A stretch of DNA of 64,000 nt. Origin: Lepas anatifera (lineage: Eukaryota; Arthropoda; Thecostraca; Lepadidae). The DNA is taken from assembly GCA_034440635.1 (NCBI GenBank), contig JAOTON010000940.1:186001-250000 (forward strand), given 5' to 3'. Shown here piece after piece: positions 1-64,000 of the stretch (position 1 is the stretch's first letter; every line of letters begins with the position of its first letter). The translations under genes were made by a program, and so were the position numbers. Below the pieces are notes generated by a model. That model was given only the letters and a program-made list of their open reading frames with translations, was not told the DNA's origin and ran no database searches.

Positions 1-1363
1 ATGACAATAGTCGCCTAATGCGAATAAATAATGATTCCCGCTCATCTTCTAGACACCCTGGAATCAGAATTCGTGCATGGCTGGACGAGGCGAACATAAA
101 CCCAGAGAGTGTCGAGGCTGTGCAGCCGCCAGTGACCGAACCGTGGCGGACTACCAAGGTCGCAATAGACACCCATCTACTGGGTCTGACCAAAGGCCTC
201 TCGCCGGAGGCAACGCGGCAGGTTCTCCTGCAGCACTGCTCCGACATGTACCGAAACCACGCGTCTTTCTATACCGATGGATCAAAGTGTGTTGACGGTA
301 CCGGATGCGCATTTGTTGGAAATAAGATTGAACGTCGCTATGCCCTGCCACCAGTAGCTTCGGTTTTTACAGCGGAACTATACGCGATTTTCCGCTGCCT
401 AGATCAGGCTTTACGGTCAAGAAGGGACCGGTTGGTGATTTTTAGCGACTCACTCTCGTCACTACAATCACTTCAACTGTCTACCCACAACCCATGGAAC
501 TCATATTTTTTACCTCTTATCAGACACAAAATATACCAGGCTGCGAGCTTAGGTCAATCCGTGACTCTTGCCTGGTTGCCTAGTCACTGCGGCATCAGAG
601 GAAATGAGCTAGCAGACAGAGCAGCTAAAGAAGCAGCAAGCAGTGATCCTCCTCCCGGAATTCGTGTTCCATACTTTGACTTATTCCCATGTGTAAGAAA
701 GTACCTTTCCGAAATCTGGCAGCGGCGATGGGACGCTGACACCAAAGGTGACAAGCTAAGGGAACTGAATCCCCAGATAGGACCCTGGTCATCTAGCAAT
801 GCCAACAGCAGAAAACACGAAGTACTTATGTCGAGACTTAGAATGGGGCACACCTACGCCACTCACTCCTACCTCCTGACTGGCGACCGCCCACCGGAAT
901 GTCCACGCTGCGGCGGAGGACTGACGGTGAGGCACGTCCTGGTCGAGTGCCGTGGCTTTGAGCTGGAGAGGAGGCGCCATCTGCCCGGCTCGCCGTCGCT
1001 GCAGTCACTTCTCGGGGAATCTCCTTCTGTCAGATGTTCAGACCTAGAAGATTATCTCAGGAGAATTAACTTCAAGGTGATATACTGCCCTACATAGTGA
1101 CGTCTACCTAGTGTGTTTTTTTTTCAGTGAAGTGACCTTATTTAGCAAAGTGACTTGGTTGTTTCATTTCCGTGACAGACTGCAGCCTTCTTCCCGATTT
1201 TCTGTATCCAGCTAGTAAACGCGTATGTATATTTTACTGGTTTGATCTCCTTGAAGGGATTGTGAAGTTTTTCTAGAAATATTTGACCCTTAAATTGTTA
1301 TGGGCGCCATATGACCTGGGCTGTCGGTGTGCCCCAAAACCCCAAACATGATGATGATGATGA
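1..1363 (+). mobile_element. 3' end of an I-like non-LTR retrotransposon
   Basis: The window opens inside a LINE. Its reading frame ends at 1097 and is followed by about 265 bases of untranslated sequence closing with five ATG repeats (1348-1362). The last stretch before the repeat (GCGCCATATGACC ... CCCCAAAACCCC) is the same tail seen on two SINEs in this window (7260-7438 and 48118-48300), so this LINE type is their likely mobilising partner. DNA immediately downstream is the endonuclease region of a different LINE, so this copy probably inserted into that one. RNase H plus a C-terminal zinc knuckle fits the I group of LINEs. The clade assignment is inference. Confidence 0.75.
3..1097 (+). 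CDS. LINE pol C-terminus: RNase H and zinc knuckle (partial)
   Basis: The frame is open to the left edge of the window (from base 3), so the ATG at 18 is internal and the protein is cut by the window. The RNase H fold carries all four expected acidic residues, numbered from the ATG at 18: D87 in FYTDGSK, E120 in FTAELYAI, D144 in IFSDSLSSL and D200 in GNELADRAAK. A C-x2-C-x7-H-x4-C knuckle follows at C295/C298/H306/C311 (CPRC ... RHVLVEC). RNase H removes the RNA strand of RNA:DNA hybrids during target-primed reverse transcription. The RT domain would lie left of the window. The visible part has no stop or frameshift, so this copy is relatively young or recently active. Confidence 0.85.
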   Translation, partial: DNSRLMRINNDSRSSSRHPGIRIRAWLDEANINPESVEAVQPPVTEPWRTTKVAIDTHLLGLTKGLSPEATRQVLLQHCSDMYRNHASFYTDGSKCVDGTGCAFVGNKIERRYALPPVASVFTAELYAIFRCLDQALRSRRDRLVIFSDSLSSLQSLQLSTHNPWNSYFLPLIRHKIYQAASLGQSVTLAWLPSHCGIRGNELADRAAKEAASSDPPPGIRVPYFDLFPCVRKYLSEIWQRRWDADTKGDKLRELNPQIGPWSSSNANSRKHEVLMSRLRMGHTYATHSYLLTGDRPPECPRCGGGLTVRHVLVECRGFELERRRHLPGSPSLQSLLGESPSVRCSDLEDYLRRINFKVIYCPT

Positions 1364-1369
1364 AGACCT

Positions 1370-3175
1370 GTATCCCCGACACTGGACATCTTCAACCTGT
1401 ACCGCCCGCCGATCAGATCTTCCGGTGCGGACGAGAGAGTGGACCACTTCTCACTCGAAGCCTTCCCAACCTCGGACTCCACGCTGATCGTTGGTGACAT
1501 TAATGGGCGCCACCCGGCCTGGGATGTTGTCTGTTTAGACCCGGACCGGGTGGGACGGCTTGTTCATGACTGGTCCCAGAGGAACGGCTGGCGGCCCTTG
1601 AACAGTGGCGCGGCCACCCGTGCTAGTTACGGGGAGGAGACGCGCCTGTCGGCACCTGATGTGGTACTAGCCCACCGAGACCTCGCGCGGCGCTGCACGT
1701 GGGAGCTGGGAACCGACCTCGGGAGTGACCACCTCCCGCAGTTGGTCACTGTCACCGTCTCCGGCAGTCGCCCGCGCCGCATTAATGGGCGTCCGCAAGA
1801 CACGGTGGGCGTTCCACAAGGCCGACTGGGTGGGCTGCACCGCTGACTGTGAGGCTGCGGTAGCCAACATACCGATATCTGAGTTGTCGGTAGAGGACCT
1901 GGCCACACAGCTCACGGACTCCATCCTCGAGGCAAGTAGGCGCAGGGTGCCTCGGGGAGCCCGGGCTGACCCGAAGCCGTGGGCGCTGGCCCCTGAGCTG
2001 GCGGACGCGGTGGCGGAGCGCCGCAGAGCTAGGGCTGCCATGGACCGGAACCCCAGTAGAGACGCCGCGGAACTGTGGAAGGCAACCAAGAGGAGGGCGG
2101 CAGAGGTTGAAGACAACGTACGCAAACAAGCCTTCAGAACCTTCGTCATGGAGGAGCTCAACCGACCCGCGGCCATCGGCCGCGTTACGAAGATCTTGAG
2201 GCGGATGGAGGGGTCGGTGCAAGACGTCTGCCCCGCTCAGGTGGCTAACGGCGACCGCGGTCGACAGGCCGTGGAGGACCGGGCCAAGGCCGAGGCTTTC
2301 GCCCGCACTTACTCCCTCGTGAGCGCGCACACCCGCCACCCGAGGCGAGACCGGGCCACCAGGACCGCGTTGCGGTCCGAGCGGGCTCGCCCGTGCCCCT
2401 GTGACGAAGCCTGCCGGCCCTTCTCCAGGGACGAGATGCTGGAGCAGCTGAGGATCATGGAGACGAGGAAAGCGCCGGGACCGGATGACGTATGCACGGA
2501 ACACCTTCGGCACCTGGGACCAACCGCCCAGGAAGCCCTCCTGCACCTAGTGAACCGCTCCTGGTCCACCTCAGTGGTCCCCTCTGCCTGGAGGAGGGCC
2601 GTTATCATTCCTATCTTGAAGGCCGGGAAGGACCCGCAAGATGTGACCAGCTACCGACCCATCTCGCTCACCAGCCACATCGCCAAGCTGGCAGAGCGGA
2701 TGGTCGGTGCCAGGCTGAGCCATCTTCTGGAGAGGGACCGGACGATCCCCGAGGAGCAGGTCGGTTTCAGGAGAGGCCGCTCCGCCGAGGAAAACCTGGG
2801 ACGCCTTGTTCAAGAAGTCCAGGACGGGTTCAACTTCCCGAGGCCCCGAGGTCGCCCGTCCGACGGCACCACAGCCGCCAGGTTTGTTCTTGTCGCCTAC
2901 GACTTCTCCCGTGCCTACGATAAGATAGATCATCGGATGCTTCTGCTGAAGGTGCTGCGTCACCTCCCCAAGTGCATGGCCTCCTGGATTTTTCAATTCC
3001 TTCGAGACCGCCGTGCATGTGCCGAGGTGAACGGGGTGCGAAGTTCCGGCCGCATATTCCGCGCCGGATTACCGAAGGGGAGTGTTCTCGCCCCAACCCT
3101 ATATACCCTGTGGTCTGCGGACCTGGTGGAGGCCCTGCGGCGCGTTCCGGTCCCTGCACCTCGGTCTTCATGTAC
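1370..3175 (+). pseudogene. GC-rich LINE, 5' half: endonuclease and RT up to YADD
   Basis: An endonuclease/exonuclease/phosphatase-type domain is visible from about 1380 (NLYRPP, then GDINGRHPAWD, and GSDHLP near 1720-1735). Around 1760-1795 the frame shifts by one and continues as reverse transcriptase: SYRPISL, QVGFRRGRS, motif A in VAYDFSRAYDKI and motif B in GLPKGSVLAPTLY. Near 3145-3155 a second frame slip occurs just before motif C. The text VFMY stops at 3175, where the 13.4 kb insertion begins, and resumes as YADD at 16579. Codon use is very GC-rich, unlike the surrounding AT-rich DNA. R1/I-type LINEs have this domain order. The frameshifts make it a pseudogene even without the insertion. 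Confidence 0.85.
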
Positions 3176-3199
3176 AGTCAGTTGCGAAAGTATCGTTCC
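3176..3199 (+). repeat. left terminal inverted repeat of the 13.4 kb insertion
   Basis: Begins AGTCAGTTGCG and pairs with 16554-16577 with a single mismatch at its fifth base. It is preceded directly by the target copy GTAC. Confidence 0.85.
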
Positions 3200-3944
3200 G
3201 CTGCCGACCCACTAGTTTGAAAGTCACTGTACGCTGTAGCGCTGAGCCGAGCAAGTGGGCGGGAATTGGGAGGGGACAGCTGAAGAGGGGTGGAACGCAC
3301 ACTTCACAGATGTTGTTCGGTCAGGTTGAGGTCAGTTATACATGGGTGCTACAACTGCAGGTTCGAACTAAAATGGACGAAATGCCTGCAATGACATGCT
3401 ACCTGACGGATATATTTATGCCTCTCTGGATGCCTATGAAATAGTTGCATTGCAAGGCACGCACCCAGGATTTTCTTTTGGGGCGGGGTCGGCTGACGAA
3501 AAGGTGAGGGGGGCACCAGGCTGATGGGGGGTGGCATGTTTGACAGGGGGCGGCAGGTTACTGGAGAGGAAGCATTTTCCAGAGAGGGTACTTATCACGT
3601 AAAAGCAATACTTGTAGAGCATAAAACGCATGTGAAGGGGGTACAATTGTTAAATCTGGTCTGTGGCTGAATCACGTATTGGGCGAATGCTTCACTGCAG
3701 GGACGGCACACTAGTAGTAGGCAGGGGCGGTAAGGTGAGAGCAGAACTAGTACTAAAAGCCAAATGAAGGCTCATTTTGGCCCTCGATGGGCACCTGCGG
3801 CGGTCAATTAATACCAGAACCCATGTCGGGCGTCGAAGGCGACCGACATGAATGGGGGGGCATTTTGAAATCGAAGCATTTGGGGAGGTCCGGGCACGCT
3901 GGCCCCCTCCTTGGGTGCGCTACTGGGTATTGCAGAGCGTGGCG
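3200..3944. other. no gene seen; transposon interior
   Basis: Short overlapping frames only. A stretch near 3455-3530 (CACCCAGGATTTTCTTTTGG followed by G-rich DNA) looks like a common transposon end, but I could not find its partner. Confidence 0.4.
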
Positions 3945-4010
3945 GGGAGAGAAAGAGAGAGCGAGAGCGCGAGAGAGGGAGAGGGAGAGAGAGAGGAAAG
4001 AGGTAGAGGG

Positions 4011-4059
<49 letters not shown>
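3945..4059 (+). repeat. (GA)n microsatellite
   Basis: Nearly pure GA dinucleotides, with interruptions in the first half and a clean run from about 4013. The low-complexity Glu/Arg frames that cross it are by-products of the repeat. Confidence 0.95.
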
Positions 4060-4062
<3 letters not shown>

Positions 4063-5409
4063 GTATAAAGTTGTCGTGCCGAAGCCCTAATACGTTTGTC
4101 AGTTAACATTCATCCAGTGTCATATCTTGTTATGTCAATGTTATGTAATTATGAAAATATATAGTATTATCACAAGATAGGTATTCTTTTCCAAAGCCCT
4201 CTGTGACTGCCAACTTAGTGTTGCCTAGTATTACCACAAAAACTAATTTGGCTGCTTTCAGACGGCACAGCCTTTGGTCAACTTGCCACCGCCTATGATA
4301 ATCCAAGTCCTTCTCCTCCATACCTGGACCGCGTGACCTCACACATGAATGGGCGGCTGGCATTGTGCCAGCTCGTTCGTCCCTTCACAAATCTCGTTGT
4401 GTCTGAGGGGCACTCGTATTGCAATTGCTACCACAGTGTTGTTATGTGCTGGACATCTGGTGTCACTGACCTGGGGCAATGCAGTGGCAGAACCACGCGC
4501 CACTTTTTGGGGAGGGAGCGATATCCAGCAAAACGATCACAGATCATCATCGCCATCACAGCATTATCCGAACCTATTTTGTTGCGGGGAAGCAAACACA
4601 TTTTTTCTTCCTGGATCCGTCCTTGTGCTTGGGTTCAGGGCTCTCCTCGTCCGTCTACTTAGGGAGGATTCTGGTAAAACGGCGGAAACAGTGATACAAA
4701 TTTGTCTACAGCTTGCATTATTAAACATATTTTTATATACGCATCGGGAAAGGGGGCAGCTGTCCGATTACATTAAATATCCTTATTTATTCCCGGAAAA
4801 ACGAAATTTTGTAACCAGTATTTTTTATAGGCCACAATGAGCTTATACCTAACGAGGTTTTGTTTCTGGAGGGAACATTTTTTTTCCAGCATGAGGTTTA
4901 AGATTCACTGGCTCTACCACTGTTTTGTAGGTAGTGACGATTAGGAGAGGGTTCACACACTTTCGAAGTTTTTACATTCTGGTGGACAAACTAGTTGAGT
5001 CAGGAGCATGAGATAGTAAAGTAGGGTTCCTTATCATCTTAGCAATATGCTAACGAGAAGGGCAACGAAATATTTCGGAGATTGAGCAGAGCCCATGGCG
5101 CCGCCACGGAATTTTTACAAGGGGGCGAACCCGGGCTGGTGATGACCGGGGAGGCGAATTTTGAGCATATTCGGTACCTGGCAGCATTAATGACGAGGGA
5201 CCCAAAAATTTGAGGGATTTCCCCCTGGTTGGCCAACAGGGGAGACACGTCTCCCCGTCCCGCTCGCGCGCTTTTGGCGCCCATGACCAGAGGAGCAAAT
5301 TTTGCACCATTTCAAACATCCAAACCTGCCCCACTAGTGGGGTAGGGTCGGGCAGAGGACGGATGAGTTTGAAAAGAGTCCCAGTGACAAAGGTATTACC
5401 ATTTCTATC
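4060..5409. other. no gene seen
   Basis: Non-coding. Near 4476-4500 a CAGTGGCAGAACCACGCGCC stretch resembles the CAGTGGCGGAT-type transposon ends found elsewhere in the window. Nothing else is recognised. Confidence 0.4.
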
Positions 5410-6313
5410 TTGACACGCGCACTGGAGGGGGGCCTCGGAGGCCCCCCACTTGTTTTTCCAAGGTGGTCAGAGAACCGCTTGTAGCCGAAAAACGAAACGT
5501 GGCCACATTTAACAGAACTTTATAGCGCGTCGATTGTTGAAGACTTTTTGAAAATCAGCCGAACATGTTTTGATTTATAGGCTTTCAAAGTCAGACCTGC
5601 ATTTTGAGATCGCCGTAAACGCGTGGTCGGACCAGTTAGCTTGCATTGAAGACTGAGTGGTGACGTCATAACGTCATATAAGCGGGATTATATGTCAAGG
5701 TCACTTCACATGAAAGTCAAGGTCAAATTCAAAGGTCACAGGTCAAGGTCATATCTGCACTTTCAAGGTCACTGACCACTGTGCGTCAAATGACGTTACC
5801 CAGTCTGCCATATATTATGCTATGACGTCATCGGTAGGGTATCCCAATACAAAGGTCAAGATCAAAGGTCATCGGGAAAGGTCAATCCTCATTTCCCGCC
5901 AAACAGTGGCTACAGTGTTAGTCAAAGTGTAAATAATAAGTAGTATACCATATGGTGACCTTAAAGGTCAATGACCTTGAATGACCTTGACCCAAAAGTT
6001 GTGGGGAAGCCTCTTTGAGACCTCTTCTCTATGAAACTTGTCTGCCTTTAGCTTATTCCCGCCATTTTCCCGCATAATCACAGCATTTACCAATCGATCC
6101 CCAGCATGGCCAATATTTGACCTTTACGACCTCGTTTGACCTTGAAGATATTGACCTAGGTCAATGAAAAATGGTCATAATGTAGACCACTATAGCCCCC
6201 ACCCACCTACCAAGTGGCGTTTTTCTAACCCTCTTAGTTTTTGAGATCTTAGGGGCCTACCAGGCCCCCTCCAGTGCGCGTTAGTGCCAGACCCCCTCCA
6301 GTGCGGGTGTTAA
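5410..6313 (-). mobile_element. TTAA element, family B copy 1 (AGGTCA-rich)
   Basis: The left boundary is TTGA (a decayed TTAA, 5410-5413) and the right is TTAA (6310-6313). The left is the single-core end: CGCACTGGAGGGGGG, then the palindrome GGCCTCGGAGGCC, then a GTTTTTCC tract. The right, read on the minus strand, is the double-core end: CCGCACTGGAGGGGG, a spacer, CGCGCACTGGAGGGGG, and the imperfect palindrome GGCCTGGTAGGCC, then GATCTCAAAAACTAAG. I count 17 AGGTCA/TGACCT hexamers in 904 bases, four of them extended to TCAAGGTCA. No coding capacity, so it must move using a transposase from elsewhere. Strand is given as the double-core end first. Confidence 0.8.
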
Positions 6314-7259
6314 GGAATTCAAAGATTCTGACGCCGATGAAGAACTAGACTGTCATGTTTTCATAGCCAAAATTTTAGATCTAAAGCATCATCTGGGCAT
6401 CACTAAACAACTACCCATGAACTTTGAATTGGGGAAAATAAAATGAGTGGAAAGTGGCAGCATCGTTTTAGCGGTTCAACACTCAGGAATCATCACATTA
6501 TAGGATGAATCATCTCCCTGGCATAAACCAAGGTCACTGAAATTTAAGTGAGGAAAAATCTAACGATTTGCTAAAAGCTAGACTTTTCAGAGTCCGAACC
6601 TACGCCACTTCGTTTTGTCCGAACCATCCCTATACCACAGCTTTGGGGGATGAGATGCTTCAACCACAGGACATTGTTGATGCCGGTGAAATAAAATCCT
6701 GAATGTTTCCGAACAGGATAAGGACGTCACATGTAAAGCTAGGGCTTAAAACATCAGTCCTAAGGTCTTTGAGATGCATCAGCTTTACGCGAAAAACTAC
6801 ATGAAAAATCTGAAAAACGAACATTTGCTATCCCTCCTGAACTTGAAATCAAAGCTGAAAGTAATTTGGTGACAACAGACCGCCATAATGGAAAGCATTT
6901 ATAGTTATAGGCTGCCTGAAATATCCCCAATAACTCTGGAGAAAATTGAGTTGCCCGAACCACCCTGTCGCTGAAACCACACCCACCCTCCCCTATGTAT
7001 TATCGGACAAATGTTTTCCAAATAATTTGGTTAAATTCCATAAAAAGATTAAAATATTTCCAGCCAGAGAAACTTTGCAGGGTCTATTTCTCGGCAGCAG
7101 CAGAACTCCACCCTTGCTTGAACCCAATCACGAAACTCGTCTCCCCTCAACCAGACAACCATTGCTTTAATTTAGAAGGGTTGCTGGGGTTTCATTGAAA
7201 CTGATCTCTCAACTCATAAAACAGGGTGCGAGTTCGGCAGCGCGCTTGCGATAGCCTCT
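6314..7259. other. no gene seen
   Basis: AT-rich DNA with only short frames. The TGCGATAGCCTCT at 7247-7259 is the left copy of the target duplication of the SINE that follows. Confidence 0.4.
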
Positions 7260-7438
7260 AATAATAATTGTTGGGATTAAGCGACACTTCAACTGCCAGG
7301 GTGAAACTTCATTGCCAACTTTCAGCCTGCAAGGGGGGATATGGTGCATCAGACCAGCATATTCAGAGGTTCCGCTGGGACATGACCCGGCACCTGCGGC
7401 TCGGAAGACATGTGCTGTTCCACTGAACCACGAATCCG
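7260..7438 (-). mobile_element. tRNA-derived SINE with LINE-like tail
   Basis: Read on the minus strand, the head has an A-box-like GTGGTTCAGTGG and a B-box-like GCCGGGTCATGTCCC. The body ends in CCTGGCAGTTGAAGTGTCGC and CCCAACAATTATTATT. That tail matches the SINE at 48118-48300 and the LINE tail at 1305-1362. Degraded direct repeats flank it (7247-7259 and 7439-7451, 10 of 13 matching). RNA polymerase III would transcribe such an element, and LINE proteins recognising the tail would copy it. Confidence 0.6.
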
Positions 7439-7559
7439 TGCGAGAACATCTCCTGGTTATAACTATTGAATTATCCTTACTTCTCGGAAGGTTTTTACCA
7501 TATTTTATGCCGCAAAACATTAATTAAGTTTTTAACAACATTACAAAAGTATAGAAGCA

Positions 7560-7872
7560 TATGAATCAGCTTCGGCGGTGGAAGTGATAGTTGATGTGCG
7601 TATCACCAGCGGTAAAATTGGGAAGTGGCCAGTGGCAGACACCTGGGGCGGCTAGGAGGCTCAAACACCCCGAAATGTTCGATCCCATATAATTAATACA
7701 TAAGCGAGGGCAGCCCGAGGTACTGACGGTTGAGGCTCCAGCCCCCCTAGCACCCCACCCCATATGAATTCCTTGATCCGCCACTAGCAGTGGCGGATCT
7801 ATCCGGTAGGTGGGGGGGAATCAAAGACGAAAAGCCCAAAAGAACGTCACGCAGTGAAATATTTCGCCACAA
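7560..7872. mobile_element. back-to-back CAGTGGCGGATC-type transposon ends
   Basis: GATCCGCCACTAG (7775-7788) is followed directly by CAGTGGCGGATC (7789-7800), an inverted junction of two non-autonomous element ends. Related ends occur at 11168, 62343 and 63940. Element limits and family are uncertain. Confidence 0.35.
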
Positions 7873-9073
7873 TTAACCCTTGCCCCGGTGGCGGGTACGA
7901 GCCACCTTCGCCCTGGTGGGGGGCTAAAAAAGACCCCCCACGATCTCAAAAACTAAGAGAGCTAGAAAAAAGCGCAAAACGGCAATCGAAAGCTCTTCGA
8001 AAATGATATCGAAAATACTTCGGTCATTTTTCTTGTCAGGTCAATATCAAGGTCACCAGAGGTCAAAATAGGTCAAAATCGCTAATATGAGGCGTACTAA
8101 GAAAACATCCTATATCTCAGAAACTATGATAGCTAGAAACATTTTTATAACACCATTCGAAAGCTCTTGAGATGCGCTTTCATTACAGTGGCACTCATTT
8201 TCGTGTCAGGTCAAAGCCTAGGGAGCTACAGGTCACTAAATATTGGGCATATTCTTGGGAATGTCCATAGCCACCCATGCATAAAGGCGTTTACTTTTTC
8301 GCTAATAGCTTCCAAACCAAACAAGATACAGCCATAGTTTATGCACCATTGCAATCCTCTCGTCAATACAAATCGAATGATATATGATATTGCTATGCCA
8401 GGTCAAATTTAAGAATTTGACCTGACCCAGGTCAACGATCTGACCCAACTTGACCTGGTATAGTCATGATGTATATCATTTGACTTCCAGTGACTATACA
8501 AACACTTTGGTGACAAAATAAAAGCTCTATCTTAGTTGATTAAAAATTTATAGAGAAAAACACCAAAAATGCTTATTTGACCTAAGGTGACCTTTTAAAG
8601 GTCACAAGTCAAAAATTTTGGTATCAGCTTCAGAAATGGGCTAAGAGCAAGTCGCAACCGATGTTTGAAGTTGATTCCATCCATACTTACTGAGAAAAGC
8701 TCATTTCGTGATTTTCCCCATGCATTGTCAATGGGGAGGTCATGCTCTGCACATGACCTTAGGTCACCAATATCAAAAATCCCGGAACAAATGTTGTAGC
8801 TCCTGGTGGGCCCAAGATGTGGTATGAGTTTCAACTTGATCGAGTAACCCTTCTTTTAGTTATGCGGTCCTAAGTATTTTTTGAGGTGAGGTCACTTCAC
8901 CTGACCTGGTGACCTGACCTGATATGACCTTGAGCTAAAATTTTCAGGAAAGATGTAAAAATGATGAAGGAACAGCTAGACCAAGTTTGGCGGAGCTGCG
9001 CGCCGTCGTTTTTTGGTCACTTTGGAAAAACCCGAGGGGGGTCTAAAAAGACCCCCACCCGGGCGAAGGTTAA
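7873..9073 (+). mobile_element. TTAA element, family A copy 1 (AGGTCA-rich)
   Basis: Flanked by TTAA at 7873-7876 and 9070-9073. The left, double-core end reads CCTTGCCCCGGTGG, spacer, CCTTCGCCCTGGTGGGG, then the hairpin GGGGCTAAAAAAGACCCC and GATCTCAAAAACTAAGAG. The right, single-core end (minus strand) reads CCTTCGCCCGGGTGGGGG, a GTCTTTTTAGAC hairpin, CTCGGGTTTTTCC. I count about 20 AGGTCA/TGACCT hexamers. It has the same length (1201 bases) and nearly the same sequence as 33948-35148, so both copies are recent. No protein-coding capacity. Confidence 0.88.
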
Positions 9074-9099
9074 CTAGCTAGTAGAAGGGTGGGGGAAGG

Positions 9100-10951
9100 G
9101 AGGAAGACCCAAGTCGAAAAGCAAAGAGATGTTAAGTTGGTTTAGAGAAGTGGTCCCCATCAAAGAACCTACTAGTGGAAAGGAAGTCCGTAAACAAATA
9201 CTGTGGAATAATGAAGCTATTCGGGTGGAATCGAAAATTATTTTCAATGCTGCATTGTACGAAAACAGTATATTGTTCCTTGATGCATTCTTTAATCATC
9301 AGGGACGAATCTTGCACAATAATTCGTTTAAGGAAAGCAGTAACTTCACACAACTGGATCCTCTTGTTTATATGGGCTGGTGCCGCGCCATTCCTGCGAT
9401 ATGGAAACGGCTTGCCGTTGTCAGTGAAACACTAACAGTTCAGGAGAAGGTACTTGAACGTGGCATAGAAGTGAAAGGGAAACTTGTCCCCGTTCAGCAG
9501 ATTAAAGTTAAATTTTTTCAAACAAATTTCTAAAGGAGATAACCCCAGAGCGCAAATCAAATTGATGAACGAAGGAGTTGAATACGGAGAAGACTGGTGT
9601 AAAGCATTATACTTACTTACATTTAACATCACGAAATCAACAAAGCTTCAAAATGTACAATATAGGATAGTTAATAGGTGTTTTCCAACTCACACATTCT
9701 TGTGCATACAAAATGTGATAGATAATTAATTCTGTGATAGGTGCGGTAACATAGAGACAATTGGTCATTTTTTTGTAGAGTGTCGAGAGGGTAGAGGGCT
9801 TGGGATGATCTAGTTAGTAAAATTTACTCAAAGCTTGCCACAACAAAACAGTTCTCTGGCACTGTTACAAACATTCTCTTTGGATCATTAGAAACAATGA
9901 ATGTTGTCAATATTTTAGTCAACTGAACTGATGCTGGCCGCAAAACAGTTTATGGTGAAACAGAGGTTTAACACGCGCATTGACGGGGGTCTGAGCCACC
10001 TTCGCTTTGACGGGGGAGCGGGTACCCGCCCTTCCCCCACCCCCTAAGATCTCAAGAACCACGCTAGGTAGCGAAAAACAGTAAACGGCGTTGGGTAGCC
10101 CATCCACTTCTCCATCGAAAATATTTGGTCCATTTTTTGTCAAGTCACATTTAAGGTCACTAGAGGTCAAAACATGCTGTAATAGGGATAACATGTAAAT
10201 GAAGGTTTTCGGTCATTGCATCCGAACAAGTAAAGATAGAGAAAAACGATTTAGACCATGTGAATCCCTGCAGCAAGCCAAATCGATTGATATATAATAT
10301 GACCTTATTAGGTCAAATCAAGGATTTGCCCTGACCTGAAGCCAGGTCAAGCTCAAAGTATATAAAATGCATATCATTAGAACCGTACAGACAAGGCAAG
10401 TCTAATGCACCTAAAATAAACGTCCTATCGTCATCCGTTGCTAAGCTATTCACTTAAAACCATTTTCCCATGTATTTCCAATGGGGAGGTCATGGCTCAT
10501 ACCTGACCTTAGGTCATTGATATCAAAAATACTGGAACATATTTTGGAGACCTTGGTGAGCCCTTTGTGTGATATGAGTTTCAATCAGATAAGCTCAGCC
10601 TGTTCCGACTTATGCTTTCTTAAACTTTTTAGGTGAGGTCACGACCTGTGCTGGTGACCTGATCTGAGATGACCTAACCTTAGGCAAAAGTTGTAAAAAT
10701 GATGAGAGAAAAGGTATGACAAGTGCGGTGAAGCTTCGCGCCGCCGTTTTATGTTATTTCCGAAAAACCCGAGGGGGTTGGTACCCGCTCCCCGTGTTAA
10801 GGATGAATAAATAAAGATGGAAGTATTTTCAAAACTTCTGAAAAAAACATTTCAAATGGAACGGTGCATAGCAAAGAAGGACAAAAGAATTGATAAGTTT
10901 AACGAGATATGGCTACCATTCATCAATGAGCATTTTGAGCTTTACATTTAG
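9100..10951 (+). pseudogene. L1/Tx1-like LINE, ORF2 C-terminus, split by a TTAA element
   Basis: Frames from about 9115 carry ILWNNEAIRV, WCRAIPAIW and, after a frameshift near 9530, NVQYRIVNRCFPTH, then a zinc-knuckle-like CDRCGNIETIGHFFVEC with an in-frame stop before it. The frame LAAKQFMVKQRF runs into TTAA at 9968 and resumes after the family D element at 10801, ending FNEIWLPFINEHFELYI at the stop 10949-10951. The order (LWNN, zinc knuckle, AK..YI/R motif, terminal W) is typical of L1/Tx1 ORF2 ends. Several stops and shifts show it is dead. The RT and endonuclease parts are absent here. Confidence 0.75.
9968..10800 (+). mobile_element. TTAA element, family D copy 1
   Basis: TTAA at 9968-9971 and 10797-10800. 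Left double-core end: CGCATTGACGGGGG, spacer with GAGCCACCTT, CGCTTTGACGGGGG, palindrome GCGGGTACCCGC, then AAGATCTCAAGAACC. Right single-core end: ACGGGGAGCGGGTACC on the minus strand, then CCTCGGGTTTTTCGG. It interrupts a LINE frame; taking it out with one TTAA restores codons on both sides. Many AGGTCA/TGACCT motifs inside. The inverted copy is at 25348-26205. Confidence 0.88.
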
Positions 10952-12322
10952 TTCGCATAATCTGGACCCACTTCGGCGAGCTGCATGCGGTTAAAGGGAA
11001 TGTGGCACCTTCGTAACGTGATTTTAACTGAGATAGCCAAGTTGTAAAGCAAGTCGGAAAACCTGGTACTCTATATATCATTTGTCTTGGAACTCGATAT
11101 TTCCGTAGAAACTTATGCGGTATGAGGGGCAGCGAGACCCCTCATACCGCACCCAGTTTCAGTGGCGGATCCAGGGAGAAAGACATTTGCCCCCTAACGA
11201 AATAGCTCCAGGAGCGTCCCCTCAAAGCTCTCGACATTTCGCCCCGGCTCCTGTTTAGTTTCAGTGCAAGGTTTTGGTGCTTCAAGTGAACCGATCGGCT
11301 TCAAACAGAACCAGTCACCTTCAGTGTAAATATTGAAACCAGGTCCTCTTGATGTCTAAAATCGCTTTTGAGTGAATGATCCCTGGAAAATAAAATCATG
11401 CATCTTGTGGCCACATATTTCACCCCGTGCCGTCTTTTTGCTTTGCTTTTCGACTTTTTTGAAGAATATATTTCACAAAACACAGCTGTAAACTTGCAAA
11501 ACAATTAAATAATTATCCTTTACACCTTGCCGCTCGTGTCACGGTAGTAACCCCACGTCGGTTCAACGTACCATCGTCTCTACACTAAACCCACCCCACC
11601 CCACCTCCCCGATCCCTACACTTCCACAATGTGCATCGTGCAATCATGTTGATTCCGTACACTTCACAGATGACCACGACAATTTCCTTAAAGGGAATGT
11701 GGCACCTTGGTCGGGTCGTGGAATTTAGTGTAATTAGACGTACTTTTAACCGAAAATAATGAAACCACTTATGATTTCTCTGAAAGATTTACAATAAGCT
11801 CAATATTTCGATTTTCAAACTACTCTTTGCGCAACCACCGGGGGCAGAAGGGCAGTGAATAGTGAATATTTCACCTGATAAAATCCACCAACTCGAGAGC
11901 CAACTACTTGTATTTTGGTGCTACATTGGTTCCAGTTAGTGTTGTTAGTAAAGTGTTTCAAGGTATCACTAAAATTGAAATATTTTAGGATGAACAGTTT
12001 TTAAATAATCTGGTTGACTGAATCCGGAACATTGCCTGGGAGACCTTGTAACCAAAGCCTACGCACACATAACCAACTTCAGTGCCCATCCTGTGCTCCC
12101 CAAGCTTTGGTAATCATTCGAATTCGGAAAAATTTGTGCCAGTTTTTTTCTACGCCTCTTCCCTGAGGTGTCATAAGTTTTGTTATAATCATTGAGTTCG
12201 TTAATACGAACCTAAAACATGGAAATCTCACTCCAGTGCAGGCGCGGTATGTTACATGAAGCTGCGTAACCTTGTGGGGTTGAAACAAATTTTGACACAC
12301 GAAAATATATTGGCCCTTTTTC
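10952..12322. other. no gene seen
   Basis: Non-coding. Includes a CAGTGGCGGATCCAGGG transposon-end motif at about 11168 and the second TTAAAGGGAATGTGGCACC copy at 11688-11708. Confidence 0.4.
10991..11011 (+). repeat. TTAAAGGGAATGTGGCACCTT end, copy 1
   Basis: The identical 21-base string occurs at 11688-11708 in the same orientation. TTAA followed by AGGGA also starts the transposon at 40132-40914, so these may be left ends of related TTAA elements. No matching right end was found. Confidence 0.4.
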
Positions 12323-13335
12323 TTAGCACACGCCCCGCTGGGGGAGGCGAAATTCGCCCCCCTCCTGGTTTTCCCCAGATAGCTCAAAAACAAAGAGACG
12401 CAGAACAACGAACTTACAGTACCTTATTCCTGATCAATTTTACACATCTGACCAAATTTTTTAGTTAAGGTCATGTCAGGTCAAGGAGCTACTCAGGGTC
12501 AAGTGACCTGACCTCAAAACCTAAAAGTACGAGTTTGAAGCAGCGCCCAGGGAACATTAGCAAACCGATCAGTTTGAAACTTCCAAAATATGATGAGGTT
12601 ATTAGGATCTACAAGTCTGCTATATATCGGATTTTGATATTGATGACCTAAGCTGGGGTCAATTTTTCGGTCACCCCATTATAAGTCTATGGTGAAAAAT
12701 AGAATGGGTTCGTTTTCAGTAGAAACTGGATAGATAAAGCTGAAAATCATCAAACCGTCTATTCTTACCACGATCTTGACCATAAAGTTGAGTTTTTGAG
12801 CATCTGATCTCTCAAAGGTCATATCAGGTCATGGGAGCAGAGAGTGATTGTTTTGCCAATAACTTCTCACTGAATTGAGATAAAGCTTCCATTTTGCTTG
12901 CATTGAGCTCATATTATCACAGGGAGTCGATTGACATGAAACATGACCATACCAGGTCATTATGTGACCCTGATCTAGCTCGAGGTCAGGTCATTTTGAA
13001 TATTTAACCTAGCAAGGTCATATTATACATCATTCAATTTGCCGCGATAAGAGAAATCCAGTGATGCATAAATATTTGCTCTAGCTCCCCTGAGGGCAGA
13101 TATAGAGAGGGAAACGTACCCTGCTCTGTTGTAAGCCTATGGAGCCTTCTTTGACCTATGCTAACCTCAATATTGACCTGACATAAAAATTATTCTTATA
13201 AAATCTCTTCGTCTTGTCAAGATCTTTCGAACACCGCCCGTAATTTTCCTTTAACTTTCGTGGGGAACGAGATACGGAGGGGGACGCCCCCAGCGGGGCG
13301 CGTCATGCAAGGGACCCCAGCGGTCCGCGTGTTAG
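12323..13335 (-). mobile_element. TTAA-type element, family E, inserted at TTAG
   Basis: Both flanks read TTAG (12323-12326 and 13332-13335), a non-palindromic 4-bp duplication. Single-core end at left: CGCCCCGCTGGGGG, then the palindromic GGCGAAATTCGCC and CTCCTGGTTTTCCCC. Double-core end at right (minus strand): CGGACCGCTGGGG, TCCC spacer, CGCGCCCCGCTGGGGG, CGTCCCCC. The interior is rich in AGGTCA/TGACCT. Same architecture as families A to D but a different core. Confidence 0.78.
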
Positions 13336-13846
13336 GGAATTTTATCTGCTGCGCCAAAACATCAAAATCGGTCCTAGCGAATTCAAATGAAAAGGGAAAG
13401 TGTGGCTCTCCAATGAGCTTCCATTGAATTGAAGTGGAGGACATCCCTCTATCAGAATAATGTTTTAGGTAAATTAGGGCATTTTTGCACATAAACTGGT
13501 GACCATTGATTGTTGGCAGCCCCTATTAATGAACCTATGGCCTTAGAATTGTTCCCTCCTTGGCAAACAGTACTCTTCTAGCTCCAAATACCTGGAGACT
13601 TTTTCCCGTTTTCAAGGGCTAATGTGGCCTTTGATGAAAGCCATAATAAACACATAATCAGGCAAGCAAGGGCAAGGTAGGAAGGTTGGCCCGAGTTATC
13701 AGGGAAAGGGAGTAGGATTGACCCCCCACACCGCAGTGGGTGCAAAAAGAGGCCAGGTGTTGTCTGGTTAACATGCTTGGCCATTTCCTATAACTATTAT
13801 TTGCACTTGACTCGATTAAATCTAGTCAAATTTAATTGGAACCGTC
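13336..13846. other. no gene seen
   Basis: Spacer between two TTAA-type elements, with short frames only. Confidence 0.4.
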
Positions 13847-14632
13847 TTAACCCTCGCCCCAGTGAGTGAGTGTTTGGAACACTCCTCAGGTTTTTCCTGC
13901 GGCACCAAAAAGGACGAAAACGACAAAATATATTTTGAAACTATTCATATGAATGACCTAGTAAGGAATGGATCATGACCTTCCAATTGGAAATGCATGG
14001 AAAAACGTTAATTGGGTGAACATGGCTAAAATTTTGTAGATACAGCATAACATGCCTTCATATTCTCCAAATCGTAGTATCCTAGGCCCTCCGCATGTTC
14101 ATGCTGCAGCTTTGGACCTGTGACCTCTTAGAGGTCAACAGGGACTAAGCAGGGACTTAAGCAGGCTAATGTTCGTCTTAGGTCATTAATTTCGCAAGAA
14201 ATGATGGCAACCGTTTATTTCAATGCCATTACGTTTAGATTAGTATTGTAGGCAGATTGATATACATATTGACTATTTTAGGTCAGATGGTGACCTTGAC
14301 CTGACCTTATATCACCTCATTTGTAGGTTGTGATCCAGTATAGTCATATACATCATCCGGTTTTCCGTAAGAAGTGGTAATGAATGGTGTCTAAAAGCGA
14401 TTCTAGCTCAATTCGAACGCAAGAGCCCAGAAACTCTTCCCTAGTCTGTCACCTTTGGCCTGTCATGACCTCAATATTGGCTTGGGACAAAAGTGACTAC
14501 AAGTTTCTTCATCCATTCTTAAGAGCTTTTCACCAGTTTTCCAGTTTTTTTGTCATCCCGAATAGGAGCCAACGTCGAGGGGGCTGTTTGATCACCAAGG
14601 GTGGCTCGGGGGCCTTCCGGGGTTTGTGTTAA
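13847..14632 (-). mobile_element. TTAA element, family F (degenerate)
   Basis: TTAA at 13847-13850 and 14629-14632. Left end: CCTCGCCCCAGTGAGTGAG, palindrome GAGTGTTTGGAACACTC, then CTCAGGTTTTTCC, matching the single-core design though the G-run is lost. The right end (minus strand) holds CCCCGGAAGGCCCC and GAGCCACCCTT, resembling the double-core spacer. AGGTCA motifs are fewer than in the other families. It may be an old or chimaeric member. Confidence 0.6.
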
Positions 14633-16553
14633 ACAGGAAAAGCCTGGTCACTGGGTAGCTTTCAAACCCTATGAACTCTAATCAACCCCAATACATATTT
14701 TAGTAATGAAGCTGTGAGTCTTATGAGCCTGGAACCACTGTTTGTAGCCATAACTCAGACATACCCAGTCTCGGAACTCTCGTGCCCAGGCGCCTCGGTT
14801 ACTGAACGGACCGCCTGGGGCAAGGCACCTGCGAGACAGTACTGAAGCCCTCGGTTTAAAACTCTGTGCCCCTTGCGCGCCACACATTACTTACTACGTA
14901 TGACCCTGCACCTGTCGTTGTAAACACGTAGTAATCACATGACCCAGGTATGCGTGCCAGTCGAGCGAAGAGTGGGGAATTATCAGAGGCGTTGGCAAGT
15001 CAGCGGAAGACAACCCTGTCAGAATGCAGAAAAATCAGTCTCCCAGGTGTCGGATTAAGAAATAACTGTAACCACGGAAAACCTGTTGAACAAATACTTA
15101 TGGTAACCCGTTTGTAAAGCTAGAAGCACCATAGGTTCTGAGATATCCATCCTAAACCGATCGAGCCTAGTCATAATAATTTCAAATGCGGCGCACTGTG
15201 CCCCTTGTGTTTCAGGATTAGTTAGGCTTACTAAAAAGCAGTTATCTTTATAAGTAACTGTATTCAGCTAATGACATCATTATTAACTGCCCAGTGGTTT
15301 GAAACACATACATTCAATAGTACACGCTCAAACGTAAAAAGAAAATAATCAAACGTGTAATTCCGAACAAAAATAAAGTAAGGGACTTCAGCCTTAGCTA
15401 ATGACGTTCGGGCGCAGGAGGATCACATGATAATAATGTGCGGAAAACTGAAAATGCTTACTCCAAGAAACATCATTTGATAGGTTGGCACCAGTATTAG
15501 GTTTAAAAAAGCTAACAAACTATGCACAGCTAACCCGGGTTCTCCGTAAAAGAATTGAATATTCTGCCTACTACATTACCGCTCCACACGCTGCCGCCAC
15601 CCCACTAGTCCGGACAGACGACCCGTTTGGGGGTCACGTGAATCTCCTGCCGGTACTTCCGACTAATCGAGTTTCCTCGCAGAGACTGAATCTGGCGCTG
15701 AACGCTGGAGCGGACCAGAAAATAATTTCAAGAAAAATACTAAAAAATAATAATAATAAATCAACAATCTGCTGTACCCACTGTCACGTCCCTATCATAG
15801 GAAAGATGGTGCTGCAAAGTGTCAACAGGCCGATCATTTTTCAGAGGCTGGCTCATCAGTCATTGGTTTGTCCTGCATCCACTTGCACCTCATGGGCGAA
15901 TCCAGGGAAGGCAAGAGAGGGCACTTGCTCCTTTCCCAAGATCGAGCCTTAACGCCCCTGAAATGGGCACGGCTTCCCTTAAAATTTCGATGGCGCCATC
16001 CTAGACTTTCGTTTGCCACCCGCTTACTCATCCCCTCAGAATGAAAATGAGCACCCCCACGCTAGGTTTCGATGCCCCCTCCCTCCTGGCTCGGATAGCG
16101 ACCCGCTTTCGATTGAGTGCCCCCCCCCTATAGGAAATCCTGGAATTGCCTATGCTGCACCCTCGAAAACTATGTTATCCCCTTTCTGCCAACTTTCTGG
16201 AAATGATGTGACCCTGCCTCCTGGCAGTAATGCCACGCTTATGCACACGGTTCTGCGTCCAATGGCATTAGGCGTTCAGCTCTCAAAAGTAAGGAGGGAT
16301 ACTTGGTGGCTCACCGCAGCGGAACTGAGAAATTACCATTATGGTGCTTCGCCTCTTTGTCGGGGAGGCTCAAATACAGGAATTTCCACTGCTAAAAGTG
16401 AATGCACTGGGTCGCCCCACCCTCCCCGGCTGACCCCAGCCTCATCGGTCCGACCCGCTAACTGCTGGGGAGGTCGACCAGCCGAACAGGCCACGCCCTC
16501 AGACCTGTGGTTCCCAAACTTCCTATTCCCGGCTGGTTGGACAACCCTGGAAT
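14633..16553. other. no gene seen
   Basis: Non-coding interior of the 13.4 kb insertion. Around 15890-16140 a GGGCGAATCCAGGGA stretch and C-rich DNA look like a fragment of a small transposon. Near 16503-16520 GTGGTTCCCAAACTTCC resembles the end of a hAT-type miniature element. The 155- and 196-codon frames here have no recognisable domain. Confidence 0.4.
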
Positions 16554-16577
16554 GGAACGATACTTTCGCAACAGACT
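16554..16577 (-). repeat. right terminal inverted repeat of the 13.4 kb insertion
   Basis: Pairs with 3176-3199 (23 of 24). Followed directly by GTAC and then the GCC GAC GAT codons of the interrupted RT. Confidence 0.85.
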
Positions 16578-18380
16578 GTACGCCGACGATACGGCGACAT
16601 TGAGCTCCGGGTGCACCGTTGCGCTCGCCAGAGAGCGCGCCCAGCAGGCTGCCGACACCATGGCCAAGTGGTCGCGTGACTGGAAGATGGTTATCGCTGG
16701 CAGTAAGACCCAAGCCCTCGTGCTGTCGCGCCGCTTCCAGGACGCCCAGAACTTCGCCATCAGGGTGGACGGCACGGAGGTCCGCGGAGAACGGCATCTG
16801 AAGCTACTTGGTGTTACCTTTGACCGTCAGCTGCACTTCGGGGAGCACTGCGCACGCCTCCGTAAGAAGCTGAAGCCCCGTGTCGCGCAGCTCCGCACGC
16901 TGACGGGCCGCTCCTGGGGTCTAAGGGAGACCCAGCTCCGCACCGTGGCTGGCGGATATGTCCGCGGCGCCCTGGAGTACGCGGCCGCAGCGTGGCTGCT
17001 CGCGGCGTCCGAGAGCCACGTGGAGCTGCTGGAACGTGAGCTCAGGGCGGCGGCTCGCGCGATTACGGGATGCCCCGCCGGCACCCCACGAGACCTGCTG
17101 ATGGCCGAGGCGGGAATCGTGCCCGTCAGGGTGCGACGGCAGGTTCTGGCCGCGAGGCTAACCTGCACGGCGGCGGCTCTTCGGGAGGACGACCCCCTCC
17201 GAAAGACCGCCGAGCGCACGGCACCCCAGCGCCTTCTTACCACCACCGGCTGGCGCGCTGTCGGGGCGCGGGCCTTGGCGCTGGCGGGTGCTGTCGGTGC
17301 CCCTGTGGAGGAGCGGCTACACGTCACCATCCCCCCATGGGTGGACAGGAGCGGAGTGTCCATCCGCTTGGACGTCCCGGGAGCCAGTCGCGAGGCCACG
17401 ACCACCCGGCGGCGAACGGCGAGCGAGGAACTCCTGGCCACCCTCCCAGATCAGGCCATCTGGATCTGGAGCGACAGCTCTGCGGAGCGAGGTACCCACG
17501 ACGGAGGGGGCGGCGCCGTCATCACCCGACCCTTGGGCCGGACGGAGGAGGTTGCCATTCCTGCCGGCGCCTTCTGTAGCAGTACGCGCGCTTAGCTCAC
17601 AGCGATGCGGGCTGCCCTGGAGACTGCGCTGGATCCCATGGGAGACGACACCGTCCCCATCGTCCTATGTACAGGCTCCCAGGCCGCGCTGGCCACCCTG
17701 GCGGGTGGAGCCGGCGCGCAGCGGTCTCCGATGGGTGCCTCCGTCTGGCGCCTCCTGCTGCGTGCCACCGCAGGGGGTCGTCAAGTCTTCCTACAGTGGG
17801 TCCCTGCACACTGTGGACTACCTGGAAACGAAGCTGCGGACGTGCTGGCCAAGGGGGCCTCCAGCCTCCCACAGGGGGATACCCCTGCGGACGTCAGCAG
17901 CCTATCCCGAGCTGTCGCCCGCGCCGCCTCTAAGGCCTGGCGTTGCCGCTGGCCCGACAGCCTTTTCAGGCGAATTATGGGGGACCGGATGCCGGCTCCG
18001 GTCCTCACCGACGTGCGGGAGGACGCCGTCAATGTCCACCAACTGCGGGCAGGTCACTGGAGCCGCTCAAGACAGTACCTGCACCGCATCGGCCGTCTCC
18101 CGTCGCCCGCCTGCCATCAGTGTCCCAACCGCGAGTGCCCCGCTGCACGATGCATCGTGTGCCGAGAGGGGCCGGACACCCCGGAGCATGTCCTGCTTCG
18201 GTGCCCCAGTCTGGCGGGAGCGAGGCTTCGCCTATTCGGCACCATATACCCCGACCCGACGCAGCTCCGGGACGGCGGGGCCGTGGCGGCCTTGGCCCGC
18301 GGCTACCGGACTCACCAAGAGCCCCTGGGCTACGGCCGGCCGTAGGCCGGCCCGGGGAGGACAACAACAACAACAGCATG
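16578..18380 (+). pseudogene. GC-rich LINE, 3' half: RT from YADD, RNase H, zinc knuckle
   Basis: Continues the LINE cut at 3175. RT motif C YADD at 16579-16590 is followed by the thumb region (KLLGVTFDRQLHFGEH) and an RNase H domain from about 17455 (IWIWSDSSAE). At 17593-17595 an in-frame TAG replaces the codon where RNase H has its conserved glutamate (expected A-E-L; here A-stop-L-T-A). In the next motif the expected T-D-S-Q is TGSQ. The frame is otherwise open to 18345, through WVPAHCGLPGNEAADVLAK and a cysteine/histidine knuckle (CIVCREGPDTPEHVLLRC). A short ACAACA tail follows at 18361-18374. Two catalytic positions lost mean no RNase H activity. Confidence 0.85.
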
Positions 18381-18989
18381 CACAACCTACGGGAGAATGT
18401 GGCGAGTATCCTTGCAGGCTCTTATCTCTGATGCTGCCTGATGATGAGGATCACTGATGAGTCGATTCCCTGACTCCCGGTTACAATTCGATAAGTCCGC
18501 TTCAGCTGTCGGTGCGTAATACGAGCTTTCTGAAACTGCTCATGTCTCTGGAGTAGATATTGCCTGCTCGTTATCGTGGGTGTACTCCTGTTATCTTCCT
18601 CAACGTCTGTGCGAAAGTTGCTTTCAGGTCAACGTCCCATTCTTCTTCCTTGGGTTTTATTCCGATGCTGGTGTGGCTGCTTGTTAAAAGCCCCCTCGCC
18701 GTGCATTCAACGCGTATTCTCGTCCGATAATGCCGCTTGTGTCCCTGTCGCTCATTCCTGTATCATGTCCGTCTGGTGCGTGCTTCCTCTGAATTTTTCC
18801 TGTGGAAAAGTGTGTCTTTTGGTGCGCTGTGTGCACACGTCACTGCAGCACTGATTGCCTTCATTTCGCTTGGGCCATTCCTCTGCCTGGAGGCTGCTGT
18901 TTTCCTTGCTCCTGGGACCTGATCCCCCCATGAATGCTGAACCCATGCGCTTGTTTTTATTCCACTGAAACAAAAAAAGAAGCAAGCTC
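18381..18989. other. no gene seen
   Basis: Short frames only. The AGAAGCAAGCTC at 18978-18989 is the left target-duplication copy of the Penelope-like element. Confidence 0.4.
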
Positions 18990-19977
18990 ATAAGTTTTGA
19001 AGTGCTGCAGCGAGGAGCATGATGATAAGTTGATAGGGTGATGATAAATTGATAAGATGGCCTGTCCCCTCGAATCCGGAAATGTAAAACCCACTGAAGA
19101 TTATATATTTAGGCACAGCCTTTCATCAGAATCGTGTAGAAAATATCAAAAATTCTCGGTCATAGTGTAGCCAGACCTCGAATTGAGCTTCACACAAATG
19201 CCTTTTAGAATGGAAAAAATGGATGTCGTGACAACAACGATCTTGGTACCTCTAACCTAAGAGTAAAGTCGACAATGCAACAACAGTAGACGAGTATTTG
19301 TGTGACAGACTCTTCTATTATTTCAGCCAAACACTAGCTGCTAAATAACAATGAAAAATTCGCTGAAGTATATTAATCGGTTATTTGCAAGCTTCTGTTC
19401 TTATGATATATTTTTTCTTTGACCGCAGCTAAAATTATAACAATAATTACTTATTAGTACACGTGATACTAGATCGGTGTAATGACTGCAAACTTTCCCC
19501 TTTAATTCAGCATAAGGCTATATCTTACTATAAATGCCTCGCTCGAACCATTTAATTAAGGTTGTACTTAGTGGTCCGGGTCAACTTATCCTTAAACTCA
19601 ATCCATTGCGTGATATTGCTTAATACGGTGTGTAATTTGTAAACCTTTTTTCCCAGCCTGCACCTCTGGCCCAACGTTAAGCGTCGAAAGAGTATACATC
19701 TGGCTGCAGAAAAGCATCATTATCTAAAAAAGACAAACGCAATACCTGAGCCGCACCTTTGACCTAAGCCCATCACTATTGACTAGTTAAACTAATTCAA
19801 AAAGTACAGCCATTTTCTCCAGCCTCTAAATCTGGCTCAAAGTTAAACGTCAAATGCATATACGTCTAGCATCAAAAGCATCATCAATAATGTATGGATG
19901 TCCTACCCCAGAACACATAATCCTACGCTAGTCCCTCCCTTACCTCTTAAACCACTGCTGTTAAATGATACCCTATC

Positions 19978-20466
19978 TTAGACCCGCATAATAGGCCAGG
20001 ACGTTCCTTTTATGTTAAGGCTGGGATGAAGATCCTGAATAATTATGAATTTGGCTATCTTTCTATCTGGATGATCACTGGCCCGATAAACTACTTTTAA
20101 CTCAAGTGGTTCTGATATAGCCTTAGTGTCTTGTGCTGCGTGTTTCTCGAGGAAATGATCTCCTAGAGGTGTGTTCCTAGTTTTATTTTTTGCGTCCCGC
20201 AAATGTTCGTTAAATCGCAATCGGACGGGTCTCATCGACTCTCCTACGTATTGGACCCTGTTTTGATCCCGGTTACACAGTCTACACTCTATTCGATACA
20301 CCACATTTTTCTGTGTGCAGTCGCTTTTAAAACCAGACCTGCATAAATGACGCCTCTGACCCCCCGGACATTTAGGCTTAGAAATGGCCGACCTAACCAA
20401 TGACGACTTAAGTTTCTTGCTGTAGAACCCCCGTATTTTATGGCTTACCGAAGGATCATAAACCAT
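19978..20466 (-). pseudogene. Penelope endonuclease domain, inverted-arm copy
   Basis: 162 codons on the minus strand with a Cys-rich lead (CPGGQRRHLC ... CTQKN), then VVYRIECRLC and YVGESMRPVRLRFNEHLRDA. These are the GIY-YIG-type nuclease hallmarks of Penelope proteins; the nuclease nicks the target so that the RT can prime. The frame is intact, but it has no RT attached on this strand because the arm was copied in inverse orientation. Its own promoter or use is unknown. Similar to the broken + strand copy at 21530-21966. Confidence 0.75.
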
Positions 20467-20467
20467 T

Positions 20468-21366
20468 AGTGCCTCTCAGACCAGTCATATCTGCCTGTGG
20501 AGGGCCAACAGAGAAAACTTCATGTTTGCTTGAGAGATTACTTAATCAACTTCTCCAGTCTGTGCCTACGCATATTTGGGATACCAAAATTTTTTGAAGA
20601 GACTCTCAAATCACACTCAATCAGAAGGCATACAAGCAGGTAGTATTTTCTTCAGCATAGACGTTGTCAATTTGTATGGAAACATACCCATTCCTGAGGC
20701 TATCAAATTGGTAGAAACAAAGCTAGACAAACATGCACATAATATCGATACTTTGGCCTCACCAAAGACATTTCTAAACTTCTCGACCAGTGTCTGAGTG
20801 ACAATGTTTTCTCATTTGGGGATCAGTACTACCGACAAAAATTGGGGTTAGCTATGGGGAATCCATGTGCACCTGCCTTGGCCATACTGTTCTTAGATAT
20901 GTTTGAAACCAATACGTTAGCCACATGTCCTGTCAAACCAGAGTTCTTGGTAAGGTACATTGACGATTATGCAGGCATCTTCTCGCATGGGCAGGAAGCT
21001 TTGGATGAGTTCCTTAGCTACATGAACAGTAGACATCCACACCTAAAATTTGCCATGGAGCACACGGGTAGTGGAAGTGGGGTGCCCTATTTGGATACAT
21101 TAGTCAAAGTAGAAACACATGGCGAAAACACTATGATAGAGACAGAGCTCAACATCAAACCAACCAACTCGGGTATCATCCTCCATAGCACATCTGCTCA
21201 TCCGACGTCTACGAAACACAATATTATCCCAAAGATGTTTCACAGGGCAATGGATAACTCATCGGGCTCAGAGAAAGAGAGAAAAAGCGTAGATAAGATT
21301 TGGAATCTGCTTCTAAAAAAATGGGTATCATGCAGGGCTTCTCAGGCGTTTGATGAGGGAAATTAG
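20468..21366 (+). pseudogene. Penelope-like reverse transcriptase (broken)
   Basis: The frame begins RPVISACGGPTEK near 20480 and, after a slip, reads SIDVVNLYGNIPIPEAIKL (motif A). A frameshift near 20795 leads to GLAMGNPCAPALA (motif B) and VRYIDDYAGIF (motif C with YIDD), then GVPYLDTLVKVE and the thumb. The catalytic aspartates are present. At least two frameshifts separate the pieces. Penelope RTs are related to telomerase RT and differ from LINE RTs. The product would copy element RNA at the nicked target. Confidence 0.82.
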
Positions 21367-21529
21367 ACTAGCTAGGACAGATAACGGAAGGTGCAAGAAA
21401 AAGAAAGAAGGCTCAGAGTCTTATGATGGGTTCTTAACCTTGCCGTACGTAGACGAACAGCTACTCTGTAAAATAAAAAGTGTCGTAAATAAATCTAACC
21501 TAAAAGTACATATAGCCTGGAAGAATAAC

Positions 21530-21966
21530 AAGAAACTTAAGTCGTCATTGGTTAGGTCGGCCATTTGTAAGCCTAAATGTCCGGAGGGTCAGAGGTGTAA
21601 TTTATGCAAGTCTGGTTTTAAAGGCGACTGCACACAAAAAATGTAGTGTATCAAATATATTCTAGACTGTGTAACCGGGATCAAAACAGGGCTCAATACG
21701 TAGGAGAGTTGATGAGGCCCGTCCGATTGCGATTTAATGAACATTTGCGGGACGCAAAAATAAAACTAGGAACACACCTCTAGGAGGTCATTTCCTCGAG
21801 AAACACGCAGCACAAGACACTCAGGCTATATCAGAACCACTTGAGCTAAAAGTAGTTCATCGGACCCGTGATCATCCAGCTAGAAAGATAGCCGAATCCA
21901 TAATCATTCAGGATTGTCATCTCAGCCTTAACATACAAGGAACGTCCTGGCCTATTATGCGGGTCT
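21530..21966 (+). pseudogene. Penelope endonuclease domain, + strand copy (broken)
   Basis: LKSSLVRSAICKPKCPEGQR then CTQKM and a stop at 21644. Later frames carry RLCNRDQNRAQYVGEL, RPVRLRFNEHLRDAK and PLELKVVHRTRDHP with further shifts. It is the same domain as the intact inverted copy at 19978-20466, so the left arm preserves the better version. Confidence 0.75.
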
Positions 21967-22930
21967 AAGATAGGCTATCATTTAACAGCAGTGGTTTAAG
22001 AGATAAGGGAGAGACCAGCGTAAGAATGTGTTCTGGGGTAGGACATCCATACATTATTGATGATGCTTTTGATGCTAGACGTATATGCATTTGACGTTTA
22101 ACTTTGGGCCAGATTTACAGGCTGGAGAAAAGGGCTATGATTGTTGAATTAGTTTAACTAGTCAGAAGTGATGGGCTTAGGTCAAAGGTCCGGCTCAGGT
22201 ATTGTTTTTGTCTTTTTTAGATAATGATGCTTTTCTGCAGCCAGAATATACTCTTTCGACGCTTAACGTTGGGCCAGAGGTGCAGGCTGGGAAAAAAGGG
22301 TTTACCAATTACACACCGTATTAAGCAATATTACGCAATGGATTGAGTTTAGGGATAAGTTGACCCGGACCACTAAGTACAATCTTAATTAAATGATTCG
22401 AGCGAGGCATTTATAGTAAGATATAGTCTTGTGCTGAATTAAAGGGGAAAGTTTGCAGTCATTACACCGATCTAGTATCACGTGTACTAATAAGTAATTA
22501 TTGTTAGCATTTTAGCTGCAGTCAAAGAAAAAATATATAAATCATAAGAACAGAAGCTTGCAAATAACCGATTAATATGCTTCAGCGAATTTTTCATTGT
22601 TATTTAGCAGCTGGTGTTTGGCTGAAATAATAGAAAAGTCTGTCACACAAATACTGGTCTACTGTTGTTGCATTGTTGACCTTACTCTTAGGTTAGATGT
22701 ACCAAGATCGTTGTCACGACATCCATTTTTTCCATTCTAAAAGACATTTGTGTGAAGCTCAATTCGAGGTCTGGCTACACTATGACCGAGAATTTTTTAT
22801 ATTTTCTACAGGATTCCGATGAAGGGCTGTGCTCGAATATATAATCTTCAGTGTTTTTACATTTCCGGATTCGAGGGGACAGGCCACCTCATCAATTTAC
22901 CATCACCTTATCAACTTAAGAAGCAAGTTC

Positions 22931-23329
22931 TTTGAACTTGAATGTCAGGGTGTTAATCTCGTCTCTGAAGAGATGCGTACAAAACAGAGCTCACTTGGTC
23001 TGCAGCAAGTCAACGTTGTGCCAACAGCGCCGCGTCAACGCTGTGCAGCAAGCGTAACAGTGCACTAGCACTTAAATGAAGACATGTAATCTAGATGTAA
23101 TGTAATCACTTAATCAGTATATTCTTTCCTTTTTGGGAGTTAAAGCCAATAGGGAAAATTATCGCTAGGTTTATCATAACTTGGGGTTCTGCACCTATGT
23201 TTTAGCTCAGCGTTCTCCCATAATACTGCTGTCACTGTAGTCCCCGGCTGGAAGCTGTGTGACTCCTTTTACATTCCCTTTGAGCACACTGGCCTGTCTG
23301 CCTTACATCGCTACCTATCCTTATGTGCC
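22931..23329. other. no gene seen
   Basis: Short unsupported frames only. Confidence 0.4.
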
Positions 23330-24362
23330 TTAACCCGCGCCCCACCGGGGGTCCGGCGCCACCTTCGCCCCACCGGGGGGCCATCGATGGCCCCCCTCTA
23401 ACTCCGAAAATATGGGCGTTAGCGCAAATCTGCAAAGTGCAATAGAAAGCTCGCGTGAATTCAGTAAGAAATTACTTCGCATGTTTTAGTGCTCAGGTCA
23501 ATGGTTTGACCTCCAGAGGTCAAATTAGGTCAAGATCGGCTATTTTCACTCAAATATGCAATGATTAAGCAAGCTGGGCATAACTCTTATGTCATTAGAG
23601 CTATTGAGGCCTGGTAAAGTACATTTGATAGCAAATTGCCAGTACTTTTTCCGCTATGTGGAACGTAAAGACCTCCCGCCAGTGGTTTGACCGCCAGAGG
23701 TCACCTCGTGACCTAATATGACCTGAGGTCACGAAAGGTCAAAAAGTGACCTTGCCGTATATCAAATGAAAGCCAGTGACAAGACAAACACGATAGTGTT
23801 TGTTTCACCGCTCTAGCTCAATTAGGTCAAAAGTTATTGTCAAAATACTGTTTTTGACCTCTGGTGACCTTGGATGACCTTGGAAAAGTCAAAGGGCAAA
23901 TATGACCCGTGGGATCCGTGAAAGGGTGTCCAAAAACGTTGTTCTGAGCAGTCTGAGTATTTGCAATCATTTTTGTGGGTTTTATATCATGAAATAGCTT
24001 TTCCCCATGCTTTTCCAATGGGACAGGTCGCCTCGTGACCTGACCTCAGGGCACGAAATCGAAAAATCCCGGATATACACCTTGTAGACCCTGGAGGGGT
24101 CATGAAGTGTAAGAAGTTTCAAATCGATCGAGTTTGAAATGTAGCTCTTACAGAGCTCTAAAGGTGAAGTGAGGTGACCTTGGTTGACCTCGTCTGGTGA
24201 CCTGACCTTGGGTGACCCGGGGTAAAAAATTTCAGGGATGATGGGAAAATGTTGCAGTGAGAGGTAGAGCCCTCAACCGCGGTGCTGCGCCTCGTCGTTT
24301 TTCGGCTATCCCGGAAAAACCTTAGGGGGGCCATCGATGGCCCCCGGTGGGGCGAGGGTTAA
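23330..24362 (+). mobile_element. TTAA element, family C copy 1
   Basis: TTAA at 23330-23333 and 24359-24362. Left double-core end: CGCCCCACCGGGGG, spacer with GCGCCACCTT, CGCCCCACCGGGGGG, palindrome GGCCATCGATGGCC. Right single-core end on the minus strand: CTCGCCCCACCGGGGG, the same palindrome, CTAAGGTTTTTCCGG. The interior is dense in AGGTCA/TGACCT. An inverted, diverged copy is at 43082-44106 inside the endophilin intron. Confidence 0.87.
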
Positions 24363-25347
24363 TGTGGCTACTGTGAGCCTCTGCACGTTAGAGCACATGT
24401 TTCCTGCGATTGGGCACACTGTTTACCCACACTGCGGAGTTCTGTTGCCTCGTGTCTCTCCTCTGTGTCTGAGGGTGCCCCTTGTGCTGGCGTGTGGGCT
24501 GTTTGCTCCCGTCCCCATGTGTCTGTAAGCGCCCTCTGTGCCGGCGTGGCGCGACAGAGGGCACTTCGCAGCGCTCTCCGGCGCCGACCCCGGACGCTGG
24601 TGGCGCCACCTGGGAGCCCGTCTTCCCGGTCTCGCCCCAGCCGGCCAAGTCTCCTTCCGGTAACCGCCCTGCCCTTGAACGGGTGTTGTGCGTAGTTGAT
24701 GGTGTTTTGAGGGGTGAATCGCACGGCTGCGCCTGCGCCGTCAGGGGTTCCCGATCAGTCTCTCCTGGCATTCATCCAATGTTGTGTGGAAGCACGCTCG
24801 TTGTGTTTAGACCTTTGCTAGTTTTCCTTATACGACGAATCCAGGCTGCTGGTATTTAAATAGCATTCATGACTTTTTTTACTGCGTATTATTTCACTTA
24901 GTGTGCATTGTCCCCATGTCCGTTACAAGTTGATGTAGGGTGAGAGCGGGTAAGAGTACGCAGCAGCTGTTTACTTAGCTGTTTAGCAGCTGGTTACTTA
25001 GCAACCACTGAGATGGTAGATACCCTGGTATAAAAAAAGCAGTCCGTGCCCTGGTTGCTAAAATAAGGCCAACGCGCTCCTGTTCTTTCCGCGGGAGTAC
25101 AGAACAAAATAGTTTTCTGGGCACCCTTGATGTAATATTTCTGAATTAGGGAAACTTGTAGACCATGCTTCTATTATCAATAGTATTGTATTACGATCTG
25201 TCATCAGTAAGAAAGCTGAGCTGGGGCTGTGCTGCAGAACTGGAGCTCACGCTAAAACGCCTGCCAACATGTTTATGAAGACTTTCTTCTTAAGGGAGCA
25301 TGTCCGGCAAGAGTACGCAGTAAGCCATTGTGCAAGAGTACGCATGC
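24363..25347. other. no gene recognised; GC-rich patch
   Basis: 24440-24760 is unusually GC- and CpG-rich, with open frames on both strands (118-127 codons) but no recognisable domain and no convincing splice structure. It could be unique regulatory sequence or an unknown repeat. The rest is AT-rich. Confidence 0.3.
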
Positions 25348-26205
25348 TTAACACGGGCATTGACGGGGGAGCGGGTACCCGCCCTCCCCTCGGGTTTTTC
25401 GGAGATAGCATAAAAACGGCAGTGCGTAGCGCCGCCGTACTTGGCATACGTTTTCCCCCATCACTTTTACAACTTTTGTGAAAATTTTAAGATTAGGTTG
25501 TCAGGTCAGGTCACCAGTACAGGTCAAGTGAGGTGACCTAAAAAAGTTTAAGATAGCATAAGACGGTACAGGGCGAACTTATCGGATTGAAACTCATATC
25601 ACATAATGGGCCCACCGAGTTCTCTAAAATATGTTCCGGTGTTTTTGCTGACGGTGACCTAAGGTCAGGTACGAGCCATGACCTCTCCATTGGAAATACA
25701 TAGGAAAAATGGCTTTAACTGAATAACTTAGTAAGGGATAGTAATAGAGCATTTATGTTAAATGCATTAGGTTGGTCCGTCAGTGCGGTTCTAACAATAT
25801 GCATTTTGCCAAATTTGATCTTGACCTGACCTCACGTCAGGTCAAATCCTTGATTTGATTCCTTGATTTGACCTAGCTAGGTCATATTATACATCATTCG
25901 ATTCGGCTTGCTGCGAGGATGCATGGAGTTCAATTCGTTTTTCTCTGTTTACTTTTTCAGATATAATGACCGAAAATATTAATTTACATGTTATCTCTAT
26001 GACGGCAGGTTTTGACCTCTAGTGACCTTAAATTTCACCTGACAAGAAATAGTTCAAATACTTTCGATGGAAAAATGGATGGGATACCCAACACCGTTTA
26101 CCGTTTTTCGCGGCCTAGCGTGGTTCTCGAGATCTTAAGGGGGCGGGTACCCGCCCCCCCGTCAAGGCGAAGGTGACTCAGACCCCATGTCAATGCGCGT
26201 GTTAA
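25348..26205 (-). mobile_element. TTAA element, family D copy 2
   Basis: TTAA at 25348-25351 and 26202-26205. Single-core end at left (GGGCATTGACGGGGG, palindrome GCGGGTACCCGC, CCTCGGGTTTTTCGG). Double-core end at right on the minus strand (CGCATTGACATGGGG, GAGTCACCTT, CGCCTTGACGGGGG, palindrome, AAGATCTCGAGAACC). Inverted relative to 9968-10800 and clearly the same family, with scattered substitutions. Confidence 0.87.
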
Positions 26206-27608
<1,403 letters not shown>

Positions 27609-27732
27609 AGGGGCGGACGCAGGAGCGCCGTGGGGGGGGGTTAAGTGGGTAGAAATCATAAACAAACTTGTTTTAATCGGCCAACATTCCCCACCTGGGA
27701 GGGGGCCCTCTCCCCTTCTGCGTCCGCCAGGA
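27609..27732. mobile_element. 124-bp miniature inverted-repeat element
   Basis: Inverted ends share GGCGGACGCAGRAG (left 27612-27625; right, minus strand). Flanked by the perfect direct repeat ACCCCAGCA (27600-27608 and 27733-27741). An 8-9 bp duplication suggests hAT-type mobilisation. The interior is a G-run and AT-rich DNA with no coding capacity. Confidence 0.65.
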
Positions 27733-27741
27733 ACCCCAGCA

Positions 27742-29337
27742 TAAATAGTTACGAAGCGGATTACAGAGTGCCTTGTTCTCTGCGTGTGGTCAGATCGGCC
27801 TTTAGTCTCCGACTCTCTAGGTGTTTTGCCTGTTTGGTGTTGTGGCATGGCCTTGCTCCTGCTGCCCGGTAATTGTTCACCGTGATCACGCGATGTGAGC
27901 GTGATGCTGCAAGGTCTACGACGTGTTGCATGCACCTGTTGTGTGGACATAAACACCTGAGGCTGCAGCGGGGGATGGATATCCAGTGCTCCCTAGTAAA
28001 TGCCCTTGCTTATTGAAAATAGTGTTAAGCCCTAAGTAACGATATCCGCCCAACTGTGAGCGAGGATAAAATGTAGTGAATGTTGTTGTTGCCATCGGTG
28101 TGCTTTGGTGTTTGTGAATCAGCCTGCTCTCAGGGATGCTGTATGCGTGTGCATTTGTGCATGATATCATCTGCGAATTGACTCGTAAAAGGCCAAGATT
28201 CTGTCATCAGGGTTGACAAACTGCTGCCACTACGTTGATAGCTTAGTCTCGCCTGGGTCACACATTTTGTTGTTGATGGACCTGCTCGTGTAATGTGGCT
28301 GACACGACGTGGTTTTCGTCTCTCGGTTCCCGGAACGGTTTAGAAGTGAAGTTTCTGGAAGTTGTCGTTCAGTTCAGTTCAGTTCATTTATTTCAGATAC
28401 ATCCCGGTTGCATGTACACACAATTGTCCAGGCTTTTAATGTTCCTACGTCATAAAATCGAAACGTGGAATGTCAGGGGATCTTCAAACCTCGAACGACA
28501 CAGCATAGAATGCATGCGTACGTAACAGTTTCACACATTCAAAGTGAAGACGATCGCTTAGAGCATGCCACTATTGATAAGAAATTACAATAACTGACAT
28601 TACATCTGGCCCCTAAGTGCTTTTAGTACACCTCTTATCTCGTCGTGTGTTGTCGCTCATCTGCGGTGTTCCCAATTGCTGCTGCAGTCAGGCTGAGTGA
28701 TCTCAGCCGGTCACGATAGCCCCAGCTTAACGTGTCGTGCTCAGCGGGCTCTGAGCATTTTCGGAGAACGCGCAACCAGTGACCACAGTTATATAACCGA
28801 CCGTTGCCGTCTCAGAGCCGGCCCCTTACCACTGGCATCCAGGAGTGTCCGTCCGGCTTTACGTGCTTCGCGAAATCTCTGGAAGATTTGCTTGGTCATT
28901 TTCGGGACGTTTACTTGCTCAGAGTGTTCATCCCCCAGATACTGCTTGTGGTAGTCTGTGCATAGGAGAGAGCTTATTATTAGGCACTGCCTTGTTAGTA
29001 AAACTCTTGTATTGTAGGATCATGGAAGGGGCTGCAATGGTTGTCATATTGTGGAAACTCTTATTCAGTCACATCTACTAGTGGTATCAGGTTTGGAGTC
29101 CGTGAATTATCAGCCGGCTGTTAGAATGTGTTTTTGTTCAGTCATACCATTTAGATGGTATGTTCGTCATGTAGATGGTATGTTTGATCCGCGTGGTAAC
29201 ATGGTACCACGCAGATCAGTCATACCATGTAGTACCATGGCTACAGACCTGGACATGGGACACGACTTCCACTCTCCTACCTTACGCACATGCTCTACAA
29301 ATCTCTCGACAAAGGACTACAAGGACTACCTTTTTTC
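27742..29337. other. no intact gene; possible LINE remnants
   Basis: At 28368-28400 (GTTCAGTTCAGTTCAGTTCA then TTTATTTCAG) there is what looks like a minus-strand retroposon tail (AAATAAATGAACTGAACT...). At 28454-28525 on the + strand the frame KIETWNVRGSSNLE resembles the first motif of a LINE endonuclease. Both are short and uncertain. Short inverted repeats with TGGTACCACG-type motifs occur near 29190-29240. Confidence 0.35.
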
Positions 29338-29577
29338 ATTCAATTTAAAAAAGATAAAGATCAATTTAAAAAAGATAAAATTCAATTTAAAAAAGACAAA
29401 ATTCAATTTAAAAATACCAAACTCCAATTTAAAAAAGATAAAGTTCAATTTAAAACAGTTAAAATTCAAATTAAAATGGAGGATCGCAAGTCCAAAGGCT
29501 GCGTGACACAGAACGTGCGCTCATAAATAAATGTATATTTTATCACAGATTTACACTTTTGTACGTGCAACCTAACA

Positions 29578-30015
29578 ATGGCAGGATCATCGGAATCCTC
29601 CATCATTTTTGAAGACCTCGAAAACTTACCAGTAGAATTTTCGATGAGTGGTCCAACAAATTTTACCCTTGAACAGTGTCCCAAAACCTGGGGTGCTGAG
29701 TGCAGAACGACACCCAGTGAAGCAGAATTTTCCACTCACTTTTATGTATTTTTTGTTGAATTTTCCCCTCACTTCCAACAATACTTACTACTATTTAATT
29801 TTACTCAGCAATACTTACTACAAAGGCCAGTTCCATTACCTCCTCTACCAACGTCCACTCGAAAAAGAGAGCAGCAGAATCGACCAAGACATCGCCAAAT
29901 TAACTCGGCTCTTATGCGCTTCTCTGGCTTTTCTGCAGAAAATCTGGCGATTTCTATTTTTCTAGCCAATTATACCTGGCATCCTTATATCCACCGATTT
30001 CAGTGGAACAACTGA
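29578..30015 (+). CDS. uncharacterised ORF inside the mariner-type element
   Basis: 145 codons starting at an ATG in a good context (ACAATGG). The first ~45 residues (MAGSSESSIIFEDLENLPVE...) are balanced in composition. After that the frame runs through copies of the GAATTTTCCACTCAC repeat, which produce recurring E/V-F-S residues, so the downstream part is doubtful. It could be a 5' exon of the transposase gene or a chance frame. No domain recognised. Confidence 0.25.
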   Translation: MAGSSESSIIFEDLENLPVEFSMSGPTNFTLEQCPKTWGAECRTTPSEAEFSTHFYVFFVEFSPHFQQYLLLFNFTQQYLLQRPVPLPPLPTSTRKREQQNRPRHRQINSALMRFSGFSAENLAISIFLANYTWHPYIHRFQWNN

Positions 30016-30481
30016 ATCGAAATTCTGGCGCGGGCAAGACGCTCAGTGCGCCCTGCCCCACCAGAGAAAGTTCCAATGGGTGAACACCGCCACTAAATTC
30101 CACCACTAACAAAATTGGTGAGTGGAAAATTAGACACCCTAGCCTTGTGTTGCCAAAAAAATGAGCTGACCGCTTTGAAAGATACATTTCTGGAAAGCAG
30201 TTTATCTGTGCACATGACTTCTAGGCTTACGTCCTTGACAAGTTGTTTTTGTATTTTTGGTACCGAGAATAGTGAAAAACCATATTTGGTCATATTGTTG
30301 TTAAAAGCAATTATCTTGGAATTTGTATGCTAAGCAGCATATTTTTTGACATTGTATGGTAGAAAATTGACCATTTATTTCGAAGAAAATAATTTGTATC
30401 CATATCAGCCCTTCATTGCTGCGTCCACGCCCTGTGACACCTAAATCCACTCACGGCACCCTACGACACCCTAGGCATAAA

Positions 30482-31530
30482 TACTTGTTTATTTGTTTAT
30501 TTGTTTATTAAACATAATCACCAACAGGCTGATGCCCACTAACAGGTGAAGTCAGGTATTAAAACTCTCTCACCAAAAACTAACACATACACATGAACAT
30601 GTCCGAAACACCCTAGTGCTAAAAACATACAAATGAGTAAAATGGGTGCTGTAAAAATAAAGTTATTAAAATAGTTTGAGCTCATTCCCTCTTCATATAT
30701 TTGGTGCACATATACCTTGGTGACCTCACGCTCTTAGGTTCCTTATTTACTCCACAACGCGAGCTCTAAAAATGCTCTAGGTATCAACAAAAAAATCGGA
30801 GTTGATCATGGTCAAAAACCTATTAGCAGATTTTGGTATCCGGCACAGAAACCCCGAGGCAACCGTGTTTACACGGCCGCGTGGCTCGGCGAAAAGTCGC
30901 AGGTTGCGGGTCGAGCGGGGTGGAACATGAAGGCCGAAACAGTTCAGAAGAGTTTGAGAGGAAATTTTTTAGGAAAATATTGCTTTCAGAAACAGAAGAT
31001 CGTGTTGAACTCTCCTTGCAGCAAGAGACTGGACGCCGAAATGCCGAAGAAGTGAATGGTAATTCAAAGTGCCGCAAGACTGAAAAGTATGAGAATTTAG
31101 CCACATCAAGAATTTGTGTTGTACCCGCTTGACCCGTTCGGCATGGGATTTGGCTACACCAGCCCAGACTACACTACCGTACTCCAAAACAGACCGAACG
31201 TTCGCGTTATATGTTGTGAGCAGTGTTTTGGTATTGAAATTTGTTGAGCGCAGGCCGGTTTGAAAAGATCGAATTAGCAGTCCTAGTGATTTGTTGGCCT
31301 GTCGTGTTATGCCAGAAACGTGGGATGAGAAATTCAGTTTTGAGTCAATGATTATTCCTAAGTCACGGATTTCTTCAACAGACTCTAGGCGAGTGTTTCC
31401 GATGTAGTACGTTGTCTGGACCGGTGTCCGCCTGAGGGTCAACGTAATGTTTTTACATTTGGATGGGTTAAGTTTTAGACCCCATCTGACGGACCACTGA
31501 TGCAGGTGGCTCAGGTCCCTCTGCAGCAAG
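30482..31530 (-). pseudogene. Jockey-like LINE, RT C-terminus and 3' tail
   Basis: The minus-strand frame from 31529 begins LQRDLSHLHQWSVRWGLKLN and continues DLGIIIDSKLNFSSHV, SVLEYGSVVWAG and RVKRVQHKFLMW, the RT thumb and connection region of Jockey/CR1-like LINEs. It is 5'-truncated and contains a frameshift near 30980. The 3' untranslated part ends with TTGGTGATTATGTTTAATAA and a TAAACAAATAAACAAATAAAC tail at 30482-30515 (complement). Palm motifs A to C are missing. 5' truncation is the usual result of incomplete reverse transcription. Confidence 0.75.
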
Positions 31531-31904
31531 AGTCCGTCAGATGGCTGCTTGATTGTTCGAAAAACGATGTTTCGTATTTATTGCGATGTTAGTCTTGGTG
31601 GCTCCCAGAGTTCTTTCCCCCGAAGGTTGGTCTCAGAAGCCCCCCAAAAAGCTTTTTATTTGTGGAAATTCACCAATTCCTTAAAAAAATTTGAAGACTG
31701 CATCAGGGGTTTCAGTTGGTAAAGATTTTCCTGCTTAACCCAAATTTGTCACATGGTAATGTCAAACAATGCTGCTTGGGAACGATTTAAAAATATTTAC
31801 TTTGAGAAAATTAAAGGAAATATCCATCCCTCATTTCAAACAAGGGCTCTGAGAGTTAACCACCTGAGTACCCAAATTGGAAATTTTTTACTCCGCCATA
31901 TATT

Positions 31905-33086
31905 TTGGGGGGAATTTTCCACTCACTCGCCATACATTCCGAGCTGAATTTTCCACTCGACACCCTAGCGCAAAACCTATTTTGGGTCACTGCCCTTGAA
32001 GAGCCCAAGAAACGTGGCGTCAAACGGGGTATCAAACGTGGGCCCTTTAAGAAGGTCAGGAGAGACGCAAGGGATCGAATCGTAACTTGCTACAATGCCG
32101 GGGGAGATTGGAAGGTGGCTGCAACGGCTAACGGTGTTGCCGTCCAGACAGCCTATGGCTACATCACCAGGCCATCTGGTGAGTGCCCCCTGCCGCGTGG
32201 TGGAGCCAGGAATAAGAAGGTGGGGCCAATACATCTGGAAAAACTGACCAGCTACGTCGAAGAAAATCCAACCATCACTCTTAGAGAAATGGGTGATAAG
32301 CTTCGGGCCGAAACAGGGGTTCAGCTCTCCATCCCAACCATCCACAAGCACCTGAATGGACAGTTTTATACTCTCAAGAAAGTGGTGCCAGAGCCTGCCA
32401 GTATGAACAGTGATATAAACAAAGAAAAACGGGCAGAATATGTGCGTAAAGTCATGCATGCATCTGGAATGGGGAAGACCATCGTCTACATGGATGAAAC
32501 AAACTGCAATTTGTTTCTTCGTCGCTCGGAGGGTCGCTCCCGGAGCGGAACGCGCTGCAGCGTGAAGGCAGCCGCCAGCAAGGGGCCAAACGTCCACATC
32601 ATTGGTGCCATCAGCTAAACTGGCTTGGTATACTGGGAGCGACGTCGCGGCTTTTTCTTGAAAGAAGACTGCGGCGAGTGGCTACGACAGGCTTTTAGGA
32701 GGTGCACGGAGCGCCCTGACCAGCTGGCCGTCGCCTGTGATAACGCTCCAGTCCACTCGAGACTCGAGGCTGTCGTCGCCGAGCCCGAGTTCGCCGGCGT
32801 CCAGCTTATTCGGACTGCACCCTACAGCGCTCCACTCAACCCTATTGAGGAGTGCTGGTCGGCCATGAAAGCCAGCATGAAAAGGGAGATGGCGAGCAGC
32901 TTCTCAGCGATGATGCAGACCGAGCCAGGCGTCACGCAGCTGGAGCACCGCCTGCGCTATCTCGAAGCGAAGATCGATGGCGCAATGGAGAAGATCACTC
33001 CCCTGATGTGCCTGCGCACCTGCAACCACGTGCAGCGCCACTTCGCCGGCTGCATGGCTCTTGATGATCTGGCGGTGGGCGTGTAG
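31905..33086 (+). pseudogene. IS630/Tc1/mariner-type transposase, one in-frame stop
   Basis: A single frame of about 394 codons is interrupted only by TAA at 32616-32618 (codon 238, within GAIS-stop-TGLVYWERRRG). An N-terminal helix-turn-helix-like region spans about residues 50-90 (DRIVTCYNAGGDWKVAATA). The catalytic acids are D197 in VYMDETN, D279 in VACDNAPVHS and E315 in LNPIEECW. Spacing between the second D and the E is 35 residues (DD35E). The protein would cut and join transposon ends. ATG at 31905 is the first available, but an upstream exon cannot be excluded. The stop could be recent, since the rest is intact. The C-terminal ~60 residues extend past the catalytic core. Confidence 0.8.
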
Positions 33087-33480
33087 GTGTAGGGTTATGA
33101 GCCTGTTGTGTAACTGTGCTTCTCTCTTTCCTGAAATGGTTTCAACAGCCAAATAGGTTGAGTGTGTGTCACTCTTTGTACTGTGTATGCGTTATATCTG
33201 GTATGGTGTTGAATTGCTAATACAGCTGCACTTCCTGTTTTCATTTTGTCTCAATTGTGAGAACATTAGAAATCTGAACAATGCAATCATGCAAACTATC
33301 TGATTCTCTTCTTTAATTCAAGAAGGAAATCCGTCTGCTCTACTGCTGACTTCTACGACACAGTAACATCATTATCTACATGAATTGTTTATGGTTTATC
33401 ACTGACCGATGCGATGAGTCCAGTAATTAATTTTTTGCAATAACCTTGGGACGAGCACAATCTTAGTGTTTAAATCGACG
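33087..33480. other. 3' flank of transposase gene, no gene seen
   Basis: AT-rich, presumably untranslated region of the transposon before its right repeat array. Confidence 0.4.
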
Positions 33481-33714
33481 TTTTAATTTGAACTTTATCC
33501 TTTTTAAATTGAATTTTATCTTTTTTAAATTGAACTTTAATTTTTTTAATTTGAATTTTATATTTTTTAATTTGAATTTTATCTTTTTTAATTTGAACTT
33601 TATCTTTTTAAATTGACAGCAGAAAGGTGTAGATCAAACTGTACTGTCGCTCGACATGAGTCGCTAATTCGACCAACTCTGGCACAAATGACTGATTTGT
33701 AAATGTGAACACGA

Positions 33715-36700
33715 GTTTTGACTTGATTGTATCCTACCTTGGCTTCGCTTCTATCTGACTGAAAGACGTGACGTTTACTCATAAACAAATCTAAATTATC
33801 TTTACTACCCCTGAGGGCAGGATGTGCCCAGGGGTCTGTTCTGGGCCCATTTTTGCTTTGCTATATCTCAGTGACCTATCTGGAAAAACGGAAAACTACC
33901 TATTATATTTTTGTAGATGATGGTAGTTTATTTTTCCCCATAGTCATTTAACCCTTGCCCTGGTGGCGGGTACGAGCCACCTTCGCCCTGGTGGGGGGGC
34001 TAAAAAAGACCCCCCACGATCTCAAAAACTAAGAGAGCTAGAAAAAAGCGCAAAACGGCAATCGAAAGCTCTTCAAAAATGATATCGAAAATACTTCGGT
34101 CATTTTTCTTGTCAGGTCAATATCAAGGTCACCAGAGGTCAAAATAGGTCAAAATCGTTCATATGAGGTGTACTAAGAAAACCTCATATATATCAGAAAC
34201 TATGATAGCTAGAAGCATTTTTCGAACATCATTCGAAAGCTCTTGAGTTACTCTTTCAGTACAGTGGCATTCATTTTCGTGTCAGGTCAAAGCCTAGGGA
34301 GCTACAGGTCACTGAATATTGGGCATATTCTTGGGAATGTCCATTGCCATCCATGCATAATGGCGTTTCCTTTTTCGCTAATAACTTCCAAACCAAACAA
34401 GATGCAGCCATAGTTGATGCACCATTGCAATCCTCTCGTCAATACGAATCGAATGATATATATATATTGCTATGCCAGGTGAAATTTAAGAATTTGACCT
34501 CACCCAGGTCAACGGTCTGACCCAACTTGACCTGGTGTAGTCATGCTGTATATCATTTGACTTGCAGTGACTATACAAACACTTTGGTGACAAAATAAAA
34601 GTTATATCTTTGTTTATTCAAAATTTATAGAGTAAAACACCAAAAATGCTTATTTGACCTAAGGTGACCTTTTAAAGGTCACAAGTCAAAATTTTTGGCA
34701 TCTTCTTCAGAAATGGGCTAAGAGCAAGTCGTAACCGATGTTTGAAGTTGATTCCATCCATACTTACTGAGAAAAGCTCATTTCGTGATTTTTCCCATGT
34801 ATTGACAATGGGGGGTCATGCTCTGCACATGACCTTAGGTCACCAATATCCAAAATCCCGGAACAAATGTTGTAGCTCCTGGTGGGCCCAATATGTTGTA
34901 TGAGTTTCAACTTGATCGATTAACCCTTCTTTTAGTTATGCGGTCCTAAGCATTTTTTGAGGTGAGGTCACTTCACCTGGCCTGGTGATGTGATCTGATA
35001 TGACCTTGAGCTAAAATTTTCAGGAAAGATGTAAAAATGATGAAGGAACAGCTAGACCAAGTTTGGCGGCGCTGCGCGCCGCCGTTTTTTGGCCACTTCG
35101 GAAAAACCCGAGGGGGTCTAAAAAGACCCCCACCCGGGCGAAGGTTAAACGTTAAAACTGTACAAACAACACTCCAAAATGATGTGAACAATTTTTTTCC
35201 TGTGGTAAGATTGGCTTATCACTTCCAATGCATCAAAAGCCATCCAACACATGTATTCGCTCAGAGCCATCATTTCGGCCTCAAAACTTGTATTTGACAA
35301 TAAACCGGTACCTATCGTCGAAAAACACAAACACTTGGGCTTTATTTTCTCCCATGACCTTAGGTTCCTCCAGCACGTTGATGTCATAGGAAAAAGTCGA
35401 CATTTTAAGGTCCTCTTTATCCCATAGCTCCTTTCTTGCCTCGCCTTGTCATGAACCAAATTTACACAATGTGTGTGAGGCCCCTCTTTGGTTACTGCGA
35501 CATAATTTACGACGGATTATTCACAATGGACGACTCCGGACGACTTAAAAGACTGCAAAACAGAGCTGCAAGACTTGTTACAGGTGCATTTCCCCGAAGT
35601 GGATCGCAAAATCTGAGGGAGGATCTTGGCTGGACATCTCTCAGTCAGACGTCAAATTAATAACCTTCATTTTTTACGTTATCTTCATGTGGCAGCCAAC
35701 TGCCTTTAATCCGAAAAAGATGGTGAATTGAATTTCGTAATATATATATTTCAACTACAAACCTACTCAAAACTGGCCAAAACAAACGGGGAACAATGAT
35801 TAGCAGGGGAAGTGGTATCGCAATAAGGCTAGCCAATACTAATGCATCTTCGGTTTAGGTTCATTTAACAAGACATTTGTAAGGTTGGTACACCATTGCC
35901 AATGAAACTGCATTAGGGAATGTTACAGCAATATTAGGAATACAACTTTTCAGGAATCAAGTTGGGGACAATACAATTGAACTACTACAATCTGGATTTG
36001 ACAATCAATCGGGACGCTACAGTCAGAACACTTGTCAGGACGCTACGTGAAACCCTGAAACGACAATGGGCTTACGCGTCAAGTGTGACGAACATGGAAC
36101 GTAAATACAAAGTTCTGTCACAAGATCTCAATCACGATAGCTGTGAAACCACTTAACAGAGTGGGGATCCAAGAGATTCAATAGCTACTGTTTCTGAGCT
36201 TAATCGACTAAGCTAATTGCGAAAAACAACGCTTACGACCGCGTGACGACGAAATTAAATGTGGCAGATGCAGCGCAACTATGCAACTATTCTGGGCTGT
36301 TTAGATCAGCTCCAGGCCTTTCTATTACTAAAACTCACTTTCTCCGGCTATTTGAGCCCCTGAGCTCGCTTTCTCAATGCTTTCAGTTTTAGTAAGGGTT
36401 CGAAGATCTCATTACTTTTACAGCAATGCCACCATTTTGCAGCTAGCCATGCTGCCGTGAGAACAGTTCAATTACGTTTGATTTAGGCCGTGTCGACCTT
36501 CACTCTGAAAGTGGCTAAGATTTACCAAATGCCACGAAACAACAAAACGAAATGCCTCGAGGCGCAATAAAGGGGCCTTCAGAAAAGCCTACGATGGCGA
36601 CCGTTACACTTTACCTCCCTCACACACCGGACTACATTACTACTACCGGAAACTCTTCCACCGGACTACCGGAAACTCTTCCAAATATTCGACAGCACAT

Positions 36701-37130
36701 TGCAAACAGAAAGCTACGAAACCCACGCTACATGACAGAGACACTTCTAAGAATATCCAAATTTGAGCAGTCATTTCTTCCGATGACGACCAAATCATTC
36801 AATTCTTTACCAGAGCAAACCAGACAACTTAATTTGTATTTATCATTTAAAAGTCAGTGGATGAACACTTCTGCACATCAAAGCCTCCCAAATATTATTT
36901 GTACGACAAAAAAAGAAAACTCCTTAATGACCCAGCTGAGGTCAGGTATGTCAAAACTTGAGCGCTTGCATTCCAGGTCCAAAAATCTTCTACACCGTTT
37001 TGTGAATGCGGAGATAGGAGTGAGGACACCCAACATTTTCTCTTGATATGGGCCGAGTACGCCGCGCAATAGGAGGTCCTCTTCGGAAATATTACCGATA
37101 TCATTGGAAGGAATTTCAGAACCTTGAATA
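33715..37130 (+). pseudogene. decayed LINE (CR1/RTE-like) RT and C-terminus, split by a TTAA element
   Basis: Across several frames: a WI-SYL-like start (about 33720), AQGSVLGPFLL (motif B, near 33830), YYIFVDDGSLFF (motif C as FVDD, near 33905), then after the family A element NVKTVQTTLQNDVNNFF, KHKHLGFIFSHDLRFLQHV, PLFGYCDIIYDG and RLQNRAARLVTGAF. The C-terminal part reads RKLRNPRYMTETLL, SFLPMTTKSFNSLPEQ and CECGDRSEDTQHFLL (near 37000-37045). Many stops and frameshifts; the element is dead. Clade is inferred from motif style only. Confidence 0.65.
33948..35148 (+). mobile_element. TTAA element, family A copy 2
   Basis: TTAA at 33948-33951 and 35145-35148; 1201 bases, the same length and orientation as 7873-9073 with scattered differences only. 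Double-core end at left, single-core end at right, with the same hairpins. It interrupts LINE RT codons: the text before and after joins across one TTAA as HLNVKTVQ. Dense AGGTCA/TGACCT interior. Confidence 0.9.
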
Positions 37131-39467
37131 GCTCCTAAAAACTAGAAATTCTGTTTCATGGACATAAAATACCATAAGGAATAGACAGGGTTGTGACTCA
37201 CGAAGCACAAAACTTGGCCAGAAGCAGTAGAAAATTTTAACGAAATTCTCAGCAAAGCGCGTCAGCGTTGTCTCCCGTAACTAGTATATATAGCGGGTTG
37301 GAGTGGCGGCCCTGCTTCCGATGGCTGTATATATCGGGCCTTCGACTGTGAATGAGCGAGAGGTACCCCGATTTAAATGCCTCGGCATTTTTGCACCAAT
37401 CGTTGTATATGTTGACTTTTGTGTTGTCTTTTGTGGAAATAAACGTATGTATGTAGATGCAAAATCAGGGCTTTTGCGAAGCCTAGCAATTCGCTGGGGA
37501 AATGTTGTAGAGGCGTTTGGGTAAATACAGAGCATGCTGGAAACAACAGGAGCTTACTGCGACTAATGAAAAAAAACACCAGTCTGGGTTTCCCTGCGTG
37601 CGCTCAGTTCCGGAACCAGACAGGCTGTGTCTGATTGGTTTGCTCGAGCTCACACTTAACTCACTCACTTTGCGGGATTTGGGTTCTAATTGGGCATGGA
37701 TAAGGTTTTTTCCAAAGATACGTTTCCTTTCTGATTCAGCCGACGATACATTTCAGAGCTATCGAAGAATAAAAAGTGTCTGAGTCACGGCTGTTTCATC
37801 CCGCTAATTGTGGCCTTTCATCACCATTATCCATTTCTTATTTGTAGCATGTGTTGCAGTATAGTTTACCAGGCCACAAGCGGGCTGTTATTAAGTGTTC
37901 AGGTCTCGTGGAGTGACCTTTCCACTTATCGCCGGAAGGCGAGATTTAACGCGCCGTTCATCTCTCATTGGCGCTGTTGCCGCTGACACTGCCGCAAACG
38001 CACCGAAACAACCGCGGAGCGGACGCTTTTTGCGGTGGAGGCGAGGCCAACGTCAGCCTTGGCTTTTCCATCCTGGTTCCCGGTAATGGTTCGTTGAAAC
38101 ACACGTACCGGTGGAACTTGGTCGCGGTTGAATGGGTAATAAGAAGCTAACTGCTGCCTGAACGGTGGGCGGAAGTGGGAGCTGTTGTGAAGCGTTCAGG
38201 AAGTGTGGCGGCGACTGACGGCGGATCAGCGGTGTGGTCGGGCTCAGCGTGTGGCGCCGACAGCTCCGTCACTGCTGATTGGGCCCAGGGCCAGAGTTGG
38301 CCGTGGCCACGAAAATTCAGATCCAGTGCTGTCCGCGTCCGTAGTTTCCTTGACAGATCCACGGACAGTCTGTTTACCACGGTAATAAATCCAAATCCGA
38401 CACATCCAAAAATCCTTGCTAAATTACCGACATGCTGCCGTTCAAACCCATACCCAAATCGAAAAATACCCGAATTCCTTGGCTTATCCGATCCAGTTGA
38501 TATGTGGATCGGTCTCAATTCCGATATCGCAGCCACGGCGTACACTACCCAGGACCCGGTTGAGAACGGCTGCCGGTCGGTGCGTAGCAGACAGAGTGTG
38601 GCCCGCGTCGCAGGCTGCCTGCGACTCCGCACACCGACTGCTGTTTGCTTGGCCTTCCATTATGGCGACTGTCAGTTGATATCCGCCAGGCACTGTTGAC
38701 GTTAAAACACCCTTCACAAGAGGAGGCCAAACCAAGGCACGCCTGTCAGATAAACAGTTCGTTTTTCTGCATGTGAGGTATGTTGCAACTATGTGAATCA
38801 CACCAACTGCCCTGGAAAAACGGATGTCGTGGACCTCATTTTAGTTAAAAGAAAACGAAATCAGCCAGTGGTGTGTTTACTCCCTCATACATCCTGCGCG
38901 GGAAGGGGGGGTCTAGATCCGTTCCCGGCTTTGCGTGCTCACCGCCGGTTTTGACTAGGATGTTCCAAACCGAACGTTCTGTCTGTTTCCGCTTGCTACT
39001 TGATGCCCTTGCGCAAGAAATGAGTGCGCCAAATTTGGTTTCGATCTGTTAAGGCTCGTTTCCTCTCGCCCCAAAGGGTTAATGCCCTCGTTATTAGTCA
39101 TAAGTTCACATTCGAAAAAGAAGCCCTATTTGAAAGCTATCGTGGAGGCCAAACATTAGCATTGCGCAAATGTTTTCGATTTAAAAACTCATTTTTATAG
39201 CTCTTAAACAACCCAAGGGACTTTCCGTGTGAATTTTGTCGGTAAAAAAATGGTCGTAAAACCAATTTAAAGTTTGGGACCATTTGGAATTGCAGTCTGT
39301 GGTGTACGCGACGGTCACTTCAGATGCGACCTCTTCCAAGTCTATACTATGGAAATGAATGATATACTATTCTGTATGACTTTAAAGTCATTTTTTCCAG
39401 AAGTAATATATTAGCTTTAAGGTTTTTCTGGATTTAGTTTCTGGAAATGTATGTAAAAAGTTATTTA
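37131..39467. other. no gene recognised
   Basis: 37980-38700 is GC-richer with open frames on both strands (174 and 161 codons) but no domain. The remainder is non-coding. TAAAAAGTTATTTA at 39454-39467 is the left duplication of the next element. Confidence 0.35.
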
Positions 39468-41923
39468 AGGTGTTCACTGGCTTGTCCCCCCAATCCGGAA
39501 ATGTAAAGAACACTGAAGATTATATATTCGGGCACAGCCTTTCATCAGAAGCATGTAGTAAATATAAAAATTATCGGTCAAAGTGTAGCCAGACCTCGAA
39601 TTGAGCTTCATACAAATGCCTTTTATAATGAAAAATTAGATGTCGTGACAACAACGATCTTGGTACCTCTAACGTAAGAGTAATGCCGACAATACAACAA
39701 AACTAGATCAGTATTTGTGTGACAGACTTTTCTATTATTCAGCCAAACTCTAGCTTTTCATTAACGATGAAAAATTCGCTAAAGTATCTTAATCGGTTAT
39801 TTGTATATTTCTGTTCTTTTTTTACCGCAGCTAAAATGCTAACAATAACTTTAAGAGGTAACGGAGGGACCAGAGTAAGAATGTGTTCTGGGGTAGGACA
39901 TCCATACATTATTGATGATGCTTTTGATGCTAGACGTATATGCATTTGACGTTTAACTTTGGGCCAGATTTAGAGGCTGGAGAAAATGGCTGTACTTGTT
40001 GAATTAGTTTAACTAGTCAGAGGTGATGGGCTTAGGTCAAAGGTACGGCTCAGGTATTGTTTTTATTTTTTAGGTAATTTATCATTGATGATGCTTTTCT
40101 GCAGCCAGATATATACTCATTCGACGCTTAAAGGGAGATACGCGAAAAAATTATTATTGTGGTTTCTTGCTATTTGAAAAATCCTGATAACGAAACTATC
40201 AATTATTTTTGCATCTTCGGCAAAATTTTGGGAGGCCATTTACTTATTATCGAAATAGGTTAACATTTTTAATAAAACGCCCATCACTTACCCATGCCCA
40301 TACCCATCACTTACTTTTCGAAAACTATTTAAAGTTGAAAAGTAATGTTTTTTGTAATACAAATGTCTGTTCTCCAGTATTTGTATTTGAATTGATTTTA
40401 AACAACTTCTAAAAACTACAAAATGAATTAGTTTGCCCTAGAAACGGAAAAAAGATAATACTCAAATCTTCAGCGGTTTCGTACCTCAGGTCTTGAGTCA
40501 TTTTCTGCTTCGGCCCCAGGTTGACAAAACTTTTGCGTCAGATAGGTCACGTGACCCCGGTTTGAGAATTCCTAGACTTCTGATTGGTTAATTGTGATTT
40601 CTTTTAAGCCCTATATTTCTGTTTCAAAAGAGTTTTGGAATGTTGTTTTCTAAAGTATTTTTTTCTGTAGTAGTCCACAGTTCTACATCACTGTTTAGGA
40701 TAGATATGACCGAATTCTTAGAGAAATTGATAGCCTTAGCCGTGTGTACGTCATATACATCGATATGAGGTGTACCCGTAAAGTCGTCTAGAAATGTTGA
40801 CTTTGAGAGCAATTTAAGGCATTTGCAGGCCGAATTCGCAAAAATGAGAATAGGACTTCTGAAACTTTTTGTAACCTTTTGATATAGCCAATATATTTTT
40901 TCGTGTATCTCCCTTTAACGTTGGGCCAGAGGTGCCGGCTGGGGAAAGGGGTTTGTTAATGATTGATCAGATCAACTAGCGCACAGAGATGGATTGATTT
41001 TAGGGGTACGTACTGGGGTTGGGGTTTTGAAATATGCAAATAATTATTGATGATACTTTTCTGCAGCCAGACGTATACTCATTCGACGCTTAACGTTAGG
41101 CCAGAGGTACAGGCTGAGGAAAAGTATTTACCAATGATTGATCACATTAACTAGCTATGAGAGATGTATTTGTTTAAGGGGTACATACTATGGGGAAAGG
41201 TTGTTAAATAAGCCCATATAATGTAAAAATTGGTAATGTTTTTTTGCAGCCAGACGTATACTCATTGGAGGCTTAACGTTGGGCCAGAGGTGCAGGCTGT
41301 GAAAAGGGTTTATCAATTACAAACCGTATTAAGTAATATTACGCAATGGATTGTGTTGAGGGATAAGTTGACCCTGACCACTAATTACAATCTTAATTAA
41401 ATAAATGCAGTCATTACACCGACCTAGTATCACGTGTACTAGTGCTAAATAAGTAGTTATTGCTAGCATTTTAGCTGCGGTCAACTAAAAAAATAAAATA
41501 AAAATAATAATAAGAACAGAAATATACAAATAACCGATTCAGATACTTCAGCGAATTTTTCATTGTTAATGAAAAGCTAGCGTTTGGCTGAATAATAGAA
41601 AAGTATGTCACACAAATACTGGTCTAGTTTTGTTTTATTGTCGGCATTACTCTTAGGTTAGAGGTACCAAGATCGTTGCTGTCACGACATCCAATTTTTT
41701 ATTCTAAAAGGCATTTGTGTGAAGCTCAATTCGAGGTCTGGCTACACTATGACCGGTAATTTTTTATATTCATATTTACTACATGATTCTGATGAATTGC
41801 TGTGCTTGAATATATAATTTTCAGTGTTTTTTACATTTCCGGATTCGAGGAGACAGGCCAGTCAACACCTTATCAACTTATCATCATACTCTTCGCCGCA
41901 GCACTTTAAAGCCTTTCAACGTT
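39468..41923 (+). mobile_element. Penelope-like element, terminal arms only
   Basis: A left arm (about 39468-39850) is the inverse of the right arm end (about 41440-41923), and both match the arms of the element at 18990-22918. There is no RT or endonuclease. A perfect 14-bp duplication flanks it (TAAAAAGTTATTTA at 39454-39467 and 41924-41937). The middle contains about five tandem copies of a 150-190 bp subrepeat with GCAGCCAGACGTATACTCAT and TTAACGTTGGGCCAGAGG, against two in the other copy. A TTAA transposon has inserted into one subrepeat (40132-40914). Confidence 0.82.
40132..40914. mobile_element. 783-bp TTAA transposon with AGGGAGATAC ends
   Basis: TTAA flanks at 40128-40131 and 40915-40918. 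Inverted ends AGGGAGATACGCGAAAAAAT and, on the minus strand, AGGGAGATACACGAAAAAAT. Removing it with one TTAA restores the subrepeat text GACGCTTAACGTTGGGCC. The interior is AT-rich and lacks a transposase, so it is non-autonomous. TTAA duplication is known for the piggyBac and Kolobok superfamilies. Confidence 0.82.
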
Positions 41924-41937
41924 TAAAAAGTTATTTA

Positions 41938-42319
41938 TCGAATATTTCGAATATATTGGACGATTCCTTATCTTGTTTTATATACATTACCAGAAACCAA
42001 ATCCCGAAAAACCTTAAAGCTGATATGATATACTATTCTGTACTATTGAATTTTTCAGCCCCATGGGTAGCGTCGTGGGACCTTGGCGACGGGGGGAAGA
42101 AGGGGGAACAAACACAATGTACGAAAGCCAAATTTGGGACGCAAATGTATTGGCGAAATAAAAACACACTGTCATCTGGCAAGCTTGCACAGACGATTTT
42201 TGACACCTAGGTGTTAACCTATCCTGACCTATCCCGTCGGCCGCGTCGCCACATGTGTACCCTCGTCAACTAGCACCTGCCCCGCCCCGTCGTCAGCGAT
42301 GGTCCGTGGGGGGCAGAAT
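41938..42319. other. no gene seen
   Basis: Non-coding stretch between the Penelope-like copy and the minisatellite. Confidence 0.4.
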
Positions 42320-42795
42320 CTGCACTTTCCCGGCGTCAGCGATGGCTAGTGTCTGACCCTTGTCGGCTGGTATCTGCCCCTTCCCGCCGTCAGCGATGGC
42401 TAGTGTCTGACCCTTGTCGGCTGGTATCTGCCCCTTCCCGTCGTCAGCGGTGGCTAGTGTCTGACCCTTGTCGGCTGGTATCTGCCCCTTCCCGTCGTCA
42501 GCGATGGCTAGTGTCTGACCCTTGTCGGCTGGTATCTGCCCCTTCCCGTCGTCAGCGGTGGCTAGTGTCTGACCCTTGTCGGCTGGCATCTGCACCTTCC
42601 CGTCGTCAGCGATGGCTAGTGTCTGACCCTTGTCGGCTGGTATCTGCCCCTTCCCGTCGTCAGCGGTGGCTAGTGTCTGACCCTTGTCGGCTGGTATCTG
42701 CCCCTTTCCGTCGTCAGCGGTGGCTAGTGTCTGACCCTTGTCGGCTGGCATCTGCCCCTTCCCGTCGTCAGCGATGGGGAGTGTCTGACCCCTTC
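42320..42795 (+). repeat. 54-bp minisatellite with 3' splice-site-like units
   Basis: Eight full 54-bp periods, marked by CTGAC at 42353, 42407, 42461, 42515, 42569, 42623, 42677, 42731 and 42785, plus a partial unit at the left. Each unit reads GTGTCTGACCCTTGTCGGC ... TATCTGCCCCTTCCCGTCG TCAG. That is a CTGAC branchpoint-like motif, a pyrimidine tract, then CAG 37 bases after the branch A. Open frames on both strands (18-residue repeats) follow from the period being a multiple of three. The array ends about ten bases before the endophilin exon, whose acceptor looks like a variant of the same unit. Confidence 0.9.
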
Positions 42796-42807
42796 CACCG
42801 TCGGCAG

Positions 42808-42923
42808 CGTCGCCACTGCCTTCGCCGATGCGGTCACCAGCACGCACACCCAATGTGCAGAGTCCCTGCGCACAGGCGCTGTTCGACTTCGAGCCGGAAA
42901 ACGCCGGCGAACTGGGATTCAAG
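42808..42923 (+). CDS. EndoA: endophilin A exon: linker end and first part of SH3 domain
   Basis: The frame gives a Pro/Ser/Arg-rich linker (SPMRSPARTPNVQSPCAQ) then ALFDFEPENAGELGFK, the first strands of the endophilin A SH3 domain (ALYDF motif). It ends AAG|GTAAGG, a canonical donor at 42924, in phase 0. It joins the exon at 58162 to give a complete SH3 domain. Endophilin A is a BAR-SH3 protein that bends membrane and recruits dynamin and synaptojanin in endocytosis and synaptic vesicle recycling. Vertebrate and insect relatives share the PEN.GELGF text; endophilin B does not. The start is uncertain: AG at 42806-42807 is my choice, but AG at 42840, 42860 or 42875 are possible. A TGA at 42786 in this frame bars a start further left. 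The BAR exons are not in the window. Confidence 0.85.
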
Positions 42924-43081
42924 GTAAGGCCCACCCAGTTCCGCAGCTAAACAAGGGAGGTAACCATATCATCACTGAATGGCAGGTAGACTCCCCTGTT
43001 TGGTCAGTGGTCAAATGCTGTAATAGATACAATAATGAGGTCTGTAGATGAAGACGATTTGGAAGACGAAGAAATAATGTG

Positions 43082-44106
43082 TTAACCCTTACCCCACGGG
43101 GGCATCGATGGCCCCCCTAAGGTTTTTCCGGGATAGCAGAAAAACAACGAGGTGCAGCACCGCGGTTTAGGGCTCTACCTCTCACCCCATCATTTTCCCA
43201 CCATTACTGAAATTTTTACCCCGGGTCATTCAAGGTCAAGTCACCAGGCGAGGTCAACCAAGATCACCTCACATCAACTTTTGAGCTCTATAAGAGCTAC
43301 ATTTCTTAGTCGATCGCTTTGAAACTTCCTACACTTCATGACCCATCCAGGATCTACAAGGTGTTTATCCGGGATTTTTCGATTTCGTGACCTGAGGTCA
43401 GGTCACTAAATGACCTCTCCCATTGAAAAAGCATGGGGAAAAGCTGTCTTATGATCTAAAATTCACAAAAACGATTGAAAATAGTCGGCTTGCTCAGAAA
43501 AGCGTTCTTGGACACCCTTTCACGGATCCCAGGAGCAATATTTGCCCTTCGACCTCTCCAAGTTCATCCAAGGTCACCAGGGGTCAAAAACAGTATTTTG
43601 AAAATAACTTTTGACCTAATTAAGCTAGAGCGCTGAATCAAATACCTTCGTGTACGTCTCGTTACTGACTTTCATTTGATGTACGGCATGGTCACTTTCT
43701 GACCTTTCGTGACCTCAGGTCATATTAGGTCACGAGGTGACCTCTGGAGGTCAAACCACTGGTGGAGGTCATAACGTTCCGCATAACAGAAAAAGGTCTG
43801 TCATATTCCTATCAAATGTGTTTTACCAGTTTTCAATAGCTCTAATGGCATAAAAGTTATACCCAATTTGCTTAAGCATTGCATATTTGAGTGAAAATAG
43901 CCTAACTTGACCTCTGGAGGTCAAAAAATTGACCTGAGCGCTTAAAAATGTGAAGTATTTTCTTACTGAATTCACGCGAGCTTTCTAATGCACTTTGCAG
44001 ATTTGCGCTAACCCCCATATTTTCGGGGTTAGAGGGGGCCATCGATGGACCCCCCGGTGCCGGTGGGGCGAAGGTGGCACCAGACCCCCGATGGGGCGCG
44101 GTTTAA
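43082..44106 (-). mobile_element. TTAA element, family C copy 2
   Basis: TTAA at 43082-43085 and 44103-44106. Single-core end at left with the palindrome around GGCATCGATGGCC, then CTAAGGTTTTTCCGG. Double-core end at right with GGCCATCGATGGACC and two CCCC..GGTGGGGCG cores. Inverted and diverged relative to 23330-24362. It lies inside the endophilin intron, so its AGGTCA/TGACCT sites sit within a host gene. Confidence 0.85.
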
Positions 44107-47100
44107 TAATGTGGTCTGAGATTATTGCCGGGCTCTACGCAAATCAGATCAGATATAGGAAATATAAACATGTTGTGCAAAATTCGATACATGTCGGTGC
44201 ATTATGTTGTCAAGACAGGCACCGTCAAGGATAGGAGCCTCATCAGACTGTGCTTGGCAGCTTAGCAGACAGGAGATTCTCAATGGTGTTACTTAGAAAT
44301 GGCCTTGAAGTGTCCGTGAAAGCTGAGCACATGACTATCATGTGGGCGGTTTGTCATTGACTTAGTCAGGCACGGAGAGCCTTCCTTGTGCGGCGTCCTG
44401 TGTGTGGGGTCATATCCTATCTCGGGCGGATGATTTCGCTATATTTTGTTTAACTTCACAGAGCGATTGGATCCGAAGTGTGGTGCAGACAGCTTGTAAT
44501 CAGACTCGATTTTTCATTTTGTTTGGACCTCTATTTGAATGGAATGTTTCCCTGATTTGTATGCTGTTAGAGTCTAGGCATGGTTGATGTTGATTTGAAT
44601 GATTAAACTGGACGCCAGTTCTGAAAAATCATATGTATTTTACAAATCTGAGCTGCTTGTTTTCTGTAGCTTCTGTGGTCTAGGATTTTCGTTGAAATAT
44701 GTGTGATGGATTTTGTTAATTGCGTCCTTTTGGTTTCAAATGTCTCAAGACGCTTAGGGACAGAGGTCTAAAAAGTACAAAAGTTTCTCCAAACTTTCGA
44801 CGAACCTCCAAAGTTTCGCCATTTCCCAAAATCATTCGGGAATGGTACTGGTAGGAAGCTATGTTCTACGAAACCCACTGTGATATTTTTGGGTCATACG
44901 GCAATATTTAAAACTACTTTCCGGGATTTTTGGGATCAAAAAAAGTATCACTTAAGACATATATTAAATCTTCCCGAGGTCTGCTCGGCATAAAACATTC
45001 CCGGTGTCAAACCATTCATTATAAATATTTGAGTCAGCACACGTAAGCAGTTGATCAAGGCAACAAATGAACTGCTTTTGATATCAGACACTGATCGTGC
45101 GAATCATTTCGCATGATTCCTATTCCGCCGCACCAGTTCACAATTCAGTATTCTGCGACATCGCACAAGTGCACACGTCTGTTGGCAAGAGAATGAGCGA
45201 CTTCGACTTTTCTCAATTCGAAGTGAATAAAAATGTTGCCCACATATGCAAGCCGGTAAGAGCCATGACAATGCGCAAATTGAAGCATACAATAATAAGT
45301 CATCAATGTCAGGAATCCTGGACCGCTTAGGCACGGATTCTCCACGCCAACACTGCACGCAGTCGCGCTTTCCATGCATTTGAATGGACTAAGCAAGGAT
45401 AATGAGCAACATGGATACAGTTCCGGAAAAGGGCATGGCAAACGCTGAGAGGAATAGAGTGAAATGTGTTCGACTAATAATCGCGGACGACACAGTTCAG
45501 TACCTACATCTGGTCCTGGTGTGTTCGTCATTTTTCCAGGACCCCCCCCATTGCTATCACGCGCTAATTTTTCATTGGTATCACTAAATATGAATTTGTT
45601 TGTATTTCCTTATGACCCACGGGAACTTGAAATTTCCAAAGCGTTGAAAGCCTCAGACATTTGGCGTGCCGAAGTATTTAAGAGCTCTTCTACGACCATG
45701 GGACATAACCCGAACTGTCATATTTATTAAGGTCCTAAGCTCATTGTTGCAACTCGAAAGCCCTCGAACGCCTTCAAATAAAGGGGTGGAGCTGCCCATG
45801 GAGGTGAGCGGGGCAATAGGAGCATCATCAAAATTACATTTCCTACCCAATAAGCCATGGAGAGAGCGGGTGGCCAAAACCCTACTCTCGGTTTGAGGAG
45901 CATAATTTCGGATGTACTAAAACCACCGTTTAAACTCGTCCTCGAAAGAAGTACTCGTCGTCGATGCAGGCCTGTAACTTCGACCCTGTTAAAATCATAA
46001 TGAAAAAACGACATCTAGCCATGATTAGTGCTTAGAGTGAGAAGCGCTTGGATCCCATTTACAAGATATCGAACGGAGGCAGAGGACGAAGACAGCCAGT
46101 CGCCAAAAATATAAAATAAATATATGAAAAAAACGAGGGCTTGTTTCCGTAAGATACGCAGACGGCTTTAAACAAGAGGTCTGCGGGATGTTCCGGCGGG
46201 ACCGGTGACACCACAGAGTAGCATCACATCAGTAGGTGACATCACAGAGAAATCACGGTCTCGAAGGCCCTCAAGAAAGCCACGCGGCGCACAGATGCGC
46301 CGGAGCGGCGCGGCGGCGAAACCTACCCTGGGTGACCTCTACTAAGAAATATAACGGCTTGGATCGACAGAGCAACGAGGCACGGCTTGTAAAACAGCGG
46401 GGCCGGGGTACTGAGACTGAATGACGCGACAGTGGCATCTAAATGCCTTGGTCTCAGTAAAAGCAACATGTAGGCGCCAGGGCCCAGCCATTATAAATCG
46501 AGCTGACGTAACAAGAAAAATCACCGGAGACCTGCCCCCAGCCATCAAGAATCTACCTCATGAGTGACAGCAAAGTGGCCATCTGAACGACCCCGGGAGC
46601 AAGCCAGATCCAAATAAATTGTGATGAAACGGGTATGGGCCCTACTTACGCATGATCGCCGGATGAGGGTACCACATCCACTATCTTATGATAGTGGGTT
46701 AGGCAGGCCTGAGTGGCAACGAGGCCGGCACAGCCTCTTTTGAACACTCGTTCTTGGCACTACACAAATATGGACAATTAAAAATAAATACGTGCCCCAC
46801 TGGCCGCAACAATGAAAACAAATTCACCATAAAATAAAAGACAGTCCCTTCAACCAGGGAGCACGACATCGCAGGGTTGGGCACCTCCATGATCCGGGAT
46901 ATTTTTATTAATAGCGACGCAAGGTCTGGTTAGGAAGTGGCCCGGTTCCCTCCAGGTCCGGCTTAAGCTGGCAAAGCATATCCTCATCGCGGGAGGAACA
47001 TTTTCCAGCCTTAAAAGGAGTGACAACGCTTAGTAATGGGAATTTAAACCAAAAAGAACCCTCAACACGCAGGAAGGCTCCAAAGGCTGGCGCTCTCAAG

Positions 47101-47162
47101 GAGCCAGTACATTTTAGCGAGGAGTCAATACTTTTACAACCATCAATGCCAGTAGCACCTAG
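44107..47162. other. intron sequence, no gene recognised
   Basis: Short frames without domains. Nothing structured was identified. Confidence 0.4.
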
Positions 47163-47170
47163 GTGTGAAC

Positions 47171-49787
47171 TAGAGGTGGGACTTTCTAGGCCCGGGGGCC
47201 CGGGGCAAAAGCCCGGCCCAGGCCCGCGGGCTTTGACCGGGCCTGAAGGCCTGATTTAAGCCAATGTCGGGCTGATAACGGGCTTCACCCAGGCTCATTC
47301 CGGGCTTCAACTAAACTGGGACTTCAAGTCAATTTTCTGTAAGTTAAATAAGCCTTTTTCAGTACAGACCTAGTTTTTTCCACTGAAACATAATCTTATT
47401 CATGCACCAGCAGCTTTTGAAAATGCATTTACAATTAATTTTGAGACTTTTAGACATACATCAGGAATGTAAAAGCATGAAGCTCTAGCTTTCTATCTGT
47501 TACTCATGCCAGGGTCAAAAGCAAGTTACTTAAACCTGAATTAATATTTAAAATCAAATATTGAATAATGCCTACAGTTGCACACATCCATGCCGTACTG
47601 TCATCTTATGAATATCCTAATTACTTTAAAAATTTTCAAGTCATATATGGGTGAACAAAATATAAATTCTGATAGCATATTTGTTACTTCCATATTGTCA
47701 GTATACCATTTCAAAGGAAGTCATTTAACCAATTTGCTGCTAACATATTGATATTAACACCTAGCTCTAGCTAGAAAATTCTTTCGAGAAGCTTTCTGCT
47801 CCAGGTAAAAAGAAAATGTTATCTATGGAGCCATTCCCATGTCCTCTACGAAAAATGGTGAAGTAAATATGTCAGGTACAAACTATCTAGTGGGAGCCCA
47901 TAATTGTCAAATTGGCCTGGTAACTCTAGCTGCAAGAACAAATGTTGATAAGTTTGATCCTTCCACAGCTTCATCTTGCTCTTTCATTGCCCAAAAGATG
48001 CAAAATCCACTCAGAAAGGGCTAGTATAAGCAAGGAAATAGCCACAAAGAAAACATGTTTTTGATCGAAGTACTTCAAAACCTATAAATTAGTCAGTTGT
48101 GGGGAGATACTGGGGAGATGATGATTTTTGGGGCTTATCGACGCACCAACTGCCAGGGTCATATGGCGTCGCCAACTCTTACCCTGTTGGAAGGGTTCTC
48201 GGGAGCCAGCTTGCTCCTTGTTCAGGGAAGCCGCCGGGCCTTGAACCCGGGTCGGCTGCGTGGCAGACAGCTACGCTGACCACTCCACTACCGCGCCCCC
48301 AGATACTGGGGAGAGCAGTCAGCCTTAGAAGGAACCTTTGAAATTACACCAAAACATGAATATACTTGACATTATGTGTTGCATTTTCCTTGTGGAGATA
48401 TTTCCGGTATTATCGCAGTAGGTGGATCACATCTCGCGGTTCAAAAGGATTACATCAGAAGGTCCACTGATCAAAGGGTCTAACGTTCATAGGTTCTACC
48501 CTGTGAAAGTTAGACCCTTTGAATAAGAAGTCCACAAACAAGTGCACAAAAAGTGGCCTATTCTCAGGAACAAAAGAAATCTTCGCATTTTGATGTGTAC
48601 GTGTGTAATAAACGTGTACAGTATCAAATGCACCACACACTTTGTGCTTATTTTTTAAATCTGTGAAATTTTAAAATATATTTTCAAAAGTCTTGAAATA
48701 TTTTCGCTGAAATAAACTTACTATTCTGGTAAATTTTGGTGAAAAATGTTTTCATAAATGATTGCTCTAATGTAGACAAGCACGGCGCTTCAGATACCTA
48801 CTAAGCGCAAGCCCGTCAAATACAACAAAGCAAACAGAAATAGTGTTCAAGCCCAAATGGTGATGTGGATGGGATTGAGTTGTTTTTGTGTCAGATTTAC
48901 TTTTTGGTGGAGATTGGTGCAATATTTTTATTCAATGTTTGGTGCGAACCTGTGGAAAACTAGTGGTTCCTTATCAAGATAGTTCTTTATGGCTGGTGGT
49001 TTGATAATTGTATATGGCTGATGGGCCTTGTTCATGTTGGCCTGTTGGCTTACCTACTTTGCAGACCGGGCTGACCCAAGCAGAACATTCTTTTAACTAT
49101 CTTCCAAGCTGTTTAGTGACTATACTAAAAGAAAATGTTCACATGTATCAATTGAGGGACAATGTGAAGGAGTTTTGGTTCCTTCACAGCCATTCCGCCA
49201 TGATATTCTGAAAAGTTTTAGCTGAAAACTTGTCACTGCTCTCTCCTCTATTTATAAACATTATTGGAACTCAATTGTGAGGCTCGTGCCAGCATATAAT
49301 GATTTATAAAAGTGCAAAGATGGAGGAAATGTCTGACATGAGTGGACTTATTTCATCCTGATTCTTATAGCTGCCATGTCCATACCTCTATCTAAAATAC
49401 CCTTTGTTTTTATAAGGTGATGCTGGTCATTACCTGAAGTAAGCTTGCATCATAAGCAAGCCATGTTTCATACTGTGTTTTTCAGTATAATTTTCTGCTG
49501 AATTATTAAGATGGCTGAGGCTACTGATGTTACATGCACCTTTTTTATATGGTTTTGGGTGAAACCAAAACTTTTTACAGGATAAATTGGCTTAAAACAT
49601 ATATTTGAAACAGCTTTAAAGTAAATAAATTTTGTATATAGTCGTTAATGGTTTTCCATGATACCGGGCCTTCCCGGGCTTGATAATCCATTTCTTCCAC
49701 AAACCGGGCTTGTGACGGGCTTCTAAAATCAGCAGCCGGCCGGGCCCGGGCCCGGGCCTGCAAAATTGCCTGAAACTCCCACCTCTA
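47171..49787. mobile_element. 2.6 kb non-autonomous hAT element
   Basis: Perfect 8-bp duplication GTGTGAAC at 47163-47170 and 49788-49795. Inverted ends TAGAGGTGGGA followed by TTTC on both sides, one differing base between them. Both subterminal regions are packed with GGCCCGGG/CGGGCTT motifs (47195-47310 and 49660-49760), probable transposase-binding clusters. The 2.3 kb interior is AT-rich and has no transposase. A SINE (48118-48300) inserted later. Eight-base duplications and this end type are standard for hAT elements. Confidence 0.88.
48118..48300 (-). mobile_element. tRNA-derived SINE, perfect 13-bp target duplication
   Basis: Flanked by AGATACTGGGGAG at 48105-48117 and 48301-48313. 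The minus-strand head reads GGGGGCGCGGTAGTGGAGTGG (A-box region) ... GACCCGGGTTCAAGGCCC (B box). The tail reads GCCATATGACCCTGGCAGTTG ... AAGCCCCAAAAATCATCAT, the LINE-type tail seen at 1305-1362. The perfect duplication implies a fairly recent insertion, after the hAT element. Confidence 0.88.
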
Positions 49788-50299
49788 GTGTGAACAGATA
49801 AGTGATGTACCGTTCAGCAATCAAAAAATGTCACGTTCATCTTTTCAATTTTGAAAAGACCAATTTGTGTATAATTATATAGATTAACACAACGCCCTCA
49901 CATCGCGTTCCCTGGTCCTTCATAAATGGTATGATGGCAACTGGAAAATATTTATGTAAACAAATGGGGGATCAAATGCAAGGTCAGCTGTTCGTTAGCT
50001 GACGAAATAACAGTGATTCAATCCGTAGAACCAAAACCGAAATCGCGCAAAAACTGATCAAGCAGCATAACCTAAAATAAAACTAACGGCTTTGTGTCTC
50101 ATGAGCAGCTCTTCAGGAGATTCAATTTCGGCGGAGGGACAGAAAAAAGCGAAGGTCCACGATGGACTGAAAACTATGGACAATGAATTATCACATTTAG
50201 TTTCAATGGAAAATAAAGATGCACTACCCACTCCTAAACCACCATGTAACTTTTTTCAATCATGCTCTGTGGCGATTCTTGTGGCAGGTTCTCGAGGAT

Positions 50300-52117
50300 C
50301 TAGAACTTTGCAAACAGTGCACTTCGAGGGCACTTCCGCGCGCAGTGCCGCGATATCAGAGTGCCATGGAGAGAGCTGCTAATTGTGGGCTGTCCACTCC
50401 TGATAAACTTGTTTTGATAGCGACTCTGGACAGCGCGTAGCAGACTATCAGCACACGACATGTCCGGGCCATTCCATCGTATGGCCAACTCCATCGCCGC
50501 ACTCGAGTGCGCATCGTGATAAGACGACACGAGTGTGATGGTCTCCTTCACCCATTTGCAGGTAGGCTGCTTCCTGGCGTCCTCTTCGGCAAGGTTCAGC
50601 AAATGCGCCGGGTCCCACAGCGCTGGCACGCAGGGCTGCTGGACACTCCCACCGGAATCCTCGCCTTCCAGCTTGTTGAGGAGTTTCTCTGGCACTTTGG
50701 AGTGAAAGTACTGTCCATCGGTGCAAATGCTCGCCAGTTGTACCTGCTTGGTGACACCCACCGATGCCAAAGACCCAGCGAGTTCCTCGGCTAAGGCATC
50801 GCCACTGGCATCCTTCACAACTGGTGGAGCGATGACAAACGACTGCACCATTTGCGGAGGTCGTGAGCCATCTCCTGCTGGTACGTCAGGCACAGCCGCG
50901 AGGATGGCGGTGATGTCGACTGATCTCTTCCAAAGCGTTACTTTGTCCACGACTAGCGAGACACAGGGCTGGGTGGCGATGAAGCGAGCAAGACTGCTCT
51001 GGATCACAGCATGGACTTGCGTCCTGAGAGTGGGCATAAAGCCAACCGAGTGATTTATGTCACCCATCCGCATCCCGTTCTTGCTCTCACTTTGCAAGAC
51101 GATCAAGTCCTCATACGCAGCATGAGGCAGAGATTTCTTCAAAACGTAGTAGCCCGTTCGGATGCAACGAGCAGCAGCGCACTGGTTCTTGTCGAACCGC
51201 CCATTTTCCAGGGCAATCTGCTTTTCCTTTTTGCGAACCTGCTCCGCGTGTTTTTGCCCTTCGAAATGACCCTGTGCGGCAGTCCTAAGGTTCTTGAAGG
51301 AGACTGGAAGAGTCTCATCGTTATCAAAAGCTGTGCCCAAACTGTAATCATACCTGTACACTCCAGCAGTGGTAGGACGACCTTTGGAAATATACTCCTC
51401 TGGGTCAAACTTCGGATTGCAAACCTTGCAATGGAGCACATTATATGCCGGGTGGGACACAAGTTCAAATTTTGTAGCCACCTCCATGTGGGCAATGCTA
51501 CGGCCAGATCGGTACAGTACCAACCTGGTGGATCTGTCTTCCTCTTGAGCAGACTTTTCTTTCCTTTCAGTGTCCAGCTGCATCACCACTTCAAGAAGCT
51601 TTTTCAGCAGAGCCCCAGACTGTTTCTGCTCCTCAAGGAGCTTATCCACCTTCAGTTCTAGAGAGCTGCATGATTCACTAGGGAAAGGCTGTTTGCTCTG
51701 TTTTGTACCCTGGGTGGCTGTCTGCAGCCCGTCGACGGCAGACACGTCTGTGCTGGAATCGTCCACAGCAGGCACGCCTGTGCTGTAATCGTCGACAGGG
51801 GCGGCTGCGCTGAGCTGGTCAGTGGCAGCGACGGCTGCGCTGGGCTCGTCGACGGCAGGCACGTCTGTGCTGAACTCGTCAACAGGGGCGGTTAAGCTGG
51901 GCTCGTCGACGGTGGGGTCGGCTACACTGGGATCGTCGACGGTGGGGACGGCTACGCTGGGATCGTCGACGGTGGGGACGGCTACGCTGGAATCGTCGAC
52001 GGCAGCAACGCCTGCACTGGACTCGTCGATGGCAACGCTGGGCTCGCCGACGGCATTGCTGGACTTGTCGACAGCAGTGCTTGGCTTGTCTGTGGCAGCC
52101 TGAACCTCAGAAGGCAC
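50300..52117 (-). CDS. zinc-finger/hAT-transposase-like protein, exon 2
   Basis: 605 codons from a strong acceptor (TTTTATTTGCAG|GTG) to a stop at 50300. In order: an acidic Ser/Pro/Val region of about 130 residues made of degenerate ~10-residue repeats (VDDPSVAVPT type), a coiled coil (LELKVDKLLEEQKQSGALLKK), a Cys2/His motif (HCKVCNPKF ... HFEGQKHAEQ), then a transposase-like fold with acidic residues in VVDKVTLWKRSVDITAI and ASICTDGQYF and a PALWDPAHLLNLAEEDARK segment. The layout resembles animal ZNF862/KRAB-like proteins derived from hAT transposases. The text after KWVKETITLVSS no longer resembles the family and ends early, so the C-terminal dimerisation region is lost or truncated. It is antisense to endophilin A. 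Function unknown; it could be a domesticated gene or an old transposon gene. Confidence 0.65.
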   Translation of the reverse strand: MPSEVQAATDKPSTAVDKSSNAVGEPSVAIDESSAGVAAVDDSSVAVPTVDDPSVAVPTVDDPSVADPTVDEPSLTAPVDEFSTDVPAVDEPSAAVAATDQLSAAAPVDDYSTGVPAVDDSSTDVSAVDGLQTATQGTKQSKQPFPSESCSSLELKVDKLLEEQKQSGALLKKLLEVVMQLDTERKEKSAQEEDRSTRLVLYRSGRSIAHMEVATKFELVSHPAYNVLHCKVCNPKFDPEEYISKGRPTTAGVYRYDYSLGTAFDNDETLPVSFKNLRTAAQGHFEGQKHAEQVRKKEKQIALENGRFDKNQCAAARCIRTGYYVLKKSLPHAAYEDLIVLQSESKNGMRMGDINHSVGFMPTLRTQVHAVIQSSLARFIATQPCVSLVVDKVTLWKRSVDITAILAAVPDVPAGDGSRPPQMVQSFVIAPPVVKDASGDALAEELAGSLASVGVTKQVQLASICTDGQYFHSKVPEKLLNKLEGEDSGGSVQQPCVPALWDPAHLLNLAEEDARKQPTCKWVKETITLVSSYHDAHSSAAMELAIRWNGPDMSCADSLLRAVQSRYQNKFIRSGQPTISSSLHGTLISRHCARKCPRSALFAKF

Positions 52118-54051
52118 CTGCAAATAAAATTTCTATTGATGTGGAAAGGTAACGGAAAACAAAATTAAATTCAGTTCATTATAAACACCTCTAGAGGTAA
52201 AAAGCAATGGCTACAAATACTGCAATAAATATTAAGAGGTTTAATCATGCATTCTGCCCAGCTGTTCCACCTGGTTCTGTTACAACATTTAAATTTTGTT
52301 CTGACATCTTGTCATTTCAATACTCTGTAAAGTTTGTTATCATTAGGATAACAACTGATGTCATTAACACAATTTTTGCACCAATATGTGAAAGCAAGTG
52401 GAAAACACATAGCACATAGAACAGCAGTGAAAAAAGAAACTGGTACAAAAATGAGGATGATTTAAGTTTTTGACGGCTGCAAATTTTAGTATAAAAATAT
52501 TAAGGGAGACATTTCATTAAAATCTCAAGTACATAACCAGTGTTGATTTCATGACAACTAAACAGAAACACATGTATCTCAATTTCAGTACATGATAGCT
52601 TAACAATTTTGACACTTCACCAGACCATTTGATATATATATATAAAAGAAACTGGTACAAAAATGAGGATGATTTAAGTTTTTGAGGGCTGCAAATTTGG
52701 AGTATAAAAATATTAAGGGAGACATTTCATTAAAATCTCAAGTGCATAACCAGTGTTGATTTCATGACAACTAAACAGAAACACATGTATCTCAATTTCA
52801 GTATATGATAGCTTAACAATTTTGACACTTCACCAGACCATTTGATATGAAACTGAGCAGCTTGAAGATAACTACTGCACATGAACTGGTAGTTCTTCTA
52901 CACATCCTATACATCGTTAAATGAGAGACTGTAAAAGTCTCAAATCTCAGAATAATGCTTATTTATGATATTTGACTTATGACTCAACTTAAACCTTACT
53001 AATGAATGAACAATTTATATTGTTTTGTGTATACAACACAGAAAATAAATTTTTTATCTACATCAAATACAAATCAATCACATGATAGCACAGTCCAGCA
53101 ATATCTCTGCCATTCAAATACAAAAATGTAGCTCTAATGCATTGGTGATAGTTTTTTTCTTTTGCACAGTAGATCTGCACCTGATAATATATTTCGCTTG
53201 TACAGTGCCAAAAGGCATAAATGATCTCACAATGTAAATTCCTTCTAAGAAAAAACACTGTTTGAATTAAATTTTCCCAAACTGTTTTTGGAGACTTCAG
53301 CAATGAGTTTTTATATCAGCTTTCCATGGAATTTAAAGCAAACAAAAAAGTTCAAAGAAAACCAAAGCCTAAAAACATTCAAAGTAGTTTTCCAGAAGCA
53401 TGTGTTTGTGGTTGCTGCCCCAAATACACATGCTAACCCTCAACTTAGGCACATAGGCAAAATTACCTGGAGTGGGGTCATTCACAGACCAAATTTTTCC
53501 CTATTTAACACTGGAGAAATGGGAAAAACTTTCTTACCCTAGGCAAAATATCACATGAAAATAAGACGGACAGACCCGAATATCAGAATGAAAATGAGGA
53601 AATATCAGCTTCAAAATTTAAAAATCTATAGATTTTACCAATAACTCTTCCAAATATTTGCCTATTTCTGTAACAAAGGAAGGTACTTGTGCTAGGCAGA
53701 ATGCATGACACTGCTATATGATCAAAAGCACCAGGTACCCAGGTGTTTAAATCAATATTTTGATATAATGTTTGAAATTGTGTTCATATAAAGAATGTGC
53801 AGCTCATAACTCTTATATAAACATATATTCCTCTTCTTTTATAACATGTAATCATCAATTAATGGTATTTTCCTTTCAGACACCACACCTAAGTAAAATG
53901 AAGAAGCATGCAATTTTCAGCTGTCAAAATATCTCACACTAAATTTAGGAAATTGATCCCCGAGGCATTTACCAAACAACAGAGCACAAATAACTGGAGC
54001 AAAAAAAAACATGTGCAGGTAGGTTAGATCAGAAAGTAGGTAGGTACCAAC
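52118..54051 (-). other. intron of the antisense zinc-finger gene
   Basis: Donor CAG|GTTGGTAC at 54051 and acceptor TTTGCAG ending at 52118 on the minus strand. Both sides are in phase 0. It contains a 212-bp tandem duplication at 52432-52855. Confidence 0.65.
52432..52855 (+). repeat. 212-bp tandem duplication
   Basis: Two adjacent copies (52432-52643, 52644-52855) starting AAAAGAAACTGGTACAAAAA and ending at ACCAGACCATTTGATAT, differing at only a few bases, with a short TA run at the junction. Confidence 0.9.
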
Positions 54052-54246
54052 CTGGAAGAAGAAATCTGCACTTCGAGTACTGCCAGCTTCTTTCTTCTTC
54101 AGTCCGGGGTGTTTGGACCGTGTATGCTGCTCTAGATGGTCGCGGGATCCGTTGTATGGACAGGGAAGTTGAGTCCGAGCATTAACATGACCACAGCGAA
54201 CTTTTTGCTTCGAGTAGGGCACCGAAGATTCTTTGTTCCTGCCCAT
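54052..54246 (-). CDS. zinc-finger/hAT-transposase-like protein, exon 1
   Basis: 65 codons from ATG at 54246 (context GAGAATGG, good for initiation) to the donor after FFFQ at 54052. It encodes a compact zinc-finger-like stretch: CGHVNARTQLPCPYNG then H and H in LEQHTRSKHPG. Splicing to 52117 is in phase 0 (Q|VPSEVQ) and gives a protein of about 670 residues. The frame is open upstream to 54327 without an ATG, so 54246 is preferred. The pairing with exon 2 rests on matching splice signals, phase and orientation; no transcript was available. Confidence 0.55.
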
Positions 54247-55380
54247 TCTCGAACAGCTCGCACAATTATTTCCCTGGGCTGAATCAGATCGTTCAGTTTC
54301 AAGATTTCGGGATACGCACGAAATCACTTGGAATGGGTTAAAAATCCAAACAAATTAAATCCAACAACATATGCGAATACACCCGAATGAACACGACCAG
54401 CCCAAAACGCCGCACATATCGAGCCGGAAATGGCGCCTGTGCGAGAGTTCCCGCAGGATATCAGAAAGAGAAACATACAACCATATTCAAGTACTTTTAC
54501 AGTCATTAGGGTTCAATGTTGACAAAATAGCCCTCATTGACCATAAAGAAGAAAACAGTCGCAGGATATCTTAAGTTAATTTTTATTGAATATAAATAAT
54601 AAACAGAATATACAATCCTAACCTAAATGTCTTTCGCCACTATTTGGCGAAGCTGGTGAAGAGTACCATCTCTAGTTTGTGAAATATTATTATCTTTTTT
54701 TAAATACAGGCAGAGTTCACATAAAAAACAATATAATCTAAATACCTCCTTATTTTTTAGGAGGAAGTGTAAAAACAAATTTGAGTAAAACAGCTGTTAA
54801 AATGTATAATACCCCTTCTCCATCAGCATTCCAGTCATGGAAAGTTGGTGTCATATTCGTACAGATTCGTCTGGCACTTCTGACACTGTTTCGCCAGAGA
54901 GGTGCAAACTTCTACCCGGCTTTATGCACCAAAGACCGCTGGGCACCAAAAGTGATGCAAATACTCCAGTTATGCATAGAGTGAGGGTGCTGATGGCCGA
55001 GGAGATTAAAAATGGAATACACAGAGGGTTAAAAATATCGTCAAATTATTTGAGGGAACGCACAGTGTTAATCAGCTTTCAAGAATTTCGCCATTACGTT
55101 CCACAGAATACCCGAAATCTTCTCCAAACTGGGGTTGGTGAGTTGGTGAGATTTTAGACCTCTGCTTAGGGATATTGACAGAAATTCAGTTGCAGAGGCT
55201 GGATGGAAAGTTATTCTGGGGCGGGGAAATTTTGGAGGAATTTGCCTCATTCGACTACTTTCCACGTCTTTTTAATTATCTGTCTGTGTTCTGGGTGTCT
55301 TTTATAAACCCATTAAAATACTTATCATTCAATATAGACTGTTGGGAGGGTTTGGGGGACCAGATCGACTTCTTCGGAGA
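54247..55380. other. intron sequence, no gene recognised
   Basis: The first ~250 bases would hold the promoter and 5' untranslated region of the antisense gene. Repeated CGCAGGATATC strings occur at 54453 and 54549. Further frames (60-106 codons) have no domain. Confidence 0.35.
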
Positions 55381-55455
55381 CTCCACGGGGACTTGAACCC
55401 GGGACCGGTGGTTCAGGCGACGGGAATGCTAGCGATATCAGCGCACCCCTCCTAG
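55381..55455 (-). other. tRNA-like sequence, probably SINE head
   Basis: On the minus strand, a perfect B box GGGTTCAAGTCCCC follows 55 bases after GGGGTGCGCTGATATCGCTAGC, which is a poor A box. No folded acceptor stem was found, so a functional tRNA is unlikely. Confidence 0.35.
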
Positions 55456-56810
55456 AAACCAACGAGTACAACCTTGTTACTAATATTATTATTGCTTATG
55501 TACCTTATTAAGGTCAATAATTATTCAGCGTCTTTCCAAAGCAACCGCGTATCGAGTCTTGAAATGCCCCGGGTACAGGTCTTCCCAGATTTTGGAACAA
55601 TTGTGCCGTATGTTCACATATCTAGACAGCAAAAATACTGCGGTGTCCTAACGCTTGTAAAAACTGGAATCTACGGCTTAGACTCCATGGAAGTCAAAAC
55701 GGCACGACGAAATCCAGTGAGATTTCTCAAGAGTGAGTTATTCTGGCCGCTTGGCGGTTCTGACAGTGATGCCAGGGCTTTGCAACTGTGTAGGGTGGTA
55801 GCCCTTTTACGCCAGACGCCCAAACTAAGGTCCCGAATCTAAATTAGAATAGTTTTTTAGAAATTTTGGAACAAATATTTTCAATTTTTCATTTTTCTCA
55901 TTTCTATTTATTAAGCGACAAACTTTGAATTTGCCTCCTTTTGAATAAGCAACAAGGGCTACCTCATAAAAAATTCTGAACTGGTCCGACATTATTTATT
56001 TTGCGAAAATGCGGTATTTCTCACGCGAGGAAAAAACCTACGGAAAATTAAAGGCCAACTTGTACGCTCGAAATGTCAGAAGGCACGCTTCAGTTAGCTG
56101 AAAGAAAGTTGCATAGGGGTAGCTAGGTCAATTTTCTTGTGCTTAGGTATAGTTTTGAGTGCAAAACGTAAAACTTTCACCTAGTTTTTACCGTTCTTCC
56201 GGAAGACTGCATTTTCGCTCATTTCATTCCAACGTTAATATCTCGCAATCTTATGGACTGATTTGAGTTTTCATTTCAGATAAGAACAGAACATTGCGTC
56301 CGCCTAACAATATTTGGAGGTGGAAATTGGGCTATTGAAATTCTTTGTTTATAGGCATAAATAGAATTTGAGTAAAAACTTTTATTTGCAGCTTCCTCGT
56401 TCCGAGCCCATATCACTCACAAACTCAATTGACATGGCTGAATAGGAAAGTTACTCGCGGTCATTTCACTCTCTTATACCACCCACCTATCTCTAATGGC
56501 TTCCGAGTAATTAGTTCGTAAATGTTTTTTAAGGTGCTAAATTTCTCGGAACATCTTTGTTTCTCACCATGCTTTCAGGTCCTTAACCTTAATGGAAGTG
56601 GATGAAATTTGGCATGCAGCTAGCTTAGGGTCCTGGGTCGCCGATACAAGTAATTCCAGGCCAAAATAATGTTTGGTTCGTCTTCTAGAAGCAACCTTAT
56701 ATCATGCCTTTTCTGTAGGAACACAGCACCCGGCGCCACGCATCGTTGAGTGATACCGGCCAGTGGCCTCCTGACGGGTCACAGGTGTAGGGTAGTGGGA
56801 GGCAGTACAG
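55456..56810. other. intron sequence, no gene recognised
   Basis: The 122-codon frame at 55474-55842 shows no domain. Otherwise AT-rich and non-coding. Confidence 0.35.
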
Positions 56811-56890
56811 TGTGGCGCAGTGGTCTAGTGGTTAGAGGCCCTGTCTCGTGATCAGGGGTGACCGGCTCGAATCCGGGATTGACCACGAGC
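56811..56890 (+). other. tRNA-like sequence, probably SINE head
   Basis: A box TGGTCTAGTGG (56821-56831) and B box GGCTCGAATCC (56864-56874) at tRNA spacing, and an anticodon-arm-like CCTGTCTCGTGATCAGG. The two acceptor strands (GGCGCAG and ATTGACC) do not pair, so it is a tRNA-derived retroposon head or a pseudogene. Confidence 0.45.
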
Positions 56891-56970
56891 TTTTTATTAG
56901 TAATTTCAAAGAAAAGCATGATAACACTGACCTTCAGGCTTATGAAGAGATACATTGAGAAGTAAATATG

Positions 56971-57278
56971 AGCCCTGTTCCAGCTGTCAGCACAATTTTG
57001 TCGGCAGGGCCTCTAACCTCTCCTCCAGAAAAGAAACATCAGCGCCATAATCGCCTCTTGTTTGTGCTAAGCAAAGGGAACTTAAATCTTTATACCATTA
57101 AAAATATTAGACTGCCACTTTGTGCACGTACTGTTTTTCATCAGCACAAACGGCAGGCCATCAGCCCGTAAAACCTCTAGAACTAGTTCCCGGGAAGAGG
57201 CTACAATCCTGTGACGTAGGCGCAACGCGGCCCGCTGATTGGTGTTGACAAAACTGTGCTGACAGCTGGAACAGGGCT
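56971..57278. mobile_element. 308-bp MITE with ~31-bp inverted repeats
   Basis: AGCCCTGTTCCAGCTGTCAG at the left end is repeated inverted at the right end, and the match continues through CACA(A/G)TTTTGTC. Flanked by ATG on both sides (56968-56970, 57279-57281), a possible 3-bp duplication. No coding capacity. Superfamily not assigned. Confidence 0.75.
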
Positions 57279-57281
57279 ATG

Positions 57282-58161
57282 GTTTGCTTTCAGCACATTT
57301 TCATGCGGCTCTCCTGCGCCGGAGGGGCGTTAGCCCAGGTCGCACACCGGGGTTCTATTTTGGCTCCTCACATTTGCAATGCATATTTGTTTCATGGATA
57401 CCGTAACTGCCAGTGTCGTTTGAACTCCTGTGCTGTCTAATGCGACCCTTGATGACGCCTATGGTCTGTCTGGAATTTCTTTAGGCGATTTGTATTAGCA
57501 CTGTAATCCCTCGAGCCTCGGTAATATCACTGCAGTGCCCACTGCTGCTCAGCGGGCAGTCTTTGGTCTAGACCCGTGCTTGTTCTACAGCATAATATTC
57601 TGCCGAAAATCTGAATACCTTCTTATAAGTCTTGCGTTCTTGCCTTCGTGCTTCTAGATGCTCTGTTTCAACTTTCTCCTTGTCTCCACTTTTATATAGA
57701 GTTAGGATGAAAGCATGTAAATGCAGTCCAAGGACTTGTTCTGTTTTCCAGGATAGTCACGGTGCGCTGGTTTAGCGCGCTCGTACATAGACTTGAGTAT
57801 GAACATTGTCATGCGCACTGTATCTGTATCTATCTTCCCTGTTCGCATCCTATCCGGATCGGGAACTTGTGAAAACCGACCATGACCGGTTCCACGTGCT
57901 GCGATCAGCAACTGTGGACATACGTCCTCGAACTCCTTTGAACAGCCGTCCGGCCAACTCCTCGGTCCTCACCTCATCTTGTAGCATCAAAGAAAAATCT
58001 GGCAACATCAAAACCGTACTAAAACTGCCCAGCTTTTTTATTGATCCACGCCAGTGACAGAGGGAGGGGCGAGTTTGTAGGCCTGTGGGTGCACCTTGGT
58101 ACTGTACCCGGTGAGTGGGCTGTGGAGCCGTCAGTACCCCGGCTGTGCCCCGTGCTGGCAG
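57282..58161. other. intron 3' part, no gene seen
   Basis: Includes weak tRNA-like stretches near 57300-57360 and 57760-57830 that I do not consider real tRNAs. Confidence 0.35.
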
Positions 58162-58284
58162 GAGGGCGACACTATCGCGCTGACGCAGCAGATCGACGAG
58201 AACTGGCTGGAGGGCACCCTGGACGGCCGCACTGGCTACTTCCCAGTCACCTACGTCCAGGTGCTGGTGCCACTAAATCGCTAG
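58162..58284 (+). CDS. EndoA: endophilin A last exon: second part of SH3 domain
   Basis: Starts GAG GGC GAC right after CTGGCAG and reads [18 protein letters not shown], then [16 protein letters not shown] and a stop at 58282-58284. It carries the RT-loop end, the conserved Trp (ENW) that binds proline-rich ligands, and the GYFP..YV motif that closes SH3 folds. The 41 residues plus the 16 in the first exon make a normal ~57-residue SH3 at the extreme C-terminus, as in other endophilin A proteins. The ending VQVLVPL is close to insect endophilin A. GC-rich codon use contrasts with the intron. Confidence 0.9.
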
Positions 58285-59470
58285 ATGGCTTCGCCGCCCA
58301 ACTCGTCGTCTTTCCGCTGACGCTCCGGGGCCGCAGAATCTATGGACAGGTGTAGAGCGCACGCCCGTTGAGTGTAGAGCGCACGCGCGAATGGGTCCGA
58401 CTGGACCGCCTCAGGGCCCGTCTGCTCGGCGCCAGCCTCTGTGGACAGGTTGGAGGGCTCGTCAGGCCGTGCCCCCAGCGCTGCCAATGAGGGCGGCGGG
58501 ACCGATAGTGCCACGCGCCAGATCACATAGATGGCGCTGGGTCTCGGCACCAGGGAGACTTGTGGAGGCGTGAGTGAGTGTTGTTGCGTTATCCCAGATC
58601 TTTATTCCGATGTACTTGGGGACGAGTGTTGCCGGTTACGTGAGTCTATCGCCGTTGGGTGTTGTGCGGCGCACCGGTGCAGTACCAGCCGTAGAGTCGA
58701 GCTCGACGCGATCCGATGTGCTCAGTCCGCCACCTCACCTATCCTCAGCGGCCTGTCGTTAGTGTGTGAATGTCTAATGTCGTCCGGTACTGGTTGGACC
58801 GCTTCCTGCGGACAACAAGGTGAACTGGTGGGAACGGTCGCCCAGGTCTGAACGCTCGATGCTTCTCTGTGTCAGTCCAGACTGATCCGTGATGTGGTCC
58901 TCACGAGAGTCCAGTCGGCCTCCGCTGGTCCTCCGTCACCAAAGATAGGCCTCTTCTCCAGCAGTTCTATTGGGAGTTTGGAATCGTGTCCTGCATCCCT
59001 TGCACATGTCCTTCACCTCCATCCCTGTCGTGCTGTCTTCCCGTGTTCGTCTTCGCTGCTGTCGCCCTAGGTCCACTCGCTCGACTGTCCTTGTCGATAA
59101 CGGTCATCAATCCTGAAAGCACGCCCGTTTCCGAGCCCCACTGTTGAAGATGCACCACTGTGAACGGCCCTGCACCCAGCCACTCCCCCGTGTGAGGACG
59201 TGTGCGTGCAAGCCGGTTAGGAGGCTGCGTCGGCGTGCATTGGTCGGCATAAGTACCAGTAATGTGGTGACGTAATGCTGTCAGATCTGAAGGATTCGAC
59301 GCCGGTGCGTTCCCATAAAACGGATATTAACCTCGGTTACATATATGAAGTATCAGAGTAAGTAGAAGCCACGCAGGTGGTTTCGGGTGAGGTCTCGGCC
59401 CTCGCTGGGAATGAGTATGCGTTGCGTTTGCTCTGTAAATTCGTGGAAATAAAGCATCTGAAATGTATCG
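58285..59470 (+). other. EndoA: probable 3' UTR of endophilin A
   Basis: GC-rich sequence downstream of the stop without a convincing frame, running to the first clear AATAAA at 59448-59453. The end point is inferred from that signal alone. Confidence 0.45.
59448..59453 (+). terminator. candidate polyadenylation signal
   Basis: AATAAA about 1.16 kb after the endophilin stop. It is the first one I see on this strand after the coding end. Confidence 0.4.
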
Positions 59471-61554
59471 GCGTTCATTTCTAAGCACTGGGAGAATGGG
59501 GGGCGAATGACGCTCTGGATAAGGGTCGTCAACGTTGTGGTGTCTCGGAAGAATCGCTTAAGAGAGGTTTGGCGTTTTTGAGAGGGAAATACAGTCGTTT
59601 TACTCAAAGTAAATACGCTATATTTCACCTAATGGAATTTAGGTGAAAACGTATATTTCTGCTGCGTTGTATCTCAGTCTCTGCGCGACGGCCCCCCCCC
59701 CCGACCCAACTTGAGGCTGTGCCCGTGGGGTATCGCTGCTAGCGTGAGAAGAATATAGTTTTTGTTCGCGCCCGAGTTATCATAAATGCCAGTCGTATTT
59801 CGGAAACGTACCAACGGTCCAAAAAGGTCTGAATTCACCTTTAGTGGGTATGCGGCGCTATGAAGAAATGATAAGCTGTAACACGACGTGTCTTCGATGT
59901 AGTGATTGAAACTGAACACTTGACCGATTTGAATAGACAGCGTCAGAAACTATAATATCTCGATGCACTTTTTTATTTGGATGGGTGCCTCTGTTAGCGT
60001 GGCACAGTAGGATCAGACAGAAAGGCTCCGCCCAGCGTATACATGTTGCGAAGGGATAAAATGCAATCAAGTTGAATCTGCACACTTATATTCCACATCA
60101 CATAGCACATGCGTTAAAAAGACTCCTAAGTACAGTCACAGGGAAGGCAATAGGTAGGTATTACAGCGGAACACGTCCACTTAGCCGCACTTCAGGACGC
60201 AAGGCTATGAATTGATTACAGACATGTGGCCGAATTATTTGTGGACGGCTACCCCGACACCCGCAAAGGCCGCGCGCGGCGGGAGGGAGCTGGGCTGCGA
60301 GTGGTGGTGTCTAATTTCGGCAAGTGGGGCATTCCACGACAAATCGATGGGTTGAAATAACACCCTCATATCTCAGACTTTCATGAAATTTTGGGGCTAC
60401 GGTTCTCAGTGGCGCTGAAAACGACTGTGGTATTTTTAGTCTCGTCCGGGTAATGGTTTCGAAGTTATAGCCTCGGGCAATCCATCGAACGCGTGCATTG
60501 GACTTTTCACTTGAGTTTTTAGTCATTTAAATTGACGGTATTCGTACAAGAGGTTACATGAAAATAATCGCAAAAGTCTGAACAATACAAATATGTAAGT
60601 TTAATTATGTTAATTGGCAAGAATGTATATAAAATGCAATTCCAAACTATTGAAAAGATAAGCATACATACTTCCTATGTTTTTATTGACTTCAAAACAC
60701 CTTCATGTGAAAGAGCATTGCTTAAACTACATATAACGCCAATAAAAAGAATGGAGTCCACATAGCAAAATCAGTACCGAGCACCGCAGTACCAAGCCCA
60801 ACACCGTCGCAGGCCACTCAGCCTGCAGTCGGCACGCCGCATAGACCCGTCCGGTTGGTAGTGGTGTAACGGGGAGGGGAGAACTAAGCAAGACTGCGTT
60901 TCGGTAACTCTGCGAATGAACTTGATGTGGGGTGGAGGTTACTATTGCTAACAGAAAAATTTGAGCCGTTCCGAAAAAATGAACATTTTACGAGAACATA
61001 CGGAACAGTTCCGACACTCTGGTGCATTTGCTGGAAAATGTAGTGGGAGGATTATGCGTCAGAAGCCGATTATTACTGTTGTCTTAGGTTTGTTTTAGAT
61101 AGTTTTCTTTTTCTACCCATACTCTAAAAAAGTGTGATGTATCCCAGTTCAATTTATATTAGAAAGCACATATCACAGGCAAAAACCCACACAACGTCCA
61201 CGCCGACAACCGCTTTTCGAACATATAAGATTAAGACATGCTACTTTATTTAAGATGTGACCCTCGGAACGAAAGAAGGACTCCAACACGGGCGCCATTG
61301 AATTTCACAGATTCAATGTGAAACTCGAACCTTCTGTCCCTCATCATTCGAGAGCTCATGGACAATAACGGTCTTCTAATTAACCGGTACGAACTTGTGA
61401 ATCTTCAATGTTTCTTTTCTCGTGATTGCCTTATCGAAGCGTTTTCTGAGCTCAGTAGCTAATTTGAGTGCTTTTTGTTAAAGCATTTTCGGTAGAGATC
61501 GAGGCAAGCAATGGAACACTGCTTTCCGTTTTCCCTTCCAAGCATGTTTGCTGA
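59471..61554. other. no gene seen
   Basis: A poly-C run lies at 59691-59702. Nothing else recognised. Confidence 0.4.
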
Positions 61555-61623
61555 GATCGCAGGGGGATGGGTACCCCCCATGCCAGTAAAGGTGGCCCGG
61601 GGCCTCATACCAGCGCGTGTTAA
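61555..61623 (-). mobile_element. double-core end fragment of a TTAA element (family G)
   Basis: Read on the minus strand from TTAA (61620-61623): CACGCGCTGGTATGAGG, GGGCCACCTT, TACTGGCATGGGGGG, TACC, CATCCCCC, TGCGATCTCAGC. This is the double-core layout with yet another core. The rest of the element to its left is not recognisable, so it is truncated. Confidence 0.55.
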
Positions 61624-62342
61624 CAAGCACACGGGAGAGGAGCCTCGGAGGCCCCCACCTACTTTTTGCAGGTGGCCGGAGAACACTTCGTGGCAAAAAA
61701 ACGCTATCTAGCTACTTTTGAGAATAGTCAATGGCACGTCGATTGGTCAAATAATCTTGAAAATCTGCCCCAATTTTGTAATTATAGGCTTTCAAAGATA
61801 AACCCATTATTTTGAGATCGCCGCAATCGCGCGCTTGCACCAGTTTGCATGCATTAAAGACCGACTGGCAACGTTACAGCGTCATATAAAACGAGATTAT
61901 ATGTCAAGTTCACCCCACATGAAGGTCAAAGTCACAGTTCAAGGTCATACCAGCTTTCTCAAAGTCATTGGTCCGGTGCTTCCCGTCGCATGGCATTGCC
62001 CAGTATGACGTATATTATACTACGGCGTCATAGTTCAGATAACTCAATGTAAAGGTCAAGGTCACAGGTCAAAGTAAAATCGAATGGGTAAAGGTCAATC
62101 CCCATTCCCCGTCCAACAGTTGCTATGGTGCTAGTCATGGTGTAATTATAGGGAATATGCCATATTGTGACGTCATAGGTCAATGACCTTGAATGACCTA
62201 AGCCCCAAAAATTAAGTGAACACTTTTTGGGACGTTCGCACTATGAACTTGGTCTATTTTAAGTGCACTCTGGACTTCCTTGCGCTTAATCACGGCATTT
62301 CCGGGTGAATACCCAGCACGGCTAATACTTGGCCTTTTCGAC
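61620..62342 (-). mobile_element. TTAA element, family B copy 2 (truncated)
   Basis: The single-core end begins at TTAA 61620-61623 (ACACGGGAGAGGAGCCTCGGA, CTTTTTGCAGG). The text follows family B copy 1 through its AGGTCA-rich interior, but it stops at about 62342 where a CAGTGGCGG-type element begins. The double-core end is missing. It shares its TTAA with the family G fragment. Confidence 0.75.
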
Positions 62343-62480
62343 AGTGGCGGCGGATAAAGGGGGGCAAGGGGGGGGCAGTTGCCCCCCCCAAATTATCAGA
62401 GGTGGCCCCTGGAAAAATACTCAATTTTAGCTTGGTTCTTTTCTGAAAGTTTATTAATGACCTGACTGAGCCCTCAACAG
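62343..62480 (+). mobile_element. CAGTGGCGG-type element end
   Basis: Starts CAGTGGCGGCGGATAAAGG then a G-run paired with a C-run (GGGGGGGGCAGTTGCCCCCCCC). A similar end in inverse orientation is at about 63935-63960 (TTGATCCGCCCCTG), without matching flanks, so the two may belong to different copies. Confidence 0.45.
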
Positions 62481-62499
62481 TTTCTCGGTTTGGACAGTG

Positions 62500-63310
62500 T
62501 CCGAGCTTTATCTCAGGGGCCCTGAGCTCGGGCTTGGGGCCCCTCTAGCTTGGGCTCGGGGCCCTCTAGCTTGGCCTTTAGGGGCCCCCAAGCTCAGCCT
62601 AAAGGGGCCCCCCGAGCCTGGTCTCAGCGGGCCCAGAACTTGGTCTAAAGGACCCCCGAACCTGGTATCAGAGCCCCCACTCTGTTTCAGGGGCCCCTGA
62701 GCTGTTCCTCGCCCCCCCCCCACTTTGCCTCAGGCACCCCCAAGCTTGATCTAAAGACCCCCAAGGCTGGTATCAGGGCACCCAAGCTTAGCCTTAAGGG
62801 AGTCCCACGAGCTCGGTCTCAGGGGCCCCGAGATTGTCTAAAGGGCTCCGGAGTTTGTCTAAGGGGGCCCCCGAGCTTGGTCTCAGGGGCCCTCCAAGCT
62901 TAGTCTCAGGGGGCTCCCTGAACGTGACCTCATGGGGTTCCGATATTGGTCTTAAGGGGCCTCCAAGCTTGGTTTCAGAGGCCGCCAAGCTTGGTCTCAG
63001 GGGCCCCCGAGCTTGGTCTCAGGGCCCCCGAGCTTGGTCTCAGGGCCCTCTGAGCTTGGGCTCGGGGGCATTCGAGATTGGTCTAAGGGGCTCTCGAGAC
63101 TGGTCATAAGGGGCCTTGAGCTTGGTTTCAGGGGCCTCTAAGCTTTGTTTCAGAGGCCACCAAACTTGGTCTCAGGGGGCCCCAAGCTTGGTCTCAGGGG
63201 CCTTGAGCTTGGGCTCGGGGGCTTACGAGTTTGATCTCTAGGAGCCCCAAGCTCCGTCTCAAGGAGCCCCGAGCTGTGTCTCAGGCCCCGAGCTTGGTCT
63301 TGTGTGTGCT
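62500..63310 (+). repeat. degenerate ~30-bp minisatellite, GAGCTTGGTCTCAGGGGCCCC
   Basis: More than 20 diverged units built on GGGGCCCCCGAGCTTGG then TCTCA. Open frames across it (GLRGPPSLVS repeats) come from the period. The GGGGCCCC cores are self-complementary. Confidence 0.88.
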
Positions 63311-63565
63311 CAAGTCAGTATGCCTGTCATTTGCGTTTTTTCTGTGCCGATATAGACGACAGCATCAAAGCACCCCAGTTCTCATTCTGCGGGAGACGGA
63401 ATTTTCCAAAAAAAACTCAGACTATAATAATTCGTGTTACCTACTATGTTTTATTATGTAGATGCATACGAACGAACAGTGTTCACTTTTTATAAGAAGG
63501 ACTATTTGCCTCGGAAGGCCGTTGTTGTACCGTTATCATAATTTTGCTAAACTCCTAACGTGACG

Positions 63566-63815
63566 CTAGAGCTTAAAGCTTTGACGTTCAATGTCCGAGG
63601 CTTACGTGAACCTAGAAAACGCAGATTTTGACATCTAAATGTTAAATACGCTGCTTATTTTGCTGTACTACAGGAAACATATTCCAGCATGAAATCTGAG
63701 ATCGTTTGGAAAATCGAATAGGAAGGCAAAACCATGTTTTACACGGGCCAACTAAACAACAGGGAGGAATAGCCATTTTTGTACTGGGCCAAATACAACT
63801 TTTACCATTTGTGAC
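63566..63815 (+). pseudogene. LINE endonuclease N-terminus, L1/Tx1-like fragment
   Basis: LKALTFNVRGLREPRKRR, then a stop, YAAYFAVLQETYSS, a stop after SEIVWKIE, and TGQLNNRGGIAIFV. These are the first three motifs of an apurinic-type LINE endonuclease (N, QE and the G-I-A-I strand). Two stops and the loss of downstream sequence show a dead 5' piece. It may be of the same group as the C-terminal fragment at 9100-10951, but they are far apart. Confidence 0.65.
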
Positions 63816-64000
63816 GCTTATTGCAGAAACGTGACTAGGATTTTGCTAGGGGAGTGGCTGAGCTTTGAAAAATGGCGAAAAGAGGGAATATGGCAAAAAA
63901 TGGCGAAAATGGGGCAGGGGCTGAAGCCCCGTCAGCCCCCTTGATCCGCCCCTGCACTTATGCCTCTGACCTCACGCAGCAAGTCCCAACCAATCTATTG
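63816..64000. other. transposon-end-like G/C-rich DNA at window edge
   Basis: GACTAGGATTTTGCTAGGGG and GGGGCTGAAGCCCCGTCAGCC, then TTGATCCGCCCCTGCA, look like the end of a small non-autonomous element. Confidence 0.35.

Follow-up and report, generated by a model that had tools for sequence, protein, structure and literature searches.

Families of short TTAA elements with asymmetric, piggyBac-type ends in a barnacle genome

Analysis of the 64-kb window (the whole stretch of DNA analysed) revealed ten elements and one additional end fragment (H1) with one-core and two-core ends. One end of the plan carries a single core (S end), the other carries core-spacer-core (D end), and a palindrome is present in both. 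These elements very probably belong to the piggyBac superfamily, as non-autonomous representatives of a clade grouping with T. ni piggyBac. The first-pass annotation knew of no described group with this layout. That statement does not hold: T. ni piggyBac, in the available text of PMC7351741, has this same asymmetry between its left and right ends. The families are new, and their kind, asymmetric piggyBac ends, is already known.

Elements and end geometry in the window

All ten elements were present at the coordinates claimed for them (Table 1), and the single plan common to families A, B, C, E, F and G was confirmed, with sequence differing from family to family. The plan claimed for each element held overall; it failed in part for A2, B1, F1 and G1, which have lost or decayed parts, and for A1, whose S and D palindromes differ at the centre, as they do in its genome copies. 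The D end of H1 was absent from the earlier list and was first seen by eye. A profile built from the ten elements, with H1 left out, matched it at E 2e-7.

Table 1. Elements with one-core (S) and two-core (D) ends in the window
Element	Family	Coordinates	Strand	Ends and features	AGGTCA/TGACCT copies	Coding counterpart
A1	A	5410..6313	+	S end 5410 (TTGA), D end 6313	17	
E1	E	7873..9073	-	D end 7873, S end 9073	21	L063 139-4818
B1	B	9968..10800	-	D end 9968, S end 10800, S core deleted	12	
F1	F	12323..13335	+	S end 12323 (TTAG), D end 13335 (CTAA), D palindrome decayed	13	
G1	G	13847..14632	+	S end intact, D end degraded	10	
C1	C	23330..24362	-	D end 23330, S end 24362	20	
B2	B	25348..26205	+	S end 25348, D end 26205	14	L049 352-4931
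E2	E	33948..35148	-	94.7% identical to E1	16	
C2	C	43082..44106	+	S end 43082, D end 44106, D palindrome centre 59.5 bp	18	
A2	A-like	61620..62342	+	S end only, truncated, without D end	9	
H1	further family	61478..61623	-	D end; cores CTGGTATGAGG, CTGGCATGGGG; TTAA 61620-61623 common with A2		

The 20 ends examined were those of the ten elements, from which the D end of A2 is missing, together with H1. An exact TTAA was found at 17 of them, and the remaining three (TTGA, TTAG and CTAA) are each one base off. The best direct repeat of the D ends had an offset of 27 or 28 bp in 9/10 and of 29 bp in the degraded G1; compared with shuffles it reached p<0.05 in 7/10, the others being B2 (0.08), H1 (0.07) and G1 (0.44). 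The best palindrome within the expected range had p<0.05 in 8/20 ends and 0.058–0.085 in four, and was not significant in eight. Its centre was located at 23.5–26 bp in nine of the ten S ends (21.5 in C2) and at 50–53.5 bp in six of the ten D ends (A1, B1, B2, C1, E1 and E2). Besides C2, the D palindromes of F1 (46.5), H1 (46) and G1 (49.5) were off this range, these last three not significant. The better-kept ends have palindrome centres at about 24 and 52 bp and a repeat offset of 27–28 bp. The T. ni ends, in the sequence used here, gave palindrome centres of 25 and 53 and an offset of 27 with the same script.

The first base was C in 19/20 ends, and the tip was CCYT in seven. CC(C/T)T is given as the terminus of the piggyBac superfamily in the available part of PMC2872659. 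It is not universal within the superfamily, because CACTA and CCCAT tips are reported among piggyBac elements in the accessible text of the survey PMC10813416.

A piggyBac profile search of the window had a best match of E 3.7, and no piggyBac transposase was found there. The elements have the properties of MITEs: they are without transposase, short, and present in many copies, some of them full-length. For A1 there were 7735 candidates in the genome, and all 40 that were scored spanned at least bp 5–903 of 904. Flanks were common to seven of the eight A1 loci compared, so part of these copies has spread within a larger repeat. Interior homology was common to families B, C, E, F and G (weakly in G), and the homology of family A to other families was only 39 bp, adjoining the D end.

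Coding relatives and the transposase clade

Transposase-coding members between the same ends, which the first-pass annotation had suggested looking for, were found in this genome with B ends (L049), with E ends (L063) and in a further family, Q (L042). The Q element (L042 476-4749, 4274 bp) has an open 711-aa frame, 672 aa counted from the first Met. Its S palindrome is centred at 24, and its D end has an offset of 27 and a palindrome centre at 50. The Q transposase contains PF13843 (DDE_Tnp_1_7; 218.7 bits), and its best solved structure was T. ni piggyBac (6x67, E 3e-70); piggyBat (9c0f) was matched at 5e-26. L049 aligns with B2 1–629 at 78% and 663–858 at 86%, and L063 with E1 1–862 and 839–1201 at 89–90%, with transposase pieces in between; the frames of both coding copies are interrupted. 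Because longer coding elements with B ends and with E ends exist, alignment identifies the B and E elements of the window as internal-deletion derivatives. Families C, F and G are provisionally assigned to the superfamily on layout together with interior homology, and A and H on layout.

Both ends are at TTAA in L042, L045, L049 and L063. In L042, L049 and L063 the D end contains a direct repeat with an offset of 27 or 28 (p 0.002, 0.002 and 0.008); none was found in their S ends, nor at p<0.05 in any of 12 ends from six other barnacle lineages. The D palindrome of L063 was not significant (p 0.25). L050 has only a partial D end, and L064 is a transposase adjoining an H-type D end. The plain-TIR families I–V, of which both ends (I–III) or a single end (IV and V) were read, showed no second core and were rejected as partners. 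AT-rich stretches resembling a palindrome occur in family I at 23.5 and 24.5 bp; they were not significant.

The cysteine-rich domain (CRD) of L042, L049, L050, L063 and L065 has the order CxxC..CxxC-x4-CxxH..CxxC, as in P0012, a moth piggyBac that is 99% identical to the T. ni protein sequence used here. The CRD is of the T. ni type in the three lineages with two-core ends and of a different type in seven other barnacle lineages whose C-terminus was readable. The T. ni-type pattern had no match in 11 other barnacle loci, some of them with broken C-termini, and none in L064 or in L062, a Q copy in which the first Cys is replaced. In a tree of 20 transposases, L042, L049 and L050 formed one clade (100/99), which grouped with eight piggyBac proteins that the T. 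ni search had returned, and nine other barnacle lineages were separate at 100/100; the tree tool warned of long branches for L050, L036 and L018. In L018, of a different clade and CRD type, one end shows a palindrome at 24.5 bp (p 0.024) and the other a weaker one at 52.5 bp (p 0.06), and no two-core end was found. Palindromes at about 24/52 bp are therefore not limited to the T. ni-type clade.

Agreement of cores and palindromes within elements

The claim that cores and palindromes agree more within elements than between families was borne out. With six families, the matched core and palindrome pairing was the best of all in each of three comparisons (1/720, permutation), and with Q added as a seventh it was again the best (1/5040). 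The adjoining S/D flanks, used as a control, ranked 506/720 with six families and 3185/5040 with seven, showing no match by family. A core-neutral D-end pattern gave 15,873 forward-strand matches in the 1.04 Gb genome and 37,161 on the reverse strand, a count inflated by overlapping reports of one site. Its reversed control gave 0 matches on either strand. Among 59 genome D ends, whose offsets are partly set by the search pattern itself, both cores were of the same family in 57, with two ties and no swaps. No matches were found when the D pattern and piggyBac proteins were sought in viral and genome contig collections.

If the T. ni complexes are taken as a guide, the left end would have its equivalent in the S end and the right end in the D end. 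The catalytic transposase dimer would hold the outermost core of each end, and its two CRDs would hold the palindrome next to the single core. A second, non-catalytic dimer would sit on the inner core and palindrome at the D end, leading to asymmetric synapsis; this two-dimer model is a proposal of PMC7351741, in its available text. Excision would occur via TTAA hairpins, followed by insertion at another TTAA. One transposase lineage would read all cores and palindromes of a family, so that these would change together. Coevolution with a family-specific protein, one of the two explanations offered in the first-pass annotation, is the best reading, because coding B, E and Q elements, which all differ in CRD sequence, coexist in this genome. 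The other, homogenisation of the three cores, may act as a process.

That the agreement resulted from end duplication or gene-conversion homogenisation rather than from selection through the protein is unlikely. Three core copies lie within one short element, where conversion among them could take place, and the unmasked halves of A1 scored above all shuffles (30 vs 27). However, the lack of a family-specific match between S and D flanks disfavours a recent inverted duplication. With motifs masked and end units removed, the halves exceeded the shuffle maximum in 0/6 families (A1 was closest, 28 vs 31), and an inverted-duplication origin was rejected, as the masked halves were no more alike than shuffles. 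The B and Q ends differ, and their transposases are 45–49% identical over the longest matches. The G- and C-runs of GC-rich tips could produce agreement by chance, and G-runs do raise between-family scores (mean of mismatched pairings, 6.9), with single palindromes not significant at eight ends. But the matched pairing was ahead of the other 5039, and the reversed D pattern was empty, so chance has a very small probability.

Two further readings concern the identity of the elements. Kolobok, another TTAA superfamily, also has TTAA target sites, but its termini are defined as 5′-RR in the available part of PMC9587614 and an RR start was found in 0/20 ends. In addition, piggyBac transposases lie between the B, E and Q ends of the coding elements, which refutes Kolobok for these families and makes it extremely improbable for the set. 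A new TTAA superfamily that reached this layout by convergence would agree with the letters of the cores and palindromes, which are unlike those of the T. ni ends. This was likewise refuted for B, E and Q, since the Q transposase has T. ni piggyBac as its best structural match and falls in the same tree group, and we give it hardly any credence overall.

Interior arrays and comparison with known systems

AGGTCA/TGACCT motifs, which we take to be nuclear-receptor half-sites, are 28 times as dense in the elements as in the rest of the window, with 9–21 copies per element and positions conserved between several families. It is possible, if doubtful, that these arrays are part of the working design of the elements and are selected during spread, a host nuclear receptor or the transposase of the clade binding the interior and aiding amplification. 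If this is true, the about sixteen thousand matching ends (forward strand alone) would mean hormone-receptor sites scattered through the genome. Helical phasing of the sites was not supported (p>0.08 at all three periods in five of six families; 0.009–0.032 in C1), and a tandem repeat with a period near 170 bp showed weak lags only. In each of five elements tested, the interior folded more strongly than its 20 shuffles (z from −2.3 to −7.4), which may be a consequence of complementary motifs.

The asymmetric piggyBac end has been called puzzling and enigmatic (PMC7351741), and end organisation is said to have no straightforward correlation with CRD fold (PMC8086355), in the available texts of both papers. 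In this one genome the spacing is nearly constant across families while core, palindrome and CRD sequence vary, and the same genome also has piggyBac lineages whose CRD order is different and in which 12 ends tested showed no second core. Because fixed-spacing families stand beside lineages without a second core, the CRD-palindrome code and the need for asymmetry are directly testable. The families offer naturally occurring combinations of ends with the transposases that match them, and might yield mutually orthogonal piggyBac systems.

The coral TTAA MITEs (CMITE) also form piggyBac-type families with interiors conserved more than tips between families, but they are about 100 bp with 13–14 bp TIRs; neither two-core ends nor palindromes nor AGGTCA arrays are described in the accessible text of PMC2872659, and the words "palindrom" and "AGGTCA" are absent from it. 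Another barnacle, Amphibalanus amphitrite, has piggyBac families as well, some of them young, in a survey that left MITEs out and whose available text lacks the word "palindrom" (PMC10813416). The human and invertebrate piggyBac-like elements resemble those of the window in having TTAA and subterminal palindromic repeats at both ends, and a two-core layout is not described for these inner-inverted-repeat elements in the available part of PMC12324416. The ends of piggyBat (Myotis) are asymmetric too, with core motif and palindrome sites in the left end. However, that end has three sites 44 bp apart, the right end is without such a palindrome, and the CRD has a different fold, according to the portion of PMC11707139 available.

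T. ni piggyBac is described in the available text of PMC7351741 as having a duplicated core in its right end and, in both ends, a palindrome bound by the transposase CRD. This palindrome is left-end bp 17–33, and right-end bp 34–63 are nearly identical to left-end bp 7–35. The LE35 and RE63 ends thus resemble those found here, with TTAA, one core plus palindrome at one end and core-spacer-core plus the same palindrome at the other. The barnacle coding relatives also share the CRD order and the PF13843 transposase with T. ni piggyBac. Unlike in T. ni piggyBac, the palindromes of the window are merged with G- and C-runs, the interiors carry AGGTCA arrays, the letters of cores and palindromes are unrelated to those of T. 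ni, and many families occur in one genome.

End geometry and agreement within elements

In the window elements, the letters of which denote families, the one-core (S) end reads TTAA, a core terminated by a G-run and a palindrome, and the two-core (D) end reads TTAA, core, spacer, core and palindrome. The first-pass annotation described this plan well, and it is visible in the sequence. Its list of elements stands as to the plan, but A2 has no D end, the S core of B1 is lost, the D end of G1 and the D palindrome of F1 are decayed, and an extra D end, H1, had been overlooked. An exact TTAA was found beside 17 of the 20 ends. The core-to-core distance was 27 or 28 bp in nine of ten D ends and 29 bp in the degraded G1. 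Palindrome centres lay at 23.5–26 in nine of ten S ends (C2, 21.5) and at 50–53.5 in six of ten D ends (C2, 59.5), while no significant D palindrome was found in F1 (46.5), H1 (46) or G1 (49.5). Tested one by one, the palindromes were significant (p<0.05) in just 8 of the 20 ends.

The annotation had also claimed that the cores and palindromes of an element agree. The test covered families A, B, C, E, F and G, and the matched pairing ranked first of 720 in each of three comparisons (S unit against D inner unit, S core against D outer core, and outer against inner core of the D end), whereas for the adjoining flanks it ranked 506th. When family Q, known from elsewhere in the same genome, was included, the matched pairing was the best of all 5040 in all three comparisons, but 3185th for the flanks, which bears the claim out. 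A D-end pattern in which TTAA, the spacer CCACCTTCGC, a G-run and part of the lead are fixed, as are the ranges between them, gave 15,873 forward-strand matches genome-wide. Among the matches listed, which were assigned only to families B, C and E, the two cores were of the same family in 57 of 59 distinct D ends, with two ties and no swaps. Their offsets were 26 (8 ends), 27 (25), 28 (25) and 29 (1), values partly set by the pattern itself because it fixes these parts and ranges.

Coding members and the cause of the agreement

A search of the genome (1.04 Gb, 2126 contigs) for the transposase domain DDE_Tnp_1_7 (PF13843) gave at least 120 matches (711 candidates, 116 scored). We read 30 of these loci, three extensions of them and 18 further stretches, the last four picked from a protein search, two of whose six loci were also read. 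Locus-to-locus comparison revealed five families (I–V) with plain C-rich TIRs, read at both ends in I–III and at one end in IV and V. The sixth, Q, has the one-core/two-core layout, with both ends present in L042, L045 and L055, and L042 carries an open frame of 711 aa. Transposase sequence was found between Q, B and E ends. B2 aligns to both sides of the coding B locus L049 at 78% and 86%, and E1 to both sides of the coding E locus L063 at 89–90%. On these alignments, therefore, B and E elements in the window derive from coding elements by internal deletion.

The transposases found within A- or B-type sequence in L025 and L035 do not belong to those elements, but to family I insertions nested at TTAA. 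In L053, a C element is split by a family IV-like insertion, one side of which has an imperfect TTAA. Separately, A1 lies in a larger repeat: in seven of the eight copies retrieved, the flanks are shared for over 600 bp to either side, so that passenger spread may account for many A copies. The window also encodes a barnacle-like LINE protein; of its 67 relatives, 13 carry the name of a source, which in 11 cases is the barnacle Amphibalanus amphitrite. Another protein (P0131), assigned to a metagenome bin of a cyanobacterium, shows 76% identity to this LINE protein and is probably contamination of that bin.

Coordinates of features in the window and in loci from the same genome
Feature	Sequence	Position	Remark
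A1	window; L001–L007	5410–6313 (window)	within larger repeat
Long inverted repeat	window	19058–22858	presumably Penelope-like; surrounds GIY-YIG reading frame
Tc1/mariner-like transposase (31905–33086)	window	29339–33612	flanked by inverted arrays of 21-bp repeats
Long inverted repeat	window	39566–41860	presumably Penelope-like
54-bp tandem repeats and GGGGCCC-rich repeats (period ~22 bp)	window	42210–42857; 62501–63295	
H1	window	61478–61623	D end; TTAA common to H1 and A2
Arrangement found repeatedly in the genome: H-type D end, shared or near-match TTAA, A2-type S end	window; L025; L064	61478–62342; ~4095; ~493	
Coding B element	L049	352–4931	B ends enclosing transposase pieces of 414, 241 and 144 aa
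Coding E element	L063	139–4818	E ends enclosing transposase pieces
Family I insertion	L035	43–4350	in B-type element
Family I insertion	L025	240–4097	in A-type element
Element of another lineage	L018	604–3559	transposase reading strand

Gene conversion among the three cores could also keep them alike; this reading, or that of a duplicated end, we consider unlikely. The flanks do not share the agreement, and distinct ends go with distinct transposases: those of B and Q are 45–49% identical (longest matches), those of E and Q 35–48% (two best pieces), and their ends differ. The best reading is therefore that the ends would have coevolved with a family-specific transposase, as had been proposed alongside homogenisation. 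By analogy with solved complexes, the catalytic dimer would hold the outer cores and its cysteine-rich domains (CRDs) the S-end palindrome, a second dimer would hold the D end at its inner core and palindrome, and excision would proceed through hairpins at TTAA.

AGGTCA/TGACCT arrays

The ten elements hold 150 AGGTCA/TGACCT motifs in 9577 bases, against 30 in the remaining 54423 bases, with 9–21 copies per element compared with at most four in 200 shuffles. After the motifs were masked and the families then aligned, motif positions coincided in E–C (8), E–B (8), E–F (9), E–G (6) and B–F (5), numbers never reached by shifted controls. Coincidence was weaker for C–B (0.012), C–F (0.029), F–G (0.032) and B–G (0.087), absent for C–G, and not significant between A and every other family (0 or 1). 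In eight near copies of A, departures from consensus numbered 6/864 at motif positions and 81/5504 in the remaining interior. L042, L045 and L049 contain 2.6–3.9 motifs per kb, and L063 has 23 in 4680 bp, versus 0–1.5 per kb in nine elements, one of them partial, from six other lineages; L044, whose ends are unconfirmed, has 1.1 per kb. Our literature search for AGGTCA together with MITEs or transposition found no paper, and we can offer no explanation for the arrays other than binding of either a host nuclear receptor or the transposase.

Relation to piggyBac

The Q protein matched T. ni piggyBac (6x67) with an E-value of 3e-70 and piggyBat (9c0f) with one of 5e-26. The CRD order CxxC, CxxC, CxxH, CxxC occurs in L042, L049, L050, L063, L065 and P0012, a piggyBac from a moth with 99% identity to the T. 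ni protein. No match to this order came from L062 (a copy of Q in which the first Cys is replaced), from L064, whose transposase adjoins an H-type D end, or from any of 11 other barnacle loci tested. The C-terminus was readable in seven of nine other lineages, with C..H arrangements at its end by eye. In a tree of 20 transposases, built without L063 and with long branches flagged by the tool (L050, L036, L018), L042, L049 and L050 group as one clade (100/99), which joins eight piggyBac proteins from the T. ni search, apart from nine other barnacle lineages (100/100).

D ends of coding Q, B and E elements have a direct repeat with an offset of 27 or 28 bp (p 0.002, 0.002 and 0.008), which the same script did not find in their S ends, nor at p<0.05 in any of 12 ends of six other barnacle lineages (I–V and L018). 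L018 is of a different clade and CRD order and has no second core, but one of its ends shows a palindrome at 24.5 bp (p 0.024) and the other a weaker one, at 52.5 bp (p 0.06). The clade is thus marked by the two-core end rather than by the palindrome, and the 25/53 asymmetry may predate the T. ni-type clade. According to Guerineau et al. (2021; PMC8086355), end organisation and CRD fold show no straightforward correlation. The present set adds one data point in favour of such a link, amounting to one or two evolutionary events because the two-core lineages are related.

Its value lies in having, in a single genome, families whose ends and transposases are matched, and in AGGTCA arrays without explanation. 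For comparison, T. ni end sequences, which pass two details printed by Chen et al., gave palindrome centres of 25 and 53 with the same script, and an offset of 27 for the repeat, which starts at bp 7. In another barnacle, Amphibalanus amphitrite, piggyBac families, some young, are recorded in a survey that omitted MITEs (PMC10813416). The window elements are of a known kind, piggyBac, and not the undescribed group supposed at first: they share the layout of T. ni piggyBac, as already presented by Chen et al. (PMC7351741).
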